NCBI GenBank assembly: GCA_017461985.1
Contig: JAFTSA010000009.1
Coordinates: forward strand, 1 to 64,000
DNA length: 64,000 bases
Direction of reading: 5' to 3'
From: Clostridia bacterium
GTDB lineage: Bacteria; Bacillota; Clostridia; Christensenellales; CAG-917
Part shown: positions 1 through 64,000 of the stretch, piece after piece
How the letters are laid out: every line of letters begins with the position of its first letter
How positions within the stretch are numbered: position 1 is the first letter of the stretch
The notes under the pieces: model-generated
Database searches by the model: none
The model's input: the letters and a program-made list of their open reading frames with translations, nothing else
What the model was told of the DNA's origin: nothing
Program-made: the position numbers and the translations under genes

Positions 1-42
1 CCGCCAGCGTTCGTCCTGAGCCAGGATCAAACTCTTGAGTTC
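1..42 (-). rRNA. rrs: 16S ribosomal RNA, 5' end only (partial)
   Basis: The reverse complement of the first bases reads as the universal start of bacterial 16S rRNA, including the whole 8F primer-binding region (AGAGTTTGATCCTGGCTCAG) followed by the conserved GACGAACGCTGGCGG. The first mature base is placed near 42 by counting back from E. coli position 8. The rest of the gene, and presumably 23S and 5S, lie to the left of the window. Confidence 0.97.
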
Positions 43-176
43 AATCTTGACTTATTATAACTTTAGTTCAAAGGTTAATAAGACGTTTTTTAAATGTTGT
101 TCAATTCACATTAAAATCGCTTTTCCAAATGTTCAATTTTCAAGGTTCGTGCCGTCATTTTTGTGACAGCTTTCTT

Positions 177-205
177 ATACTAACACAGTCCCTTTTTACT
201 GTCAA
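177..205 (-). promoter_or_regulatory. Sigma-A-type promoter of the rRNA operon
   Basis: On the minus strand TTGACA (200-205) is followed after exactly 17 bases by TAGTAT (177-182). It sits about 135 bases upstream of the 16S start, as expected for an rRNA promoter with a leader. The perfect -35 box and ideal spacing make this the best candidate; weaker upstream tandem promoters are possible. Confidence 0.75.
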
Positions 206-530
206 CTGTTTTTTAATCAATTTTTACAAATTTTTCAAAAACTTTTTTCAGCGCCGTTTCTGTGGTGGTATCTGTTGGTTGCTTGACTATAATATCACCT
301 TTTTTGAAAATGTGTGCTATTTTTTTTAAAGTTTTATTTGTACATTTTTTCAAATTTGTCGGTTATTTGACTTTTCCTTAAAAGTTCCACAACATATAGT
401 GAATTATGTTCAATATCACCACAATTCCGCCCAAAACTTTTTTGAAGTATTTTGAAAAAAGTTGAAACTCTCTTTCTTTTCAAAAGGGGATTTTGTCCTC
501 TTTTCTCTCAAAAAACCGAATTTTCCAAAA

Positions 531-556
531 ATAAAAGTCGGCAAGCCGACTCTTAT
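531..556 (-). terminator. Terminator of mnmA
   Basis: A 7-bp stem AGTCGGC/GCCGACT (536-542 with 545-551) with a two-base loop is followed on the minus strand by TTTTATTTTT. It lies about 80 bases downstream of the mnmA stop codon and separates mnmA from the rRNA promoter. Confidence 0.75.
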
Positions 557-593
557 ATTATCTTTTTATTTATTTTATCTTATTATCCTTATT

Positions 594-633
594 TATATAC
601 GCACGACGCGCACACGCGCCCGCACGCACACGG
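594..633. repeat. Alternating pyrimidine-purine tract 3' of mnmA
   Basis: A CA/CG/TA-alternating run with only two or three breaks directly abuts the mnmA stop codon. It shares the 11-mer ACGCGCACACG in the same orientation with the tract at 1715-1747 on the other side of the gene. Such sequence can adopt left-handed DNA and is prone to slippage. Confidence 0.7.
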
Positions 634-1707
634 CTAGATTGATCTGTTGATCACTCCGCCGCCAAGACAGATTTGTCCGTCGTATGCCACGGCGTATTGA
701 CCGGGAGCTATTGCCCTTTGAGGATTTTCAAAATAGAAGTGGACGTCCTCACCTTCTCTCACTGCCACCGCCCTTTCAAGGGGTTGGCGGTGCTTGATGC
801 GGACCATACACTCAAATCTGTCACCCTTGGGCTCAGTGATGAAGTTGAAACCCTCTGTCACCAGTTCCTTTTTGAAGAGGACGCTGTCCTCCCCTTGTGA
901 AACGATAAGGCGGTTGGTCTTGACGTCTTTGTCAAGGACAAACCATCTTTCACCTGTGCCGTCCTTGCTTCCGCCTATGCCAAGACCACGGCGTTGACCT
1001 ATGGTGTAATAATAGACGCCCATATGCTTGCCCACCACTTTTCCGTCTGTAGTAACGATGTCGCCGTCCTTCATAGGGATATATTTAGAAAGGAATTCAC
1101 GGAACTTCCTTTCACCAATAAAGCAAATGCCTGTGCTGTCCTTCTTTTCTGCCACGGGGATATTGTGAGAGCGGGCATAGTCGCGGACGTCAGTTTTGAC
1201 CATGTTGCCAAGAGGGAACAAAACGTCGTCAAGTTGCTCTTGTCTCACTTGATTGAGGAAATATGTTTGATCCTTGTTCTCGTCCGCCGCACGAAGGAGA
1301 TAATTCACTCCGTTTTCGTGAGAAATGTTGCAGTAGTGTCCGGTTGCGATATAGTCTGCCCCCAACTTTCTTGCAAAGTCGGCAAAAGGTCCAAACTTGA
1401 CCTCTCTGTTGCAGAGGACGTCGGGGTTTGGAGTCCTACCCTTTTTATATTCCTCAACAAAGAGTTTGAACACGTGCTCCATGTATTGCTCTGAGAAGTC
1501 CACGGAATAATAAGGTATGCCAATGCGGGCGCAAATGCCTTGCACGTCAGTCCAATCTTGTTCGCCGGTGCAACATCCGTCAGGCTCGGTGTCCTTCCAG
1601 TTGGACATATACAGGCCGATGACGTCATAACCCTGCTCTTTCAAGATGCTTGCGGCAACTGCGCTATCCACGCCACCGCTCATACCGATAACTACTCTTT
1701 TTGCCAT
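634..1707 (-). CDS. mnmA: tRNA-specific 2-thiouridylase MnmA
   Basis: ATP-dependent 2-thiolation of U34 in the anticodons of tRNA-Lys, -Glu and -Gln, a cytoplasmic modification needed for accurate decoding. The 357 residues match the usual family length. The PP-loop SGGVDS is at residues 10-15. The two catalytic cysteines are present: Cys99 in NPDVLCN (nucleophile) and Cys195 in STGICFIGE (persulfide carrier). The C-terminal central and beta-barrel domains are intact. Translation starts with ATG at 1707; the upstream site is only GAGAGAG, weaker than its neighbours. It stands alone between its own promoter and terminator, with no cysteine desulfurase gene next to it. It is bracketed by alternating purine-pyrimidine tracts. 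Confidence 0.97.
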   Translation of the reverse strand: MAKRVVIGMSGGVDSAVAASILKEQGYDVIGLYMSNWKDTEPDGCCTGEQDWTDVQGICARIGIPYYSVDFSEQYMEHVFKLFVEEYKKGRTPNPDVLCNREVKFGPFADFARKLGADYIATGHYCNISHENGVNYLLRAADENKDQTYFLNQVRQEQLDDVLFPLGNMVKTDVRDYARSHNIPVAEKKDSTGICFIGERKFREFLSKYIPMKDGDIVTTDGKVVGKHMGVYYYTIGQRRGLGIGGSKDGTGERWFVLDKDVKTNRLIVSQGEDSVLFKKELVTEGFNFITEPKGDRFECMVRIKHRQPLERAVAVREGEDVHFYFENPQRAIAPGQYAVAYDGQICLGGGVINRSI

Positions 1708-1714
1708 ACTCTCT

Positions 1715-1747
1715 CACGCGCACACGTATATGCGCATACGCACACAT
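1715..1747. repeat. Perfect alternating pyrimidine-purine tract 5' of mnmA
   Basis: Thirty-three consecutive bases alternate pyrimidine and purine without a break (CA, CG and TA steps). The tract lies in the 5' leader between the mnmA promoter and start codon, so it would be transcribed. It has potential for Z-DNA or slippage-based length variation. Confidence 0.8.
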
Positions 1748-1763
1748 TCTATATATTAAGGTC

Positions 1764-1792
1764 ATTATACCACGAAACGCCCTGTTAGTAAA
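1764..1792 (-). promoter_or_regulatory. Promoter of mnmA
   Basis: TTTACT (1787-1792) and TATAAT (1764-1769) on the minus strand with a 17-base spacer, about 57 bases upstream of the mnmA start. Confidence 0.65.
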
Positions 1793-1820
1793 TAATACGG
1801 CGCAAATTTGCGGTTTGAAA

Positions 1821-1849
1821 AGAAAAGACACTCAGTTGAGTGCCTTTTT
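1821..1849 (-). terminator. Terminator of the kinase-cysK operon
   Basis: Stem CACTCA/TGAGTG (829-834 with 837-842 of the 1,000 block) is followed on the minus strand by TCTTTTCTTTTC, 18 bases after the cysK stop codon. A T-run on the other side suggests it may work in both directions. Confidence 0.75.
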
Positions 1850-1866
1850 ATGATTGATATCAAGTT

Positions 1867-2757
1867 TTATTCATAAAGAGAATTGTCGTAGCGGTCACCG
1901 CCGTCGGGGAAGATGGCAAGGACTGTCTTGGAGGGGTTTTCCGCCTTGATATCCTTTGCCACAAGATAGGCTGCCCCCGAGGATATGCCACACTTTTCAC
2001 CGCTAAGGTCGTATATATCTTTCACTGCGCGGACTGCATCCTCACCCCTCACTGTGCGCACCTCGTCAAGAAGATTCACGTCCAAAAGGTCGGGGATGAA
2101 GTTTGCCCCTATGCCCTGTATGAGGTGAGGCGCAGAAACTCCTTTTGTGATGAGGGGGCTTTCGGCAGGTTCAACCCCTATGACTTTTGTCTTCAGGTTA
2201 TTTGCAAGGATATACTTTTTCAGCCCCATAGCAGTGCCACCACTGCCTATCCCTGCCACTATATAATCCACTTCGGGAAGGTCACGGAAGATTTCGGGTG
2301 CGGTGGTTTCAACGTGAGCAAGAGTGCCTGCAGGGTTTGAAAATTGCCCTGCGATATATCCGCCTTCACCTGCAATTTCCTTTGCCTTGTTGACCGCCCC
2401 TGCCATACCTTCACGGGCAGGAGTGAGCACCACGTCCGCTCCGTACTTTTCCATAAGGGCAATGCGCTCAACTGACATATTGTCGGGCATAACCGCAACA
2501 AAACGCAAGGATAAAGCCTTTGTTGTGTAGGCAAGTCCAATTCCTGTGTTTCCGCTGGTTGCTTCAACTATGACACCGTTTTCCTCAATCAAGCCTTTTT
2601 CAATGCCGTCTTTGACAATATAGAAACCTGCCCTGTCTTTCACTGAGCCTGCAGGGTTTTTGCTTTCAAGCTTGGCATAAACCTCTCCCACCTTCACAAT
2701 GGGAGTATTGCCGATTTTTGAGGCTAGTGCGTTCAGTTTTTCTTTGCTTATGCTCAC
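1867..2757 (-). CDS. cysK: Cysteine synthase (O-acetylserine sulfhydrylase family)
   Basis: PLP-dependent enzyme that makes cysteine from O-acetylserine and sulfide in the cytoplasm. The PLP lysine is Lys40 in NPAGSVKDR. The substrate loop TSGNTG is at 67-72, and a glycine-rich phosphate-binding loop GIGSGGT and a late SSGAA motif follow. At 296 residues it is close to the family length of about 300-310. Its start overlaps the stop of the upstream kinase by 4 bases, so the two are translationally coupled. Family members also include O-phosphoserine and cystathionine variants, so exact substrate is inferred. Confidence 0.93.
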   Translation of the reverse strand: MSISKEKLNALASKIGNTPIVKVGEVYAKLESKNPAGSVKDRAGFYIVKDGIEKGLIEENGVIVEATSGNTGIGLAYTTKALSLRFVAVMPDNMSVERIALMEKYGADVVLTPAREGMAGAVNKAKEIAGEGGYIAGQFSNPAGTLAHVETTAPEIFRDLPEVDYIVAGIGSGGTAMGLKKYILANNLKTKVIGVEPAESPLITKGVSAPHLIQGIGANFIPDLLDVNLLDEVRTVRGEDAVRAVKDIYDLSGEKCGISSGAAYLVAKDIKAENPSKTVLAIFPDGGDRYDNSLYE

Positions 2758-3311
2758 AGGTTGAAATGCTCCTTTATCATCTTTGCCACCACATCTGGTG
2801 CAAGAGAGGTGTTGTCAATCTTCATATAGTTTTCAAAGGGTATTTCCCCTTCAAAACTTTCAAAACGATGTCTTTCATCATCTCTCAAAAGGCGGGCGTT
2901 GGATTCCTCAACGTTCCTCTTTGAGGGCTTGTTTTGAAGTCTATTTTCGGTGGCGTTTCGGCGCAGTCGTTCCTCCTTGTCGCAGACAAGTTCCACATAG
3001 TAAAACTGGCTGTCGGGATTGCCCTGCAAAAACAGTTCTTCAACGTGTTTGCCATAGCCCCAATCCGTCTGATCGTCAAGGGCAAACATAAAGGTGAAAA
3101 TCATGCCGTAGTTGTCACTCTTTGCAAACTCTGAAAAGTAAACCTCACGAAGTTTTTTTGTTACTTCGCCATCAAAATAACCAAATATATCAATAACAGG
3201 CTCGATTGTCATATGATTGTGAAAGAGTTTCAGGTCTGTTATTTTGGCAAGTTCTTGACCAACGGTCATCTTCCCCGCCGCAGCATTTCCAAAGATATTG
3301 ACAAGCTTCAT
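2754..3311 (-). CDS. Small P-loop kinase (shikimate kinase/AAA-like)
   Basis: A 185-residue protein with an N-terminal Walker A motif GNAAAGKMT (about 8-16). It has an HNH segment near 31-33, a predicted hydrophobic strand VELVCD before a basic Arg-rich stretch (EERLRRNATENR) that could be a LID, and no membrane segment. The fold is that of small nucleoside/shikimate-type kinases, but its substrate is not known. A GGAGG site lies upstream of the ATG. It overlaps cysK by 4 bases (ATGA), so the two form an operon. Function in cysteine metabolism is only suggested by this neighbour. Confidence 0.8.
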   Translation of the reverse strand: MKLVNIFGNAAAGKMTVGQELAKITDLKLFHNHMTIEPVIDIFGYFDGEVTKKLREVYFSEFAKSDNYGMIFTFMFALDDQTDWGYGKHVEELFLQGNPDSQFYYVELVCDKEERLRRNATENRLQNKPSKRNVEESNARLLRDDERHRFESFEGEIPFENYMKIDNTSLAPDVVAKMIKEHFNL

Positions 3312-3329
3312 ATCCGCCTCCTTATTTTC

Positions 3330-3358
3330 AGTTTAACCTAAGACAACGCATAAATCAA
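3330..3358 (-). promoter_or_regulatory. Promoter of the kinase-cysK operon
   Basis: TTGATT (3353-3358) and TAAACT (3330-3335) with a 17-base spacer on the minus strand, just downstream of the tRNA terminator. Confidence 0.55.
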
Positions 3359-3371
3359 TAAGAATTTTATA

Positions 3372-3400
3372 TATAAAAAGACAAGCCTGCCGACTTGTCC
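3372..3400 (-). terminator. Terminator of tRNA-Arg
   Basis: Stem GACAAG/CTTGTC (3380-3385 with 3394-3399), then TTTTTATATAT on the minus strand, beginning 3 bases after the tRNA 3' CCA. Confidence 0.75.
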
Positions 3401-3402
3401 TT

Positions 3403-3479
3403 TGGCGCACTCGACAGGAATCGAACCTGTAACCGCCAGAATCGGAATCTGGTGCGCTATCCAGTTGCGCCACGAGTGC
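3403..3479 (-). tRNA. tRNA-Arg, anticodon CCG
   Basis: The minus strand folds as a full cloverleaf. The acceptor stem GCACTCG pairs with CGAGTGC, followed by discriminator G and an encoded CCA (3403-3405). The anticodon arm has stem CCAGA/TCTGG with loop TTCCGAT, giving anticodon CCG, which reads the arginine codon CGG. The T arm contains GGTTCGATTCC. It is a single-gene transcription unit with its own promoter and terminator. Confidence 0.95.
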
Positions 3480-3488
3480 ATCGACATT

Positions 3489-3517
3489 ATTTTAGATGGT
3501 TTTCTCATCTAAATCAA
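3489..3517 (-). promoter_or_regulatory. Promoter of tRNA-Arg with internal inverted repeat
   Basis: TTGATT (3512-3517) and TAAAAT (3489-3494) with a 17-base spacer. The -10 box ends 9 bases before the tRNA, so the primary transcript would have almost no 5' leader. An 8-bp perfect inverted repeat TTTAGATG/CATCTAAA (3491-3498 with 3506-3513) fills the spacer and touches both boxes. Confidence 0.65.
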
Positions 3518-3559
3518 GTGTATTTGTATTTTTCTATAGCGTAGAGGTGAAAAATAATA

Positions 3560-3588
3560 TTGATTTGTGGCGGTTATTGGTATAAACT
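3560..3588 (+). promoter_or_regulatory. Promoter of ansA
   Basis: TTGATT (3560-3565), 17-base spacer, TAAACT (3583-3588), 16 bases before the ansA start. The same box sequences occur in the divergent kinase-cysK promoter. Confidence 0.5.
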
Positions 3589-3604
3589 GATATAAAGGTG
3601 AAAT

Positions 3605-4624
3605 ATGAAAAACTTATCTTCAAAAAAGGTGCTTATCATCTACACTGGTGGCACTATCGGTATGAAAAATACGGAGCAAGGCTATGCACCAGTCAGTGGT
3701 TATCTCCTTGGGGAGTTGAACAAGATTGACGACCTCAATCGTGACGGCATGCCCAAGTGGGATTTTGTTGAGACGGACACCCTACTTGACTCCTCAAACA
3801 TAAGCGCAACCGAGTGGAACAATATGGCAAAAAGCATAGTGGACAACTACAATCTCTATGACGGCTTTGTCATACTCCACGGCACGGACACTATGGCGTA
3901 CACCGCCTCCGCCCTCTCCTTCATACTCCACGGACTAGACAAGCCCGTTGTGCTCACCGGCTCACAAATACCCTTGTGCGAAGTGCGCAGTGATGCAAGA
4001 GACAACCTCATCACCTCAATCATCATCGCAGGGGAAGGAAAGGCAAAAGAGGTGTGCCTCTACTTTGGCGGAAAACTGCTCCGTGGCAACCGCTCTACAA
4101 AGACAAGCGCGGACCATTTGGTGGCTTTTGACTCCCCCAACTACCCTCATCTTGCAGAGGTGGGCATTGAGGTGAAATACAACAAAGGCGCACTTGGCAA
4201 CTTTGGTGGAAATCTTGAATATCGCCCATTCTCTCCCGTGCCTATCGGGGTGCTCAAAGTGTTCCCCGGCATACAGTTTGGATTGTTTGAATCCATCATC
4301 ACAGAAAAACTCAGTGGCGTTGTTCTTGAAACATTTGGCGCAGGCAATATCCCCGGTGGCGGTGACGAACTTCTGCCCATCATCAAAAAGGCGTTCAAGG
4401 CAGGTGCTGTGGTGACGGTTTGCTCACAATGTGTGGCAGGAAGCGTATCTCTCGGCACGTACGAAACCAGTTCCGCCCTTAAAAAAGCAGGTGCAGTCAG
4501 TGGCAAAGATATGACCACGGAAAGTGCCGTTGCCAAACTCTATCACCTCTTTTCAATGGGCTACACCACCGACCAAATCAAGGTTTTGATGGAAGAAAAT
4601 CTTGCCGGCGAATTGACAGACTAG
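3605..4624 (+). CDS. ansA: Type I (cytoplasmic) L-asparaginase
   Basis: Hydrolyses L-asparagine to aspartate and ammonia. The 339 residues begin with the asparaginase signature YTGGTIGM (residues 13-20), which carries the first catalytic threonine. The second motif HGTDTM is at 92-97 and a lysine-containing GGKLLRGNRS loop follows. There is no signal peptide, so it is the cytoplasmic type. The start ATG has AAAGGTG upstream. It is monocistronic: its own promoter is upstream and a strong hairpin terminator follows. It diverges from the tRNA-Arg gene. Confidence 0.95.
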   Translation: MKNLSSKKVLIIYTGGTIGMKNTEQGYAPVSGYLLGELNKIDDLNRDGMPKWDFVETDTLLDSSNISATEWNNMAKSIVDNYNLYDGFVILHGTDTMAYTASALSFILHGLDKPVVLTGSQIPLCEVRSDARDNLITSIIIAGEGKAKEVCLYFGGKLLRGNRSTKTSADHLVAFDSPNYPHLAEVGIEVKYNKGALGNFGGNLEYRPFSPVPIGVLKVFPGIQFGLFESIITEKLSGVVLETFGAGNIPGGGDELLPIIKKAFKAGAVVTVCSQCVAGSVSLGTYETSSALKKAGAVSGKDMTTESAVAKLYHLFSMGYTTDQIKVLMEENLAGELTD

Positions 4625-4641
4625 TTTGCACGAACAATATC

Positions 4642-4688
4642 AAAAAGAGGTTTATGACGTGAAAATGACATCATAAACCTCTTTTTTA
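4642..4688 (+). terminator. Terminator of ansA
   Basis: A 13-bp perfect stem AAGAGGTTTATGA/TCATAAACCTCTT (4645-4657 with 4671-4683) followed by a T run, 20 bases after the ansA stop. Confidence 0.9.
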
Positions 4689-4697
4689 TTTGCTAAT

Positions 4698-4962
4698 TGC
4701 GAAATCCCTTCAAGTATATGTCCCCCTTCCTCACGTGTTTCCCCCTTCTGCCATACGGCAGAGCCCTACGGGCAGGGCAACACTCGGCTCTCGCACATTA
4801 AGCGACGTCGCCTCATTGTGCCACTCGTTGCGTTGGTGCAAAAAAAAACAGAGCGCACCCGCAACTTCGTACTCTCGTCTGGTGCTCGGCGCTCCCTTTC
4901 TCGTCGCCGCTGCTCCTCGCGTTCCGTCTTCGAACAAGTGAGTGCTTGTATAAGTACGCAAC
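4698..4962 (+). repeat. Intergenic repeat, copy A
   Basis: About 265 bases that match copies at 6062-6311 (inverted) and 38762-39021. The shared core starts near TATATGTCCCCCTTCCTCAC, contains an internal hairpin CTGCCATACGGCAG, a poly-A tract (9 A here) and ends near CGTCTTCGAACAAGTGAGTG. The left end of this copy is more diverged. No terminal inverted repeats or target-site duplication are obvious. Confidence 0.85.
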
Positions 4963-4976
4963 AAATAGGCAAAATA

Positions 4977-5002
4977 AAAATCCGCTCAAAGGAGCGGATT
5001 TT
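4977..5002 (-). terminator. Terminator of dagK
   Basis: Stem AAAATCCGCTC/GAGCGGATTTT (4977-4987 with 4992-5002), 46 bases past the dagK stop. It has A/T flanks on both sides, so it could stop transcription in either direction. Confidence 0.85.
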
Positions 5003-5048
5003 GTTTACATAATTATTTCGCTTTTGAGAAATTCCTTTGTCAGTTCCA

Positions 5049-5915
5049 TTATCTGAACATCTTGAGGGTGTCGTGGACAACCTTGATGTTGAGAGTGGTG
5101 TCCTCGATGATTTCACCGTCGAGTTCAAAACGGCTGTCGTCAAGGGCTTCGATGGTGATTTCCTTGCCAACAAATTCTCCGCCCCAGTCTGTGTCGACGT
5201 GCTTTCCATTAAGGAATTTAACAAGCTTTGCAGGGATTGTGCACTTTTTCACTTCCTTGACATAGCCCACGTGAAGAAGGCCGTCATCAACTTTTGCGTT
5301 GGGGCAAATGGGAATGCCTCCGCCGATGAATCCGCCGTTGCCTACACCGATCATAAACACGCTCATATCTCTTGTTTCGCCGTCAATGGTAAGACGAAGT
5401 TTGTGGAAACGGGTGTGAAGGAGGGTGTACAGCAATGAGTAGTAATAGGCTGCCTTGCCTTTCAGCGCCTTGACGTTTGCGTATTTCAAGAGGACGTCGA
5501 CGTCCATACCGCCACCGCCTACGTTGATGCAACGTTGATTGCCCAGTTCCATAAAGTCAACGTAGCTTTCGTTGCCTTTCAGAATAAGTTCAACTGCGTC
5601 TTCAATCTTTTGAGGGTGTCCGGACTTTTTGATGAAGTCGTTGCCGCTGCCACACGCCACAAGACCAAGGGTGACGTTGTCAAAATTCTCTATGCCACAA
5701 AGGACTTCGTGGAAAGATCCGTCTCCGCCCATTACCACGATTTTGGTGTCGGGAGTTTGTGAGAGTTCTCTTGCGATTTCGGTTGCGTGACCTGCGTATT
5801 CGGTTTTATGCACGACGTATTCTGCGCCGTGTTCTTTGAACAATTTTTCAACTTTTTCAAGGGCTTTAAGGCTCTTACCTTTACCGCCGATGGGGTTTAC
5901 GATTATATGATACAT
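5049..5915 (-). CDS. Diacylglycerol kinase family lipid kinase
   Basis: A 288-residue protein of the DagK/YegS/sphingosine kinase family, which phosphorylates diacylglycerol or related lipids at the membrane surface. The N-terminal domain has VNPIGGKGKS (6-15) and the nucleotide motif GGDGS (63-67), then GSGNDF (89-94). The C-terminal beta domain is complete, ending with the ELDGE segment typical of the family. Gram-positive DgkB recycles diacylglycerol from lipoteichoic acid synthesis; that role is plausible here but not shown. The gene is monocistronic, with a GTAGGAGAACG site before ATG at 5915 and a strong promoter overlapped by an inverted repeat. Confidence 0.9.
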   Translation of the reverse strand: MYHIIVNPIGGKGKSLKALEKVEKLFKEHGAEYVVHKTEYAGHATEIARELSQTPDTKIVVMGGDGSFHEVLCGIENFDNVTLGLVACGSGNDFIKKSGHPQKIEDAVELILKGNESYVDFMELGNQRCINVGGGGMDVDVLLKYANVKALKGKAAYYYSLLYTLLHTRFHKLRLTIDGETRDMSVFMIGVGNGGFIGGGIPICPNAKVDDGLLHVGYVKEVKKCTIPAKLVKFLNGKHVDTDWGGEFVGKEITIEALDDSRFELDGEIIEDTTLNIKVVHDTLKMFR

Positions 5916-5934
5916 ATCGTTCTCCTACTCTATG

Positions 5935-5966
5935 ATATTCAACATTTTACGCCAAATGTTGAATAT
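5935..5966. promoter_or_regulatory. Operator-like inverted repeat in the dagK promoter
   Basis: A perfect 13-bp inverted repeat, ATATTCAACATTT and its complement, separated by 6 bases. It covers the -10 box and the whole spacer of the dagK promoter, the classic position for a dimeric repressor site. The cognate regulator is unknown and none is encoded nearby. Confidence 0.7.
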
Positions 5967-5972
5967 TGTCAA
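5944..5972 (-). promoter_or_regulatory. Promoter of dagK
   Basis: TTGACA (5967-5972), 17-base spacer, TAAAAT (5944-5949) on the minus strand, 28 bases before the start codon. Confidence 0.8.
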
Positions 5973-6061
5973 CGCTTTATGGGTATATAGTGACAAAACA
6001 AAATGGTTTATTGCAAAATCCTATTCAAGCACTTTGTCTGTTTAAAGGGTTCTTAAACAAA

Positions 6062-6311
6062 CGCTCACTTGTTCGAAGACGGATTTGGAGGAGCAGCGGC
6101 GACGACCGTAGCGAGTGCCAAGCACCAGACGAAAGTACGAAGTTGCGGGTGCGCTGTGATTTTTTTGCACCAACGCAACGAGTGGCATAATGAGGCGACG
6201 TTGACTTACGTGCGCGCGCCGAGTGTTGCCCTGCCCAAGGGCTCTGCCGAATGGCAGAAGGGGGAAACACGTGAGGAAGGGGGACATATAATGTTGCGCG
6301 GGATTACGCAC
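6062..6311 (-). repeat. Intergenic repeat, copy B (inverted)
   Basis: Same element as copies A and C but in the opposite orientation. It includes the outer GTGCGTAATCCCGCGCAACA segment shared with copy C, which shows that the element begins there. The poly-A tract is 7 long here, against 9 and 8 in the others. Confidence 0.85.
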
Positions 6312-6337
6312 CGCACCTATTGAGTGTCAAAGAAGAC

Positions 6338-6368
6338 AAAAAAAGCACTCCTCGCGGAGTGCTTTTTT
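6338..6368 (-). terminator. Terminator of the iron alcohol dehydrogenase gene
   Basis: Stem GCACTCC/GGAGTGC (6345-6351 with 6356-6362), TCGC loop, with A7 on the left and T6 on the right. It begins right at the gene's stop codon and can work in both directions. Confidence 0.88.
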
Positions 6369-6369
6369 G

Positions 6370-7584
6370 TTATCTAATCTTATCATACATCGCTTTGATT
6401 TCTTTTTCGCCCCAAACGTCAGGACAAGGATAGAGGGGATTTGCTTCTTTGAGGGCGTGTTCAATCATTGTGGGCAGGTCTTCTTCCTCAATCTTCCAAG
6501 GGGCTGGCAGTTTTTCAGGGATTTCCATATATGCGTTCATATCCCTGATTGCTTTGATAAATCCATTTGCTTTTTCGGCGTTGTCTTTGCCTGTGATGCC
6601 AACTGCATCTGCCAGTTTTGCCAACTTTTTGTGAGCCTTTTTGCCGTATGCTTCAAGGACGTGAGGAAGCAAAATTGCGTTAGCAAGGCCGTGAGGCACT
6701 CCGTATTGTCCGCCCAAGGTGTGTGCCACTGCGTGGACGTAGCCCACGTATGCTCTTGTAAAGGCGCAACCTGCAAGATATGATGCGTGTTGCATTTCGT
6801 TGCGGGCTTCTTTGTCGTGGCCGTCGTCGTAGGCACGTTTGAGATATTTGAAGATAAGCCTTGTTGCCTCAACGGCTTGACGCTTGGTCTGACGAGTGTT
6901 TTCTCCGCCGATATATGCTTCAACGGCGTGAGTAAGTGCGTCCATACCCGTGGTGGCGGTAAGGCCCTTAGGCAAACCGATGGTGAGCAAGGGGTCCATA
7001 ACCGCATAGTGAGGAATAAGACTAGGGTCGTTGATAGGATATTTTTCATGCTTGTCAGGATTGGATATGACCGCTGCCAAAGTGGCCTCGCTGCCTGTGC
7101 CTGAAGTGGTAGGCACTGCAATAAGAGGAGGCAGTTTTTTCAAAATTTTCAACACTCCTTTCATCTTTTCCACACTCTTCTTGGGGCGGGCGATACGTGC
7201 GCCTATACCCTTTGCGCAGTCAATGACCGATCCACCTCCCAAAGCCACGATGTGGTCACACTTGTTTTCATAATAGAATTTTACGCCGTCTTCAATGTTT
7301 TGTATGGTAGGATTTGGCACGACGTCGCTGAAAATTTCGCCGTCCATATCCACCGCTTTCATTCCTTCAACAAGATGGTCAACAAGTCCAAGAGAAAGAA
7401 TGGTCTTGTCTGTGACAAGCATAACTTTGTGCCAACCCATTTTTTTGCAAAATGCAGGCAATTTTTCAAGAGAGCCTTCCCCAGAAATCATTTCGGGAGT
7501 GCGCCAAGGCAGAAGCCACATTGCACACCACATAGCCTTTTGGAAAACTCTACAAAAGCCTTTGTAAAAAATGTTTACACCCAT
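6370..7584 (-). CDS. Iron-containing alcohol dehydrogenase
   Basis: A 404-residue NAD(P)H-dependent group III alcohol dehydrogenase. GGGSVIDCAKG is the dinucleotide-binding loop, PTTSGTGSEAT the family signature, and MDALTHAVEAY plus HAVAHTLGG..GVPHG carry the Asp and three His metal ligands. The start is placed at ATG 7584 because GGAGG lies 7 bases upstream; an in-frame extension to 7611 has no such site. Relatives reduce aldehydes such as butyraldehyde or acetaldehyde in fermentation, but substrate cannot be read from sequence. It is a single-gene unit. Confidence 0.92.
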   Translation of the reverse strand: MGVNIFYKGFCRVFQKAMWCAMWLLPWRTPEMISGEGSLEKLPAFCKKMGWHKVMLVTDKTILSLGLVDHLVEGMKAVDMDGEIFSDVVPNPTIQNIEDGVKFYYENKCDHIVALGGGSVIDCAKGIGARIARPKKSVEKMKGVLKILKKLPPLIAVPTTSGTGSEATLAAVISNPDKHEKYPINDPSLIPHYAVMDPLLTIGLPKGLTATTGMDALTHAVEAYIGGENTRQTKRQAVEATRLIFKYLKRAYDDGHDKEARNEMQHASYLAGCAFTRAYVGYVHAVAHTLGGQYGVPHGLANAILLPHVLEAYGKKAHKKLAKLADAVGITGKDNAEKANGFIKAIRDMNAYMEIPEKLPAPWKIEEEDLPTMIEHALKEANPLYPCPDVWGEKEIKAMYDKIR

Positions 7585-7615
7585 AAAAAACCTCCGAGAA
7601 TTTATTTTCACCTAT

Positions 7616-7644
7616 ATTATATTATTTTTTTTCTTCTCTTTCAA
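7616..7644 (-). promoter_or_regulatory. Promoter of the iron alcohol dehydrogenase gene
   Basis: TTGAAA (7639-7644), 17-base A-rich spacer, TATAAT (7616-7621) on the minus strand. Confidence 0.7.
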
Positions 7645-7666
7645 TAGTTAATTTTCACCCACTTGC

Positions 7667-7705
7667 ATAAAAAAAACGCTACCCTTTCGGGTAGCGCATT
7701 TTTTC
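7667..7705 (-). terminator. Terminator of gap
   Basis: Stem CGCTACCC/GGGTAGCG (7677-7684 with 7689-7696), TTTC loop, followed on the minus strand by a run of at least eight T, directly after the gap stop region. Confidence 0.9.
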
Positions 7706-7714
7706 AGCTTGTTC

Positions 7715-8749
7715 TTACAGTTCTGCAAAGTATTTGATTGTGCGGACCATTTGTGAAGTGTAGCTGTTTTCGTTGTCATACCAGGACACGACTTGGACTT
7801 GGTAGGTGTCTTCGTCAACTTTTGCAACCATGGTTTGTGTTGCATCGAAGAGTGAGCCAAATCTCATGCCGATGACGTCTGATGAAACGATTGCTTCTTC
7901 ATTGTAGCCAAATGATTCATTTGCTGCTGCCTTCATTGCTTCGTTGATGCCTGCAACGGTGACGTCCTTGCCCTTGACAACTGCCACGAGGATTGTGGTT
8001 GAGCCAGTGCAGGTAGGAACACGTTGTGCGCTGCCGATGAGCTTGCCGTTGAGTTCAGGGATGACAAGGCCGATTGCCTTTGCTGCGCCGGTTGAGTTGG
8101 GGACGATGTTTTGTGCGCCTGCTCTTGCTCTACGAAGGTCGCCCTTTCTGTGAGGACCGTCGAGGATCATTTGGTCACCGGTGTATGCGTGGACTGTGGT
8201 CATGATACCGCTTTGGATGGGTGCGTAATCATTGAGTGCCTTTGCCATAGGTGCGAGGCAGTTGGTGGTGCAGCTTGCTGCTGAGATGATTTGATCATCT
8301 GCTGTGAGTGTATTGTTGTTAACGTTGAAGACGATGGTCTTGAGGTCGTTGCCTGCGGGTGCTGAAATGACGACTTTCTTTGCGCCTGCTTGGACGTGTG
8401 CCATTGACTTTTCTTTTGAGCAGTAGAAACCTGTGCATTCGAGGACGACGTCAACGCCGATTTCTCCCCAAGGGCAGTCTTTTGCATCTTTGCATGCATA
8501 GATCTTGATTTCTTTTCCATCAACGACGATTGAATCTGCGGTTGCTTCCACTGTGTGCTTGTTTTCGCCGAGGTATCCAAGATATGAGCCTTGTGCTGTG
8601 TCATACTTGAGAAGGTGTGCGAGCATTGCGGGGCTGGTGAGGTCGTTGATTGCGACGACGTCATAACCTTCTGCGCCGAACATTTGTCTGAATGCGAGGC
8701 GGCCGATTCTGCCGAAACCGTTGATTGCAACTCTAACGTTATTTGCCAT
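7715..8749 (-). CDS. gap: Glyceraldehyde-3-phosphate dehydrogenase
   Basis: Glycolytic NAD-dependent oxidation of glyceraldehyde 3-phosphate to 1,3-bisphosphoglycerate. The 344-residue enzyme has the Rossmann motif NGFGRIGR (10-17) and the active-site SAASCTTNC with Cys160, and ends with the conserved WYDNE segment. The start is the ATG at 8749, preceded by GGAGGAATTATAAT; the longer frame to 8779 lacks a ribosome site. It is transcribed alone, without pgk or tpi next to it. The leader holds a perfect palindrome that could be a regulatory site. Confidence 0.97.
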
Positions 8750-8785
8750 ATTATAATTCCTCCAAAAGGTGTATTCCATTTTTCA

Positions 8786-8804
8786 CATACAATTTTATTG
8801 TATG
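8786..8804. promoter_or_regulatory. Palindrome in the gap leader
   Basis: A perfect inverted repeat CATACAAT-TTT-ATTGTATG, just downstream of the expected transcription start of gap and upstream of its ribosome-binding site. It could be an operator (gap genes in Firmicutes are often repressed at such sites, for example by CggR) or an mRNA hairpin. No regulator is encoded nearby. Confidence 0.55.
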
Positions 8805-8820
8805 CCGATTTCAATAGTGT

Positions 8821-8849
8821 ATTTTACATACATTAATCAAAATACGCAA
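8821..8849 (-). promoter_or_regulatory. Promoter of gap
   Basis: TTGCGT (8844-8849), 17-base spacer, TAAAAT (8821-8826) on the minus strand, about 70 bases before the start codon. Confidence 0.6.
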
Positions 8850-8890
8850 GTATTTTTCATTATGTTTTGAATTAAGTTGCGATTTTTTTA

Positions 8891-10012
8891 TTACATAAGG
8901 TTTTCAGGATTCAATCCTTCAAGTTGAGGAAGGACAAATCTGCCGTTCTTTCTCACAAGCACGCCGTCAAAATAGATTTCTCCGCCGCCGTATGCCTCTG
9001 TTTGTGACATAACAAGATCCCAGTGGATTGCGCTGACGTTTCCGTTCCAGGCAGAGTCGTAGCAAGCGCCGGGGGTGAAGTGGATTGAGCCACTGATCTT
9101 TTCGTCAAAGAGAATATCTCCCATTCCGTCTGTGATGTAGGGGTTGACGCCGAGAGCAAACTCACCAACGTATCTTGCCCCTTCGTCTGTGTCGAAGATT
9201 GCAGTTGCACGTGCTGTGTCGTTGGCTTTGATGTCCACAATCTTGCCGTCCTTGAATTCAAGGCGGACGTTTTCAAACTTGGTGCCGTTTTCAATTGAGG
9301 GCACGTTGTAGGCGATGACGCCGTTGACAGAGTCTTTGACGGGGGCTGTGTACACTTCTCCGTCAGGGATATTGCGTCTGCCACTGCACTTCACTCCGCC
9401 GATGCCTTTGATTGAGAAGGAAAGGTCTGTTTCGCCAGGGCCAACAACACGGACTTTGTCCGTCTTGTTGAGGAGTTCCACAAGAGGTGTCATTGCGTCT
9501 TCCATCTTCTTGTAGTCAAGGCAACATACGTTGAAATAGTGATCCTCAAACTTCTCTGTGCTCATGCCTGCCAGTTGGCTCATACCTTCGGTGGGATAGC
9601 GGAGGACAACCCAACGGGTTTTCTTCACACGGATGTTGTGGTGGACGTTGATTGAATAAAGTCTATCGTATGCTTGCATTCTGTCTTCGGGGACGTCGCT
9701 GAGTTCATAACTGTTGTTGCCACCGCGGATGCCAATGTAGCAATCCATTTTGGACATTTTGTCTGCGTCTTGCTTTGCCCAAAATTCAAGCATCTCGTCT
9801 GTTGCACCGGTGAGGATTTCACGTTTGATGCGGTAGTCGTCAATGTTGACGTAGGGTTCTCCGCCGTTTTTGTAGATTTCCTTCACGATAAGTGCCACAA
9901 GTTGCCAGTCGCAACCGCGAGCGTCAATCCACACTCTGTCGCCTTTTTTCACTTGGCAGGAGTAGTTGACAAGGTTTGATGCAAGTTTTTGTTGTCTTAC
10001 GTCGTGTATCAT
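8891..10012 (-). CDS. M29-family aminopeptidase
   Basis: A 373-residue cytoplasmic metallo-aminopeptidase of the AmpS/aminopeptidase T family, which releases N-terminal residues from peptides. The family motif SGRRNIPDGEVYTAP, with its conserved Glu, is in the middle. The C-terminal half has the conserved ELALGVNP-type segment (EFALGVNP) and the metal-binding SIHFTPG and AIHWDLV segments. ATG 10012 is chosen because AGGAG lies just upstream; the longer frame to 10054 has none. It is a single-gene unit with a strong promoter. Confidence 0.92.
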   Translation of the reverse strand: MIHDVRQQKLASNLVNYSCQVKKGDRVWIDARGCDWQLVALIVKEIYKNGGEPYVNIDDYRIKREILTGATDEMLEFWAKQDADKMSKMDCYIGIRGGNNSYELSDVPEDRMQAYDRLYSINVHHNIRVKKTRWVVLRYPTEGMSQLAGMSTEKFEDHYFNVCCLDYKKMEDAMTPLVELLNKTDKVRVVGPGETDLSFSIKGIGGVKCSGRRNIPDGEVYTAPVKDSVNGVIAYNVPSIENGTKFENVRLEFKDGKIVDIKANDTARATAIFDTDEGARYVGEFALGVNPYITDGMGDILFDEKISGSIHFTPGACYDSAWNGNVSAIHWDLVMSQTEAYGGGEIYFDGVLVRKNGRFVLPQLEGLNPENLM

Positions 10013-10042
10013 AATGTCTCCTAAAATATGTTGATTGTTTTG

Positions 10043-10071
10043 ATTATACCCCACAATAGCGGAATAAACAA
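10043..10071 (-). promoter_or_regulatory. Promoter of the M29 aminopeptidase gene
   Basis: TTGTTT (10066-10071), 17-base spacer, TATAAT (10043-10048) on the minus strand. Confidence 0.65.
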
Positions 10072-10141
10072 GTTATTTTTATTGCACATTATGGTGGGAA
10101 ATTTTAACCCGCGTGTGTCTTAATCCTAGGCATAGTCTGCA

Positions 10142-10169
10142 TTGACAATCTATAAACTCGTGTTATACT
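10142..10169 (+). promoter_or_regulatory. Promoter of the orphan membrane protein gene
   Basis: TTGACA (10142-10147), 16-base spacer, TATACT (10164-10169), 31 bases before the start codon. Confidence 0.65.
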
Positions 10170-10200
10170 TTATATGAAACCAATTCCGTGAGATATATGT

Positions 10201-10761
10201 ATGACAAAAACCAAAATAGTTATTATATCCATTTCCGTGATATTGGCTGTGGCAATTATTATTTCCACAACTTTATTTTGGTGTTTTACCTCTGGTCGAA
10301 GCTATAAATTTCAAGAAAAAACCTATTCCTACAGCGGTGACCCTTACGCAATATCTGACGAACTTTTCGTTGAAGAGCTTTCCATTTCTTTCAAAAAAAT
10401 TTCATTGTCTCAATACAAACAAGCGAACTATGTTAACACGCTTAGAAATAAGAGGAATAAACTTTGCTATTCTGTTGTTTTAGAAATCAAATTTACCGGG
10501 GACACAGAACCCGTGCAATACAATTTCACAGAAAATCCATCTTCCTTATATCCATATCCACCAAATAAAAACTCATATCCACCAAATGAATATTGGATTG
10601 TTTTTGAAAATGCAGACATAAACGCAAATATACGCGTTCTTCTAACCGCAAAATCACTCAACTATAATTCTCTAAAAAATTGTGCAGATAAATTCGATGT
10701 TATTTTTGTGCTCAATGATGCTTTTAATGAGGTTACGCAAATTCCTTTGTCGGTGATGTAA
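10201..10761 (+). CDS. Hypothetical membrane-anchored extracytoplasmic protein
   Basis: I do not recognise this 186-residue protein. Residues 1-5 are basic (MTKTK) and 6-28 form one strong hydrophobic segment, followed by an exposed, Tyr/Ser-rich domain. This fits an uncleaved signal anchor with an extracellular domain; no lipobox is clear (FWCFTSG contains Cys but lacks the usual small residues before it). A short internal repeat PPNKNSY/PPNEYW lies near 117-130. The gene is noticeably more AT-rich than its neighbours. The ribosome-binding site is poor. It has its own promoter and sits alone between the aminopeptidase and fba. Confidence 0.7.
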   Translation: MTKTKIVIISISVILAVAIIISTTLFWCFTSGRSYKFQEKTYSYSGDPYAISDELFVEELSISFKKISLSQYKQANYVNTLRNKRNKLCYSVVLEIKFTGDTEPVQYNFTENPSSLYPYPPNKNSYPPNEYWIVFENADINANIRVLLTAKSLNYNSLKNCADKFDVIFVLNDAFNEVTQIPLSVM

Positions 10762-10825
10762 AACTCTTTCATCAACAATCAAAAAAACACCTTTCATTTA
10801 TCACGTAGTGATTTTTCAAAAACTG

Positions 10826-10854
10826 TTTACATTTTAATCTTAAAGTTGTATAAT
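10826..10854 (+). promoter_or_regulatory. Promoter of fba
   Basis: TTTACA (10826-10831), 17-base spacer, TATAAT (10849-10854), with the fba start 36 bases downstream. Confidence 0.8.
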
Positions 10855-10890
10855 GACCGTAATCACTAAAATATCGGAGGACAACAGGTT

Positions 10891-11820
10891 ATGCCACTCG
10901 TAACATCAACCGAAATGTTCAAAAAAGCCTATGAAGGCGGATATGCAATCGGCGCTTTCAACGTCAACAATATGGAAATCATCCAAGGCATCGTCGAAGC
11001 CGCAACTGAAGAACGTGCACCTCTCATTCTGCAAGTCTCTTCCGGCGCAAGAAAGTATGCAAACACAACCTATCTCACAAAGATGGTTGAAGCAGCAGTG
11101 GAAACAAGCGGTCTCCCTATCTGCTTGCACCTTGACCACGGCGATACTTTTGCTCTCTGCAAGGACTGCATTGACAGCGGTTTCACCTCAGTCATGATCG
11201 ACGCAAGTGCTCATCCTTTTGCAGAAAACATCTCAATCACAAAACAAGTTGTTGAATATGCACACGATCACGGCGTTGTGGTCGAAGCAGAACTTGGCAA
11301 ACTTGCAGGTGTTGAAGACGACGTCAAAGTTGATGCAAAAGACGCAAGCTACACAGATCCCGACCAAGTTCAAGAATTCGTCGAAAAAACCGGCGTTGAC
11401 TCACTTGCAATCGCAATCGGCACATCACACGGTGCATTCAAGTTCAAGGGACAACCCAGACTCCGTTTCGACATTCTCCAAGAAGTTGAAAATCGTCTCC
11501 CCGGCTTCCCCATCGTCCTTCACGGCGCATCAAGCGTGCCCCAAGACCTTGTGAAAGTCATCAACCAATACGGTGGCGCAATGCCCGGCGCACAAGGCGT
11601 GCCCGAAGAAATGCTCCGCGAAGCAGCAAAGATGGCAGTCTGCAAGATCAATATTGACAGCGACCTCCGTCTTGCAGTGACCGCAACCGTGAGAGAACAC
11701 TTTGCACTGAACCCCTCACACTTCGATCCCAGACAATATCTCGGACCCGCAAGAGAAGCAGTGAAGAAGATCGTCCGTCACAAGATCGTCAACGTGCTGG
11801 GCTGCAACGGCAAAGCATAA
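10891..11820 (+). CDS. fba: Class II fructose-bisphosphate aldolase
   Basis: Zinc-dependent cleavage of fructose 1,6-bisphosphate to the two triose phosphates in glycolysis. The 309-residue protein carries HLDHGD (catalytic Asp82 and zinc ligand His83), the EAELG segment with a metal-near Glu, the zinc-ligand loop GTSHGAFK, the second ligand HGASSVP, and the phosphate-binding KINIDSDLR. It is the class IIB subtype, typical of Firmicutes. GGAGG is found upstream of ATG 10891. It is a single-gene unit between a strong promoter and terminator. Confidence 0.97.
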   Translation: MPLVTSTEMFKKAYEGGYAIGAFNVNNMEIIQGIVEAATEERAPLILQVSSGARKYANTTYLTKMVEAAVETSGLPICLHLDHGDTFALCKDCIDSGFTSVMIDASAHPFAENISITKQVVEYAHDHGVVVEAELGKLAGVEDDVKVDAKDASYTDPDQVQEFVEKTGVDSLAIAIGTSHGAFKFKGQPRLRFDILQEVENRLPGFPIVLHGASSVPQDLVKVINQYGGAMPGAQGVPEEMLREAAKMAVCKINIDSDLRLAVTATVREHFALNPSHFDPRQYLGPAREAVKKIVRHKIVNVLGCNGKA

Positions 11821-11839
11821 AAATCAAACAAATAAGAAG

Positions 11840-11863
11840 CCCACTCAACCGAGTGGGTTTTTT
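11840..11863 (+). terminator. Terminator of fba
   Basis: Stem CCCACTC/GAGTGGG (11840-11846 with 11851-11857), AACC loop, then T6. Confidence 0.9.
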
Positions 11864-12019
11864 GTTGCACTTTTATTTTGTTTTACGCTTTGACGTGAAC
11901 ATTGTTCACTATCTTCTTTTCGTCGTATCGTTTGAGCCCGTCAAAGGCGGTTTTGCGGGGTTTTGCTTGTTTTTGTGATAAGTTGTGCGTTTTCTTCTCT
12001 GCTCTTCTTAAAACGCCTC

Positions 12020-12679
12020 TCAGGGCTTCATATCGCATTTGCAGTACAAGGCGGTGTATTCTTCTCCTCTCTTTGAAAGGGGTGTGTTGAACAAGAGCAA
12101 AAACAGTTGTCCGAAGGGATAAACGTACCACACGTATTCCCTTGTAGGGATTTCTGCCAACATTTCAAGAAAAATCAAAATGTCGGACACCAAAAATACG
12201 ATGACGCCAAAGGCGTTGAGCAAATTCCACCTCTTTGCGCCGAAGGAATATATGCAGACGTTGACCACGTTGACGCCAATTGCCACCAAATAAAGGCTGA
12301 TGAGAGGAAACATAACAGGCTTGAAACTGCTCTTTGTCAGCATCACCACAAGGAGTGCCACCCAAGTGCCAAACACTGCAACTAAGCCTACCAAGAGCCC
12401 TACGCCTTTTATAGGAATATCTTTTTCCTTGCGCATACCGTCGAAGCAAGTGGCGTAAAGGATATGTGCCACGCCGAAAAAAGCCGCCCCTATGATCGTG
12501 CTCATCAACTCCATGCCCTTGGGTATGCCGATAATATTTGTCATAAAGAGGTCGCCTATTGTGGACAACAGCATAGCCCACATACAGCGTTTTCTGCTGA
12601 TATTTCTATAATGCAAAAACAACACCACGGATATGGCGGAAAGCGTCAGTGTGATTGCCAGTTTAGTCCAAATGCTCAT
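12020..12679 (-). CDS. YhhN family protein (lysoplasmalogenase-like)
   Basis: A multi-pass membrane protein of about 219 residues with roughly eight hydrophobic segments. It has the family's sequence pattern: a conserved Asp after the second segment (GDLFM) and a late SDILI motif. Characterised relatives hydrolyse lysoplasmalogen, and plasmalogens do occur in anaerobic Clostridia, so a role in ether-lipid turnover is reasonable. The start at 12679 is preferred over 12712 because the longer version would begin inside the terminator of the upstream gene. The ribosome-binding site is weak, so low or read-through-dependent expression is likely. Confidence 0.75.
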   Translation of the reverse strand: MSIWTKLAITLTLSAISVVLFLHYRNISRKRCMWAMLLSTIGDLFMTNIIGIPKGMELMSTIIGAAFFGVAHILYATCFDGMRKEKDIPIKGVGLLVGLVAVFGTWVALLVVMLTKSSFKPVMFPLISLYLVAIGVNVVNVCIYSFGAKRWNLLNAFGVIVFLVSDILIFLEMLAEIPTREYVWYVYPFGQLFLLLFNTPLSKRGEEYTALYCKCDMKP

Positions 12680-12686
12680 AGATGAC

Positions 12687-12712
12687 AAAAAGCACTCTTG
12701 CGAGTGCTTCAT
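12687..12712 (-). terminator. Terminator of the small multidrug export family gene
   Basis: Stem AAGCACTC/GAGTGCTT (12690-12697 with 12702-12709), TTGC loop, followed by TTTTTG on the minus strand. Confidence 0.75.
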
Positions 12713-12713
12713 A

Positions 12714-13523
12714 TTATATTTCGTCTTTTGAGACTGCGTTTATATTTCTCGTTTCGTCGTTGCCCACAACGATGTGTTTGTTGCCGTCGTCATCAATGTA
12801 TTCCTTTTTGATGAGGACTTCGCCGTTTTCGTTGGCTTCTTGTTCAAGTTTGGCAAGTTCATAGAGAGAACGGTTGCCATATTTGTCCTTCTCTTTTGCC
12901 TCTTTCTTTTCTCTCTTGGCTGCCCTGCTGAAATACAGACTTATGCAAAGGGCGATGGCAAGAATAATGAATCCGTAGAGGACAAAATCTGCATATTTGG
13001 GAGGCACAAATGCCACGATGACAGTGAGTATGCCTGCGGCAACAATGTTGCCAAGGAAAACCGCAATGGCTGCCTTCCAAAGTTTGAAGTCAAGGATTCC
13101 GCCTATTGCACTGCCCGTCCAACTGCCCGTCATAGGGAGAGGGATTGCAACAAAGATGAACGTACCCCAAAATTTCTTCAAGTCGAGGGGCATTTTCTTT
13201 TTTATTGCGTTTTCGTTTTCACTGCTAATCTCGGGGGCTCTTTCAGTCAAATTCTCTTCCATACGCTTGCCGAATTTTGAAAAGAGTTTGCTCTTTTTCA
13301 GTTTGCGGATGAGAGGACGGATGATGAGTATGATGGGGATGATCATCACAGAAGAGCCCGCAACACAACACATCATACCTGCAATGAGGTTGATGCCTTC
13401 CATGCCACCCATAAAAATGATTGCACCACGAAGCTCCACAAGTGGGATTATGGATATGATGAACAGGGTGAGATAGTCGTTGCCTGTCAGTTCTCTAAAA
13501 AATGTGATGATTGTATCTGTCAT
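12714..13523 (-). CDS. Small multidrug export family protein (COG2426-like)
   Basis: A 269-residue integral membrane protein. The N-terminal half has the family signature IPLVELRGAI (about residues 26-35) after the first hydrophobic segment, then further segments. The middle has VAIPLPMTGSWTGS, which is strongly conserved in this family. The C-terminal ~70 residues are a charged cytoplasmic tail with a Lys/Glu-rich, coiled-coil-like stretch. The family was named from an early drug-export annotation, but transport activity and substrate are not established. It diverges from ttcA. Confidence 0.85.
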   Translation of the reverse strand: MTDTIITFFRELTGNDYLTLFIISIIPLVELRGAIIFMGGMEGINLIAGMMCCVAGSSVMIIPIILIIRPLIRKLKKSKLFSKFGKRMEENLTERAPEISSENENAIKKKMPLDLKKFWGTFIFVAIPLPMTGSWTGSAIGGILDFKLWKAAIAVFLGNIVAAGILTVIVAFVPPKYADFVLYGFIILAIALCISLYFSRAAKREKKEAKEKDKYGNRSLYELAKLEQEANENGEVLIKKEYIDDDGNKHIVVGNDETRNINAVSKDEI

Positions 13524-13611
13524 AGTTTTTCCTTGCGTGAGGTATTATAGACCAAAACCAAATTTTCGTCAACAAATAGCAGGTTTATTATACTTGCGCA
13601 AAAGGGTTATT

Positions 13612-14373
13612 ATGCATTATAATGTTGATATGCAAAAAATTCTTTCAGCAATGCGCAGAGCAATACAGGACTATCAAATGATAAAGGACGGCGACAAAAT
13701 CTTCGTCGGGCTTTCTGGTGGAAAGGATAGCGTTTTGCTCCTCGCCGCCCTGAAAGCATATCAGCGTTTCTCCCCCGAGAAGTTCACTCTTGAGGCGATC
13801 ACCATTGATATGGGGCTGAAAGATATGGACAGAACTGAAATGGACTCCCTCACCAAATGGTGCCAGTCTATGGATGTGCCTCATCACGTTGTAAAGACGG
13901 ATATAGCCGAGATAATCTTTGAGGCAAGGAATGAATCAAACCCTTGCTCACTTTGCGCCAAAATGCGCCGTGGGGCGTTGAATAGCACTCTCAACAGCCT
14001 TGGCGGCGGTACACTTGCCCTTGGACACAACGCAGACGACGTGGCGGAAACAATGCTCCTTTCCCTTCTCTACGAAGGCAGATTCTCCTGCTTCTCACCT
14101 ACGGCATATATGGACAAAAAGGGAGTGCATCTCATCCGCCCTCTCATCTACATACAAGAGTACGACGTGAAATGCGCCGTTGACCGCCTTGGTCTGCCTA
14201 CTGTCAACAACCCCTGCCCTATGAATCACACCTCACAACGTGAATACGCAAAGGACCTCATCAAGCATATCTGCAAGGACATTCCCTTTGCAAAGGACAG
14301 GATTTTGGGCGCAATCTACCACCCCGAGCGCAACAACCTCTGGGTGAAACCCTCCCCCGAAGACAAGGAATAA
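13612..14373 (+). CDS. TtcA-family tRNA thiolation protein
   Basis: A 253-residue PP-loop ATPase related to TtcA, which thiolates cytidine 32 of certain tRNAs with an iron-sulfur cluster. The PP-loop is LSGGKDS near residue 35. The CxxC pair CSLC, the LGHNADD motif, and a downstream Cys (NPCPMNHTS) correspond to the cluster and catalytic cysteines of the family. The start at ATG 13612 is chosen because AAAGGG lies just upstream; the open frame to 13480 overlaps the divergent gene. Together with mnmA this is the second tRNA sulfur-transfer gene in the window. Exact nucleotide target is inferred. Confidence 0.88.
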   Translation: MHYNVDMQKILSAMRRAIQDYQMIKDGDKIFVGLSGGKDSVLLLAALKAYQRFSPEKFTLEAITIDMGLKDMDRTEMDSLTKWCQSMDVPHHVVKTDIAEIIFEARNESNPCSLCAKMRRGALNSTLNSLGGGTLALGHNADDVAETMLLSLLYEGRFSCFSPTAYMDKKGVHLIRPLIYIQEYDVKCAVDRLGLPTVNNPCPMNHTSQREYAKDLIKHICKDIPFAKDRILGAIYHPERNNLWVKPSPEDKE

Positions 14374-14383
14374 ACAAAAAAAC

Positions 14384-14409
14384 AAAAGCCACTCAAAGGA
14401 GTGGCTTTT
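14384..14409 (+). terminator. Terminator of the ttcA-like gene
   Basis: An 11-bp stem AAAAGCCACTC/GAGTGGCTTTT (14384-14394 with 14399-14409). Confidence 0.85.
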
Positions 14410-14414
14410 AAATT

Positions 14415-14444
14415 AAAACACCGACTTTTCAGTCGGTGTTTTTA
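14415..14444 (-). terminator. Terminator of the ribosomal operon
   Basis: A 10-bp stem AACACCGACT/AGTCGGTGTT (14417-14426 with 14431-14440), TTTC loop, 13 bases after the rplQ stop. A/T flanks on both sides allow bidirectional use. Confidence 0.85.
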
Positions 14445-14456
14445 AGTCATCAACAA

Positions 14457-14960
14457 TTAGATGAGTTTGACGAGAACGCGTTGTGCTGCGTCACCACGGC
14501 GAAGGTCCAGCTTCAAAATACGGGTGTAGCCACCACCTTGACCGAGTTCGGTTGCGCGTGCGTCATATTTGGGTGCATACTCTCTGAAAATCTTTTCGAT
14601 GAGAGGGTGCTTTGCATCCTTGATACGTGCAAGGTATGCTGTCTTGCTTTCCTTTGCTTCGCGTTGAAGTTGAAGGTCACGAAGTTCTGCCATAAGTCTA
14701 CGGCGTGCTGCAAGCTTTTTGGGGCCGTCGTTGGTGAATTCTTTTGCCACTTTGTTGCCCTTTGCGTCGGTGACTGTCTTGGTCACTTTGACGTCGTCTT
14801 GATAGGTGCGGATTGCAAGGGTGATATACTTTTCAGCAAGTGCTCTCACTTCCTTTGCACGGTCGAGAGTTGTTTCAAGTTGGCCGTACCAGAGAAGTTC
14901 AGAAACTTGGTTGCGGAGCATTGCCATTCTTTGATCTGTAGGTCTACCTAATTTGCGCAT
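14457..14960 (-). CDS. rplQ: 50S ribosomal protein L17
   Basis: Last gene of the operon. The 167 residues begin with the conserved MRKLGRPTDQRMAMLRNQ and end with YTRILKLDLRRGDAAQR. Classical L17 is about 110-130 residues. The extra length is an insertion of about 40 residues (near 70-130) containing VTDAKGNKVAKEF and a Lys/Ala-rich helix, between the two conserved halves. It starts 10 bases after rpoA, with an AGGAGG site. Longer L17 forms are known in some Clostridia. Confidence 0.97.
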   Translation of the reverse strand: MRKLGRPTDQRMAMLRNQVSELLWYGQLETTLDRAKEVRALAEKYITLAIRTYQDDVKVTKTVTDAKGNKVAKEFTNDGPKKLAARRRLMAELRDLQLQREAKESKTAYLARIKDAKHPLIEKIFREYAPKYDARATELGQGGGYTRILKLDLRRGDAAQRVLVKLI

Positions 14961-14970
14961 TGTGTTCCTC

Positions 14971-15921
14971 CTAGTCCTCTTGTGCCTTCAAGCTGAGACC
15001 GAGATCTTCAAGCTTCTTTTGGACTTCTTCAAGAGATTTTCTGCCGAGATTTCTTACTTTGAGCATATCGTCTTCTGTACGATGTGTAAGATCACCGACG
15101 GTGTGAATATTTGCACGCTTCAAGCAGTTGTATGAACGGACTGAAAGGTCAAGATCTTCGATTGACATCTCAAGAGTCTTTTGGCTTTCGTCTTCGCCGT
15201 CTGCTTTGATGAACGTGTTGTCACGCATGCCGTCAACCAAGTCGATGAAGAGGTTGAGGTGTTCATGCATAACTTTTGATGCAAGTGATGCGATTTCCTT
15301 TGCGGAAGTTGTTCCGTCTGTTGTCACTTCGAGGGTGAGCTTGTCAAAGTCGATGCTTTGTTCAACACGGGTGCTTTCCACTGCGTAGTTGACTTTGACG
15401 ACGGGGGTGAAGATGCTGTCCACGGGGATATAACCGATGGGCATATATGCGTCCTTGTTGCGATCTGCGGGGACGTAGCCTCTGCCTTCGCCAACGTAGA
15501 TGGTCATATCCAGTTTGCCACCTTCATCAAGGGTGCAGATTGTTTGATCAGGGTTGAGCACTGAGATGCCTGTGGGCAAATCAATGTCGCCTGCCTTCAC
15601 TGTGCCGACTTCGTCTGCATAGAGATGGACTGCGGTTTTTGTGTCGGTGGGCACGTCAACCTTGAAACGAACAGTCTTGATGTTGAGGATAATTTCGGTC
15701 ACTTCTTCCTTGACGCCTTTGATGGTTGAAAACTCGTGGTCCACTCCGTCGATTTGGATGCCAACTGCTGCGGCACCGGGGAGTGCGGAGAGGAGTATTC
15801 TTCTCAAGCAATTTCCGAGGGTGATACCAAAACCTCTTTCCAAAGGTTCGACGACGAACTTGGCATAGTTTCCGCTTTTGGTTTCCTCGAGGGTTATCTT
15901 GGGTTTCTTGATTTCCATCAT
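14971..15921 (-). CDS. rpoA: RNA polymerase alpha subunit
   Basis: 316 residues. The N-terminal assembly domain contains GFGITLGNCLRRILLSALPG. A linker follows, and then the C-terminal domain with helix-hairpin-helix RSYNCLKRANIHTVGDL and DDMLKVRNLGRKSLEEV, which binds promoter UP elements and activators. The start is ATG 15921, because GGAGG lies 8 bases upstream; the frame opening at 15936 starts with a TTG that overlaps this site. The position after rpsD is the conserved alpha-operon order. Confidence 0.98.
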   Translation of the reverse strand: MMEIKKPKITLEETKSGNYAKFVVEPLERGFGITLGNCLRRILLSALPGAAAVGIQIDGVDHEFSTIKGVKEEVTEIILNIKTVRFKVDVPTDTKTAVHLYADEVGTVKAGDIDLPTGISVLNPDQTICTLDEGGKLDMTIYVGEGRGYVPADRNKDAYMPIGYIPVDSIFTPVVKVNYAVESTRVEQSIDFDKLTLEVTTDGTTSAKEIASLASKVMHEHLNLFIDLVDGMRDNTFIKADGEDESQKTLEMSIEDLDLSVRSYNCLKRANIHTVGDLTHRTEDDMLKVRNLGRKSLEEVQKKLEDLGLSLKAQED

Positions 15922-15938
15922 ATTCAAATCCTCCAAGC

Positions 15939-16562
15939 TTATTTAGAATACAATTCGACGATGAGATGTTCCTTGATGTCTGCGTCGATGTCTGCTCTTT
16001 CGGGGAGTGCGAGGACCTTACCACTGAGGTTTTCGTTGTCCCATTCGAGCCACTTGACGAGGCTGAGGTTCTTCACGCCTTTGGCTTCTTGCCAAAGTGT
16101 CATGTCTTTCTTATTCTCCTTGACTGCGATAACGTCGCCTGCCTTCACAAGGTATGAAGGGATGTCGACTGTCTTGCCATTGACGGTGATGTGTCCGTGG
16201 TTGACGATTTGGCGTGCCATTGCTCTGGATGCGCCAAGACCGAGACGGTACACAACGTTGTCCAATCTGCGTTCGATGAGGACGAGCATGTTTTCACCGG
16301 TGACACCACGCATTTCGGTTGCTTTGGTGTAGTACTTGAGGAATTGCTTTTCGCTTACGCCGTAGATTCTCTTTGCCTTTTGCTTTTCACGGAGTTGGAC
16401 TGAATAGCCTGATGCTTTCTTTCTGCTCTTGCCGTGTTGTCCGGGAGGTGCGAACTTTGTGAGGAGTGTGCACTTGTCGGAATTGCATTTTTCGCCTTTC
16501 AAATAAAGCTTGCAGCCTTCGCGTCTGCAAAGACGGCAGCTGGGTCCTGTATATTTCGCCAT
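15939..16562 (-). CDS. rpsD: 30S ribosomal protein S4 (zinc-binding form)
   Basis: 207 residues with an N-terminal Cys4 zinc site (Cys 9, 12, 26 and 31 in the CRLC and KCNSDKC segments) followed by the S4 RNA-binding domain ([20 protein letters not shown]). S4 is a primary 16S binder. In known alpha operons it represses its own synthesis by binding the leader in front of rpsM; a structured spacer lies in that position here. Confidence 0.98.
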
Positions 16563-16576
16563 ATTATTACCTCCGA

Positions 16577-16972
16577 TTACAGTCTTCTACGCTTGGGGGG
16601 ACGGCATCCGTTGTGAGGGATGGGAGAAACGTCTTGGATGAGTGTGACTTCCATGCCAACGTTGGCGAGTGCGCGGATTGCGGATTCTCTGCCTTGGCCG
16701 GGTCCTTTGACGTACACTTCAACGGTTCTCATACCTTGATCGTATGCCACCTTTGCTGCGTCTTCACTGACCATTTGTGCTGCAAACGGAGTTGCTTTAC
16801 GGCTGCCTCTGAGCTTAAGCTTGCCAGAAGATGACCATGAAATTGCGTTGCCGTTCATATCGGTGATGGTCACGATGGTGTTGTTGAAGGATGCGTGGAT
16901 GTGTGCTTGTCCTTTTTCAACACGCTTTATGTCTTTTCTTTTCTTAATATTCTTTCTTGCTATACCTGCCAT
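16577..16972 (-). CDS. rpsK: 30S ribosomal protein S11
   Basis: 131 residues, with [14 protein letters not shown] and the C-terminal [12 protein letters not shown] that are diagnostic of S11. It forms part of the platform near the mRNA exit. It lies 14 bases before rpsD and 12 after rpsM, with GGAGG upstream. Confidence 0.98.
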
Positions 16973-16984
16973 AACACGCCTCCC

Positions 16985-17353
16985 TTATTTCTTCTTGCGA
17001 CTGACTGTGCGCTTGGGACCTTTGCGGGTTCTTGCGTTTTGTTTGGTGCTTTGACCACGGACAGGAAGGCCCTTTCTATGACGGACTCCTCTGTAGCAGC
17101 CAATTTCCATAAGTCGTTTAATGTTGAGACCGACATCTCTCTTAAGGTCACCTTCGACGCGAAGATACTTTTCAATATAATCACGGATAAGGCTGACGTC
17201 ACTTTCAGTGAGGTCCTTAACTCTTGTGTCGGGGTTGACGCCTGTTTCCTTCAGGATTTCTTTTGAAGTGGTAAGACCGATACCATAGATATAGGTAAGA
17301 CCGATTTCCACTCTTTTGTCACGCGGCAAATCTACGCCTGCTATACGTGCCAT
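16985..17353 (-). CDS. rpsM: 30S ribosomal protein S13
   Basis: 122 residues starting [22 protein letters not shown] and ending in the basic tail of the S13 family, which contacts the P-site tRNA. It is separated from rpmJ by 102 bases, by far the longest gap in this part of the operon. That gap can fold into two hairpins. Confidence 0.98.
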
Positions 17354-17365
17354 TTGTTACCTCCA

Positions 17366-17442
17366 ATTAGTGTAAAAATATGATTTTATGCTACACACGG
17401 GTAGTTGCAGTAAAATTGGAATGATGCAACCAGCCGCCCCGT
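17366..17442 (-). ncRNA. Structured spacer upstream of rpsM (possible alpha-operon leader)
   Basis: Two hairpins can form in the mRNA. The first pairs ACGGG...CCCGT (17397-17401 with 17438-17442) and GTTGCA...TGCAAC (17404-17409 with 17425-17430). The second pairs GTGTA with TACAC (17370-17374 with 17392-17396), just before the rpsM ribosome-binding site. In E. coli the S4-binding pseudoknot that controls the alpha operon lies in the same place, but sequence homology is not claimed. Confidence 0.45.
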
Positions 17443-17455
17443 GGGGATTGCTTTC

Positions 17456-17572
17456 TTAACCTTGACGTTGCTTGTGGTTGGGATATTTGGGGCAGATAAC
17501 CATAACTCTGCCGTTTCTCTTGATAACCTTGCATTTGTCGCACATAGGCTTAACACTGGGTCTGACTTTCAT
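17456..17572 (-). CDS. rpmJ: 50S ribosomal protein L36 (zinc-binding form)
   Basis: A 38-residue protein, [15 protein letters not shown]..., with the zinc ligands Cys11, Cys14, Cys27 and His33 of the C+ form. It is too short for most gene-length cut-offs but clear. A GGAGG site precedes the ATG. It follows infA by 17 bases, the standard Firmicutes order. Confidence 0.98.
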
Positions 17573-17589
17573 GATAACCTCCAAATAGT

Positions 17590-17808
17590 CTATTTGTTTC
17601 TGTAAATGATTCTACCTTTTGTAAGATCGTAAGGGGACATTTCGATACGCACTTTGTCGCCTTCAAGAATACGTATGTTGTTTATTCTCAGTTTTCCGCC
17701 GAGATAAGCAAGAATAACGTGATTGTTGGCAAGTTTCACCTTGAACTGCGTTTTGGGGAGCACTTCAATGACGATACCTTCAGTTTCAATTACATCTTCT
17801 TTTGACAT
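17590..17808 (-). CDS. infA: Translation initiation factor IF-1
   Basis: 72 residues forming one S1/OB-fold domain, starting [18 protein letters not shown] and ending KGRIIYRNK. It binds the A site during initiation. It lies between the KOW protein and rpmJ. Confidence 0.98.
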
Positions 17809-17817
17809 AGAACTCCT

Positions 17818-18087
17818 TTACTTTGTGTTGTTTTCGTTATAGACTCTGATCGCACTTTTCAGTTCTGAATCAAACACTTGCGATCCATTTTCTAACTTTT
17901 CAGCGATTTTGTCAAGTGTTTCACCACTTGTTTTAAGATGTTTTATTTTCTTTAGTTTAGCAGTCTTAATTCTGCGCAGGTCACCGTCTGCAATTTTGAC
18001 GTAATTTTGATCAACGACCTCAACCACTGCAAAATATTTTCCGGCGTCACGGCCTGCGATAGACAGCACAACTTGACCTAATTTCAT
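17818..18087 (-). CDS. KOW-domain RNA-binding protein (L14e-like)
   Basis: 89 residues with an N-terminal KOW-type SH3 barrel (GQVVLSIAGRDAGKYFAVVEV) and a charged C-terminal part. Proteins like this, resembling archaeal/eukaryotic L14e, are commonly encoded between map and infA in Firmicutes, where their exact role is not established. The start overlaps the map stop codon by 4 bases, so its expression is coupled. Confidence 0.85.
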   Translation of the reverse strand: MKLGQVVLSIAGRDAGKYFAVVEVVDQNYVKIADGDLRRIKTAKLKKIKHLKTSGETLDKIAEKLENGSQVFDSELKSAIRVYNENNTK

Positions 18088-18827
18088 AGCGTTAATATCT
18101 CGATTCCGTTTTCGGTGAGTGCCACCGTATTCTCGTAATGAGCGGAAGGACTTCTGTCAACTGTGACACAGGTCCATCCGTCGCCCAGGGTTTCAACCTG
18201 CCAATCACCTAGAGTGATCATGGGCTCGATTGCAAGGACAAGACCTTTTTCAAGTTTAGGTCCGTGACCTGCTCTTCCGTAGTTTGGCACTTGGGGATCT
18301 TCGTGCATTTCTCTGCCGATTCCGTGTCCGACCATGGCTCTCACCACTCCGAACCCGTGACCTTCTGCATACTCTTGTATTGCGTGAGATATGTCACCAA
18401 GTCTGTTTCCAAGTTTGAACTGCTCTACGCCTTTGAAAAAACTCTCTTTTGTGACCTCAACAAGTTTCTTCTTTTCAGGAGTGGTGTCACCCACGATGAA
18501 AGTTCTTGCTGCGTCAGATTGCCAACCGCCGAGTATTGCGCCCACGTCTATTCCAATGATTTGTCCTTCTTCAAGTCTTCTTGATGAGGGGATTCCGTGG
18601 ACGACCACTTCGTCAATGCTGGCGCAAATGCTTCCGGGGAAACCACCGTATCCAAGGAATGATGGCGTCGCTCCTTTGCGCTTGATATAGTCGTAAGCAA
18701 ATTCGTCAAGTTTTTTTGTTGTGATGCCCGGTCTTACTTTCTCTTCCATAAAGAGGAGCAAGTCTCTGATTATTTCGCAAGATTTTTTCATCTTTGCGAT
18801 TTCCGCTGTGCTTTTCAGTCTAATCAT
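18084..18827 (-). CDS. map: Methionine aminopeptidase type I
   Basis: 247 residues. Removes the initiator methionine from new proteins. The metal ligands are present in IDVGAILGGWQSDAARTF (two Asp), GHGIGREMHE (His and the following conserved His), AIEPM (Glu) and the final ENTVALT (Glu). It overlaps adk upstream and the KOW gene downstream by 4 bases each. Confidence 0.97.
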   Translation of the reverse strand: MIRLKSTAEIAKMKKSCEIIRDLLLFMEEKVRPGITTKKLDEFAYDYIKRKGATPSFLGYGGFPGSICASIDEVVVHGIPSSRRLEEGQIIGIDVGAILGGWQSDAARTFIVGDTTPEKKKLVEVTKESFFKGVEQFKLGNRLGDISHAIQEYAEGHGFGVVRAMVGHGIGREMHEDPQVPNYGRAGHGPKLEKGLVLAIEPMITLGDWQVETLGDGWTCVTVDRSPSAHYENTVALTENGIEILTL

Positions 18828-19447
18828 TCGAGGACCTTCTTCACTTGTTCAAAAACTTTTTCTATCGTGCCTACGGTTGCGTCAACAGTGACCATATTTC
18901 CTTTTTTGCCGTAATATTCAACAAGAGGTGCTGTTTGTCTTTCATAGATTTCCAATCTTGCGCGGACGGTTTCAGGTTTGTCGTCCTCTCTTACGTACAT
19001 TTCTGCACCGCACTTAGGGCAAGTTTTGCTGTCGCCGAGCAAACTGACGTGGGAGGTTTCTCCACACATACAGACGAGTCTTCCACCAAGTCTTTCAATT
19101 ATGGTTTCAAAAGGAAGTTCGATGTCAATGACCACGCTTATGTCAGCCACCTTGTCCAGTGCTTCTGCCTGTGCTATCGTACGGGGGAAGCCGTCAAGGA
19201 TATATCCGTTTTTTGCGTCGTCTTGACGAAGTCTGTCAGCAACAAGGTCAATGACCAGTGAGTCAGGAACAAGTTGACCTGCATCGATATAACTCTTTGC
19301 AAGTTTTCCAAGTTCAGTGCCTTCTTTTATATTCTTGCGGAAGATATCTCCCGTAGAAATATGAGGAATATTATATTCATTTGCTATCAAGGCTGCTTGA
19401 GTGCCCTTTCCTGCACCGGGTGCGCCAAGAAGAACTATGTTTTTCAT
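18824..19447 (-). CDS. adk: Adenylate kinase
   Basis: 207 residues. Interconverts ATP plus AMP with two ADP. Walker A is GAPGAGKGTQ (about 7-16), the AMP-binding DGFPRT is in the middle, and the LID contains a four-cysteine zinc site (CMC...CPKC). The start is ATG 19447, with GGAGG upstream; the longer frame to 19498 would run through the hairpin described at 19468-19502. Confidence 0.97.
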   Translation of the reverse strand: MKNIVLLGAPGAGKGTQAALIANEYNIPHISTGDIFRKNIKEGTELGKLAKSYIDAGQLVPDSLVIDLVADRLRQDDAKNGYILDGFPRTIAQAEALDKVADISVVIDIELPFETIIERLGGRLVCMCGETSHVSLLGDSKTCPKCGAEMYVREDDKPETVRARLEIYERQTAPLVEYYGKKGNMVTVDATVGTIEKVFEQVKKVLE

Positions 19448-19467
19448 ATTATCCTCCAGTTGCCAAC

Positions 19468-19502
19468 CGACTTTTCGTGCCCGATTGCTCGGGCACAAGT
19501 CG
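19468..19502 (-). ncRNA. GNRA-capped hairpin between secY and adk
   Basis: In the mRNA, GUGCCCGA pairs with UCGGGCAC around a GCAA (GNRA) tetraloop (19477-19484 with 19489-19496). An outer CGACUU/AAGUCG stem extends it (19468-19473 with 19497-19502). There is no U-run, so it is not a typical terminator. It occupies a 61-base gap in an operon where most gaps are 9-16 bases, and may affect mRNA stability, pausing or adk translation. Confidence 0.6.
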
Positions 19503-19508
19503 TATTTC

Positions 19509-20837
19509 TTATTTAAGGAAGCCCTTGTAGTGTCTCATCATGATTTGTGATTCAAGTTGCTTGTTGAATTCAAGTGCTGTTGAAACGACGATGAGGAGAC
19601 CTGTTGCTGAGAATGCGCCACCGAATCCAAGAGGACCAACTTCCAAGGGATTGCCGGTGCCACCGGACAATGCGTTGAAGATGAAGGTGGGGATAAGTGC
19701 CAACAGTGCGAGGAAGATTGCTCCAAACAGTGTGATACGGTTTGAAATTCTTCTCAAGAAATCGCTTGTGGGCTTGCCTGCGCGGATACCGGGGATGAAT
19801 CCGCCGTATTGTTGGATGTTCTTTGACACGTCATCAGGGTTGAATTGGATTTGTGCATAGAAGTATGCGAAGAACAAAATCAACACAACCATGAAGAGGT
19901 AGTACACCCATGTTCCTGATCCCATATTTTGGCTGTACCATGCAGCTGCTTCGCTTTGAGGTGCAAACAAAGTGATGATCATTTGAGGGAATGTGAGCAA
20001 TGAGCTTGCAAAGATGATGGGCATAACGCCACTGCCGTTGACACGGATGGGAATGTATGTTGTTTGACCGCCATACATCTTGTTTCCCTTGATTTGCTTG
20101 CTATATTGGACTGTGATTCTTCTCTCTGAAAGGTCAACAAACACGATGAACATGAAGATGCCGACCACGATGAGGATGAATCCGAGGATGTTCCAGATAT
20201 AGGTCCATTCTTCACCGACCATCTTGAATGCGTGTGCCATTGTTGTGCCTGCTGTTGACAGGATGCCGACGAAGATGATGAGTGAGGTGCCGTTGCCGAT
20301 GCCGTACTCTGTGATTCTTTCGCCAAGCCACATACACATGGTGCTGCCTGAAACAAGGATGATAATGATGCCTGCCATTGTGAAGTAAGGTGCTTTCCAG
20401 CCTGCTTCAAATGCAAACACTGAATTGATTGCGCCCCTCCAGCCAACTACGATGCCGATTGCTTGCACAACTGCAAGTGCGATTGCAACGTATCTGGTGA
20501 TTTGGGTGATTTTCTTTCTGCCTTCTTCTCCTTCCTTTGACATTCTTTCAAGAGGAGGAATGACAAGGGTGAGAAGTTGCATGATGATGAATGCGTTGAT
20601 GAAAGGAAGGATACCCAGTGAGAACAAGGTTGCACTTGAGAGTGAACCACCGGACATCATGGACAATATGCCGAGGAAATCTCCTGTGCCGCCGATCAAA
20701 GTTTCAAGGGTGCTTGCATTAAGTCCCGGGATGGGGATATAACATCCAATTCTGTAAACAAGGAGCATCAAAAGTGTAAGCCAGATTTTGACGCGGATTT
20801 CCTTTGTTTTGAACGCATTGACGATTGTTTCAAACAT
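19509..20837 (-). CDS. secY: Protein translocase subunit SecY
   Basis: 442 residues with ten membrane segments, forming the channel of the general secretion pathway. Signature GIPIPGL-like IGCYIPIPGLNAS near residues 30-42 and the conserved cytoplasmic loop with RRISNRI. It overlaps the rplO stop by one base (TAATG-type coupling). Confidence 0.98.
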   Translation of the reverse strand: MFETIVNAFKTKEIRVKIWLTLLMLLVYRIGCYIPIPGLNASTLETLIGGTGDFLGILSMMSGGSLSSATLFSLGILPFINAFIIMQLLTLVIPPLERMSKEGEEGRKKITQITRYVAIALAVVQAIGIVVGWRGAINSVFAFEAGWKAPYFTMAGIIIILVSGSTMCMWLGERITEYGIGNGTSLIIFVGILSTAGTTMAHAFKMVGEEWTYIWNILGFILIVVGIFMFIVFVDLSERRITVQYSKQIKGNKMYGGQTTYIPIRVNGSGVMPIIFASSLLTFPQMIITLFAPQSEAAAWYSQNMGSGTWVYYLFMVVLILFFAYFYAQIQFNPDDVSKNIQQYGGFIPGIRAGKPTSDFLRRISNRITLFGAIFLALLALIPTFIFNALSGGTGNPLEVGPLGFGGAFSATGLLIVVSTALEFNKQLESQIMMRHYKGFLK

Positions 20838-21286
20838 TATTCGATTACCTCTGCCTTTCCGCCGAGAGCTTCAATCTTTTCAACTGCAGAAGCAGTGAAT
20901 TTGTTTGCCTTGACGGTGAGTTTCTTTTCAAGAGTTCCGTTGCCGAGAACCTTGAGTCCATATGCTTCCACTTTCTTGATGATTCCGCTTGCGACGAGTT
21001 CATCGATGCCCACTGTTGCACCGTCTTCAAAACGGTTGAGGACTTCGACGTTGACGCAGTTGTAAACGTGTGCGAATTGTTTGTTGTTGAATCCAAATTT
21101 AGGGATTCTTCTTGTCATAGGCATTTGACCGCCTTCAAAGTTGGGGCGAACACCGCCACCACTTCTTGCCCATTGACCTTTGTGCCCACGGGTTGAAGTC
21201 TTGCCCATGCCTGAGCCGATGCCACGGCCAACTCTCTTGACGGAGGATTTTGCGCCTTCTGCAGGTCTCAAATCTTGAATATTCAT
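20837..21286 (-). CDS. rplO: 50S ribosomal protein L15
   Basis: 149 residues with the Gly/Arg-rich N-terminal segment [21 protein letters not shown] and the [16 protein letters not shown] motif. A late assembler that contacts 23S rRNA. Confidence 0.98.
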
Positions 21287-21295
21287 ATTGCCTCC

Positions 21296-21478
21296 TTAGA
21301 TTTCTTCAACCTTGACAAGGTGAGAAACTTTCTTAATCATGCCTCTAACAACGGGGGTATCTTCAAAAGTATTTGAGCTACCGACCTTGTGGAGACCGAG
21401 TGCTTCGACGTTGGCCTTTTGATTTTTGAGGCATGCAATGGTTGATTTCACGAGAGTGACTTTAATTTGTTTTGCCAT
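21296..21478 (-). CDS. rpmD: 50S ribosomal protein L30
   Basis: 60 residues, [20 protein letters not shown]..., with the family's [18 protein letters not shown] segment. It lies 12 bases after rpsE and 9 before rplO. Confidence 0.97.
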
Positions 21479-21490
21479 ATTATTACCTCC

Positions 21491-22006
21491 TTAGCCTTCA
21501 ACATCAACGCCACGGAGCTTTGCGATCAAATCTGCATTGCGGAGTGAGCAAAGTCCTTCAAGGGTTGCTTTTGCGCAGTTGATAGGATTGTTTGAGCCAA
21601 GTGACTTGGTTCTGATATCCTTGACGCCTGCTGCTTCGAGGACTGCACGGACTGCACCACCAGCGATAACGCCAGTACCGGTTTCAGCGGGGAGAAGGAG
21701 AACTTGTCCACGACCGAATTTGCCAGTTGTTTGGTGAGGAATTGTGCCGTCTTTCAGTGCGACTGTTGCCATGCTACGCTTTGCAAGTTGTGTTGCCTTT
21801 TCAATTGCTTCGGGCACTTCTGCTGCTTTGCCCATGCCAAGACCAACTCTGCCTGCGCCGTCGCCCACTACTACCAGTGCGCTAAAACGCATATTACGTC
21901 CGCCCTTGACAACCTTTGTGACACGGTTGACTGCGATGAGTTTGCTGTTGAGACCGTCGTCTTCTCTATTGTTCATTCTTTTTCTATTATCGCGTTGTTC
22001 TGCCAT
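21491..22006 (-). CDS. rpsE: 30S ribosomal protein S5
   Basis: 171 residues. The N-terminal double-stranded RNA-binding domain contains [18 protein letters not shown], and the C-terminal domain [18 protein letters not shown]. The start is ATG 22006 with GGAGG 8 bases upstream; the frame reaching 22096 overlaps rplR. S5 helps maintain decoding accuracy. Confidence 0.98.
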
Positions 22007-22016
22007 TTTCTGCCTC

Positions 22017-22388
22017 CTAGAACACAAGACCGGCTTCTCTTGCGCCGTCTGCGAGTGCTTCAACTCTACCGGTGTAGAGATATCCGCCTCTGTCATACAC
22101 GACCTTGGTGATGCCGAGTTTCATTGCCTTTTCAGCGACTGCCTTGCCAACGACTTTTGCTGCTTCAACTTTGGTGAGGTCTTTCACTTCTGCTGCGATT
22201 GCCTTTTCAACTGTTGATGCTGCGCAAAGGGTGTTGCCAACTGAGTCATCGATGATTTGGGCGTAAATATGGTTTGTGCTACGATAAACGGAAAGACGGG
22301 GGCACTCTGCTGTGCCGGGTTTGATGTGACGTCTTACTCTTTCGTGACGGATGATTCTATCCGCATTCTTATCTTTCTTAACTATCAT
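22017..22388 (-). CDS. rplR: 50S ribosomal protein L18
   Basis: 123 residues with [18 protein letters not shown] and the C-terminal [23 protein letters not shown] motif. It binds 5S rRNA together with L5. Confidence 0.98.
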
Positions 22389-22398
22389 ATTTCACCTC

Positions 22399-22938
22399 TT
22401 ACTTGCCGGCTGTTTTGCCTTCCTTGCGGACGACAACTTCATCTTTGTAATGGATACCATATCCGTGATAAGGTTCAACGGGTTTTGCTGCCTTGATTGT
22501 TGCTGCCATTTGACCAACGAGTTGTCTGTCAATGCCTTTGACAACGACTTCAAGGGGTGCTGCCATTGCGAAGGTGATGCCTGCGGGGGCTGTAAATTCA
22601 ACGGGATGTGAGAAACCGATGTTCATGGTGAGTTTGGTGTCGGTTGCAGTGACCTTATAACCAACGCCTGCCACGATGAGGTGCTTTTCAAAGCCCTTTG
22701 TGACACCGGTGACCATGTTGTTGATGAGTGCACGGTAAAGACCGTGGAGTGCTCTGTGTTCCTTGTCATCACTGTGACGTTCAACTGTGAGGACGTTGCC
22801 GTCAACTTTCACTGTGATTGAACTGTCAACTTGTTGTGTGAGAGTGCCGAGAGGGCCTTTCACTGTGATGAGGTTGTTGGTGTTGTCAATAGTCACACCA
22901 GCGGGGACTGTGATAGGTGCTCTTCCGATACGAGACAT
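22399..22938 (-). CDS. rplF: 50S ribosomal protein L6
   Basis: 179 residues, two repeated L6 domains, starting MSRIGRAPITVPAGV and with the C-terminal signature KPVEPYHGYGIHYKDE. Located near the factor-binding site. Confidence 0.98.
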   Translation of the reverse strand: MSRIGRAPITVPAGVTIDNTNNLITVKGPLGTLTQQVDSSITVKVDGNVLTVERHSDDKEHRALHGLYRALINNMVTGVTKGFEKHLIVAGVGYKVTATDTKLTMNIGFSHPVEFTAPAGITFAMAAPLEVVVKGIDRQLVGQMAATIKAAKPVEPYHGYGIHYKDEVVVRKEGKTAGK

Positions 22939-22948
22939 ATTCTACCTC

Positions 22949-23344
22949 CTACCAAACGTAAGCAAGCACTTCGCCGCCCACTTTTTGTTCTCTGGCTTCT
23001 TTGTCGGTGAGAATTCCCTTGTTTGTGGAAAGGATTGCGATGCCCATTCCGTTCAAAACTTTGGGGAGATTGTCAACGCTTGCGTAAACGCGGAGACCAG
23101 GTGTTGAAACTCTCTTGAGACCGGTCACAACTTTGAGGCCCTTGACGGGTGCATACTTCAAAGTGATGAGGATGTCGTTTTGGACTTCCTTTTCAATGAT
23201 TTCAAAGCTCTTGATATAACCTTCTCTTACGAGTATGTCTGCGATTGCCACCTTTGTTTTTGATGCAGGAACAACAACTGTTTCGTGCTTGGCGGTCAAT
23301 GCATTTCTGATTCTAGTAAGCATATCTGCAATAGGGTCTGTCAT
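22949..23344 (-). CDS. rpsH: 30S ribosomal protein S8
   Basis: 131 residues, [16 protein letters not shown]..., with the C-terminal [27 protein letters not shown] primary binder of 16S rRNA and, in enterobacteria, the spc operon repressor. Confidence 0.98.
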
Positions 23345-23358
23345 TTGATGTTCCTCCT

Positions 23359-23544
23359 TTACCAGCTTGCCTTTTTGACTCCGGGGATTTGGCCCTTGTA
23401 TGCCAATTCACGGAAGCAAACTCTGCAAATGCCGTATTTTCTGAGAACCGCGTGGGGACGTCCGCAGATCTTGCAGCGTGTATATTCTCTGGTTGAGAAT
23501 TTTTGCGGTCTTGATTGTCTTACTTTTTGTGAAGTTTTAGCCAT
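23359..23544 (-). CDS. rpsN: 30S ribosomal protein S14, type Z
   Basis: 61 residues with the four-cysteine zinc site [21 protein letters not shown]. This is the short zinc-binding form found in Firmicutes, not the 101-residue form. Confidence 0.98.
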
Positions 23545-23559
23545 AAAAACTGTTCCTCC

Positions 23560-24156
23560 TTACTTTGCAAAGGGCATACCCATAAGTCTCAAAAGTTCGC
23601 GTGCCTCTTCGTCGGTCTTTGCGGTTGTGACGATGCAGATGTCGAATCCGCGGACCTTTTCGATTTGGTCGTATGAAATTTCGGGGAATATGAGTTGTTC
23701 TTTGACGCCGAGTGCATAGTTTCCTCTGCCGTCAAATGACTTTGCGGAAACGCCACGGAAGTCACGCACTCTGGGGAGTGCGATGGACACAAACTTGTCG
23801 AGGAAGTCATACATTCTTTCATTGCGAAGTGTGACTTTTGCACCGACGTTCATTCCTTCTCTGACCTTGAAGTTTGCAACACTCTTCTTTGCCTTTGTGA
23901 TCACGGGCTTTTGACCTGCGATTTGGGTGAGTTCTGCAACTGCAATTTGAAGGGATTTGCTGTTATCTTTGCAATCACCGAGTCCCATGTTGAGGACGAT
24001 CTTTTCAAGACGAGGAACTTCGTTGATATTCTTGTAGCCAAAACGCTTTACGAGAGCAGGAACGACTTCTTCACGATACATCGTTCTCATTCTGTATCTT
24101 TCGGCACCATTATCGGTTGCAGGTGCGTTAGCAACCTGATTTTTCTTATCTGCCAC
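23560..24156 (-). CDS. rplE: 50S ribosomal protein L5
   Basis: 198 residues, against about 179 usual. The core starts near [13 protein letters not shown] and includes [12 protein letters not shown] and the conserved [11 protein letters not shown]. The extra ~20 N-terminal residues ([20 protein letters not shown]) are supported by a GGAGG site 9 bases before the GTG start at 24156; an internal ATG start has no such site. The tail is hydrophilic and probably disordered. L5 binds 5S rRNA. Confidence 0.95.
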
Positions 24157-24172
24157 AGTTTATACCTCCGGG

Positions 24173-24580
24173 TTAGTCTTTGTTCTCGGCTTTCTTAGCC
24201 TTTGTTTTTGCTGCCTTCTTTGCTGCCTTTTTGGCTGAAGACTTCTTTTCATCAAGAGATGCACCGCACTTTGCGCAAAGACGGACTGACTTCATTTCGC
24301 CCTTTTCGTTTTCTTCTTTGCCGTGACGGACTCTGACGACTTCACCGCAAGCGGGGCAAATGTGCATGACGTTTGATGCATCGATTGCTGCTTCTTGCTT
24401 CAAAATGCCGCCCTTGTCTTGTGCATTTCTGGGTTTCTTGCTCTTGGAAACGATGTTGACGCCTTCAACGTACACTCTGTTTTCTTCGGGGAGAACTTTG
24501 AGGACTTTGCCTGCATTGCCTTTATCTTTTCCTGCGATGACCATTACGTTGTCACCTTTTTTGACGTTCATTTTTGCCAT
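24173..24580 (-). CDS. rplX: 50S ribosomal protein L24 with zinc-ribbon-like segment and Lys/Ala tail
   Basis: 135 residues against about 105 usual. The KOW core [20 protein letters not shown] is normal. The C-terminal part has CPAC...CAKC, a four-cysteine arrangement seen in C+ L24 proteins, and then about 25 residues of Lys/Ala repeats ([19 protein letters not shown]). The tail resembles histone-like basic tails and probably binds rRNA non-specifically. Confidence 0.95.
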
Positions 24581-24591
24581 TGTATACCTCC

Positions 24592-24960
24592 TTACAGCAC
24601 TTCGGGTGCAAGTGAGATGATCTTCATGTAGTCTTTGTCACGAAGTTCTCTTGCGATGGGCCCAAAGATACGAGTGCCTTGGGGTTGTTTTTGGTTGTCG
24701 ATTATGACTGCTGCGTTGTCGTCAAACTTAATCGAACTGCCGTCCGGGCGTTGAATTCCAAAGTGGGTACGAACGATGACTGCCTTCACGACGTCGCCTT
24801 TCTTCACTTTGCCACCGGGGATAGCGGACTTAACGGATGCGACGATGACGTCACCGATGTTTCCGCTTCTACGGAAAGAACCGCCGAGGACTCTGATACA
24901 CATAATTTCTTTTGCGCCGCTGTTGTCGGCAACTTTAAGTCTTGTTTGTGGTTGAATCAT
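24592..24960 (-). CDS. rplN: 50S ribosomal protein L14
   Basis: 122 residues, [20 protein letters not shown]..., with the central [16 protein letters not shown] and the final [18 protein letters not shown]. At the subunit interface. Confidence 0.98.
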
Positions 24961-24970
24961 AGCTCTCTCC

Positions 24971-25228
24971 TTATTTGGCCTTTTCGATGATCTCTACTAC
25001 GCGCCAGCACTTGTCCTTTGAAAGGGGACGAGTTTCTGCAACACGCACTTTGTCGCCGATGCCACATGCATTGTTTTCATCGTGTGCCTTAAGCTTCTTG
25101 GTGCGGCTTACGATTTTCTTATAGAGGGGGTGCTTTACTCTTTCGGTGATTGACACGACCACTGTCTTGTCCATCTTATCGCTTGTGACGATACCCACTC
25201 TTTCTTTTCTAAGATTTCTTTCTTCCAT
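24971..25228 (-). CDS. rpsQ: 30S ribosomal protein S17
   Basis: 85 residues with an OB-fold; the segments [20 protein letters not shown] and [23 protein letters not shown] are typical of S17, an early assembler of the small subunit. Confidence 0.98.
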
Positions 25229-25240
25229 AATACCCTCCGC

Positions 25241-25456
25241 TTAGTCGTTTGCATTTGCCTTTTGGGCTGCAAGTTCTCTTTGACGAATGACTGTCTTGAT
25301 GCGAGCGATATCTCTTCTGGTTTCAACAAGAACCATAGGATTCGTCAGTTGGTTGGTGGCATTTTTGAAACGAAGGAAGAACAATTCTGACTTCAGCTCG
25401 TTGAGCTTGTTTTGAAGTTCCTTATCGGTCATTTCATGTACTTGTTTTGCTTTCAT
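25241..25456 (-). CDS. rpmC: 50S ribosomal protein L29
   Basis: 71 residues, two-helix protein, with [25 protein letters not shown] and [15 protein letters not shown]. It overlaps rplP by 4 bases. Located at the peptide exit site. Confidence 0.98.
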
Positions 25457-25887
25457 GCTTCACCGCCTTCGGCAACTTGGTCTGCCTTTCTCACAAACTT
25501 ACACTTGACGGGGAGTTTGTGTGCTGCAAGACGGAGTGCCTCTTTTGCTATTGATTCGTCAACGCCTGCGATTTCAAACATCACACGGCCGGGTTTGACT
25601 ACTGCTACCCAATATTCAGGAGAACCTTTACCGCTACCCATACGAGTTTCAGCAGGTTTTGCTGTCACGGGCTTGTGGGGGAAGATATCCACCCAAACTT
25701 GACCGCCACGACGTATATATCTTGTCATAGCGACACGGGCTGCTTCGATTTGGTTTGAGGTAATCCATGCGGGTTCTTGTGCAACAAGACCATATTCACC
25801 GTATGCGATGACATTGCCCTTGTTTGCCTTACCTTTCATTCTTCCACGGAATTGACGGCGTCTCTTGACGCGTTTAGGCATCAACAT
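25453..25887 (-). CDS. rplP: 50S ribosomal protein L16
   Basis: 144 residues starting [21 protein letters not shown]. Both start ATGs fit, but MLMPKRV is the usual family start and GGAGG is 9 bases before the first. It overlaps rpsC by one base. Near the A-site tRNA. Confidence 0.98.
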
Positions 25888-26549
25888 TATTTGTTACCTC
25901 CTTCCAAAGGATTTTTGCCAAGGACTTCGCCCTTGTAGATCCAGCACTTCACGCCGATTGCACCGAAGGTGGTGTTTGCGGTTGCTGTGCCGTAATCGAT
26001 GTCTGCACGGAGAGTTTGAAGGGGAATTGAACCTTCGTGATAGCTCTCACTTCTTGCGATTTCTGCGCCGTCAAGACGTCCGCTGACTTTGGTCTTAATG
26101 CCCTTTGCGCCTGCTTTCATTGCTCTTGACATTGCTTGCTTCATGCTGCGACGGAATGATGCTCTGTTTTCAAGTTGCTTTGCGATTGCTTCTGCAACCA
26201 GTTGTGCATCTGCGTCTGCGTGTTTGACTTCCATGATGTTGACGCTGACTTTCTTGTCTGCTGACACAAGGGCTTTGACTTCCTTGTTGAGTTCTTGTGC
26301 GCCAGCACCTTCTTTGCCGATGAGGACTGCAGGTTGTGCTGTGTAGATTGACACGACAACTTTGTCTGCTGCTCTTTCGATGGTGATCTTGGAGATGCGT
26401 GTATCGTAATATTTCTTCTTTATATATTTACGGATCTTATCATCTTCAACAAGATTGTCGGCAAAATGCTTGCTGTCGGCATACCAGGTGGCTTCCCAGG
26501 GTCTGATAACGCCGGTTCTAAGTCCTTTAGGATTAACTTTTTGTCCCAT
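25887..26549 (-). CDS. rpsC: 30S ribosomal protein S3
   Basis: 220 residues. A KH domain is followed by the S3 C-terminal domain with [22 protein letters not shown]. At the mRNA entry channel. Confidence 0.98.
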
Positions 26550-26561
26550 GTTTGCCTCCTA

Positions 26562-26951
26562 TTATGCGTTGATTGTGTCGAGAACCACTGTGATGTGGCT
26601 TGTTCTCTTGTTGATACGGCTTGCACTGCCCTTTGCTCTTGCCATGATGCGCTTGAGGGTGGGGCCTTCGTTTGCATAACATTCTGCAACGTACAGGTCG
26701 TTTCTGGAGAGATTTTGGTTGTTTTCTGCATTTGCTGCTGCGCTGTTCACCAGTTTGTAGAGAACTTCGCTTGCTGACTTGGGAGTGTTTTCCAAGATTG
26801 CCAATGCTTCGACAACGGGTTTACCTTTGATGATATCAAGAACGATACGGACCTTGAAAGGAGAAATTCTCACGAACTTTGCTGTTGCTCTAGGTCTTGT
26901 ATCTGCAGCGGCTTGACGTGCAAGTGCTTTTTGTTTACTTCTAGTAGCCAT
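26562..26951 (-). CDS. rplV: 50S ribosomal protein L22
   Basis: 129 residues with [19 protein letters not shown] and the C-terminal [20 protein letters not shown]. About 18 extra N-terminal residues precede the usual start region. Its hairpin lines the exit tunnel. Confidence 0.98.
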
Positions 26952-26962
26952 AGTTCCTCCTC

Positions 26963-27241
26963 TTATTTCTTACCGGTTGTCTTGTCGCCGGCGTGTCCTC
27001 TAAATGTTCTTGTGGGTGCAAATTCACCGAGCTTGCAACCAACCATATCTTCTGTCACGTAAACTGCTACGTGAGTGCGTCCGTTGTGAACTGCGATGGT
27101 ATGGCCAACAAATTCAGGGAAAATGGTGGATGAGCGTGACCAGGTCTTGACGGGACGTTTGTCACCGCTTGCGTTCATCTCATTGATTCTTTTCATAAGT
27201 CTTTCTTCTACGAAAGGTCCTTTTTTAACGCTTCTACTCAT
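26963..27241 (-). CDS. rpsS: 30S ribosomal protein S19
   Basis: 92 residues, [19 protein letters not shown]..., with [22 protein letters not shown]. Small-subunit head protein. Confidence 0.98.
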
Positions 27242-27252
27242 TTTACATCCTC

Positions 27253-28080
27253 CTAGTTCACACGCTTGATGATGAACTTGTTAGTAATGTTCTTCTTCTT
27301 TCTGGTCTTATAACCAAGAGCAGGCTTGCCCCAAGGAGTGACAGGTGTAGGCATACCGATAGGTGATTTGCCTTCGCCACCGCCGTGAGGGTGGTCGCAG
27401 GGGTTCATGACGACACCACGGACTGTGGGTCTGACACCCATGTGACGGGTCTTACCAGCTTTACCAACTCTCACGATTTCGTGATCGAGGTTGCCGACTT
27501 GACCGATGGTTGCTCTGCATGCGAGAGGAACGTAACGCATTTCGCCGCTGGGCATACGAAGTGTTGCATATTTGCCTTCTTTTGCCATGAGTTGTGCGCT
27601 GTTGCCTGCTGATCTTGCCACTTTGCCGCCTCTGCCGGGTTGGAGTTCAATGTTGTGAATCATTGTACCGACGGGGATGTTTGCAAGTTGCATTGCGTTG
27701 CCCACCTTGATGTCTGCTGCGTCTGCGCTGACGACCTTGTCGCCAACTGTAAGACCGAGGGGTGCGATGATATAACGCTTTTCGCCGTCTGCGTAGTAAA
27801 GAAGTGCGATGTTTGCTGAACGGTTAGGATCGTATTGGATTGCCTTGACTGTTGCAGGGACGTTGTCCTTATTGCGCTTGAAGTCTACGATACGGTATTT
27901 GTTTCTATTTCCGCCACCGATATGACGAACGGTGATTCTGCCTTGTGCGTTTCTGCCGCCAGTGTGATTCTTTGACACCAACAGGCTTCTTTCAGGAGTT
28001 GTTGATGTGATTTCATCGTAGGCAGACACTGTCATGAAACGACGTGCGGGAGACGTAGGTTTATATTTCTTAATAGCCAT
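27253..28080 (-). CDS. rplB: 50S ribosomal protein L2
   Basis: 275 residues, starting [18 protein letters not shown], with the C-terminal [19 protein letters not shown] signature that includes the conserved histidine near the peptidyl transferase centre. Confidence 0.98.
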
Positions 28081-28093
28081 TGTGTGCCTCCTA

Positions 28094-28384
28094 TTATGCC
28101 AAGCTCTCGAAGAATTCGATTGCCTTGCTGTTTTCTGTCAAGGTGACGATTGCTTTCTTGTAGCTGGGTCTTCTGCCTTCATAGCGTCCCATTCTCTTCA
28201 CCTTTCCGTCGTAATTTGATGTGTTGACTTTTGCAACCTCAACGCCGAAGATTTGTTCCACTGCGTCCTTGATTTGAGTCTTGTTTGCGTTCTTGGCAAC
28301 TTTGAAGGTGTATCTCTTCATTGCGATGCCATCGTAGCTCTTTTCTGAAAGGACGGGTTCAATGATAATGTCGTAAACTGTCAT
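28094..28384 (-). CDS. rplW: 50S ribosomal protein L23
   Basis: 96 residues with [33 protein letters not shown]. It docks signal recognition particle and trigger factor at the exit site. It overlaps rplD by one base. Confidence 0.98.
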
Positions 28385-29004
28385 TATTTTGCTTCCTCCT
28401 CGATTTTCTTGATTGCATCAGCGGTGATGACCACGTTCTTGTGTGAAACGATTTCGTACACGCTGAGTTGTCTGCTTTCTGCAAGAGAAACTGTGGGGAT
28501 GTTTCTTGTTGCACGGAGTGCTGCTTCGTCATATTCGCTGACGACGAAGATCACGCTGCCTTTAAGTCCAAGGTTGTCAACTGTTTCTGCGACGAGCTTG
28601 GTCTTTGCTTCTGCAAGTGAGAAGTTGTCGAGGACTGTGAGTTCGTTTTGGCGAATCTTTTCTGAAAGTGCTGAATAGAATGCAGCGGCTTTCATGTTCT
28701 TGTTGATCTTTTGTGAGAAGTCACGGGGTTTCTTTGCGAACACCACGCCACCACCAACGTAGATAGGAGCAACGATGCTGCTGTGACGTGCACGGCCTGT
28801 GCCCTTTTGGCGATAGATCTTTGCGCCGCCTCCACGAACTTCTGAGCGTGTGAGTGCTGCGTGTGTGCCTTGGCGTTTGTTTGCAAGTTGTGCAACAACT
28901 ACTTGATGGATGAGAGCTTCTTTGTATTCTGCTCCGAAGATAGCGTCGCTGACTTCGATTGTACCTGCCGATTTACCGGACATATTGAGAACGTTCAGTT
29001 TCAT
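28384..29004 (-). CDS. rplD: 50S ribosomal protein L4
   Basis: 206 residues. The tunnel loop region has [25 protein letters not shown]. In enterobacteria L4 represses the S10 operon by binding the leader. Confidence 0.98.
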
Positions 29005-29016
29005 ATCTACCTCCGA

Positions 29017-29646
29017 TTAACCCTTGATGGATTCCTTGATGACAACGATGCCGCCCTTTGCTCCGGGGACTGCGCCCTTGATGAGGAGAAGGTTTCTTGC
29101 GCTGTCAACTCTTGCGACTGTCAAGTTTTGGATTGTAACCTTTTCGTTACCCCATTGACCTGACATATGTTTGTTCTTGAAGACTCTTGACGGTGATGAG
29201 CATGCACCCATTGAACCGACGCCTCTGTGATAACCTGAACCGTGTGCCATAGGTCCACGATGTTGGTTCCATCTTTGGATGACGCCGCTAAATCCGTGAC
29301 CCTTGCTTGTGCCGGTGACGTCAACTTTGTCGCCTTCTGCGAAAGTGTCGCAAGTCAGTTCCTGACCCAATGTATAATTGGAGCAGTCTGCGAAACGGAA
29401 TTCACGAAGATAACGTTTTGCTGTCACGCCAGCCTTTTTGAAGTGTCCGGCTTGGGGCTTGTTAACTCTGGTTTCTTTCACTGTGCCAAATCCAACTTGG
29501 ATTGCATCGTAACCGTCGTTTTCCTTTGTCTTGATCTGCACAACAGGACAGGGACCTGCTTCCACGACTGTCACGGGAATGACTTTGCCGTCTGCTGTGA
29601 AGATTTGGCTCATGCCTAATTTCTTTCCGATGATTGCTTTATCCAT
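29017..29646 (-). CDS. rplC: 50S ribosomal protein L3
   Basis: 209 residues. It starts [16 protein letters not shown] and contains the conserved [16 protein letters not shown] and [20 protein letters not shown] segments. An early 23S binder. Confidence 0.98.
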
Positions 29647-29693
29647 GTAAAGTTCACCCTCCTAATTATTTTGCGATTTTGGTTTGTTGTGGT

Positions 29694-30002
29694 TTAGAGC
29701 TTGATTGAGATGTCAACGCCGGCGGGCAAGTCGAGCTTCATGAGTGAATCAACGGTCTTGCTGGTGGGATTGAAAATGTCAATCAAACGCTTGTGTGTTC
29801 TGAGTTCAAATTGCTCACGGCTATCCTTGTACTTGTGAGTTGCACGAAGAATGGTCACGATTTCCTTTTCTGTGGGAAGGGGGATAGGACCAGAAACTTT
29901 GGTGCCAGTCTTTTTCACTGACTCAACGATTTTTTCTGCTGAGATGTCGATGAGGTTGTGGTCGTAAGCCTTGAGCTTGATTCTAATTTTTTGTCCAGCC
30001 AT
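29694..30002 (-). CDS. rpsJ: 30S ribosomal protein S10
   Basis: First gene of the operon, 102 residues, [27 protein letters not shown]..., with the long-loop segment [15 protein letters not shown]. Also a NusE transcription antitermination factor. AGGAGG precedes the ATG. The usual upstream genes rpsL, rpsG, fusA and tuf are absent here. Confidence 0.98.
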
Positions 30003-30104
30003 TATTTAGCCTCCTAGATATTTAACACTTATCCGTGTGTGTCTTTTATTTTTTTATCGCCGATTTCGCGGCGAAAACCGTGCCCACGAGGACACAGCGC
30101 GACT

Positions 30105-30133
30105 AGAATACTAATTTTGAAAGACTTTGTCAA
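30105..30133 (-). promoter_or_regulatory. Promoter of the S10-spc-alpha ribosomal operon
   Basis: TTGACA (30128-30133), 17-base spacer, TATTCT (30105-30110) on the minus strand, about 100 bases before rpsJ. The best promoter upstream of the operon. Confidence 0.82.
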
Positions 30134-30204
30134 GCAAAAAAAAGCACTATTTTTAAAAAAATCATAATATTGTAAAAAATTTTACGTCTTACACTATATA
30201 TAGA

Positions 30205-30246
30205 GAATAAAAAAGGGCAAAACCACCAATTTTAGCGGTTCTGCCC
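30205..30246 (-). terminator. Terminator of the unknown gene upstream of rpsJ
   Basis: GGGCA-AAACC pairs with GGTT-C-TGCCC (30215-30224 with 30237-30246), followed by a T6 run on the minus strand. It separates the gene at 30347-31357 from the S10 promoter. Confidence 0.75.
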
Positions 30247-30346
30247 CTTCGCCCAAATTTGAGATTTTTGCCCTCTCAAAAATCAATTTTCAGTTTTTGA
30301 AAAATTTTTCTTTTTGTTCACGACACAAAAAATTCTGGGAAAATTT

Positions 30347-31357
30347 TTACTTCAAGCACTTCCCCGTCATTGCGTCTTGATATATCACCCAATAGCCCTT
30401 TCCCTCCTTTTTTCCGTCGTCAAGCCACACCGCAACGTCACGGATTTCACTGGGCGGACAACTGTTTTTCGTGGCAGGCACGCCGTAAGAAATATACCTG
30501 ACCACCTCTCCGTCAAGGATAAGCCCCACCACGTAAAAGCCGTCCTCAACTTGGATTTTTGCCCACTTGCTGTTGGGTACAACCTCCTCAAGGTCCTCGC
30601 ATTCAGGGAAGCAAACAAAGATTTCGTCAAGCTGAGGTTTGACGGAGAGATAAAAGTTTGTGCCGTCAAATCTCACCGTGTCAAGTGAAAATGCACCCAC
30701 TTCACCACTTTCATTTTCCGCCATAATCCCACCCTTTTCACCGCTCATTTTTGCGATGCTCTCATCATTTTCACCGCCCACCTTTTGAGCGGTTATAGAG
30801 GGCCTTCCCGCCCCTTCAACTCCTTCGTCAACCGCTTTGTTTGTCGGCTCGTCAGCCCTCGTTTTAGGACTTCCAGCGCCGTCCTTAATCTTGTCATCAT
30901 CACTGTCTTTTGAAATGAAACCACCCACTTCGTTTATCTTCTCATCGTCAATTTTTGAAGTGGATTTTTCAGCGGATTTTCCCTCATCAACTCTCGCACT
31001 TTTCATTGAATTTTCGTCTTCGATTTTCTCGTTCTCTTCCCACTGTTTTATGCGGTCAAAAAGTGCCTTTTCATCAGGGGTTTTTCCTGTGCTTCCAACG
31101 TAGATTTCACCCCCGTCATCAACCAGCACCGCAAAAGTTGATTTTGCATTAAATCGCAGTTTATAGTCTAATTTTTCACGATAAAGTGCTTGTTTTGTGA
31201 TTTCATCGCCAAAAAGATAGAGGCTTGCACTTTCACTTTTCACCCCTTTTCCAAGGTGAATTTCTGCCCTTTCGTTGCCACGATTTACACTGATTTTCAA
31301 GTGATTTTTGCCTCCAGTTTTTGAAGACAAAACCACCACGAATTTTTCAATTTCCAT
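30347..31357 (-). CDS. Unknown two-domain protein with acidic linker
   Basis: I do not recognise this 336-residue protein. Residues 1-~105 form a compact domain (VLSSKTGGKNHLKISVN, then LDYKLRFNAKSTFAVLVDDGGEIYVG). Residues ~110-225 are a low-complexity, Glu/Asp/Lys/Ser/Gly-rich linker, probably disordered. Residues ~228-336 are a second beta-rich domain (FYLSVKPQLDEIFVCFPEC, then GFYVVGLILDGEVVRYISYGVPA) ending at YWVIYQDAMTGKCLK. No signal peptide or membrane segment is seen, so it is probably cytoplasmic. AGGAG lies upstream of the ATG. It is separated from the ribosomal operon by a terminator. Confidence 0.75.
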   Translation of the reverse strand: MEIEKFVVVLSSKTGGKNHLKISVNRGNERAEIHLGKGVKSESASLYLFGDEITKQALYREKLDYKLRFNAKSTFAVLVDDGGEIYVGSTGKTPDEKALFDRIKQWEENEKIEDENSMKSARVDEGKSAEKSTSKIDDEKINEVGGFISKDSDDDKIKDGAGSPKTRADEPTNKAVDEGVEGAGRPSITAQKVGGENDESIAKMSGEKGGIMAENESGEVGAFSLDTVRFDGTNFYLSVKPQLDEIFVCFPECEDLEEVVPNSKWAKIQVEDGFYVVGLILDGEVVRYISYGVPATKNSCPPSEIRDVAVWLDDGKKEGKGYWVIYQDAMTGKCLK

Positions 31358-31421
31358 ACAATTTTTCTCCTAAAAAACTATACGAAAATTTCTCTCATTT
31401 TATGCCTTATATCTCATCTTA

Positions 31422-31450
31422 TTTACTTTTCTTTTCCGCTGTTGTATAAT
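31422..31450 (+). promoter_or_regulatory. Promoter of the Cof-type HAD gene
   Basis: TTTACT (31422-31427), 17-base spacer, TATAAT (31445-31450). The start codon follows 20 bases later. Confidence 0.65.
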
Positions 31451-31469
31451 GAAGAAAAGGAAGGTCATT

Positions 31470-32282
31470 ATGAAAATCAAACTCATTGGAATCGACTTCG
31501 ACGGCACTCTCTTAAACGACAAAAAAGAGATCCCTGCCCTCAACGTGGAAATGATAAAAAGAGCCACTGAAAAAGGGGTTATGATTGCCCTTACAACAGG
31601 ACGCCCCATAAACGACGTGACACAGGGTTATCATCGTCAACTGGGCATATTCAAACCCGGACACCCCTTCATCGCATACAACGGCGCGGCGGTTATGGAC
31701 ATAACAAGCGGTGACTTCATCATCAAGCACGAACTTGGGCTAAGCGAAGTGAAAGAAATCTTTGCCCATGCAGAAAAATACAATGCAGTTTGCTACGCCT
31801 ACCGCAACGACGCACTGCTCTACAACTTCCTCAACGACTACATTTGGGAAGAAAAAATCTTCAACGACACCGTTTTCAAGCCTATTGACCTTGATGCCCT
31901 CACCGATGACTTTAAGTGTTTCAAAGTTATGTTTGCCGAATCCCCTGAGCTTCTTGACCGTATGGAAAAGGAAATGCCCGAGGAATTGAAAAACAAATAT
32001 ACAATCCTTCGCAGCCTAGACCACTTCCTTGAATTTATCCCTAAATGTGCGGACAAATGGACTGCACTGAAATCCGTAGGTGAACTGTACGGCATAAAAG
32101 AGGACGAAATCATGGCAATCGGCGACTCTATGAACGACTACTCCTTCAAAAATGCAAAATACAGCGTGGCAATGATCAACGCCGTGCCTGGCATAAAAAA
32201 AGCCTTCAAATATCAAACAACCCTCAACAACAACGAGGGCGGTGTGGGTCAAATCATTTACGATTTAGTGCTCAACGACTGA
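31470..32282 (+). CDS. Cof-type HAD-family phosphatase
   Basis: A 270-residue haloacid dehalogenase hydrolase with the type IIB cap. Motif I is IDFDGTLL (8-15), with catalytic Asp9 and Asp11. Motif II is LTTGRP, and motif IV is AIGDSMNDYSF. Members dephosphorylate sugar phosphates, FMN or similar small substrates; specificity is not predictable. The start is ATG 31470 after AGGAAGG rather than the earlier in-frame ATG at 31449, which overlaps the -10 box. Confidence 0.9.
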   Translation: MKIKLIGIDFDGTLLNDKKEIPALNVEMIKRATEKGVMIALTTGRPINDVTQGYHRQLGIFKPGHPFIAYNGAAVMDITSGDFIIKHELGLSEVKEIFAHAEKYNAVCYAYRNDALLYNFLNDYIWEEKIFNDTVFKPIDLDALTDDFKCFKVMFAESPELLDRMEKEMPEELKNKYTILRSLDHFLEFIPKCADKWTALKSVGELYGIKEDEIMAIGDSMNDYSFKNAKYSVAMINAVPGIKKAFKYQTTLNNNEGGVGQIIYDLVLND

Positions 32283-32304
32283 CCAAAACAATTTTGTCAA
32301 TAAA

Positions 32305-32337
32305 AAAACCGACCTTTGGTCGGTTTATTTTTTTTTC
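32305..32337 (+). terminator. Terminator between the two convergent HAD genes
   Basis: Stem AAACCGACC/GGTCGGTTT (32306-32314 with 32318-32326), then a long T run; A-rich on the other side, so it may serve both genes. Confidence 0.85.
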
Positions 32338-32403
32338 TTTTGTGGAGTTTGTTTTTTCAATTTTCTTGTTTATCCTTGTCGGCTTTGGCTTTGTCTATTA
32401 TTT

Positions 32404-33171
32404 CTATCGGCAGATTTTGTCAATGAGAGGTGCGAGGACGCTCCAATCGTCACCTTCAAATTCAAAGTGCTTTGTGCCTTCTTCTGCCCTGTCGGGGTGC
32501 AGGCTTTCATCTGCCTCTTTTTGCTCACTGGGGGTGAGAAGGGTGTGCATATAAAGGGTTGCCATACCAAGATTTTTTGCGCCCAAAATGTCGGTGTCAC
32601 GGTCGTTGCCTATCATAAGGCACTTTTTTATGTCAAGATTTTGTTCATTAATCAAGACCTTGAAAAACCTATGGTCGGGCTTTCGCACTCCGTAGTTTGA
32701 TGAAAGATACACTCCGTCAAAACTATCGTACAAGTCAAGGTCACGCAGTTCATACTCTGTGAAAACTTGTTGGGCGTTGCTGAGGAGCCATAGTCTGTAT
32801 CCCTTCTCTCTCAATTCTGCCAACCTTTCACGGACACCAGCATACAAGCGGATATATTCGGTGGACAAAGTCCTAAACATCCTTGACACCTTGAAGGCAA
32901 GGTCTTTTGCACCCTTCACTCCACCACGGACAAAAATGCACTCCATAACTTCGTCAAAGGGTACGTCAGGATAGCACTCGTACTCCTGCCCCATTTTGCC
33001 TTCACGGAGAGCGCTTTCCTTTTGATACTGCTCTTTCAAGGCTTTGCCGTCAATTTCAACACCGTTTTCTCTAAAAAAAGAAGCACACTTCTCCCACACC
33101 CAATCACTTTCTTCGGTGTGGATGTCAACAAGTGTGCCGTATAGGTCAAAAATAAGGTCGGTGTACTTCAT
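32404..33171 (-). CDS. HAD-family hydrolase (YjjG-like)
   Basis: A 255-residue HAD hydrolase with a helical cap. Motif I is FDLYGTL (8-14): the second Asp of the usual DxD is replaced by Tyr, as in several dehalogenase and YjjG-type members. Motif II is LLSNAQQ and motif IV is MIGNDRDTDILGAKN. YjjG-type enzymes remove phosphate from non-canonical nucleotides; that function is a guess here. Its ATG overlaps the ksgA stop by one base, so it is coupled to ksgA. Confidence 0.88.
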   Translation of the reverse strand: MKYTDLIFDLYGTLVDIHTEESDWVWEKCASFFRENGVEIDGKALKEQYQKESALREGKMGQEYECYPDVPFDEVMECIFVRGGVKGAKDLAFKVSRMFRTLSTEYIRLYAGVRERLAELREKGYRLWLLSNAQQVFTEYELRDLDLYDSFDGVYLSSNYGVRKPDHRFFKVLINEQNLDIKKCLMIGNDRDTDILGAKNLGMATLYMHTLLTPSEQKEADESLHPDRAEEGTKHFEFEGDDWSVLAPLIDKICR

Positions 33172-33998
33172 CAAAACTGGTGACTGAGGTTGACATAGTC
33201 TTCAAGGGACAACGCTTCTCCACGGACTCTTTCATCAAGGCCTGCTGCAATAAGTTTTTCTGCCGCCTCCGCCTTTGACAGACCGAAACTTGCATTGAGG
33301 TTGTTGACAAGAGTTTTTCTTCTCATCAAAAATGCACTGCGCACAAGTTTGTGTATGAGCGCTTTGTTTTCACCTGCAAGTTTATCCTTGTCCACGTCTA
33401 TGCGCACCACTGCGCTGTCCACGTTGGGTGCAGGATAAAACATATTTCTGCCAACTTTTCTTGTGATAGTGCCTTCACCTCTCAGCAGCACTGCAAGGGT
33501 GATTGCGGAGTAGTCTGCGGTGTTGGGCTTTGCCACAAGGCGTCTGCCCACTTCTTCTTGTACCATAATGGTGAGCGAGGTGACGTTCAATTCACTCTCC
33601 AAAAATCTCATAATGAGAGGTGTGGTGATATAGTAAGGCAGGTTTGCCACCACCTTAAATTCGCCTTCACCAACAATAGACTTGAATTCATCGTCCTTCA
33701 TTTTGAGGACGTCACGGAAAATGACTTGAAGATTGTCTATGCCACTCAAAGACAACTCGTGGACGGGTATGAGGTTTTGGTCCACCTCAAAGGAGTAGAC
33801 TTGTTTTGCCACCGAAGCAATTTGACGGGTAAGTGTGCCGGCACCTGTGCCGATTTCAACAACAACGTCGTCGGGGGTGATTCCGCTGTCGGTGACAATA
33901 CCCTTCAAAAGGTTTGTGTCTGAGATGAAGTTTTGTCCAAGAGCCTTGTTGAAGCGGAAAGAAGTTGCTTGCAAGACGTCTTTCATTTTCATTTCCAT
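33171..33998 (-). CDS. ksgA: 16S rRNA (A1518/A1519-N6)-dimethyltransferase
   Basis: 275 residues. Dimethylates two adenines in helix 45 of 16S rRNA during small-subunit assembly. The SAM-binding motif VVEIGTGAGTLTRQIA and the catalytic NLPYYITTPLI motif are present, and the small helical C-terminal domain is complete. It stands immediately downstream of the metG-tatD-radical SAM operon, which echoes the metG-tatD-rnmV-ksgA cluster of many Firmicutes; rnmV is missing. Confidence 0.95.
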   Translation of the reverse strand: MEMKMKDVLQATSFRFNKALGQNFISDTNLLKGIVTDSGITPDDVVVEIGTGAGTLTRQIASVAKQVYSFEVDQNLIPVHELSLSGIDNLQVIFRDVLKMKDDEFKSIVGEGEFKVVANLPYYITTPLIMRFLESELNVTSLTIMVQEEVGRRLVAKPNTADYSAITLAVLLRGEGTITRKVGRNMFYPAPNVDSAVVRIDVDKDKLAGENKALIHKLVRSAFLMRRKTLVNNLNASFGLSKAEAAEKLIAAGLDERVRGEALSLEDYVNLSHQF

Positions 33999-34085
33999 AA
34001 ATTACCTGTTTTCGTGGCGGATATTTTGCCATCAACCACACAAATTATTCTTGTGCCAAAGATGAAATCTTGAAGCACAAAAGAC

Positions 34086-34112
34086 AAAGGGACAACCACT
34101 CGGTTGTCCTTT
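34086..34112 (-). terminator. Terminator of the metG-tatD-radical SAM operon
   Basis: Stem GGACAACC/GGTTGTCC (34090-34097 with 34102-34109), ACTC loop, followed by CTTTGTCTTTTG on the minus strand and beginning right after the last stop codon. Confidence 0.8.
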
Positions 34113-34113
34113 A

Positions 34114-34719
34114 TTATTCGTTGTAAATTGTAGGACGGACACGGAATTTTGCACCCAATTCGTCAGCCAGTTTTCTGCATTCATTTATCTCGTCTTCACC
34201 TATGAAATCCACCACGGTGAGGGTTGTGTCAATGCCGTTTTCAACGCACCCTTTTGTGAAGTCGATGATTGCGTCAAAAGCCTCTTCACCGTACTTGCTC
34301 CTGCATATCTCTTGATAGAGTTCGCGGTTTGAAGCGTTCAGTGAAATTGACACTGCATCAATATATTTTGAGATGAGTGCGGGCACGTCGTCACGCTTGT
34401 TCCAAAGTCCGCCAAGGCCGTTGGTGTTGACACGTGTCTTCAACCCAAGTCGTTTAAGATAAGGGCCAACTTGTGACAAAACGGGAAGTGCACACATAGG
34501 CTCACCAAATCCGCAGAACACTATCTCGTCGTACTTCTTCAAAGGGAACAGACTGAGTGCCTCTTTGACGTCTTCAAAGTTGGGCTCACGGCTGAGACGC
34601 AGGTCATCTTCCCCAACTCCGTTCTTGAAATTGCGCAAGCAAAACTCACAGTTGTTGGGGCACTTGTTGGTGAGGTTGATATAAAGGCTGTCGCCGTATT
34701 CGTAAACAAAATTTTTCAT
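34114..34719 (-). CDS. TatD-linked radical SAM protein
   Basis: A 201-residue minimal radical SAM protein. The cluster motif is CPNNCEFC (CX3CX2C), starting at Cys19, and FCGFGEPM corresponds to the SAM-binding GGE-like motif. It has no extra cluster domains. It matches in size, motif and position the family of small radical SAM proteins encoded next to tatD; their substrate is unknown. It follows tatD by 30 bases and ends in a terminator, so it belongs to the metG operon. Its reaction cannot be predicted. Confidence 0.85.
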   Translation of the reverse strand: MKNFVYEYGDSLYINLTNKCPNNCEFCLRNFKNGVGEDDLRLSREPNFEDVKEALSLFPLKKYDEIVFCGFGEPMCALPVLSQVGPYLKRLGLKTRVNTNGLGGLWNKRDDVPALISKYIDAVSISLNASNRELYQEICRSKYGEEAFDAIIDFTKGCVENGIDTTLTVVDFIGEDEINECRKLADELGAKFRVRPTIYNE

Positions 34720-34749
34720 TATTTTCGCAAAATCAATGGTTTATCTATG

Positions 34750-35523
34750 CTATTTCATCTTGTAAAACAGCGTTTTGGTGTTTTTGTTTGATTTTTCAAT
34801 CAGCTCGTTTTCATCAACGCCAAGGACTTCAACTGCCTTTTTCACCACAAGAGCCGTGTGCTTGGGCTCGTTGGTTTTGCCTCTAAAAGGCACTGGTGCC
34901 ATATACGGCGCGTCGGTTTCAAAGAGCAATCTGTCAAGAGGTACGGCACGTAAAGCCTCGATGTTGTGCACTGCATTTTTGAAGGTAATAGGGCCTCCAA
35001 AAGCAAAGAAAGCGTCGTATTTTGAAAACACTTTCACCATTTCGGCAGAGCCAGAATAGCAGTGCAAAAGCACGCCGTGAGAGAGTTTACTCTTGTTGTT
35101 TTCAAGGATTCTTCTTGTGTCCTCATAGGCCTCACGGACGTGAAGTGCAACGGGAAGACGGAGGCTGTCCGCCAACTCGATTTGCTCCTCAAAAACCTTT
35201 TCTTGCACGTCACGAGGAGACAAATCGTAGTGATAGTCAAGGCCTATTTCACCGATGCCAACCACCTTTTCATCTGCCGACAGATTGCGGAAAATATCAT
35301 AGATTTCCGCGGTCATAAGACGGCTGTCGTGGGGATGCATTCCAACTGTTGCGTACACCTCTTTATACCTTCTTGCAATGTCAACACCAAGGGTGGATGA
35401 AGGCAGGTCATAGCCCACCGTAATCACACTCTCAATGCCGTTTGCATTAAGGCCCTTTACGATGTCGTCAACGATAGGATACAACCTTTCGTCTGTAAGG
35501 TGGCAATGGCTGTCAATTATCAT
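34750..35523 (-). CDS. tatD: TatD-family DNase
   Basis: A 257-residue metal-dependent hydrolase of the amidohydrolase TIM-barrel fold. The metal site includes DSHCHLTD at the N-terminus, GEIGLDYH in the middle (Glu), and LFETDAPYMAP at the C-terminus (Asp). Members are 3'-5' exonucleases or broader nucleases. The start is ATG 35523, overlapping the metG stop by one base (TAATG). The longer open frame upstream lies inside metG. Confidence 0.93.
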   Translation of the reverse strand: MIIDSHCHLTDERLYPIVDDIVKGLNANGIESVITVGYDLPSSTLGVDIARRYKEVYATVGMHPHDSRLMTAEIYDIFRNLSADEKVVGIGEIGLDYHYDLSPRDVQEKVFEEQIELADSLRLPVALHVREAYEDTRRILENNKSKLSHGVLLHCYSGSAEMVKVFSKYDAFFAFGGPITFKNAVHNIEALRAVPLDRLLFETDAPYMAPVPFRGKTNEPKHTALVVKKAVEVLGVDENELIEKSNKNTKTLFYKMK

Positions 35524-37460
35524 TATCTTACTGTTGCGCCAGAGGGCATTTTCTTTTCGGGAGTGACAAGGCAGAGGTCGTCGTCTGTGCATGCGCAGAG
35601 GAGCATACCTTGGCTTTCAATTCCGCAAAGTTTGGCGGCTTTCAGGTTGCTGACCACAACAACTTGCTTGCCCACCATTTCTTCGGGGGTGTAGAATTTT
35701 GCGATACCGCTGACGATTGTGCGGACTTCGTCATCAATTTTCACTGAGAATTTCAAAAGCTTGTTTGCCTTCTTCACCTTCTCTGCTTCGATGATTTCAC
35801 CTACGCGAAGTTGGACTTTCATAAAGTCCTCGATGCCGATTTCGCTGATTGAAATAACGTTTTCGGGCTTTTTGACTTCCTTAGGTTTGCGTGCTTCATA
35901 CATTGCATTGACCTTTTCTGCAATTTCCTTGCCGTCAAGACGCTTGAAGAGGATTTCAGGATTTGCGGTCACTTTCGTTCCGCTTTCATACAATCCAAAT
36001 TCACCAAGCTTGTCAAAAGGTCTTGCTTCAGTGTTGAACTCTTCATACACCTTCTTTGCGGTGTCGGGCATAAAGCTTTCAAGGAGAGTTGTGCCGATGA
36101 TGATTGCCTCGGTGAGGTTATACAGGACTGTTGCAAGGCGGTCCTTCTTTGTTTCGTCCTTGGCAAGTGCCCAAGGCATTGTTTCGTCAATATATTTATT
36201 GGCTCTACGGAAGAGTGTAAACACTTCACTGAGAGCATCTGCCACTTTGTAGCCGTCAATCTTGTCTGCCACTTTCTTGTATGCGCCTGTGACAACTGCT
36301 TTAAGCTCATCGTCAACTGCCTCTGTGACACCCTTGTTTTCAACAACGCCGTCAAAATATTTGTTGGACATTGCGATTGTTCTGCTTACAAGGTTGCCGT
36401 AGACGTTGGCAAGTTCACTGTTGATGGTTTCGGTGACGATATCCCAGTTGATGATGCCGTCGTTGTCATAAGGCATTTGTGAAAGGAGGAAATATCTCAC
36501 TGCATCAACGCCGTAGAAGGACACAAGGTCGTCTGCATAGATGACGTTGCCTGTTGACTTTGACATCTTTCCGCCGTCTTGGAGGAGCCAAGGGTGACCA
36601 TAGATTTGTTTGGGGAGAGGTTCGCCCATTGCCATAAGGAAGATAGGCCAATAAATGCTGTGGAAGCGGACGATATCCTTGCCGATGACGTGGACGTCTG
36701 CGGGCCAATACTTTTTGTAGTCGGGGTCTGAGTTGCCGTCTGCGTCAAAACCAAGACCTGTGATGTAGTTTGAAAGTGCATCAAGCCACACGTAGACGAC
36801 GTGCTTGTCGTCAAAGTCCACGGGGATACCCCACTTAAAGGAGGTACGTGACACGCAAAGGTCTTGGAGACCGGGCTTTAAGAAGTTGTTGACCATCTCG
36901 TTCTTTCTTGAGATAGGAAGAATGAAGTCGGGGTGGGTGTTGTAATATTCCATGAGGGCGTCGGCGTACTTGCTCATCTTGAAGAAGTATGCTTCTTCCT
37001 CTGCCACGTGGACTTCTCTGCCACAGTCGGGGCATTTGCCGTCAACGAGTTGGCTTTCTGTCCAGAAAGATTCACAAGGAGTGCAATACCAGCCGTGGTA
37101 TGCGCCCTTGTAGATGTCCCCTTGTTCATAGAACTTTTTGAACATCTTTTGGATTTGTTTTTCGTGATATTCGTCTGTTGTGCGGACGAATTTATCGTAG
37201 GACGTGTTCATCAAATCCCAAATATTTTTGATGCCGCCTGCCACTTCGTCCACAAATTGCTTGGGAGTTTTGCCTGCTGCGGCTGCTTTAAGTTCGATTT
37301 TTTCGCCGTGCTCGTCAGTGCCGGTTTGAAAACGGACATCGTATCCTTGCTTACGTTTGAATCTTGCAAGGAGGTCTGCGAGGACGATTTCATAAGTGTT
37401 GCCTATATGAGGCTTGCCTGAGGTGTAGGCGATTGCTGTGGTAATGTAATACTTTTCCAT
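35523..37460 (-). CDS. metG: Methionyl-tRNA synthetase
   Basis: 645 residues. Charges tRNA-Met. It has PHIGN (the HIGH motif), a zinc knuckle with CTPCESFW and CPDCGR, and KMSKSTGN (the KMSKS motif). The last ~105 residues are a Trbp111-like tRNA-binding OB domain, LRVGEIIEAEKVKKANKLLK..., which allows dimerisation. The start is ATG 37460, with AGAAGG upstream; the longer frame to 37544 passes through the promoter. Confidence 0.97.
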   Translation of the reverse strand: MEKYYITTAIAYTSGKPHIGNTYEIVLADLLARFKRKQGYDVRFQTGTDEHGEKIELKAAAAGKTPKQFVDEVAGGIKNIWDLMNTSYDKFVRTTDEYHEKQIQKMFKKFYEQGDIYKGAYHGWYCTPCESFWTESQLVDGKCPDCGREVHVAEEEAYFFKMSKYADALMEYYNTHPDFILPISRKNEMVNNFLKPGLQDLCVSRTSFKWGIPVDFDDKHVVYVWLDALSNYITGLGFDADGNSDPDYKKYWPADVHVIGKDIVRFHSIYWPIFLMAMGEPLPKQIYGHPWLLQDGGKMSKSTGNVIYADDLVSFYGVDAVRYFLLSQMPYDNDGIINWDIVTETINSELANVYGNLVSRTIAMSNKYFDGVVENKGVTEAVDDELKAVVTGAYKKVADKIDGYKVADALSEVFTLFRRANKYIDETMPWALAKDETKKDRLATVLYNLTEAIIIGTTLLESFMPDTAKKVYEEFNTEARPFDKLGEFGLYESGTKVTANPEILFKRLDGKEIAEKVNAMYEARKPKEVKKPENVISISEIGIEDFMKVQLRVGEIIEAEKVKKANKLLKFSVKIDDEVRTIVSGIAKFYTPEEMVGKQVVVVSNLKAAKLCGIESQGMLLCACTDDDLCLVTPEKKMPSGATVR

Positions 37461-37512
37461 AAAACCTTCTTTTTCGGCAGATGAGCCGAATTTATAATAT
37501 TTAGTGAGAAAT

Positions 37513-37541
37513 ATTATACCCCTTTCTGTGGTTTTTGTCCA
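37513..37541 (-). promoter_or_regulatory. Promoter of the metG operon
   Basis: TGGACA (37536-37541), 17-base spacer, TATAAT (37513-37518) on the minus strand. The short leader contains a TTCGGC/GCCGAA stem near 37470-37489 just before the ribosome-binding site. Confidence 0.7.
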
Positions 37542-37582
37542 CAAAAAAGCATATATGCACCCTTGAAGCCGTAAAATATTGT

Positions 37583-38251
37583 ATGAATTTGGTGTTTACG
37601 GCAATAGTGCTGGTGTCCTCAATCATCCTCATTTTCACAAATCCTAGTGAGGTTTTCCCCTCTATGATTGAGGGTGTAGGCGGTGCAATTGACCTGTGTT
37701 TCAAGTTGTGCGCCATATATGCTGTGTGGTTGTCGGTGCTGAAAATCATGGAAAAGACTGGGTTAGATAGCGGATTAGCCCGACTTTTACGCCCTGTGAT
37801 AAGACGGCTTTTCAAAGGTGAAAGTGATGAAAGTGAAAAGTGGATTTCAGTGAATCTTGCCTCAAATATGCTAGGTATGGGAGGGGCAAGCACCCCTGCA
37901 GGCATAAAGGCTATGGCAAGTATGGAAAAAGGGGCAAAAGCCACTGCCAATATGGATTTGCTTGTTGTCATCAACGCAACTTCAATCCAGCTTATCCCTG
38001 CAACCATAATTGCACTCCGTGCTTCTGCCGGCAGTGGAAATCCCTCTTCAATCATTGCTCCCACCCTCATTTCATCTACAATAGCAACAGTGGTTGGAGT
38101 GGTGCTGACCAAGTTGTTTTCAAAGGACAATGAGGACAACAAACCCTCGATAACACAAAAGTTGAAGATGAAACTCCATGACTTCATCAAAAGATTGAAA
38201 ACTAAAAATTCTACAAAATCAAAAAACAAAAAGTCGGGTGGCAGACCGTGA
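37583..38251 (+). CDS. spmA: Spore maturation protein A
   Basis: A 222-residue membrane protein of the nucleoside-recognition (Gate) domain family. Several hydrophobic segments are seen. The conserved motif NLASNMLGMGGASTPAGIKAM is at about residues 90-110. The C-terminus is basic. In Bacillus and Clostridium, SpmA with SpmB is needed for spore core dehydration, although homologues also occur in non-spore-formers. The ATG at 37583 is the first plausible start; a TTG at 37535 lies in the divergent metG promoter. Its start site is weak. Confidence 0.88.
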   Translation: MNLVFTAIVLVSSIILIFTNPSEVFPSMIEGVGGAIDLCFKLCAIYAVWLSVLKIMEKTGLDSGLARLLRPVIRRLFKGESDESEKWISVNLASNMLGMGGASTPAGIKAMASMEKGAKATANMDLLVVINATSIQLIPATIIALRASAGSGNPSSIIAPTLISSTIATVVGVVLTKLFSKDNEDNKPSITQKLKMKLHDFIKRLKTKNSTKSKNKKSGGRP

Positions 38252-38754
38252 GCATATACATCCTGCCTGTCATCATAGTGGCGCTTTTCCTCTATGCAAT
38301 AGTGAAAAGAGTGAAGGTGTACGACTGTTTTCTTGAGGGAGGACGTGAAGGTCTTGCCCTTGTGAAGGGCGTCTTCCCCTACGTTGCCACAATCTATATT
38401 GCCATAGTTTTGTTCAAAGTCAGTGGGCTGTCGCACCATCTTGCAACCGCCCTTTCAGTGCCTATGGGCTATCTTGGCATACCCCCTGAAATCACCGAAC
38501 TTATGATGCTTGTGCCCATCAGCGGAAGTGGCACCATTGCCCTTGTTGAAGAGGTGATTGCTGAATTTGGTGTGGACAGTTATGTTGCAAAATGCGCCTC
38601 GGTTGTTGCAGGTGGCAGTGAAACGATATTTTACATATCGGCAGTTTATCTGTCAAAATGCAAAGTTAAACACCTTAATCGTGCAATTCCCATATCATTG
38701 TTCTGCACACTCCTCGGCACGGTAATAGGGTGTGCACTGTGTAGAGTGATGTGA
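38248..38754 (+). CDS. spmB: Spore maturation protein B
   Basis: A 168-residue membrane partner of SpmA. GTG start at 38248 overlaps the spmA stop by 4 bases (GTGA), so the two are coupled. It contains the family's FLEGGREGLALVKGVFPYVA and GGSETIFYISAVYL segments. The substrate of the pair, if any, is unknown. It is followed directly by copy C of the intergenic repeat, with no clear terminator of its own. Confidence 0.9.
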   Translation: MSIYILPVIIVALFLYAIVKRVKVYDCFLEGGREGLALVKGVFPYVATIYIAIVLFKVSGLSHHLATALSVPMGYLGIPPEITELMMLVPISGSGTIALVEEVIAEFGVDSYVAKCASVVAGGSETIFYISAVYLSKCKVKHLNRAIPISLFCTLLGTVIGCALCRVM

Positions 38755-39170
38755 AAAGTGAGTGCGTAATCCCGTGCGACATTATATGTCCCCCTTCCTC
38801 ACGTGTTTCCCCCTTCTGCCTACGGCAGAGCCCTACGGGCAGGGCAACACTCGGCTCTCGCACATTAAGCGTCGTCGCCTCATTATGCCACTCGTTGCGT
38901 TGGTGCAAAAAAAATCACAGCGCACCCGCAACTTCGTACTCTTGTCTGGTGCTCGGCGCTCCCTTCCTCGTCGCCGCTGCTCCTCGCGTTCCGTCTTCGA
39001 AGGAGTGAGTGCTTGTATAAGTACGCCCAAATATACCCTACATTAACTAAAAGCGCAATAAATTGATGAAGAGCGCGAAAAAGCCCTGATAGGCCGACCG
39101 ACGCGTACTTGGCGTACGTGAGGGTGGAATATCAGGGCTTTGACAATGCTATTCGCGATTTAGTGCGCTT
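38755..39170. other. Intergenic region after spmB
   Basis: Holds copy C of the ~260 bp repeat and, 25 bases further, most of the 130 bp imperfect palindrome. No gene is supported. Confidence 0.75.
38762..39021 (+). repeat. Intergenic repeat, copy C
   Basis: Full-length copy from GTGCGTAATCCCGTGCGACA to GAGTGAGTGCTTGTATAAG. Closely related to copies A and B, with an 8-base A tract and the internal CTGCCTACGGCAG hairpin. It begins 8 bases after the spmB stop codon. Confidence 0.85.
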
Positions 39171-39175
39171 TTAGT
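39046..39175. repeat. 130 bp imperfect palindrome
   Basis: Two 46-base arms (39046-39091 and 39130-39175) are inverted copies. The outer 12 bases (ACTAAAAGCGCA) and inner 12 bases (AAAGCCCTGATA) match exactly, while the middle of the arms is diverged. The 38-base centre contains GCGTAC twice as a direct repeat. The right arm runs into the stop codon of the DUF1858 gene. It may be a small non-autonomous element, a structured RNA or a processing signal. Confidence 0.8.
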
Positions 39176-39368
39176 CGATTGTTGCGTTCAGCTTTGCAAG
39201 AAGCTCATCCAGATTAACACCGTGAACGACTGCGATGTCGCCAACTGTTTCTTGATGTGCGAGGGCGCAACCAAGGCAGTGGAGTCCTGCTTCTTGAAGG
39301 ACGCGTGCAACTTTTTCAGGATTGCCGATGTTGAGTGCATCGATGATGAGTGTATCTTTGGTGATCAT
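39171..39368 (-). CDS. DUF1858 domain protein
   Basis: A 65-residue protein with the fold seen in a small domain near hybrid-cluster and other redox proteins. It has a CLGC motif (HCLGCALAHQETVGDIAVVHGV), suited to bind a metal or cluster or be redox-active. An AGGTATATATT site precedes the ATG. It stands alone. The exact role is not known. Confidence 0.88.
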   Translation of the reverse strand: MITKDTLIIDALNIGNPEKVARVLQEAGLHCLGCALAHQETVGDIAVVHGVNLDELLAKLNATID

Positions 39369-39412
39369 AATATATACCTCCGTAATTAAATCAATTTTGG
39401 TTCATTTAGATT

Positions 39413-40468
39413 TTAACCCAAAAGCCCGTTGGACGCAAGCAATATGAGCACAATTCCTGCAATCATGGCAAGTGCACCAAATACAGTGAGGCTCACGCGG
39501 GCAGGGGATAATGGATATTTGCCGTAGGACTTGCCTGTCCTGCCGTTGACTATGTAGCGGTAAATCTTTTCCTTGTGCTTGCAACCGAATATCCACACGG
39601 GGACAAGGGCGTAATTGAATGCAACAAGAGGATAATTGGTGTAGGCGTTGTAGTCGCCAACAACGTCGTAGGTGTAGCGGGAAAGGGCCTCACGTCTTAT
39701 GTCGTTTTCCATCATAACCCTTGCGGTGTCAAAACAACTGTCCAAAGTGGCGTCACACTTCTCTGCTGAAAATCCTGCCACGTAGTCCCTTTGATAGCCT
39801 TCAAGACTGCCTACGTCGTAAGGGGTAATCTTGTGGAGTTCCTCTTGTGAGAGGTGTCTTGTTGCCTCAATCATAACGTCCTTAAAGACCTTGACCACCT
39901 CACCGCTGACAGAAAACCATCTTGTCTTGCGGACAGTACGGCGGTTTTTGCCACTGCCCACCGTCACGTAGTAGTATTTGCCAAGTCGCGCTTTATATGT
40001 AGTGTGAGTGTCACTTGTGAAAAGATATGAGGGCACGTACACTCCGTTGAAGTTGTCGGGCTTGAAATTCTTTTTGAAGGAGGAGAGGGCAAAAAACTTT
40101 TTCTTTATCCAGTTTTTGCCTGCCTCGTACGCCATCTCCTTTGTGTATAGGAAAGGGAGAATCCCGTCGGGTTTCAGTCCACCAACATCTTTCAGTTTGA
40201 CAATATTAGTTGCTGAGCAAAAGGGGCATTTTGTGGCGGTGACAAAACTGTCAAAGACCACTTCCCCTCCGCAGTTTGGGCATTTGTAAGTTGAGGTGCT
40301 GTCATCAACAATGCTGTCATCTCTTTCGGTGTAGAAGTTGCGCTTGCGCGTGCCTATCACTGCTATGTCCTTTTTGGAATCGCAGTATGGGCAAGACAAC
40401 CCACCTGTCAGTGGGTTGAAAAGCATATCTGCACCGCAGTTTTCACATTTGATGACAGATGGTGACAT
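39413..40468 (-). CDS. Zinc-ribbon membrane-associated protein (YdjG-like)
   Basis: 351 residues. Two zinc-ribbon pairs at the N-terminus (CENC...CPYC at about 8-29 and CPNC...CPFC at about 63-83), then a beta-rich domain, then one hydrophobic segment near the C-terminus (VFGALAMIAGIVLILLAS). TFIIB-type ribbon proteins like YdjG of Bacillus are encoded with the SPFH protein YdjI, as here. The start is ATG 40468, overlapping the upstream stop by one base. The pair is probably translated together. Its function is unknown. Confidence 0.82.
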   Translation of the reverse strand: MSPSVIKCENCGADMLFNPLTGGLSCPYCDSKKDIAVIGTRKRNFYTERDDSIVDDSTSTYKCPNCGGEVVFDSFVTATKCPFCSATNIVKLKDVGGLKPDGILPFLYTKEMAYEAGKNWIKKKFFALSSFKKNFKPDNFNGVYVPSYLFTSDTHTTYKARLGKYYYVTVGSGKNRRTVRKTRWFSVSGEVVKVFKDVMIEATRHLSQEELHKITPYDVGSLEGYQRDYVAGFSAEKCDATLDSCFDTARVMMENDIRREALSRYTYDVVGDYNAYTNYPLVAFNYALVPVWIFGCKHKEKIYRYIVNGRTGKSYGKYPLSPARVSLTVFGALAMIAGIVLILLASNGLLG

Positions 40469-41589
40469 CAGCCTATCTTTGCTCCGCACTCAGGGCAGAA
40501 CTTGACTCCACCCTTGATTTCTGCATTACACTTGGGGCAAGTTGCTTTTGTAGGTGTGCCACACTCGGGGCAGAACTTTGCCCCTGCTGAAAGCACTGCG
40601 CCACACTTTGAGCAAGATGCAACACCGCCGTTTTTGGCACCGCAGTTTGAACAGAATTTTGCATCAAAAGGCATTTTAGCGCCACAATTTGAACACTCAA
40701 CTTCCTTTTTGGCGTGTTGACGATAAATTTCGTTCATATGGTTGGAGAACTCTGCACCAACTCTTGCACCTGCGCCAAGTCCAATTCCCATGCCGGCAAA
40801 TGCTCCGCCTGCGCCAGGGTTTTTGGCGGCGTCACGCATTGCGCCTACACTTTCATATTGAGCGTACTCGGGCATTTTGTCACCAAGGACGCCAAGGGTG
40901 GTGCGCTTGTCCATTGCCTTTTCAACGGCTTCGGGCAGTTTCAAATTTTTGACGATGACTTCGTCCACTGCAAGGCCCAACTTGCCAAACTTTTCGCAAG
41001 CCTTGTCTCTTGTGGTGTCACCAAGTTCACGATAGTTGGATGCAAGGTCAAGGGCGGGGATTTCGCATTCACCGATGAGGTCGGTCAGTTCCATCAAGAT
41101 GATGCCCTTGAGATAGTCTTGAATCTTGTCGGTGGTGCAACTGTGCAACGTGCCGAAATACTCCTTCATAAAGAGTTCGGGGTTGCAGACGTGGAAAGCA
41201 TATTCGCCGTGTCCTGAAAGACGAATCATGCCAAAGTCCTTATCACGCATCATAATGGGGTTGGCCGTGCCCCACTTCATACCCACGAATTGTTTGAGGT
41301 TGACAAAATAGACGTCACTCTTGATGGGCATATCGTAGCCGTATTTCCATGCGCCAAGTTTGGACAAGATAGGAAGATTTTTTGTTTCAAGTTTCCAAGT
41401 GCCTGCGGTGAAGACGTCTGCAATTTGACCTTCGTGGACAAAGATTGCGGCTTGACTTTCGCGGACCACCAGTTTTGAGCCTGTCATGATTTCATAGCGG
41501 TCAGGCACTTCAAACTTGTAGACCATAGTCTTGTCAGTGAAGCCCTGCCATTCGATGACTTTCAGCAAGTTCTTTTTGAAGAATCCCAT
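40468..41589 (-). CDS. SPFH domain/zinc-ribbon protein (YdjI-like)
   Basis: 373 residues. An SPFH (band 7-like) domain of about 240 residues (GSKLVVRESQAAIFVHEGQ) is followed by a Gly/Ala-rich hinge (GAGGAFAGMGIGLGAGARVG) and three zinc ribbons (CSNCG...CSNCG, CSKCG...CPECG, CPKCN...CPECG). This is the COG4260 family, whose Bacillus member YdjI works with YdjG, YdjH and the phage-shock-like proteins YdjF and LiaH in membrane stress. No such partners are present here. GGAG upstream of ATG. Confidence 0.88.
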   Translation of the reverse strand: MGFFKKNLLKVIEWQGFTDKTMVYKFEVPDRYEIMTGSKLVVRESQAAIFVHEGQIADVFTAGTWKLETKNLPILSKLGAWKYGYDMPIKSDVYFVNLKQFVGMKWGTANPIMMRDKDFGMIRLSGHGEYAFHVCNPELFMKEYFGTLHSCTTDKIQDYLKGIILMELTDLIGECEIPALDLASNYRELGDTTRDKACEKFGKLGLAVDEVIVKNLKLPEAVEKAMDKRTTLGVLGDKMPEYAQYESVGAMRDAAKNPGAGGAFAGMGIGLGAGARVGAEFSNHMNEIYRQHAKKEVECSNCGAKMPFDAKFCSNCGAKNGGVASCSKCGAVLSAGAKFCPECGTPTKATCPKCNAEIKGGVKFCPECGAKIG

Positions 41590-41651
41590 ATCATTTCTCC
41601 TATAATAAATTTCAAATGTATTATATCACCACTATGCTCGCTTTTCAAGAA

Positions 41652-42695
41652 TTATTTATATACACTGAGGAGGAGCATAATGAGGGGAATTGTCAAAATT
41701 GACAGCAATGTGCTGAGGAGTATGCCGTTGGCAGAGGTCTTTTTGTCTCCGCCGTACAACTCGGCAAAGTTCAAGGTGTTGGTGGCACAAGGCATTGCGG
41801 ACATAATGACCAAAGTCACTTTGAGCATTCTGTCAAGTGGTATCGGCCACAAGATGAGGAAGACCAAAATGGGGAAAACAAGGAGTTTCACCCCAGAGGC
41901 AAGATAGTTGCGCCAGTCGGTGAAGAGAGATTTCAAGGGTTGTGCCCCAAATCGCATACCGAGGATTATCATGCACATAGGTGCGGTCATATCCCCAAAA
42001 TAGCCTATGATTTTCACCACTTCGGCGGGCATAGACTTCATGGTCACCCCTGCAAAGAAAAGAGGCAGTGCCACAAGAAGAGTCAGCGTAGGCGGATTGA
42101 TGAGGGCCTTTTTCACACTCATAAACTTTTTGTTGCCCGAAAGGACGTAGACGCCTATTGACCAGCCCATCATATTCATCGTGCAGACGTAGACTGCGGA
42201 ATACACAACCGCCTCAGGATTCAAGGGGAATAACAGGGTGAGAAGAGGCACGCCAAAGAAACCTACGTTGCCAAAGGTGGACAGGTTGACCATTGCCCTA
42301 TATGCCCTGCCCTTTGCGGTGTCAGTTATTTGCTTTTTGAGAAGAGGGTCTGTGGCGACTTTGTCACCGTCAAGATAACCCTCTTCCATAAGATGAGAGG
42401 TGATTTCAAGGTCGTTGAATTTTGACTTGAAAATTGCCCACAACACAAGGAATAACCCTAGTTGTGTGACAACGGAAAAAAGAAAAGTCCAACCCATGCC
42501 TGCAAGGATACGTGTGGAATACTCCACCTTCAAAAAGGATTGCAGTGACAAAAAGGGTTGGCAGACGTAAAGCAACACCGCAGAGAAAAACGGGATTGCC
42601 CCTGCCTTGATCAACTTAGTTTTGACAAGGAGAAATCCGGGTATTGCCAGTGCCACGAGGACGAGCACGTTGATCGCTGTTGTTTTGAAGTCCAT
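41652..42695 (-). CDS. AEC-family transporter
   Basis: A 347-residue membrane protein with about ten hydrophobic segments. The auxin efflux carrier family pattern is visible: GFLLVKTKLI near the start, the NVGFFGVPLL motif in the middle, and the LGMRF and LPCATN-like (MPCATNTLNFAELYGGD) motifs in the second half. In bacteria members export or import malate, lactate or other anions; substrate unknown. Its upstream region also carries the terminator-like hairpins of the giant gene. Confidence 0.88.
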   Translation of the reverse strand: MDFKTTAINVLVLVALAIPGFLLVKTKLIKAGAIPFFSAVLLYVCQPFLSLQSFLKVEYSTRILAGMGWTFLFSVVTQLGLFLVLWAIFKSKFNDLEITSHLMEEGYLDGDKVATDPLLKKQITDTAKGRAYRAMVNLSTFGNVGFFGVPLLTLLFPLNPEAVVYSAVYVCTMNMMGWSIGVYVLSGNKKFMSVKKALINPPTLTLLVALPLFFAGVTMKSMPAEVVKIIGYFGDMTAPMCMIILGMRFGAQPLKSLFTDWRNYLASGVKLLVFPILVFLILWPIPLDRMLKVTLVIMSAMPCATNTLNFAELYGGDKKTSANGILLSTLLSILTIPLIMLLLSVYK

Positions 42696-42765
42696 AAAGC
42701 CGTGAGATTGATTTTGCGCCCTTTTGCGCCGTCAATTGAAGAGGAAAGTTGATTCCCCTCTAAAA

Positions 42766-42802
42766 AGCGGTTTTAGGGCGTTTTACGAGGTCAAAACCGC
42801 AA
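42766..42802 (-). terminator. Hairpin with T-tail upstream of the AEC transporter gene
   Basis: GCGGTTTT and AAAACCGC pair (about 42770-42801), with an inner TACGAGG-type loop, followed on the minus strand by TTTTTAG. It could be a backup terminator for the giant gene or an attenuator in the leader of the AEC transporter. Confidence 0.45.
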
Positions 42803-42839
42803 ACATAAACGAAGTTTATGACGATAACCCCATATAGTC

Positions 42840-42869
42840 AAGTGGAGATGCCGAAGCATCTCCACTTTT
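42840..42869 (-). terminator. Hairpin at the 3' end of the giant gene
   Basis: A 12-bp perfect stem AAGTGGAGATGC/GCATCTCCACTT (42840-42851 with 42856-42867) capped on the minus-strand RNA by a UUCG loop. It begins about 15 bases after the stop codon. The T-run is better on the plus strand, so it may block transcription from the left as well. Confidence 0.7.
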
Positions 42870-42883
42870 TGATTTGTTTAGGT

Positions 42884-45800
42884 TTACACCGTGAAGGTTT
42901 GCACTGAGCCTGCGGTGCCTGCGGGCACTTCTTGTCCTCTTGCGATGACAACGATTGAGCCTGAAGTGACGTTTGCAGGTGCGGTTGTGGTGTCAAGGAG
43001 TGCTGAGGTGACGTCAACAACTGCTCCTACGTAAGGCACCAGATAGTACACTGTCTTTCTGCCACCAACGGATGCAAGGGTGTAGGTGCTTCTGTTGGAT
43101 GCGATTGTCACTGAGTATCTTGCAACTTCCGTTGTGCCGTCTGCGGCATAAGTGATTGCAATGCCTGACCATGCCACGCCAAGGCCGTTGTCCAGTCTTG
43201 TTCTCAAAGTGTTGCCACTATAGAGTGTTGTGCTGTCCTTGGTCTTTGCGTTGATCTTGACGGGGATTTGGATTCTTTCACCGGTGCCAAGTTGCATATT
43301 TGCATACAGTTCGGACACGGTTTCATTGCCTGCAAGGAGTGCTGCGGTGAGCTTGAAGTTTGCGGGCATTGTGACTGACACGTGGGCGAAGACCTTTGAG
43401 AACTTGTCGCCGTTTGCGTGCTTATCCCAACCAGTTCCGCCGTTTGCAGATGCAACGAATCCGGTGAGGTTTCCTTCTGCATCAACAACAGGGTTTTCAA
43501 CTGAGAAGGTTGCCTTGATGCCTTCGGGCACTGTGTAAGATGCTGCCACGCCTGCGTCGATATAGTAGTTGCCTGCCACACCGCCGGTGACGGTTGAGGT
43601 GTAAGGTGCAACGTCGTAGCGTGAGTTCTTGACCACAGGTGATGCCACTCTTTCTTCATCCATACGGTAGAGGGTTGTAATCTTTGTTGCAAGCACTCTT
43701 TGGACGAGGAAGGGGATTTGGAATTTTTGTGTACTGCCGTCAGGACCTGTCAGCAATGCGGTGAGATAGGTGATACCGCCGTTGTAGGTGGGACGGAAGT
43801 CGCCAGTTGACCAGCCGAGGGTGTAATCTTCGTCATCGGTGCGGAAGGTGATGACTTCGTTGCCGAGTGCGCCGTTGACGTTGACGGTGAGGTAATCAGG
43901 AAGCACCAGTGATGATGAGAAGTACTCATAGGGGTTGATGTAGGTTTGTGCTCCGCCGTCGTGTCTCAAGTAACCAACGTTTGAAATAAGTTCGGGGTTG
44001 CTTGATTCAACAACGCTGACTGCACTTCTGTTGACGATGACAAGTGTTGCACGAACTTCTTGCTCGTCAACGCCGTATTCACTGCCGTCAACCACTGCGG
44101 TGATGTTGTACGTTCCGCCTGCGTAGCCCAGGGTTGCGATGCCGAACTTCCAGCTGATGGGCAGATTGACTTCGGTGCCGTTTGCAAAGGTGAAGTTTGC
44201 GTATGCGGGGAAGTACTTGTAATGTCCGCTTTCAAGTTGTTCGAACACGTCTGTGACCACGAAAGGATCGAAGGTGAACACCAAGGTGTTGCCACCCACT
44301 GCCATATAGTCGCTGACTTGTTCAGGATCAACGAAGTCGCCTACGCCTGCATCAACCACGTGGTTTGCACTCATTGCCACTGCGGTGCCGTCGAGGACGA
44401 CCACGGGCACTCTCACTGTGGTGGTTGCATTGTTGACTGCGCTACCGTTGGTGAGAGTTGCATAGACGTATTCTTCTCCGCCCTTCACTGCGATTTCGGT
44501 GTCATAAGGATCCCATTCTGCATCCAGTTCTTGACTGACTGTGTAGACGAAGATGTAAGTTGTGTCGGCTGCGCCTTGTGCGGGGATGACGTTGTAGACC
44601 TTTGCGGCTGCGTCATACTCGAAGTAGGTCATTGTGCCTGTTCTGTTGCCTTCATTGTCGGTGACAACGTTGCCGTCAGCCACAGTGCCTTCACCGAGGA
44701 CTTTGTAGAGATATGCGCCTGTGCCTTCGTACTTGCTCATTCTGTAGCCGTCTTCAGCCATCTTGTTCCATTCTGCCACGGTGATGAACTTGCCATCGGG
44801 ATAGAAGGTGGTTGTGGGTGCATAGTTGTCCACGTTGTAGATGCTGTTGCCGCCGTCTGCTTTTGCATAGACTTCAAATGAGTCGTAGCGGAGGTCGTTG
44901 GACATTGTTTCTGATGCGATATTGCTGTTGAATCTTGTCACTTCGATCTTCTTGAAGGTGAAGGTGACGCCGAAGGAGAAGAGTTCAAATGCCATTTCGC
45001 TGTTGGGATACACGTGTGCCACTGCGTCAAACTCAACGGTGTCGGTGACGTCCATGCCGTCATTGATGTTTTCCACGCCTTCAAAGACCACGTAGTAGCG
45101 TTTGACTTCGCCAGTCTTTGCAAAGGTGACATCCATTTCGGTGGGCATTGCGCTCATACCAAATGAGAATGCGTTGTAGTAGATGACTTCTTCGGGGATG
45201 TTGTCTTCTGCGTCATAGACTACGTCGACGATTTCACCCTTTGTTGAGTCAAGTGAGGTGTATCTGATTGTGTAGGTGTTGCGTGCATCGCTGCGACCGA
45301 CCTTTGCGTAATCGGGAGCAACAAATTCTGCCTTTTCAACTTCTCTTGAGATGACCACGAGAGGAATGTTGACTTGTTGTGTTGCGCCTGTCTTATAGCG
45401 AATGTCGTCATAGGTTGCACCAAGTGCGTCTGCTTCATGAGCTGTGCCGTAGCGTGTCACTGTGATGCCGTCCACTTGATAGGTGTACCTGACGTATTCG
45501 CCGTCCTCTGCCACTGCGTATGCCTTGAAGGTGACCATATAGTCGCTGTCTTCATAGCCTTCTGCAGAGATGAGGCTGTCGCTAGGCCATTCGGGAACGA
45601 ATGTTGCCACTGAGCCGTCTGTGAGGATTGCTTCAATTTCAAGAGGCAATCCAAGTCCGCCTTCGCGGAAGGAATCATACAGATAAGGATCAACGGTGAT
45701 TGAGCGGTATGCGGGATCAACTGTCTTCAGGATTGTTCTGTCCTTCACAAGGCACTCGACGTCCATTGATTGTGAGCCACCGGGATAGGTGAAGGTGACT

Positions 45801-48800
45801 GCCAAGGTCAAGGTCTTGCCGAAGTACTTGGTTGTGTTGGTGAAGAAGTCTTCGGGGAGTTCATAGTTTGCAACCACTTCTGCTGTTTGCATTCTAGGTG
45901 TGCCGTCTTCTTCAGTGCCGTTGGTTGCAACGACTGTGTGGGTTGCACCTTGCTTGAAGAGGGTGGTGTCCATGCCGAGAGGATCGATGATGAACTCGCC
46001 CACGCCAGCGCCGTCTGCTGAAACGATTTCGGTTGCTTCAACTGTCAGTGCCACTCTTGTGGTAAGGTTGATGCCGTTTGCTTCGATGCGGACGTTGACT
46101 GTGCCGTCTCCGTTGAGTGCTGAGGTGATCTCGCCCTTGTTGTTGTAGGACACGTACCATCTCAAGGTTGCTTCGTATGATTCTGCAGTGTTGTCACTGT
46201 CAGGATAGACTGTTGCGGTGGTGGGAAGTCCGCTGTAGAACTTGTCTGCTGTCAATGCATATTCAAGTGCGCCTGCTTCGCCGAGGACGTCAACGCTGTA
46301 GCCGTAGACCACGGTGAAGGTGTATTCTGCGCTCATAAGGTTTGCACCGATATAGGCAGTTCTTGTGAAGGTGCCTGCTGCAACTTCTTGTGAGGTGGGT
46401 GCCCCTGCGCTCCAAACAACGGGAACGTTTGTCTTGGTTGCGGTTTCATCTGTGAACACCACTGTTGCGGTGGTGGGAAGTTCAAATGAACCGAATGCGT
46501 TGTAGACTGTTGACAAATCGTTGGGTGCGCTGTGTTCCACGTCCACGTTGGCTGCATTGTCAAGGATTGATTCACCGTTGTCGCCGACGAGGTAGATCTT
46601 GACGTCAAATGCACCGTTTGCGGGATATGCCACGTTGCCTTCGTTGTAGAACTTGACTTGGCGGATGACGTATGCTCCGTTTTCGTCTGTTCTGAACACC
46701 TTCTTGCCTTCTGCATTTGTGATGAAGTCCTCTGCGATGACACCGGGTGCGCTGTCGTCAACCCATTCTGCATTGACGTCTGCGATTGCACCACTGACGT
46801 GTTCACCCTTAACTGTCACCACTGTGGGCAGTGACCATGCATCGAAGACGTTGTATTCAAATGCGGTTGTTTCGCCGACAAAGTCAACGTCTGCTGAGAG
46901 TGCTCCGCCCACAAACTTGACTGCGCTGTCAGTTGAGAGAGTCAAGTTGGTGATTGCAAGTGAAGGTGTGTTGAGTTTGATTCTAAATTCTTGTGCGCCC
47001 ACTGTCACCTCGGCGTATCTGTCGCCACCAACTGCATTGACGTTGAATCCGTTGAGGTTCCATGCTCTGACAAATGCGATTTCGGTGTATTCGATTCCGT
47101 CTGTGGTGTAGGTGATTGCCACTGCCGTACCATTTCTATAGTCGCCCCAGTCGCCAACTCTGAAGTAGTTGTCGGGGTTCAAAGTATAGTCATAGCTTGA
47201 CAGGTTGTAGGTTGTGCCGTCAAGGACGTATTCTGCATAACCTGTTGCGGTGTAGTTGCTGAGGTCTTTCAGCATTGCATCGGTGATGACGGTGTTATCA
47301 TCAATTGCACCGCTTGTGTACACGTCTGTGTCATCGGTGTTTGCAAGGAACTTGACGCTGGTGATTGCCTTCTTGGGCACTGTGAGGCGGATCTTGATGA
47401 TTTGTGCTTGTCCGTCCAGTGAACCAAATGCCTTTCCGTCTGCACCAACAAGGACGTTGCCGTCTGCGTCACAGGGATTTGCTTCCACTGTTGCATACAC
47501 TGTGCCACCCTTGAAGATGTTGTCGATTTCCTTGGTGTAGGTTGCGTTTGAATAGTACTTGACGGTTGACCAATCAGGCTTCATGGTGTGGCTTGAAACG
47601 CCCTTTTCCTTGAAGTTGATTGTGAGGATGTTGTAGCTGTTTGACAGGTTGAACCATTCAGGATCAAGAGTGTGTTCACGTTCAACGTTGAGGCGGTAGA
47701 CGTTTGCGGTCATTGCTGACACGTTGATGGGCACGTAAACTGTTTGCTTGCCACTCTTTTCTGTGCCGATTTCAAGTTTTGCGTAGAGGTTCTTGCCATC
47801 ATATCCCATGTATGAGAATTCTGATTGCTTGACACCGCCTTCAACAAACTTGTAGTCGTTTGCTTCCCAGACGTAAGGTGCTGTGATGACCAGTGAGTTG
47901 CTGTCGAGGACGACTGCCTTGTCGTCACCTTCAAACATTGCCTTGACGTTGGTGGCAAATGATGCGCTGTCGATGACGTCGCTTGAATAGACGTCGAAGG
48001 TGAGGGCTTCGGTTTCAAGTGAGCTGAACACTCTGCCTGCAACCTTGACGGGCACTGAGATGACTTGTGCCACACTGCCGTCTGTTGCTGTTTCACCTGC
48101 GCCGGTGAATCCGTAGATGGGTGCGCCGGTTGCATCGTATCCTGCGATATAGCGGAAGACGTTTGCGCCAACCTTTGCGGTGACCACTACGTCAATGCCC
48201 TTGTAGTAGTCGTATCCAACCACTGTGTCGCCGTTCTTGACTGCGATTTCTGCAAGACGTTCTTCAAGTGCGGTGAGATCCCATTCAACTGAGAGGTCTG
48301 TGTATTGACCGCTGGTGTACTTGCCGTTGACGTAGGTGAATGTCTTGATGTATTCAGCAAGTGAGTTGTTGTATGCGCTGTTTGCAAGGACTGTGTTCAG
48401 GTTGCCGAATGCGTCGAATGCGTCGAAGGATGCAATCTTGTCGCTGTCAGTTGCGGTTGCCAGAGTCTTTGTTGCAAAGGATGAGATCTTTGCAGGGTTG
48501 ACTTCGTAGCCCTTCATGCTGACGGTGATGCTGTCTTCGTTTTCGTTGGTGAAGCCCCATTGATAGGTGAATCCAACTTCTACTGCGCCACCTGCCCAGT
48601 TGTAGGTGTAGTTGTCCCAATCAATCCAGCCCACGGGGAAGTTTCTGCCAACTGTTCCTGTGGGAAGTTTGCTGTAGTCCAGCACTGCGTATTCTGCTGT
48701 GCCAACCATTTCGGTGAGGACCTTGTAGTAGGTGTTGCCCTTCACTGCAGATGCTGCTGCCACGGGGATATAGTCTGTGCCAATCTTGGTGTAGAGACCA

Positions 48801-51800
48801 AACTTCAGTGTGCCTGCGTTGAAGGTGTCAACGTCAGCATCGTTTGCTACAACGTATTGTGCTGCTGCCTTGTAGGCGTATTCAAGTTTGTAGGTGTTGC
48901 CGTCGCCATTGGTAATTTGTGCGCCGGTTGCATCGGTGCCAAGGGTTGCCTTGCCCTTTGCAAATGCCATCAACTTGTTGCCACTTGCGTCTTCAAGGAC
49001 CGTACCGAAGGTGTATGTCTTCATGTTTTGGAACTTGATTCTCACAAGATCAGGCATTGAGACTTTATCTTCAGGGTTTACTGCCCTTTGATTTATTGAA
49101 ATCTTTTCTTGCTTGAAGTAACTACCGGTGTACTTATAGTAACTAGTCTCTTCATCAAGAACCGTTCCTTTAAAGAGAGTGTATTTTCCATCAGCATACG
49201 TATAGACTTCATCTCCAGCGGACCACTCATCCCTCTCTTCATCGGTCAAACGAGCATAATAGTATTGTTCATATGCAAAGACGTCGGTCAGTGCAAATGC
49301 GGTGGTTGTGTAGACGGGGATTGCATACATGACCTTGTTGAGCACGTAGCCATAGACGTAGCCTGCGAGATATTCGCCGTTGCTGTCAAGGCTTGCTGCT
49401 GAAAGGTCAACGGTTGATGCATCCCAGATGATCATTGTGCCGCCGTTGTAGTCCTTGTTGCCGGGTTCTTCGCTACCAACTGAATTAGAGCCGTCGAGCC
49501 AGGTTACCTTTGCTCTTTGAGGGAAGAATGCAGGATCTTCAAGATAGGTTTCGTTGAGGATGATGGGCTTGCCGTCTGCAGTTGCTTCTCTTGTTGCAAT
49601 GTCAGTGACGATGATGCTTTCAGGAGGTTCAGTTTGACCGAGGAGGTCAACGTATTCAACCTTTTCTGCTTCGAGGAAGCCAAGCATAGGTGAGTTGTTT
49701 GCGCCGTCGCCGTCATTGTCGTAAGGTCCGATACGGAGTGAGAGATAATCCCAACCATCGTTTGCGCCGCCGTGCACTGCGCTTTTAACAACTTCTTCAC
49801 CGTCTTCAACTCCAATAACGAGGAGTTCGTCAAATCCATCCAAGACTACACGCTCTGAGAGAGGAGCATACTTGTATTCACCACTGTCATTTGCGACATA
49901 TTGTCCTCCAACAAGGCTATAGCGTTGTCCTGAATATTGCTCGCCCGTTCCAATTGCAACATAGCCATATTCCAAAGTGCCTTGATAGGTCTTGCCAAGG
50001 TTGTTTGTGTCTTCTGCAATTGCGGTGTTGCGATAGGTGCTGATTTGTCTGCCGGCTTCGGTCTTGGTGCAGTTGACGTAGAGTTCAATTGCTTGGATAC
50101 CGCTGTACATCTTGTAGGTGCTGTCTGCACTGAAGCCGTAGTCTGTCTTGTTAGGATTGATGTCAAGATAGATGTTTGCAGTAGGATCAGGTGCGCCTGA
50201 GTGTGCGAAAGGCAGAGGCAGGATGCCTGCGATGAGCTTGGAGAGGTTTGCAACCGTACCACCGAAGAAGAGATTGACAAGTCCGCCCAGTTCGATGCCT
50301 GCAAGGCCTGTAACGACGTCGTTGATGAGCCAGCTATAGACGGTTGAAGGAATACTTCTCACAACAGGTTCAAGGAGGGTGATCTTTTGTTCAAGAGTCT
50401 TGCCGTCCAGTTGTTGGAAGAGTCTCTTGAGGTATCCTTCGTTGACGTCTCTTTCACCGAGGGTGTAGCTGCCCCATCTGACAGGATCAGCTTCAATGCC
50501 GTTTCCTCTTTCAGCGACCTTGTTGATGTCAACAAAGTAGCAAGTGTCGGATGATGCTGCATCGTCAATACCAGTCTCACTGAGGCCTGCCATTCCTGTT
50601 CTAAACAATCCAAGGATGGTTGTGTAGAGGAAGATGAGCAGTTCGTTGTAGGCATCTCTGCCAAGGGTGACCTTGATTGAGATGTATCTTGTGTCGTCTG
50701 CGGCTGAAGGATCAAGTGCGCCCATGTTTGCAAAGTAAGGCACATAGCCGTTGGAGTTGAACAGGTTGAGTTCAAGTTTCTTGATGAGTCCGTCCAGCTT
50801 GAGAGGATATGAGTATGTCCATGTGTCATCAGTTGAGCCGGTGTCGCCACTGCCGGAATCTCCACTGCCGCCGCCCGTTGAAGATGATTCATTTGCGGGA
50901 TAGGTGTAGGTTGCGTTGTCGCCGTCACCGTTCTTTGTGAGAGCGATGAAGTGTGAGCCGTCTGCGTTGGAGAGTGCGATACCGCCGATGGTGTTGTTGA
51001 CGAGGCCGTTCAAGGTGTCGTTGGAGACGTCAAGGTCGATGATGAACAAACTGTTGTTGTAGAAGTCAAGGCCAAGTTTGACTGCGCCACTACCCGAACT
51101 TCTGTTGGGATGGAACACTTGCAAGCTGAAGTGGATTCTGCTGTTGGGTGTGCCTGCGCGGTTATAGATGCCTCTTGTGCCTGTGAGTAATGCTCTTGTT
51201 GGCACGTTTTCAGTTTGAACTGCGCCGTTGGTTGCCGCTGCCAAGTTGCCCATTGATGCTGCCCAAACACGTCTGTCGATGGTGATTGACAGTGCGGGAT
51301 TCAATGAATCAATGATGTTTTGGATGAGGGCCATTGTGCCGGCAGTGCCTGACATTGTAAGACCTGCGTGACCTGTCTTGAATTGTCCGTAGAGTGCTTC
51401 GACGTCAAGGAGAGGCTCGTTGACTGAAACTTTCAGATTTGCAACTTCAAGAGCAAGTGCTGTGCCGTAGCTGTCAAGTGCTGCTTCCACTGCCAACTTC
51501 TTGAGACCTTCTCTAAGGTCGAAGTTGAGGCCGATGTTGATCTTTTCGAGAGGGAATCCGTCCAGGACGTCACCGAGGTTGAGTCCAAGGAGTCCCATAA
51601 GTGCGTTGATGAGTGCGCTGTCTGCGCTGATACCAATTCTGCCCTCTTCAAGTTCCACGTCAAGGGTGATGCCACTGCCTGCTGCAGATGAAGTTGCTTC
51701 ACCTGAGGCTGCTGCTTCGCTGCCATTTCCTTGAGGTTCTTGAGGATATGCAGGTTTTGCGCCGAGAAGGCCTGCAAGGCCGTGGAAGTTGATCTTGCCA

Positions 51801-54800
51801 AGACCAAGACCGCTTGCGTCAACGTAGAGTGAGTCTGCAAAGATTGATTCTGCGGGATCTGCCACTGCAAGCTCGTAAATATTGCCCTTGTTGACAAGTC
51901 TTGCTGAGCCGAGCCAGTAGACTGCCAAGAAGCTGGTGTCGAGGATTTCGCCGATTCTAATGTCGAGAGCAAGGTCGCTGTAGAGGATACCGCTGAGGCC
52001 GTATTTGATGATTGCGGGCAAGTTGATGTCTGCCTTCACTGAGATGTCAAGGGTGATTGCCTTTTGAGGCAATGTGAGGATGACGTCTGCCATGACAAAC
52101 TTGTAGTTGCCGTTGTCATCCTTGACGTAGGTGTTGTTTGTGAAGGAGTAGCGTTGTCCGTCGTAGTCTTCGTTTGCGCCGATTTCCTTAAATTCGCCAA
52201 GCAAGCTTGTTCCGCCGAGGAGGCCTACAAGTAGGTTTTCAACCCAGCCCACGAAGGTTGAGCCGTATTCCTCGTTGAGGTTGCCTGCTGCGTCGTACTT
52301 GGTGATGCCTGCTGATGAGATGGTCAGTGAGATGTCAAGTGCTGCGCCGATTGTACCAATGCCGATTTCACCGGTTGCAATGTTGTATGCTTCGCCGTAG
52401 GTGATGATGTAGTTGCCGTTTCTGTCCAAGACGTATTGTTCTTCAACGTACTTGTAGTCGCCGTCTTCGTCTGTGACGTAGTCTTCACCCACCTTGCTAT
52501 AGCGTTGTCCGTCATAGCCTGCTTCTGCAAGGGCGTAGCCTTCTTCAATCTTTGTGTATCTTGTGCCTTCGTATCTGTATGTGCCGAGAGCGCTTTCGGT
52601 ATACGTACCGTTGCCGTTTGACACGTACTTAGTTCCTTCATAGGCTGCTGCCTCTTCTGCGGACATATTCACGTACTTGTTGCCCATTTCAACGTGTTTT
52701 GCATTGCCTGCATTGAACACTTCGTAGAGGTTTGCTGCGCCAAAGCCTGCTTGCTTGTGGAGGTCGAGGCCGATTTCTGTGATATCAATTGAGCCGTAGA
52801 AACCTTCGGTCATCTTGACGTTGATGCTCATCCAGTAAGGTCTTTCGTCCACGCCGTTGACAGGTGCGTAGCCGTATGCGTCAAGCATGACTTCACCAAG
52901 GTTGGGGATCAGGTTGCCAAGTTCTTTGCCTTGTGCTTCGTAGACTTTGTTGATGATTGCATTGATGGTGGCCACTGACAGAGTCAATGAGAAGTATTGA
53001 GGACGGATCATTGCTTGGATGAATGCCCAGTCGTGAATTGTAAGGCCACCTGCGTTTCCTGAGGTTGCTGCAACTGCTTCGCCGTCTTCTTCACCGCCGC
53101 CGAAGATGCTGCCAAGTACGTCTTCGAGGATCTTGCTGAGGCCAAGACCGCTGAGGTAGAGTTTTGCGGTTTCGCCAAGGAGGTGTGATGCGTCAATGTA
53201 GACGTTGTCGTGTGCAAGGTATGCGCCGAGGATAGGATCATCTTCAATGAGGACGCCGTTGTCGTCGTATTGGAAAATTTCAAGGGCGATTTCGGTTGCT
53301 GCAAAGTCGTTGAGGTTGAGATATGCGCTCAGCTTAATTTGTCCAGAAGGATATTCGCTGTTGCCCATATTGTTCATTATGTTAAGACGGAGTGTTGATC
53401 CTGTCATGTCGCTGTCAGGATTGACAAGACCAAGGATAAGACCAAGCAGTTCACTCATATCAACGATGTTGTTGTCGTTGGTGGTGTCTGCACTGCCGTA
53501 GTAGTTGATGTCCATTGCCAAGGACAAGTTCAAACTTGTCTTGGTGATGTCTGCGTAGTCAACGACGTTCTTTCCGTCTTTGTCGATTTGTGAGCCGTCT
53601 GCTTGTGCGTTGGACAGATGTTCTCCATTTGCGAAGATGCCAAGGCCGTAGATGCTGATGCCAAAGCTGAAGTCACCAATGAGGAGATAATCACCTGCAG
53701 TGGTCACGTCGTAGGTTTCTCTTGAAGATGCAACGCCCTTGCCTGACAACTTCTTGTAGCCGTCAACGGGGAGATAACGTCCGCCGTCTGTGCCGATTGC
53801 AGCATATCTTGTCAGTTTTCCATCTGTAAGGTCTTCTGCGTTAAGTTTGACAAATCCGCCTTCGCCTGCACCGTTCAAAGTGAAGGTGTTTGCGTTCTTC
53901 TTGAGAGTGCCGTCTGCATCAATGACGTATTGTCCGTTGACAAGTGAATATCTTGTGCCAGTGTAGCCAACTTCTGCTTCGCTGTATGCACTGAACACCT
54001 TTGTGAAGGTGACGCCGTCTGCGTTCAGTTCATATCTGTCGCCTGTCCAGACGGGGTTTGCGTAGTCAACAAGTGCGTACTTGTCGCTGGACACCATGAC
54101 GTATGTGCCTGCTGCATCAACAACGTACTTGTCGTCAACGAGGCTGAACTTGACGCCGTCATAGTTTGCATATTCGGTTGCTTCTGCATAGCTTTCATAG
54201 CCGACCACAAAGCCAAGGTTGACACCGATTGAAGGTGCACCGCCGCCGATGTTGATGACGACGCCACTGGTGTCTGCTCCCTCTGTGACGTTGAGCATAG
54301 GCAGATAGTCTGCGCCTTCAAAGTCAGGAGCAAGCATCTTGACAAGGTCAACAAGGAGTTTGTCGTTGAGACCAACTGCAATGATGTCGTGTCCAAAGAG
54401 GACTTGACCAAGGATGATGTTGATGATGTCAAAGATGTTTTCAGGAAGGAGTCCTGTTGAAACGTTGTTGGTTTCAACTGAAAGTTCTGTGCCGAGGGTT
54501 TCTGCACTTGCTTCTGCTTCACCACCGCCAAGGAGTCCGCCGAGATCAAGACCTTCAAACTTAACCTTTGTGAAGAAGTCGCCCATGCCGACGATCTCGT
54601 CCATATCTTCAAGGTTCAAGTAGAGGTTGAGTTTTCCATCGTTGTCGATGTTGACCCACAGCTCGATTGCTGCGTTTTCATTGTGGTAGTTGGTGTTGTA
54701 GCCGATCTTGATGTATGCTTCAAGGCCCTTCAATGCATCCATAATGTTTCCACCGCCTGTGATGAGGCCGAGGAGGTTTTGGATGTTGAGTTTTGCCTTG

Positions 54801-57800
54801 ATGTCAAGGGTGAGACCGATGTTTGCTGAGAAGTTTGCGTTGTCCCAGTCTGTTGATGCCAAGATGAATTCGAAGTAATCGTACAGTTCGGTTGAAACAA
54901 ACTTGGTCATTTGTTCGGTCCAGTTGATGACGTCGCTGAGTTTAAGGTCGATGGCAAGTGACAGATCAAGTTCGACTGACTTGAGGTCACCAAGGAGACT
55001 TGCGATGTCAAGTTCTCCACCAGCAAGGAGTGCACCAAGGTCAAGGTTCATGATGGTGCTGTAGTTGGTGAAGTCGTTTACTGCCTTATAGTAGGTTTCG
55101 CCATGGACGAGGCCTTTTGCAACGCCGTTTGCGTCGTACTCTACTTCTACGTATCTGCCATTCAACTCATTGTATTCGTAGAGTGAGCCACTTTCGTTTT
55201 TATTCCATGCAGGTGCATAGTATTTTTCAATGTCTGCAAATGCCTTGTAGAAGTCGATGAACTTTCTGTCAAGTGATGTCACCTTTGTGGACACTGCAAC
55301 GTGAGTGAATTCTGTGTCTTCGTCAACGCAGACTGCATTGCCATCTTTGATGATATATCTCTTTGCAGGTTCAACAAATTCAGTGGTTTCACTGTTGAGA
55401 ACATTGTCAACCGTGTAAGGTGTGCCGGAATTGTTGTTGCTGTTGAGCATATCAATGTAGTTTTGGACGGTGATGACGGTGTTGAACACGCTGTCGTCCT
55501 TCACTGCCATGAAGACGTCTTCTGCCTTTTCGTATGCCCAAACGCCAGATGCCACTGCATTTTCAAATGCGGTTGCGTTCAAGTACACTTCGGTTGCCTT
55601 GACGTAGTATTTGCTGTAGGTGTGGAATACACCGTTGCCTGTGTCAACTGCGTCTTCGGGACGGACTGCGCGAAGTGCTCTGTAGGTTCCTTTTTCATCT
55701 CTGCAATATGTTCCCTCTTCTTCATCGTATGAATAGCGATATCCTTCATACAGAAGTTTGCAATTGAACACATCGCCCAAGTCATCGTCATCTTCTTTTT
55801 TTGCTTCAAACACAAATGCATAACGTGTGCCAGCATACTCTTCTTCAGCAATTACATACTGACCTTCACCGACTTGCTTGTATTCGCCGTCTGCGTTTTC
55901 AACATAATCAATTGAATACAGTTGTCCCTTGTAGTTGAGTCTGTAGTCTCCTTCTGCACTCTTGTGATATGTTTCACCACTCAGTGAGTAGCGTTGTCCG
56001 GTGTAGCTTTCCTTTTCCTTTTCGCTGAGTTTAAGGAAATCTTCGTCGCCAAGAACTGCGAAGTCATGTTCTTGAATTTTGATGTATTCAACATCTCCCA
56101 CTGCGTTGCCAACCTTGACGTATGCATCTTCAAATGCCACGTCGTCGTTGCGGACGAAGTTGCCGTAGTAGAAGATGTGGTTGTCTGCAAGGTCAGGATT
56201 GACGATGACGCTGTTCTTGTATGAAGTGTTGAGGGTGTTGAAGTCCTCAATTGTGCCGAAGTCGATTGCTGAACTGTCTTCTGTGCCGTTGAAAAGCTCA
56301 AGGTCAAGGCCGATGGACAGGACGCCCTTTGTGCCGTCGCTGTTGAAGAGGTCGATGTCAAGACCGATTGCGTAAGGATTGAGGCCGATGCCAACCTTCA
56401 CTGCAAAGTTGGGAAGGAGACCTTCGGAGATGTCAACGTTGAGAAGTTGCAAGAGCAATTCCACAAAGCCCTTTGTGACTGCAAGAGCAAGTTTTCTTGT
56501 GAAGAAGTTGAGATAGACCCCTGCCACTGAAGGATCGGAGTATTCATCAACTGCTCCGCCTGCTGCCATTGCTTCACTTGAGCCAAGGCTGAGACCGCCT
56601 GAGAGCAGGTCTGCAAGGAGGGTTTCAACGGGATAATCACTGACGTCAACAGCAAGCTTACCGCCCTTGCCAAGGAGCCATTCAAGGTCAAGGTAGAGGC
56701 CAGCAGCACCGGTGTCGATGTCGTGATCATAGTAGATGCCGATCATGTGGGTGAGAGTGCCGTCAACTTGGTCTGCGCCGTCGTTTTCTCTACGCCACAA
56801 GTCAATGCCCAGGTCAAGGTCAAAGATGTTGATCTTGAGTGCGGGAACAAAGTCGATTCTAAATGAAAGGTTGATCTTGATTTCAAAGACAAGTTCGCCG
56901 GTGAAACCTTCGAGGACTCTGATCATTGAGTTGTCCAGGTCGCCAACAATACCGCCGAGGACGTTGCCAAGTGATTCTTCAACGCCGGTTGAGTACAACA
57001 CGTATTCACCGTTGTTGAATTGTTGATATTCACCTTGGATCATTGTGTAGCGGATTGAAGGATCGATGTCACCTTCGGTGAGTTTGTCTGCCTCTGCCTT
57101 GCCTGTGTTGACAAGTGCAAGGTAGTCACTGACCAACATATAGTCGTGGTAGCCACTAATTGAGAAACCGCCACGGATGGTCAATGAGATGAAGAACATA
57201 TCGTCACTGTCAACGTAGTTGATCTCTTCGCTGTTGTCGTAGAGAGCAAGGTGTTGAATCATATCGTCCATTTCATCGGTCTTTTGTTCCCATTGTTCTG
57301 CGGTGTAGTAGGTTGCAAGATATTCAGCAACAGGCATATAACTTCTTGTCCAGCTGTCGTATGCGAAGTAGTTGATTTCGTTTGCGCCCCAACCGATGAG
57401 CTTGTTTGCATCGTACAATTCTTTGACCTTGCCGTCTTCTGCGGTGAGAGAACTGCCAAGGACAAATTCGTTCTTGTTCCAGTTCCAGACGTATTCACCC
57501 TCGTTGCTTTCAACGGTGGAGATTTGCATGATGCGCTCTGCTCTTGAAACGATGTTTTCAACTGTTGTACGTTGATAATAGACTGTGCCTTCGGGTTCTG
57601 TGCCGTCTGCTCTCACGTAGCTGTCACGATACCAGACTTGCTTGTAAAGTGTTGCAGGAAGCACTCTCTCGAAGCGGTCAATGTCAAGTGATTCAATGTG
57701 AATTTTGACGTAGAAGTCACGGACTTCGGAGGTGAAGTCAACCATTTGTCCGTTTTCCCAGTCAACGGTGTCGTACACGTCATATGCGAGCGCGTACCCG

Positions 57801-60800
57801 CCATCCTTAATAACATAGAGGCTGTCGCTGTCGATTGCGTAGTAGTCGCCGTGATAGTAGATATAGCGGACGTTGTCGTCGTAGTTTGCAACCACGTCAA
57901 TGCCGTCTAATGTTGTGCCTGCCACGCTGTCCTTGACAATCCACTCGTCAACGGTGTTTTCGCCACCGACGAAGGTGTAGACGTAGTCGGGTGCAAGATA
58001 GTATTTTGCGCCGTCGGGAGTATTTTCATCTGCGGGGACGTAGTTGAAGCTTTCGCCACCAAATTCGGGGAAGCCGACGTTGATGCCGATTTCATATTCC
58101 CACAGATAGAGTTGGACTGAAACGATGGGCTTTCTTGCATAGTCGTCTGCGTATGCAACAAGCATCTTGCTCTCGTCAATTGCTGTGAAGAGGAAGTATT
58201 CGTTGTCTGCGCTTTCGTCGCCTTCTGCAAGTTGATATTGTCCGTCACTGACGTAGTAGTATGCGCCTTCGTAGTTGGTTGTTTCGGTCTTAGAGTAGTA
58301 TTTGAAGTTGTCTCCTGACTTCTCTGCTCTGTCCTTTTCAATTGCAGTTGCTCTTGAAAGTTCTTGGAAGTAATGACTGTCTGAGGTCAAAACCTTCAAG
58401 TATGAGTCGTAAGACTTGATTGCGTAGAAGTCGCCGGTGTATTTGCCAAGTTCAGCATCGCTCATGTCTGCCACTGCCTTGTAGACGCCGTCAACAAGTG
58501 CGTAGTTGCCCTTTTCTGCGGTTTCGTCAACGTAGAAGCGGACGTCACTGTCGCATTCAAGAGCGGTGTTGACGCTTTCATAGTAGTAGACTGATCTGTC
58601 GGTGTTGATTTGGACGTAAGGTTGTTTTGTGAAGTCTGCTTCATTAAATTGCAGTCTGCTGTCTGCGTCAGGCATGACGAGGGCAAGAATTTCGTTGATG
58701 AAATTGCTGTTGACTGCCACTTGGATGAAGGTTGAGGTCATACGGATGCCCCAAACGAATGCGGTGATATACTGAGCAATGTCGTCACCAAGGAGAGGAA
58801 GTGCTGCTGCATCTGCACTGCCTGCTGCCACTGCTGAATCGCTTGCGCTTTCACTGCTGCCGAAGATGTCGGGGAGGAGATTTGATGCCAGGCTACGGAG
58901 TGAGTAGCTGTTGATGTACACACTGGGGATGTTGAGATAGCTCAAATCAATGTACAATCCGCCCTTGACACGTTTGTGGTCTCCGTTGTCGTTTTGATAG
59001 AAATAGGTTGCGTCATAAGCATAACGTGTCATACCCACTGATTCGTCGCCTTCGGGGTCGTAGACGAACTTGCCGGTGCTTGCGTTGTAATAGTAGTCAC
59101 CGCGGACGTCTTCGAAGTAATGGCTGTAGCGATATTCAGGAGCAACGTATGCCACGTTGCCGGGTTTCATTTCAGTGGCGGGGTCCAACTTTTCAAACTC
59201 ACCACTTTCCATATAGATGCCAATGATGTTGTGGGTGTCGGAAACGGTGTATTTTTCGTTTTCGTCAACAACAACTTGGTCTGCTGTGGTTTGGATGACG
59301 ATTGATGCGTTGATGTAGGAGAGCAAGTCGCCAATGTTCAGTCCGCCGATGTTGCCAACTGCCCCAACGATGATATTGACGATGTCAAGGATTGACATAT
59401 CTGCATTGACGTCAATGTCAAGATCGGGCACGTATTGACGCAGGTGGTTGAGGAGTGCTGCAAACTTGATTTCAACTGTAAGGATGAGTTCAATCTTGCG
59501 TGCAACGTCACCACCCATATCGGATGTTGCGCTGATGATTGCTTCCATATCCTCGGGATCCATTTCGGGGAAGAGCCAGCCGAGGAGTGCGCTGAGGTCG
59601 ATGTCACTGCCGTGGACGAATCTTGTTGTGATGTCGATTGCTTCTGTCAAGGTGATACGGTCAAGTTCAGTGATTTCGGTGTATTCCTTGAGGTCGTCTG
59701 CAGTGAGGTGATATTCGTGTTGTGAGGTGAATTGAATGTCAACGTTTCTGATTGCAACCAAGAGGTTGAGGTCAGTGTCGTATTCATTCATATTGCCTGC
59801 ATTGTCTGCTTCACGTCTGAAGAACTTGGTGTTTTCGGGCTCTGTTCCAGTTGCTTTCACGCGGACGTATGCAACAGCGGGGGTTGCAGTGTCGGGGGTG
59901 ATTGCCTTATAGGAGCCGTCCTTTTCAACGTAAAGTTGTTGTCCTTGATGCTCTGCGTTGTCTTTGTCGTAAGAAACAAAGTAGTAGTCGCCTTCAACAA
60001 GGACAGTGCCGTCGGTGTCAACCACTTCAACGGTGGGTGCGCCTTCAACGGGGATATAACGGCTGCCTTCCATCATAAGGTTGACGTTGACGTCAAGGTT
60101 AAGTGAATCGTTGAAGTCAAGTTCAACTTGTGCTGATGCAAGGAGCTTGTCTGTGATGTAGTCATCAAGGTCAAGACCTGATGCAATCATCTCAATGAGA
60201 GTGCGGATGAGCTTGTTGCCAAGAGCAACCGTCAACTTACGTCTGCTGATGAGGAGGAGTGCATCTGCGTTGTCAGTGTCAATGGGTGATGCTGCCATTG
60301 CTTCACTTGATGCGCCGGGCAATTCGTTTTCGGTGTAGATTTCTTCATTGAGAATATCACCGAGCAAATTGTCGATGAAGTCTGTGATGATGGTTGATGT
60401 GATGCTGAGCTTGGGAATGTTGAAGAAAGGTGCATCAAGGTAGAACGTTCCGCCAAGATAGTAGAGGCCGAGCCACAGGTTTTCTGCACCGGTTTCTGCG
60501 ATGTTGATGAGTTCAACTGCGATTTCACTGTTGGTCAACTCTGCAAAGTCAAGGACTATGCTGAGGTCAAGACGGAAGTGTGCAGATGAATATCCCTTTG
60601 CGGTTGCAGGCATTTCAAGGAGAACACCTTGCAAGTTGCCAAGGACCTTTTCAAAGATTGTGCCCAGGTCGATTTGACCTTCGGTGATGCCGAGGTCGAT
60701 CTCAACTGATGCGTTAACTGACACAGTTGATTCATAGAAGTAGGTGGTGGGGATTGTCTTTTCGGGATCGTCCTTGTCCTTTTCTTCAAGGATATAGTCG

Positions 60801-63800
60801 GGGATCAAAGGCTCGCTGTTGCCGCCGATTTCAATGTCAAGACCGCCAAGACCGATGCCAATCTTCACTGCGTTGACTTGGATGCCGATTTGGAGGGCAA
60901 AGTCTTTCAGTTCGGTGAATGCATTGATATAGCGATAGTATTGACCTTCTGCGTCAACCACGTAGCCTTGATAACGATCTGCAAAGCCGTCCACTGGCAC
61001 AAATGCGCCACTACGACGGATGAAGTAGCCAACCAAGCCAAATGCGTAGCCTTCTTCAAGTGATTCTTCGGGGACTACTGCGTAGTCGCCGTCGATATGA
61101 GTGTAGAGTGCATATCTATCTGTGTCGAAGTATTCATATTGAGGCACGCCGTCTTCTTCGCCCACTTGAACCTTTGCATATCTGCCGTCCACGTTGTTGT
61201 CTTTCCAAGTGATTTCGTCATAGTATGCATATCTTTCGTTCAAGGGCAGGACGAGGGTGTAGATGGTCTTTTCAGTCTTTTCTTCGCCTACGAGGATTGT
61301 CTTTGCCTTGTAGTATGCGTCGGCACTGACTTGTGAGGGGCTGAAGGTGACGTCAAATCTTTCTGCACCTGCGGGCACTGCCACGCCGTCGGTTATGTAG
61401 AGATAATAATCTCTGCCGTTGACGGTTTGCTTGTAATAGTCACCGCTTGCGTTTGCGCTGACTGATTCAACGAAGTATCTTGTGCCAGAGTAGATATCGT
61501 TGAGGACTTCAAGTTCATCAACTTCGTCGCCGTCATCGAAGAATCTGTTGTAGCCGTAGCTGCCGATTTCTGCGCCCACTGAAATTTCAAGTTTGTTGAA
61601 GATTTCCTCAATTGAGCCAAGGTCGGGGAGAAGTGCGCCGATGATGAGTGAAATGATTGACTTGGTGATGAGGATTTGTCCTGCTGTGTCTGAAAGGACA
61701 AGTGCGATGATTGCATCTCTTTCAACGTCTGCTTCAACCTCTGCAGATGCCATTGCTTCGCCGTCCCCTGCTGAAGTTGCGGTTGCGCTAGTGCCGTCAC
61801 CGAAGATGAGGCCCATGAGCATATCAACGAAGTTAGGAATCTTTGTGTAGTTGGATGCAACGTCAAAGAGGCTTGTGCCGTCAAGATACAAGTCACCTTG
61901 ATAGAGATAGATTCCGCCCAGTGCCATATAGTCACCGTTTGCATCCTTGAGAGGTGTGCCCTTTTCGTCTGTCTTGAGGAGTTCAAGAGCAAGTTCGATT
62001 GTGTCAAGGTCACTGCCAGTGATGAAGTTGGTGATTGCACTGATTTGTTCATAGACGGTGCCGTTGCCTTCCACGTATGCTACGTGTGTTGCGTCCGCGC
62101 TGTCGTATTGCACGTATGCGCCGTCCATATAGAGATAGACGGGTGTGCCTGCGGAGATTGCTTCTTTTGCTGCTGCAAGGCCAAGTGCGTTGTATTGATC
62201 GCCCTTGAGGAGTGCTGCAATGTTAAGTGCGCCAAGGTCTGCCTTCAATGAAATTCTGCCTGCGATGCCGTCATGGAATGCGCTGGTTGTCTTTGCATTG
62301 ATAAGCATATCTGCGATGTAGTTTTCAAGGAGTCCGCCAAGTTCCAGAGTGTCGATGTCTTCACTGTCGAAGTTGATCATCAGGTTGAGGCCCAAACCTA
62401 TGGTTTGTGTGCCGGGATTTTCAACGGGAGGATACTTGTCGGGGTCAACGATTGAGAGGATTGTGTTGACGTATGATGAGATGTCAACAAATTCATTTCT
62501 GTCAAGAGGTGACAGGACGCTTTCATATTCTGCATCTGCAATCTTGAGGTCAAGACCAAGACCAAGCTTGAGATAGATGTTTGTGCCTGCAACTGTGTTG
62601 AAGTTGATGCCAAGTGACAGTTTGTTGTCCATATCTGCATCCTTAAACTTGATGGAGATACCGCTTGTGCTCTCTTCAATGTTGAACATGTCAAGGCGGA
62701 GTTCTTCACCAGTGATAAGGCTTGCGATGTCGGCAATAAGGGTTGAGTTGACGAGGACGTCAATTCCGTCCCAGTTGTCATACCAGAAGGTGTCACCTTC
62801 TTCGTAGGGGTTGCCACTCATGCCCATTGCGGTGCATCTAAAGATGATGCGCTTGATGAACTTGTTGAGATAGTCGATGACGCCGGGTGCTTCTTCGTCG
62901 TCTGCGGTTGCTGCTGCTTCACCGCCGCCGAAGACACCGAGATCTTTAAGAAGTCCAAGGAGGTCAAGTTTCACTTGAGGGCCACCGAAGTTGCCTGCAT
63001 CAAGGTATGCAAAGCCGTCAATCATGTAGATGCCAAGTGCTGCTTCGTTAAATTCTCCTCTGTTGAAGATGATTTCAACACCAACTTCAAGGGCTGCGAG
63101 GATTGTTTCAATTTCGAAGTTCAGTGCATCAAGGTTCAGGTTGAAGACGCCTGCAATGCCAAGTTTGCCAAGGTCAAGACTGCCGAATACACGGAGAACG
63201 ATATTGTCTTGGACGGGGTCATTGAGGTACATTTCAAGGCCAAGTCTGTCAAGGAGTGCACCCACAAGATTCTTGGCAAGGCCTTCTTCAAGACCGCCAA
63301 GGAGATTCTTCACTGCGTCCATGCTGACGATTGTATCAATGATATCACCAAAGACGTGAGGATCTTTGATGTAAAGACCGTTGGGATCTTGTGCGTATCT
63401 GCCGTCAGATTCACGGAGTGAATATCTTTCGTCGTCGTTGTAAAGTTTTGCTGTGTCTTCGTCAACGAGGATATAGGTTGCATTGAAACCGAATTGAAGT
63501 TCCAGTTCAAGTTCAAAGCTCAACTTCTCGTTGTCTGCGAAGTTGTTGAAGCGGTTGACACCATTTTCTGTGCCAAGATATCTGTAATATGCTGTGCCGT
63601 CGTCAACAAGTGCGCCAGTGAAGCGGACAAAGTTGTCGCCTTCCTTCACGTAGATGTTGTCAACTTCTGCATTGACTGTTGCATATTCGCTTGATTCAAC
63701 TACAACGTAGTTGTTTTCGTTTTGATAGTGATAGATGCCTTCGTCAAGTCTTGCGGACACTGAGTCAAGTCTTGTTGCTGAAATCTTGGGTGACTTGAGG

Positions 63801-64000
63801 TAGATGCCTGCGCTGAGGATGTCGCTGATGAGGTCAACTGAAATTGCAACGTTTTCAAAGTCAATGTCAACGGTGAGTTCAAGACCGAGGTCAGGAAGTT
63901 TCTTGATTGATTCTGAGATGTCAAGACCGCTGTCCCCTGTTGAGAGCATATCCACAACAAATGCGATGATGCCCACAAGGGTTTGTTGTGCGATTGAAAG
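42884..64000 (-). CDS. Giant modular repeat protein (5' end outside the window)
   Basis: An open frame without any stop for at least 7,038 codons, running off the right edge; the true start, and any signal peptide, are not visible. I do not recognise the protein. Residues up to about 4,200 hold eight related modules: beta-rich strands, a G-x-LYLD strand, a Ser/Ala/Glu/Gly linker, then a hydrophobic segment such as LINALMGLLGL before a Leu/Pro turn. Tyr-rich hairpin-like repeats (YxGxRYSxxxxxYVxDxxGxYK) separate many modules. A Gly/Ser linker follows at about 50.83-50.89 kb. Residues ~4,700-7,030 are Ig-like beta repeats of about 90-110 residues (DPY..., LP..., W pattern). Cysteine is rare and acidic residues are frequent, as in secreted surface proteins. 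No LPxTG, SLH or membrane segment at the C-terminus. Confidence 0.85.
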   Translation of the reverse strand, partial: LSIAQQTLVGIIAFVVDMLSTGDSGLDISESIKKLPDLGLELTVDIDFENVAISVDLISDILSAGIYLKSPKISATRLDSVSARLDEGIYHYQNENNYVVVESSEYATVNAEVDNIYVKEGDNFVRFTGALVDDGTAYYRYLGTENGVNRFNNFADNEKLSFELELELQFGFNATYILVDEDTAKLYNDDERYSLRESDGRYAQDPNGLYIKDPHVFGDIIDTIVSMDAVKNLLGGLEEGLAKNLVGALLDRLGLEMYLNDPVQDNIVLRVFGSLDLGKLGIAGVFNLNLDALNFEIETILAALEVGVEIIFNRGEFNEAALGIYMIDGFAYLDAGNFGGPQVKLDLLGLLKDLGVFGGGEAAATADDEEAPGVIDYLNKFIKRIIFRCTAMGMSGNPYEEGDTFWYDNWDGIDVLVNSTLIADIASLITGEELRLDMFNIEESTSGISIKFKDADMDNKLSLGINFNTVAGTNIYLKLGLGLDLKIADAEYESVLSPLDRNEFVDISSYVNTILSIVDPDKYPPVENPGTQTIGLGLNLMINFDSEDIDTLELGGLLENYIADMLINAKTTSAFHDGIAGRISLKADLGALNIAALLKGDQYNALGLAAAKEAISAGTPVYLYMDGAYVQYDSADATHVAYVEGNGTVYEQISAITNFITGSDLDTIELALELLKTDEKGTPLKDANGDYMALGGIYLYQGDLYLDGTSLFDVASNYTKIPNFVDMLMGLIFGDGTSATATSAGDGEAMASAEVEADVERDAIIALVLSDTAGQILITKSIISLIIGALLPDLGSIEEIFNKLEISVGAEIGSYGYNRFFDDGDEVDELEVLNDIYSGTRYFVESVSANASGDYYKQTVNGRDYYLYITDGVAVPAGAERFDVTFSPSQVSADAYYKAKTILVGEEKTEKTIYTLVLPLNERYAYYDEITWKDNNVDGRYAKVQVGEEDGVPQYEYFDTDRYALYTHIDGDYAVVPEESLEEGYAFGLVGYFIRRSGAFVPVDGFADRYQGYVVDAEGQYYRYINAFTELKDFALQIGIQVNAVKIGIGLGGLDIEIGGNSEPLIPDYILEEKDKDDPEKTIPTTYFYESTVSVNASVEIDLGITEGQIDLGTIFEKVLGNLQGVLLEMPATAKGYSSAHFRLDLSIVLDFAELTNSEIAVELINIAETGAENLWLGLYYLGGTFYLDAPFFNIPKLSITSTIITDFIDNLLGDILNEEIYTENELPGASSEAMAASPIDTDNADALLLISRRKLTVALGNKLIRTLIEMIASGLDLDDYITDKLLASAQVELDFNDSLNLDVNVNLMMEGSRYIPVEGAPTVEVVDTDGTVLVEGDYYFVSYDKDNAEHQGQQLYVEKDGSYKAITPDTATPAVAYVRVKATGTEPENTKFFRREADNAGNMNEYDTDLNLLVAIRNVDIQFTSQHEYHLTADDLKEYTEITELDRITLTEAIDITTRFVHGSDIDLSALLGWLFPEMDPEDMEAIISATSDMGGDVARKIELILTVEIKFAALLNHLRQYVPDLDIDVNADMSILDIVNIIVGAVGNIGGLNIGDLLSYINASIVIQTTADQVVVDENEKYTVSDTHNIIGIYMESGEFEKLDPATEMKPGNVAYVAPEYRYSHYFEDVRGDYYYNASTGKFVYDPEGDESVGMTRYAYDATYFYQNDNGDHKRVKGGLYIDLSYLNIPSVYINSYSLRSLASNLLPDIFGSSESASDSAVAAGSADAAALPLLGDDIAQYITAFVWGIRMTSTFIQVAVNSNFINEILALVMPDADSRLQFNEADFTKQPYVQINTDRSVYYYESVNTALECDSDVRFYVDETAEKGNYALVDGVYKAVADMSDAELGKYTGDFYAIKSYDSYLKVLTSDSHYFQELSRATAIEKDRAEKSGDNFKYYSKTETTNYEGAYYYVSDGQYQLAEGDESADNEYFLFTAIDESKMLVAYADDYARKPIVSVQLYLWEYEIGINVGFPEFGGESFNYVPADENTPDGAKYYLAPDYVYTFVGGENTVDEWIVKDSVAGTTLDGIDVVANYDDNVRYIYYHGDYYAIDSDSLYVIKDGGYALAYDVYDTVDWENGQMVDFTSEVRDFYVKIHIESLDIDRFERVLPATLYKQVWYRDSYVRADGTEPEGTVYYQRTTVENIVSRAERIMQISTVESNEGEYVWNWNKNEFVLGSSLTAEDGKVKELYDANKLIGWGANEINYFAYDSWTRSYMPVAEYLATYYTAEQWEQKTDEMDDMIQHLALYDNSEEINYVDSDDMFFISLTIRGGFSISGYHDYMLVSDYLALVNTGKAEADKLTEGDIDPSIRYTMIQGEYQQFNNGEYVLYSTGVEESLGNVLGGIVGDLDNSMIRVLEGFTGELVFEIKINLSFRIDFVPALKINIFDLDLGIDLWRRENDGADQVDGTLTHMIGIYYDHDIDTGAAGLYLDLEWLLGKGGKLAVDVSDYPVETLLADLLSGGLSLGSSEAMAAGGAVDEYSDPSVAGVYLNFFTRKLALAVTKGFVELLLQLLNVDISEGLLPNFAVKVGIGLNPYAIGLDIDLFNSDGTKGVLSIGLDLELFNGTEDSSAIDFGTIEDFNTLNTSYKNSVIVNPDLADNHIFYYGNFVRNDDVAFEDAYVKVGNAVGDVEYIKIQEHDFAVLGDEDFLKLSEKEKESYTGQRYSLSGETYHKSAEGDYRLNYKGQLYSIDYVENADGEYKQVGEGQYVIAEEEYAGTRYAFVFEAKKEDDDDLGDVFNCKLLYEGYRYSYDEEEGTYCRDEKGTYRALRAVRPEDAVDTGNGVFHTYSKYYVKATEVYLNATAFENAVASGVWAYEKAEDVFMAVKDDSVFNTVITVQNYIDMLNSNNNSGTPYTVDNVLNSETTEFVEPAKRYIIKDGNAVCVDEDTEFTHVAVSTKVTSLDRKFIDFYKAFADIEKYYAPAWNKNESGSLYEYNELNGRYVEVEYDANGVAKGLVHGETYYKAVNDFTNYSTIMNLDLGALLAGGELDIASLLGDLKSVELDLSLAIDLKLSDVINWTEQMTKFVSTELYDYFEFILASTDWDNANFSANIGLTLDIKAKLNIQNLLGLITGGGNIMDALKGLEAYIKIGYNTNYHNENAAIELWVNIDNDGKLNLYLNLEDMDEIVGMGDFFTKVKFEGLDLGGLLGGGEAEASAETLGTELSVETNNVSTGLLPENIFDIINIILGQVLFGHDIIAVGLNDKLLVDLVKMLAPDFEGADYLPMLNVTEGADTSGVVINIGGGAPSIGVNLGFVVGYESYAEATEYANYDGVKFSLVDDKYVVDAAGTYVMVSSDKYALVDYANPVWTGDRYELNADGVTFTKVFSAYSEAEVGYTGTRYSLVNGQYVIDADGTLKKNANTFTLNGAGEGGFVKLNAEDLTDGKLTRYAAIGTDGGRYLPVDGYKKLSGKGVASSRETYDVTTAGDYLLIGDFSFGISIYGLGIFANGEHLSNAQADGSQIDKDGKNVVDYADITKTSLNLSLAMDINYYGSADTTNDNNIVDMSELLGLILGLVNPDSDMTGSTLRLNIMNNMGNSEYPSGQIKLSAYLNLNDFAATEIALEIFQYDDNGVLIEDDPILGAYLAHDNVYIDASHLLGETAKLYLSGLGLSKILEDVLGSIFGGGEEDGEAVAATSGNAGGLTIHDWAFIQAMIRPQYFSLTLSVATINAIINKVYEAQGKELGNLIPNLGEVMLDAYGYAPVNGVDERPYWMSINVKMTEGFYGSIDITEIGLDLHKQAGFGAANLYEVFNAGNAKHVEMGNKYVNMSAEEAAAYEGTKYVSNGNGTYTESALGTYRYEGTRYTKIEEGYALAEAGYDGQRYSKVGEDYVTDEDGDYKYVEEQYVLDRNGNYIITYGEAYNIATGEIGIGTIGAALDISLTISSAGITKYDAAGNLNEEYGSTFVGWVENLLVGLLGGTSLLGEFKEIGANEDYDGQRYSFTNNTYVKDDNGNYKFVMADVILTLPQKAITLDISVKADINLPAIIKYGLSGILYSDLALDIRIGEILDTSFLAVYWLGSARLVNKGNIYELAVADPAESIFADSLYVDASGLGLGKINFHGLAGLLGAKPAYPQEPQGNGSEAAASGEATSSAAGSGITLDVELEEGRIGISADSALINALMGLLGLNLGDVLDGFPLEKINIGLNFDLREGLKKLAVEAALDSYGTALALEVANLKVSVNEPLLDVEALYGQFKTGHAGLTMSGTAGTMALIQNIIDSLNPALSITIDRRVWAASMGNLAAATNGAVQTENVPTRALLTGTRGIYNRAGTPNSRIHFSLQVFHPNRSSGSGAVKLGLDFYNNSLFIIDLDVSNDTLNGLVNNTIGGIALSNADGSHFIALTKNGDGDNATYTYPANESSSTGGGSGDSGSGDTGSTDDTWTYSYPLKLDGLIKKLELNLFNSNGYVPYFANMGALDPSAADDTRYISIKVTLGRDAYNELLIFLYTTILGLFRTGMAGLSETGIDDAASSDTCYFVDINKVAERGNGIEADPVRWGSYTLGERDVNEGYLKRLFQQLDGKTLEQKITLLEPVVRSIPSTVYSWLINDVVTGLAGIELGGLVNLFFGGTVANLSKLIAGILPLPFAHSGAPDPTANIYLDINPNKTDYGFSADSTYKMYSGIQAIELYVNCTKTEAGRQISTYRNTAIAEDTNNLGKTYQGTLEYGYVAIGTGEQYSGQRYSLVGGQYVANDSGEYKYAPLSERVVLDGFDELLVIGVEDGEEVVKSAVHGGANDGWDYLSLRIGPYDNDGDGANNSPMLGFLEAEKVEYVDLLGQTEPPESIIVTDIATREATADGKPIILNETYLEDPAFFPQRAKVTWLDGSNSVGSEEPGNKDYNGGTMIIWDASTVDLSAASLDSNGEYLAGYVYGYVLNKVMYAIPVYTTTAFALTDVFAYEQYYYARLTDEERDEWSAGDEVYTYADGKYTLFKGTVLDEETSYYKYTGSYFKQEKISINQRAVNPEDKVSMPDLVRIKFQNMKTYTFGTVLEDASGNKLMAFAKGKATLGTDATGAQITNGDGNTYKLEYAYKAAAQYVVANDADVDTFNAGTLKFGLYTKIGTDYIPVAAASAVKGNTYYKVLTEMVGTAEYAVLDYSKLPTGTVGRNFPVGWIDWDNYTYNWAGGAVEVGFTYQWGFTNENEDSITVSMKGYEVNPAKISSFATKTLATATDSDKIASFDAFDAFGNLNTVLANSAYNNSLAEYIKTFTYVNGKYTSGQYTDLSVEWDLTALEERLAEIAVKNGDTVVGYDYYKGIDVVVTAKVGANVFRYIAGYDATGAPIYGFTGAGETATDGSVAQVISVPVKVAGRVFSSLETEALTFDVYSSDVIDSASFATNVKAMFEGDDKAVVLDSNSLVITAPYVWEANDYKFVEGGVKQSEFSYMGYDGKNLYAKLEIGTEKSGKQTVYVPINVSAMTANVYRLNVEREHTLDPEWFNLSNSYNILTINFKEKGVSSHTMKPDWSTVKYYSNATYTKEIDNIFKGGTVYATVEANPCDADGNVLVGADGKAFGSLDGQAQIIKIRLTVPKKAITSVKFLANTDDTDVYTSGAIDDNTVITDAMLKDLSNYTATGYAEYVLDGTTYNLSSYDYTLNPDNYFRVGDWGDYRNGTAVAITYTTDGIEYTEIAFVRAWNLNGFNVNAVGGDRYAEVTVGAQEFRIKLNTPSLAITNLTLSTDSAVKFVGGALSADVDFVGETTAFEYNVFDAWSLPTVVTVKGEHVSGAIADVNAEWVDDSAPGVIAEDFITNAEGKKVFRTDENGAYVIRQVKFYNEGNVAYPANGAFDVKIYLVGDNGESILDNAANVDVEHSAPNDLSTVYNAFGSFELPTTATVVFTDETATKTNVPVVWSAGAPTSQEVAAGTFTRTAYIGANLMSAEYTFTVVYGYSVDVLGEAGALEYALTADKFYSGLPTTATVYPDSDNTAESYEATLRWYVSYNNKGEITSALNGDGTVNVRIEANGINLTTRVALTVEATEIVSADGAGVGEFIIDPLGMDTTLFKQGATHTVVATNGTEEDGTPRMQTAEVVANYELPEDFFTNTTKYFGKTLTLAVTFTYPGGSQSMDVECLVKDRTILKTVDPAYRSITVDPYLYDSFREGGLGLPLEIEAILTDGSVATFVPEWPSDSLISAEGYEDSDYMVTFKAYAVAEDGEYVRYTYQVDGITVTRYGTAHEADALGATYDDIRYKTGATQQVNIPLVVISREVEKAEFVAPDYAKVGRSDARNTYTIRYTSLDSTKGEIVDVVYDAEDNIPEEVIYYNAFSFGMSAMPTEMDVTFAKTGEVKRYYVVFEGVENINDGMDVTDTVEFDAVAHVYPNSEMAFELFSFGVTFTFKKIEVTRFNSNIASETMSNDLRYDSFEVYAKADGGNSIYNVDNYAPTTTFYPDGKFITVAEWNKMAEDGYRMSKYEGTGAYLYKVLGEGTVADGNVVTDNEGNRTGTMTYFEYDAAAKVYNVIPAQGAADTTYIFVYTVSQELDAEWDPYDTEIAVKGGEEYVYATLTNGSAVNNATTTVRVPVVVLDGTAVAMSANHVVDAGVGDFVDPEQVSDYMAVGGNTLVFTFDPFVVTDVFEQLESGHYKYFPAYANFTFANGTEVNLPISWKFGIATLGYAGGTYNITAVVDGSEYGVDEQEVRATLVIVNRSAVSVVESSNPELISNVGYLRHDGGAQTYINPYEYFSSSLVLPDYLTVNVNGALGNEVITFRTDDEDYTLGWSTGDFRPTYNGGITYLTALLTGPDGSTQKFQIPFLVQRVLATKITTLYRMDEERVASPVVKNSRYDVAPYTSTVTGGVAGNYYIDAGVAASYTVPEGIKATFSVENPVVDAEGNLTGFVASANGGTGWDKHANGDKFSKVFAHVSVTMPANFKLTAALLAGNETVSELYANMQLGTGERIQIPVKINAKTKDSTTLYSGNTLRTRLDNGLGVAWSGIAITYAADGTTEVARYSVTIASNRSTYTLASVGGRKTVYYLVPYVGAVVDVTSALLDTTTAPANVTSGSIVVIARGQEVPAGTAGSVQTFTV
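50824..50895 (-). other. Gly/Ser/Thr-rich linker in the giant protein
   Basis: Encodes a low-complexity run (STGGGSGDSGSGDTGSTDD) of about 22 residues that marks the boundary between the module region and the segment leading to the Ig-like C-terminal array. Likely a flexible hinge. Confidence 0.75.
51665..62935 (-). repeat. Eight Ser/Ala/Glu/Gly linkers marking modules of the giant protein
   Basis: Short linkers with the theme GGGEA-x-A or SSEAMAA occur at about 62.89-62.94, 61.74-61.80, 60.26-60.33, 58.80-58.87, 56.52-56.59, 54.48-54.55, 53.04-53.11 and 51.67-51.74 kb. Spacing is about 1.1, 1.5, 1.5, 2.3, 2.0, 1.4 and 1.4 kb. Each follows a LYLD/LYID-type strand and precedes a hydrophobic LI..LL-type segment, so they mark equivalent points in successive modules. 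Sequence between copies is strongly diverged. Confidence 0.75.

Follow-up and report, generated by a model that had tools for sequence, protein, structure and literature searches.

The closest described systems are very large surface proteins of other bacteria. Giant1-5 of Apilactobacillus kunkeei, whose Gram-positive genome has ~1.5 Mb, are extracellular proteins of 3,000-8,000 aa with predicted N-terminal beta-solenoids; they are encoded in a five-gene cluster and their proposed role is cell interaction (PMC12863079). Giant genes of Omnitrophota and Planctomycetota encode huge surface proteins (>5,000 aa, extracellular and built of repeats), described in a study whose main text mentions neither Clostridia, nor Bacillota, nor lipoproteins (PMC11573180). 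The protein analysed here, hereafter the giant, resembles Giant1-5 in being a huge, predicted extracellular protein of a similarly small Gram-positive genome, but it is encoded by one gene, has a putative lipid anchor and contains 14 copies of another domain. It is also like the huge proteins of the second group in size, predicted location and repeat construction; unlike theirs, its domain lies outside Pfam and NCBIfam.

The window—the whole stretch of 64,000 nucleotides that was analysed—forms the first 64 kb of a contig of 88,485 bp; the genome has 1.41 Mb and is 98.5% complete. The original prediction, made from the window's letters, described an uninterrupted frame of more than 7,000 codons encoding an acidic, cysteine-poor protein of more than 700 kDa even without its N-terminus. 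We find 7,038 open codons in the window, in a frame that runs off its edge:

42884-64000, minus strand: part of the giant gene within the window, codons 1916-8953 plus stop, open frame

When the rest of the contig was added, the extension to the right that had been proposed, the frame ran on to just upstream of contig position 69763. Its best-fitting start, outside the window, is an ATG at contig position 69745 behind an AGGAGG, and the extension also gave a lipoprotein signal peptide and the upstream neighbours. The whole gene (contig 69745 to 42884, minus strand) encodes 8,953 aa, with a mass of 973 kDa and a pI of 4.16, and the composition is as anticipated (13 cysteines in 8,953 residues, or 0.15%; 15.2% Asp plus Glu; 6.0% Tyr). 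It is preceded by a promoter, TTGACA-N17-TAAAAT (11/12 consensus positions), and by the Shine-Dalgarno sequence AGGAGG; many relatives of the giant have a similar TTGACA/TATAAT-like promoter. The 5' leader (~60 nt; contig 69745-69836) contains a block like GTATAWTARTCT that is common to several genera, and a short hairpin shared across genera adjoins the Shine-Dalgarno site. RNAalifold gives this hairpin four pairs, in which the changes are mostly one-sided.

Profile-profile comparison and an iterated HMM revealed 14 tandem copies of one beta-rich domain between aa 44 and 6098, most of them with E between 1e-17 and 1e-58, and thereby bore out the view of the protein as repetitive, beta-rich and modular. 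The repeat domain has a size of ~230-300 aa and occurs as two alternating subtypes, A and B, plus distinct end domains. The following features of the giant lie in the window (E-values of repeat domains are those of the iterated HMM):

63821-64000, minus strand: 3' part of repeat domain 6 (type A; whole domain aa 1741-1975), E 1.9e-33
62516-63553, minus strand: repeat domain 7 (type B), aa 2065-2410, E 2.0e-23
61541-62428, minus strand: repeat domain 8 (type A), aa 2440-2735, E 1.4e-35
60755-61540, minus strand: Tyr-rich linker, aa 2736-2997, 10.3% Tyr
60047-60754, minus strand: repeat domain 9 (type A), aa 2998-3233, E 1.1e-58, the AlphaFold target
58538-59689, minus strand: repeat domain 10 (type B), aa 3353-3736, E 2.7e-34
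57212-58537, minus strand: Tyr-rich linker, aa 3737-4178, 11.5% Tyr, middling occupancy among relatives
56330-57211, minus strand: repeat domain 11 (type A), aa 4179-4472, E 2e-29
54998-56329, minus strand: Tyr-rich linker, aa 4473-4916, with Y-x-G-x-R-Y motifs, largely missing in other genera
54179-54997, minus strand: repeat domain 12 (type B), aa 4917-5189, E 1.4e-24
53564-54178, minus strand: Tyr-rich linker, aa 5190-5394
52847-53563, minus strand: repeat domain 13 (type A), aa 5395-5633, E 7.8e-35
52379-52846, minus strand: Tyr-rich linker, aa 5634-5789, 12.8% Tyr
51452-52378, minus strand: repeat domain 14 (end domain, grouping with domain 2 in the tree), aa 5790-6098, E 9e-23
49766-51355, minus strand: junction region, aa 6131-6660, conserved, without match
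42887-49765, minus strand: C-terminal tail, aa 6661-8953 (~2,300 aa), with a Big_4 match and internal repeats, no evident anchor
46352-46489, minus strand: Big_4 (bacterial Ig-like), aa 7753-7798, PF07532, E 1.6e-4, 21.5 bits against a cut-off of 22.1

The Tyr-rich repeats noticed at the outset are present, but they are not the main module. Tyrosine makes up 8.9% of the linkers versus 3.9% of the domains, Y-x-G-x-R-Y motifs occur in the linkers, and in an alignment of 22 giants the beta-rich blocks are conserved and the Tyr-rich stretches between them are poorly occupied. The latter are lineage-variable linkers between domain copies. The Ig-like tail is upheld by the borderline Big_4 match and the internal repeats, and Big_4 reaches 34.2 bits in a 1,954-aa relative; the likeness to this family is limited to the tail and does not concern the 14-copy domain. 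The statement that the protein matches no nameable family thus holds, apart from this borderline match in the tail. No Pfam family matched the repeat domain (100 domain sequences, 25 families listed) and it is absent from NCBIfam; giants of this kind are therefore probably annotated as hypothetical. Sequence searches of the PDB gave nothing significant, the N-terminal third had no Pfam match above the cut-off, and no adhesin family matched the giant. A phage origin of the repeat domain was rejected, as none of 50,697 phage records matched it. In the open literature, we found no description of this protein in Christensenellales, probably the order concerned here.

The N-terminus (MKKLRIALLIVLVLSLVTCLFAC-SN) is a type II signal peptide with the lipobox LFAC, and a lipobox is found in 21/21 giant relatives compared. 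The genome encodes the lipoprotein signal peptidase LspA (PF01252, E 6.6e-33). By its Sec/SPII signal, the giant is a predicted lipid-anchored surface protein, which agrees with the earlier expectation of a secreted protein tethered by its N-terminus. Its C-terminus (...VPAGTAGSVQTFTV), read directly, has no LPXTG, TM helix or basic tail, in line with the missing C-terminal anchor noted in the original prediction and in contrast with sortase-anchored giant adhesins, which carry all three. Because LspA is present and no Omp85 was detected in the genome, while 7 control genomes were positive in the same search, the host is likely a monoderm. The lipid anchor of monoderm lipoproteins sits in the outer face of their only membrane, so the lipid of the giant would be placed there too.

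Matches to the giant were found in 32 of the 43 genomes of the family, collinear, free of stops and with about 28-63% identity. Open frames in the family reach 10,465 aa, the shorter ones being often at contig ends, and complete giants among the 21 relatives compared have 7,256-10,433 aa. The named relatives are MAGs that represent uncultured Clostridia and come mostly from the guts of animals; the sources include sheep colon, water buffalo rumen and the chicken 'Candidatus Limadaptatus', and also 'Christensenella sp. UBA1262'. The dN/dS (NG86) is 0.24 against a same-genus relative and 0.20 between two other giants (G039 and G041). These ratios indicate that the gene is under purifying selection, as the intact frame had suggested. 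One might still suspect an artefact of assembly or gene calling, or a repeat in decay, since repeats are known to cause misassembly and the genome is probably a MAG like those of the named relatives. We consider this highly improbable. The domain copies are only distantly related, which makes repeat collapse unlikely because they are too diverged for it; the gene has no internal stops; and independent gut assemblies (sheep, buffalo, chicken and others) contain collinear genes that agree with it in size and domain plan, so that the artefact named in the original prediction as its possible refutation is not borne out. The lipobox and size kept family-wide, together with a dN/dS of ~0.2, argue for a conserved gene. 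As judged from these comparisons, the giants are a real, previously unnamed family of predicted surface proteins under selection.

The arrays have a regular history within the family. Each of the eight giants examined, from six genera, has exactly 14 domains, and at 14/14 positions the nearest relative of a domain is the one at the same position in the other giants. In the domain tree, type B gathers positions 3, 5, 7, 10 and 12 (support 0.95), type A gathers positions 4, 6, 8, 9, 11 and 13 (support 0.88), and domain 2 groups with domain 14; in 8/8 giants the succession of types from position 3 to 13 is B A B A B A A B A B A. Two other families of the order have arrays in which about 13 and 20 copies were detected at the cut-off used, and the 20-copy arrays of two genera match one to one, first copy excepted. 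Relatives in other families of the order reach up to 13,589 aa. Across families, only the end domains have clear counterparts and interior copies group largely by family, with a weak between-family placement of these copies (several tree supports below 0.8). Since the ends are shared and the interiors group largely by family, the interior copies seem to have been amplified separately in each family and then frozen. Family f5 encodes several proteins of 1,700-3,400 aa with the repeat domain per genome (G241, G298, G315), and one of its genomes (G046) has a 7,109-aa protein with the domain; these may represent stages in the growth of arrays. Across the order, the repeat domain occurs in 80 of 329 good genomes sampled, and it was found in none of ~370 sampled members of the class outside the family, at the threshold used and with a narrower profile.

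Structure prediction of single modules, also proposed earlier, was done for domain 9. AlphaFold (100 domain rows) gave a beta-rich model with a mean pLDDT of 75, and 88-96 in much of the core, consisting of ten or eleven beta strands, three main helices and a disordered Ala/Glu/Ser loop. A two-domain model with linker had a pLDDT of 59 and a pTM of 0.41 and does not predict an extended shape. About 11 strands and 3 main helices fit the LolA fold, whose members are mostly single-domain carriers and often lack sequence similarity to each other; the fold is an antiparallel, curved sheet of some 11 strands under a lid of helices. With VIA-align, many rows with Z 5-7 for the two-domain model are LolA-fold proteins without shared sequence, namely RseB (Z 6.9), LolA (6.8), EPD-BCP1 (6.8), VioE (6.1), LprG (5.9), LppX (5.4) and LolB (5.3), and the single-domain model matched LolB (6.3), LolA (5.3) and RseB (4.8). 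LolA, LolB, RseB, LprG, LppX and VioE belong to one fold superfamily, most characterised members of which bind lipids (PMC6363788), and LprG and LppX are lipoproteins, as predicted for the giant. The array might then be a string of LolA/LppX-like clam domains, each binding lipid, lipoprotein or another hydrophobic ligand in a groove, with the protein storing or moving such molecules at the surface, which we regard as unlikely. The LolA-fold Z values are all below 8 (4.7-6.9 over the two models), with rmsd mostly of 5-10 Å, and porins and OspA score as high. Foldseek found no match at E≤0.001 for either model; its matches to the two-domain model were rejected as MHC-like noise. Sequence similarity to the clam-fold proteins was not detected: hhalign of the repeat domain against DUF6612, which we take to be LolA-like, was not significant (E 0.06-0.36, probability below 1%), and Pfam listed 25 families for the 100 domains, none of them a LolA/LppX model. 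The overall fold is possibly that of the LolA/LppX/LprG/RseB lipoproteins (CATH 2.50.20), but the match is weak, and we treat this hint from the models as a lead, not as a result. The narrower version, in which the 14 domains form a chain of LolA-like hydrophobic-ligand pockets on the lipid anchor and store or relay lipids or lipoproteins, is a little less probable still. If true, it would be a megadalton-scale lipid or lipoprotein device on a single-membrane bacterium, with a pocket number fixed separately in each family.

Neighbourhood comparison identified two conserved genes downstream of the giant, where a zinc-ribbon protein gene is also found:

41652-42695, minus strand: Mem_trans (AEC-type) transporter
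40468-41589, minus strand: SPFH/Band 7 protein with zinc ribbons

The genes that lie upstream on its strand encode a GH20 hexosaminidase, a protein of 285 aa that matches no Pfam family and often a PIG-L deacetylase. One or more of these lie directly upstream in several genera of the family, and in family f24 the GH20, 285-aa and PIG-L genes and a ROK kinase gene adjoin the giant too. This association might suggest that the giant binds GlcNAc-containing host or microbial glycans, which the products of the adjacent GH20, PIG-L and ROK genes process inside the cell. We find such glycan capture doubtful: the giant has its own promoter, with the ATG about 700 bp past the upstream gene, Pfam found no carbohydrate-binding domain in it, and genus g3 keeps the giant with a GH127-like gene and others upstream instead. 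The neighbouring glycan genes do not prove a glycan role because their products are apparently cytoplasmic and they are missing in g3.

Other loci were noted in passing. One f24 giant (G255) is adjoined by a lipoprotein with Big_2 and transglutaminase-like domains (983 aa) and by a protein of at least 1,159 aa that combines an M6 peptidase with RCC1 repeats and Big_2. Another contig (C9, 134119-144729) encodes a second large surface protein of 3,537 aa with a likely signal, a C-terminal membrane anchor and a Pro-rich tail; it was rejected as a relative of the giant, to which it has only a weak Tyr-rich match. Genes of ribosomal proteins L3, L4 and L2 in the window (27253-29646) look like the start of an S10 operon.

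The reading that we favour, by a modest degree over even chances, is that the giant is a rod or chain which is tethered by its lipid and makes contact through an Ig-like tip. A diacylated N-terminal cysteine would fix it to the single membrane at the outer face, the array of domains would form a long rod or chain crossing the cell wall, and the Ig-like tail would be the outer tip, contacting host mucus, glycans or neighbouring cells in adhesion or docking. The number of repeats would set the reach of the giant, which could explain why each family has a fixed repeat number and unchanged ends.

A single gene takes up about 1.9% of a 1.4-Mb genome, and a fixed plan of 14 domains in 7-10 kilo-residues is kept across the family. 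The apparently separate amplification, with copy numbers that differ between families, makes selection for array length directly testable. The carriers are uncultured gut Clostridia, and the giant is a strong candidate for their contact with the host and the community.
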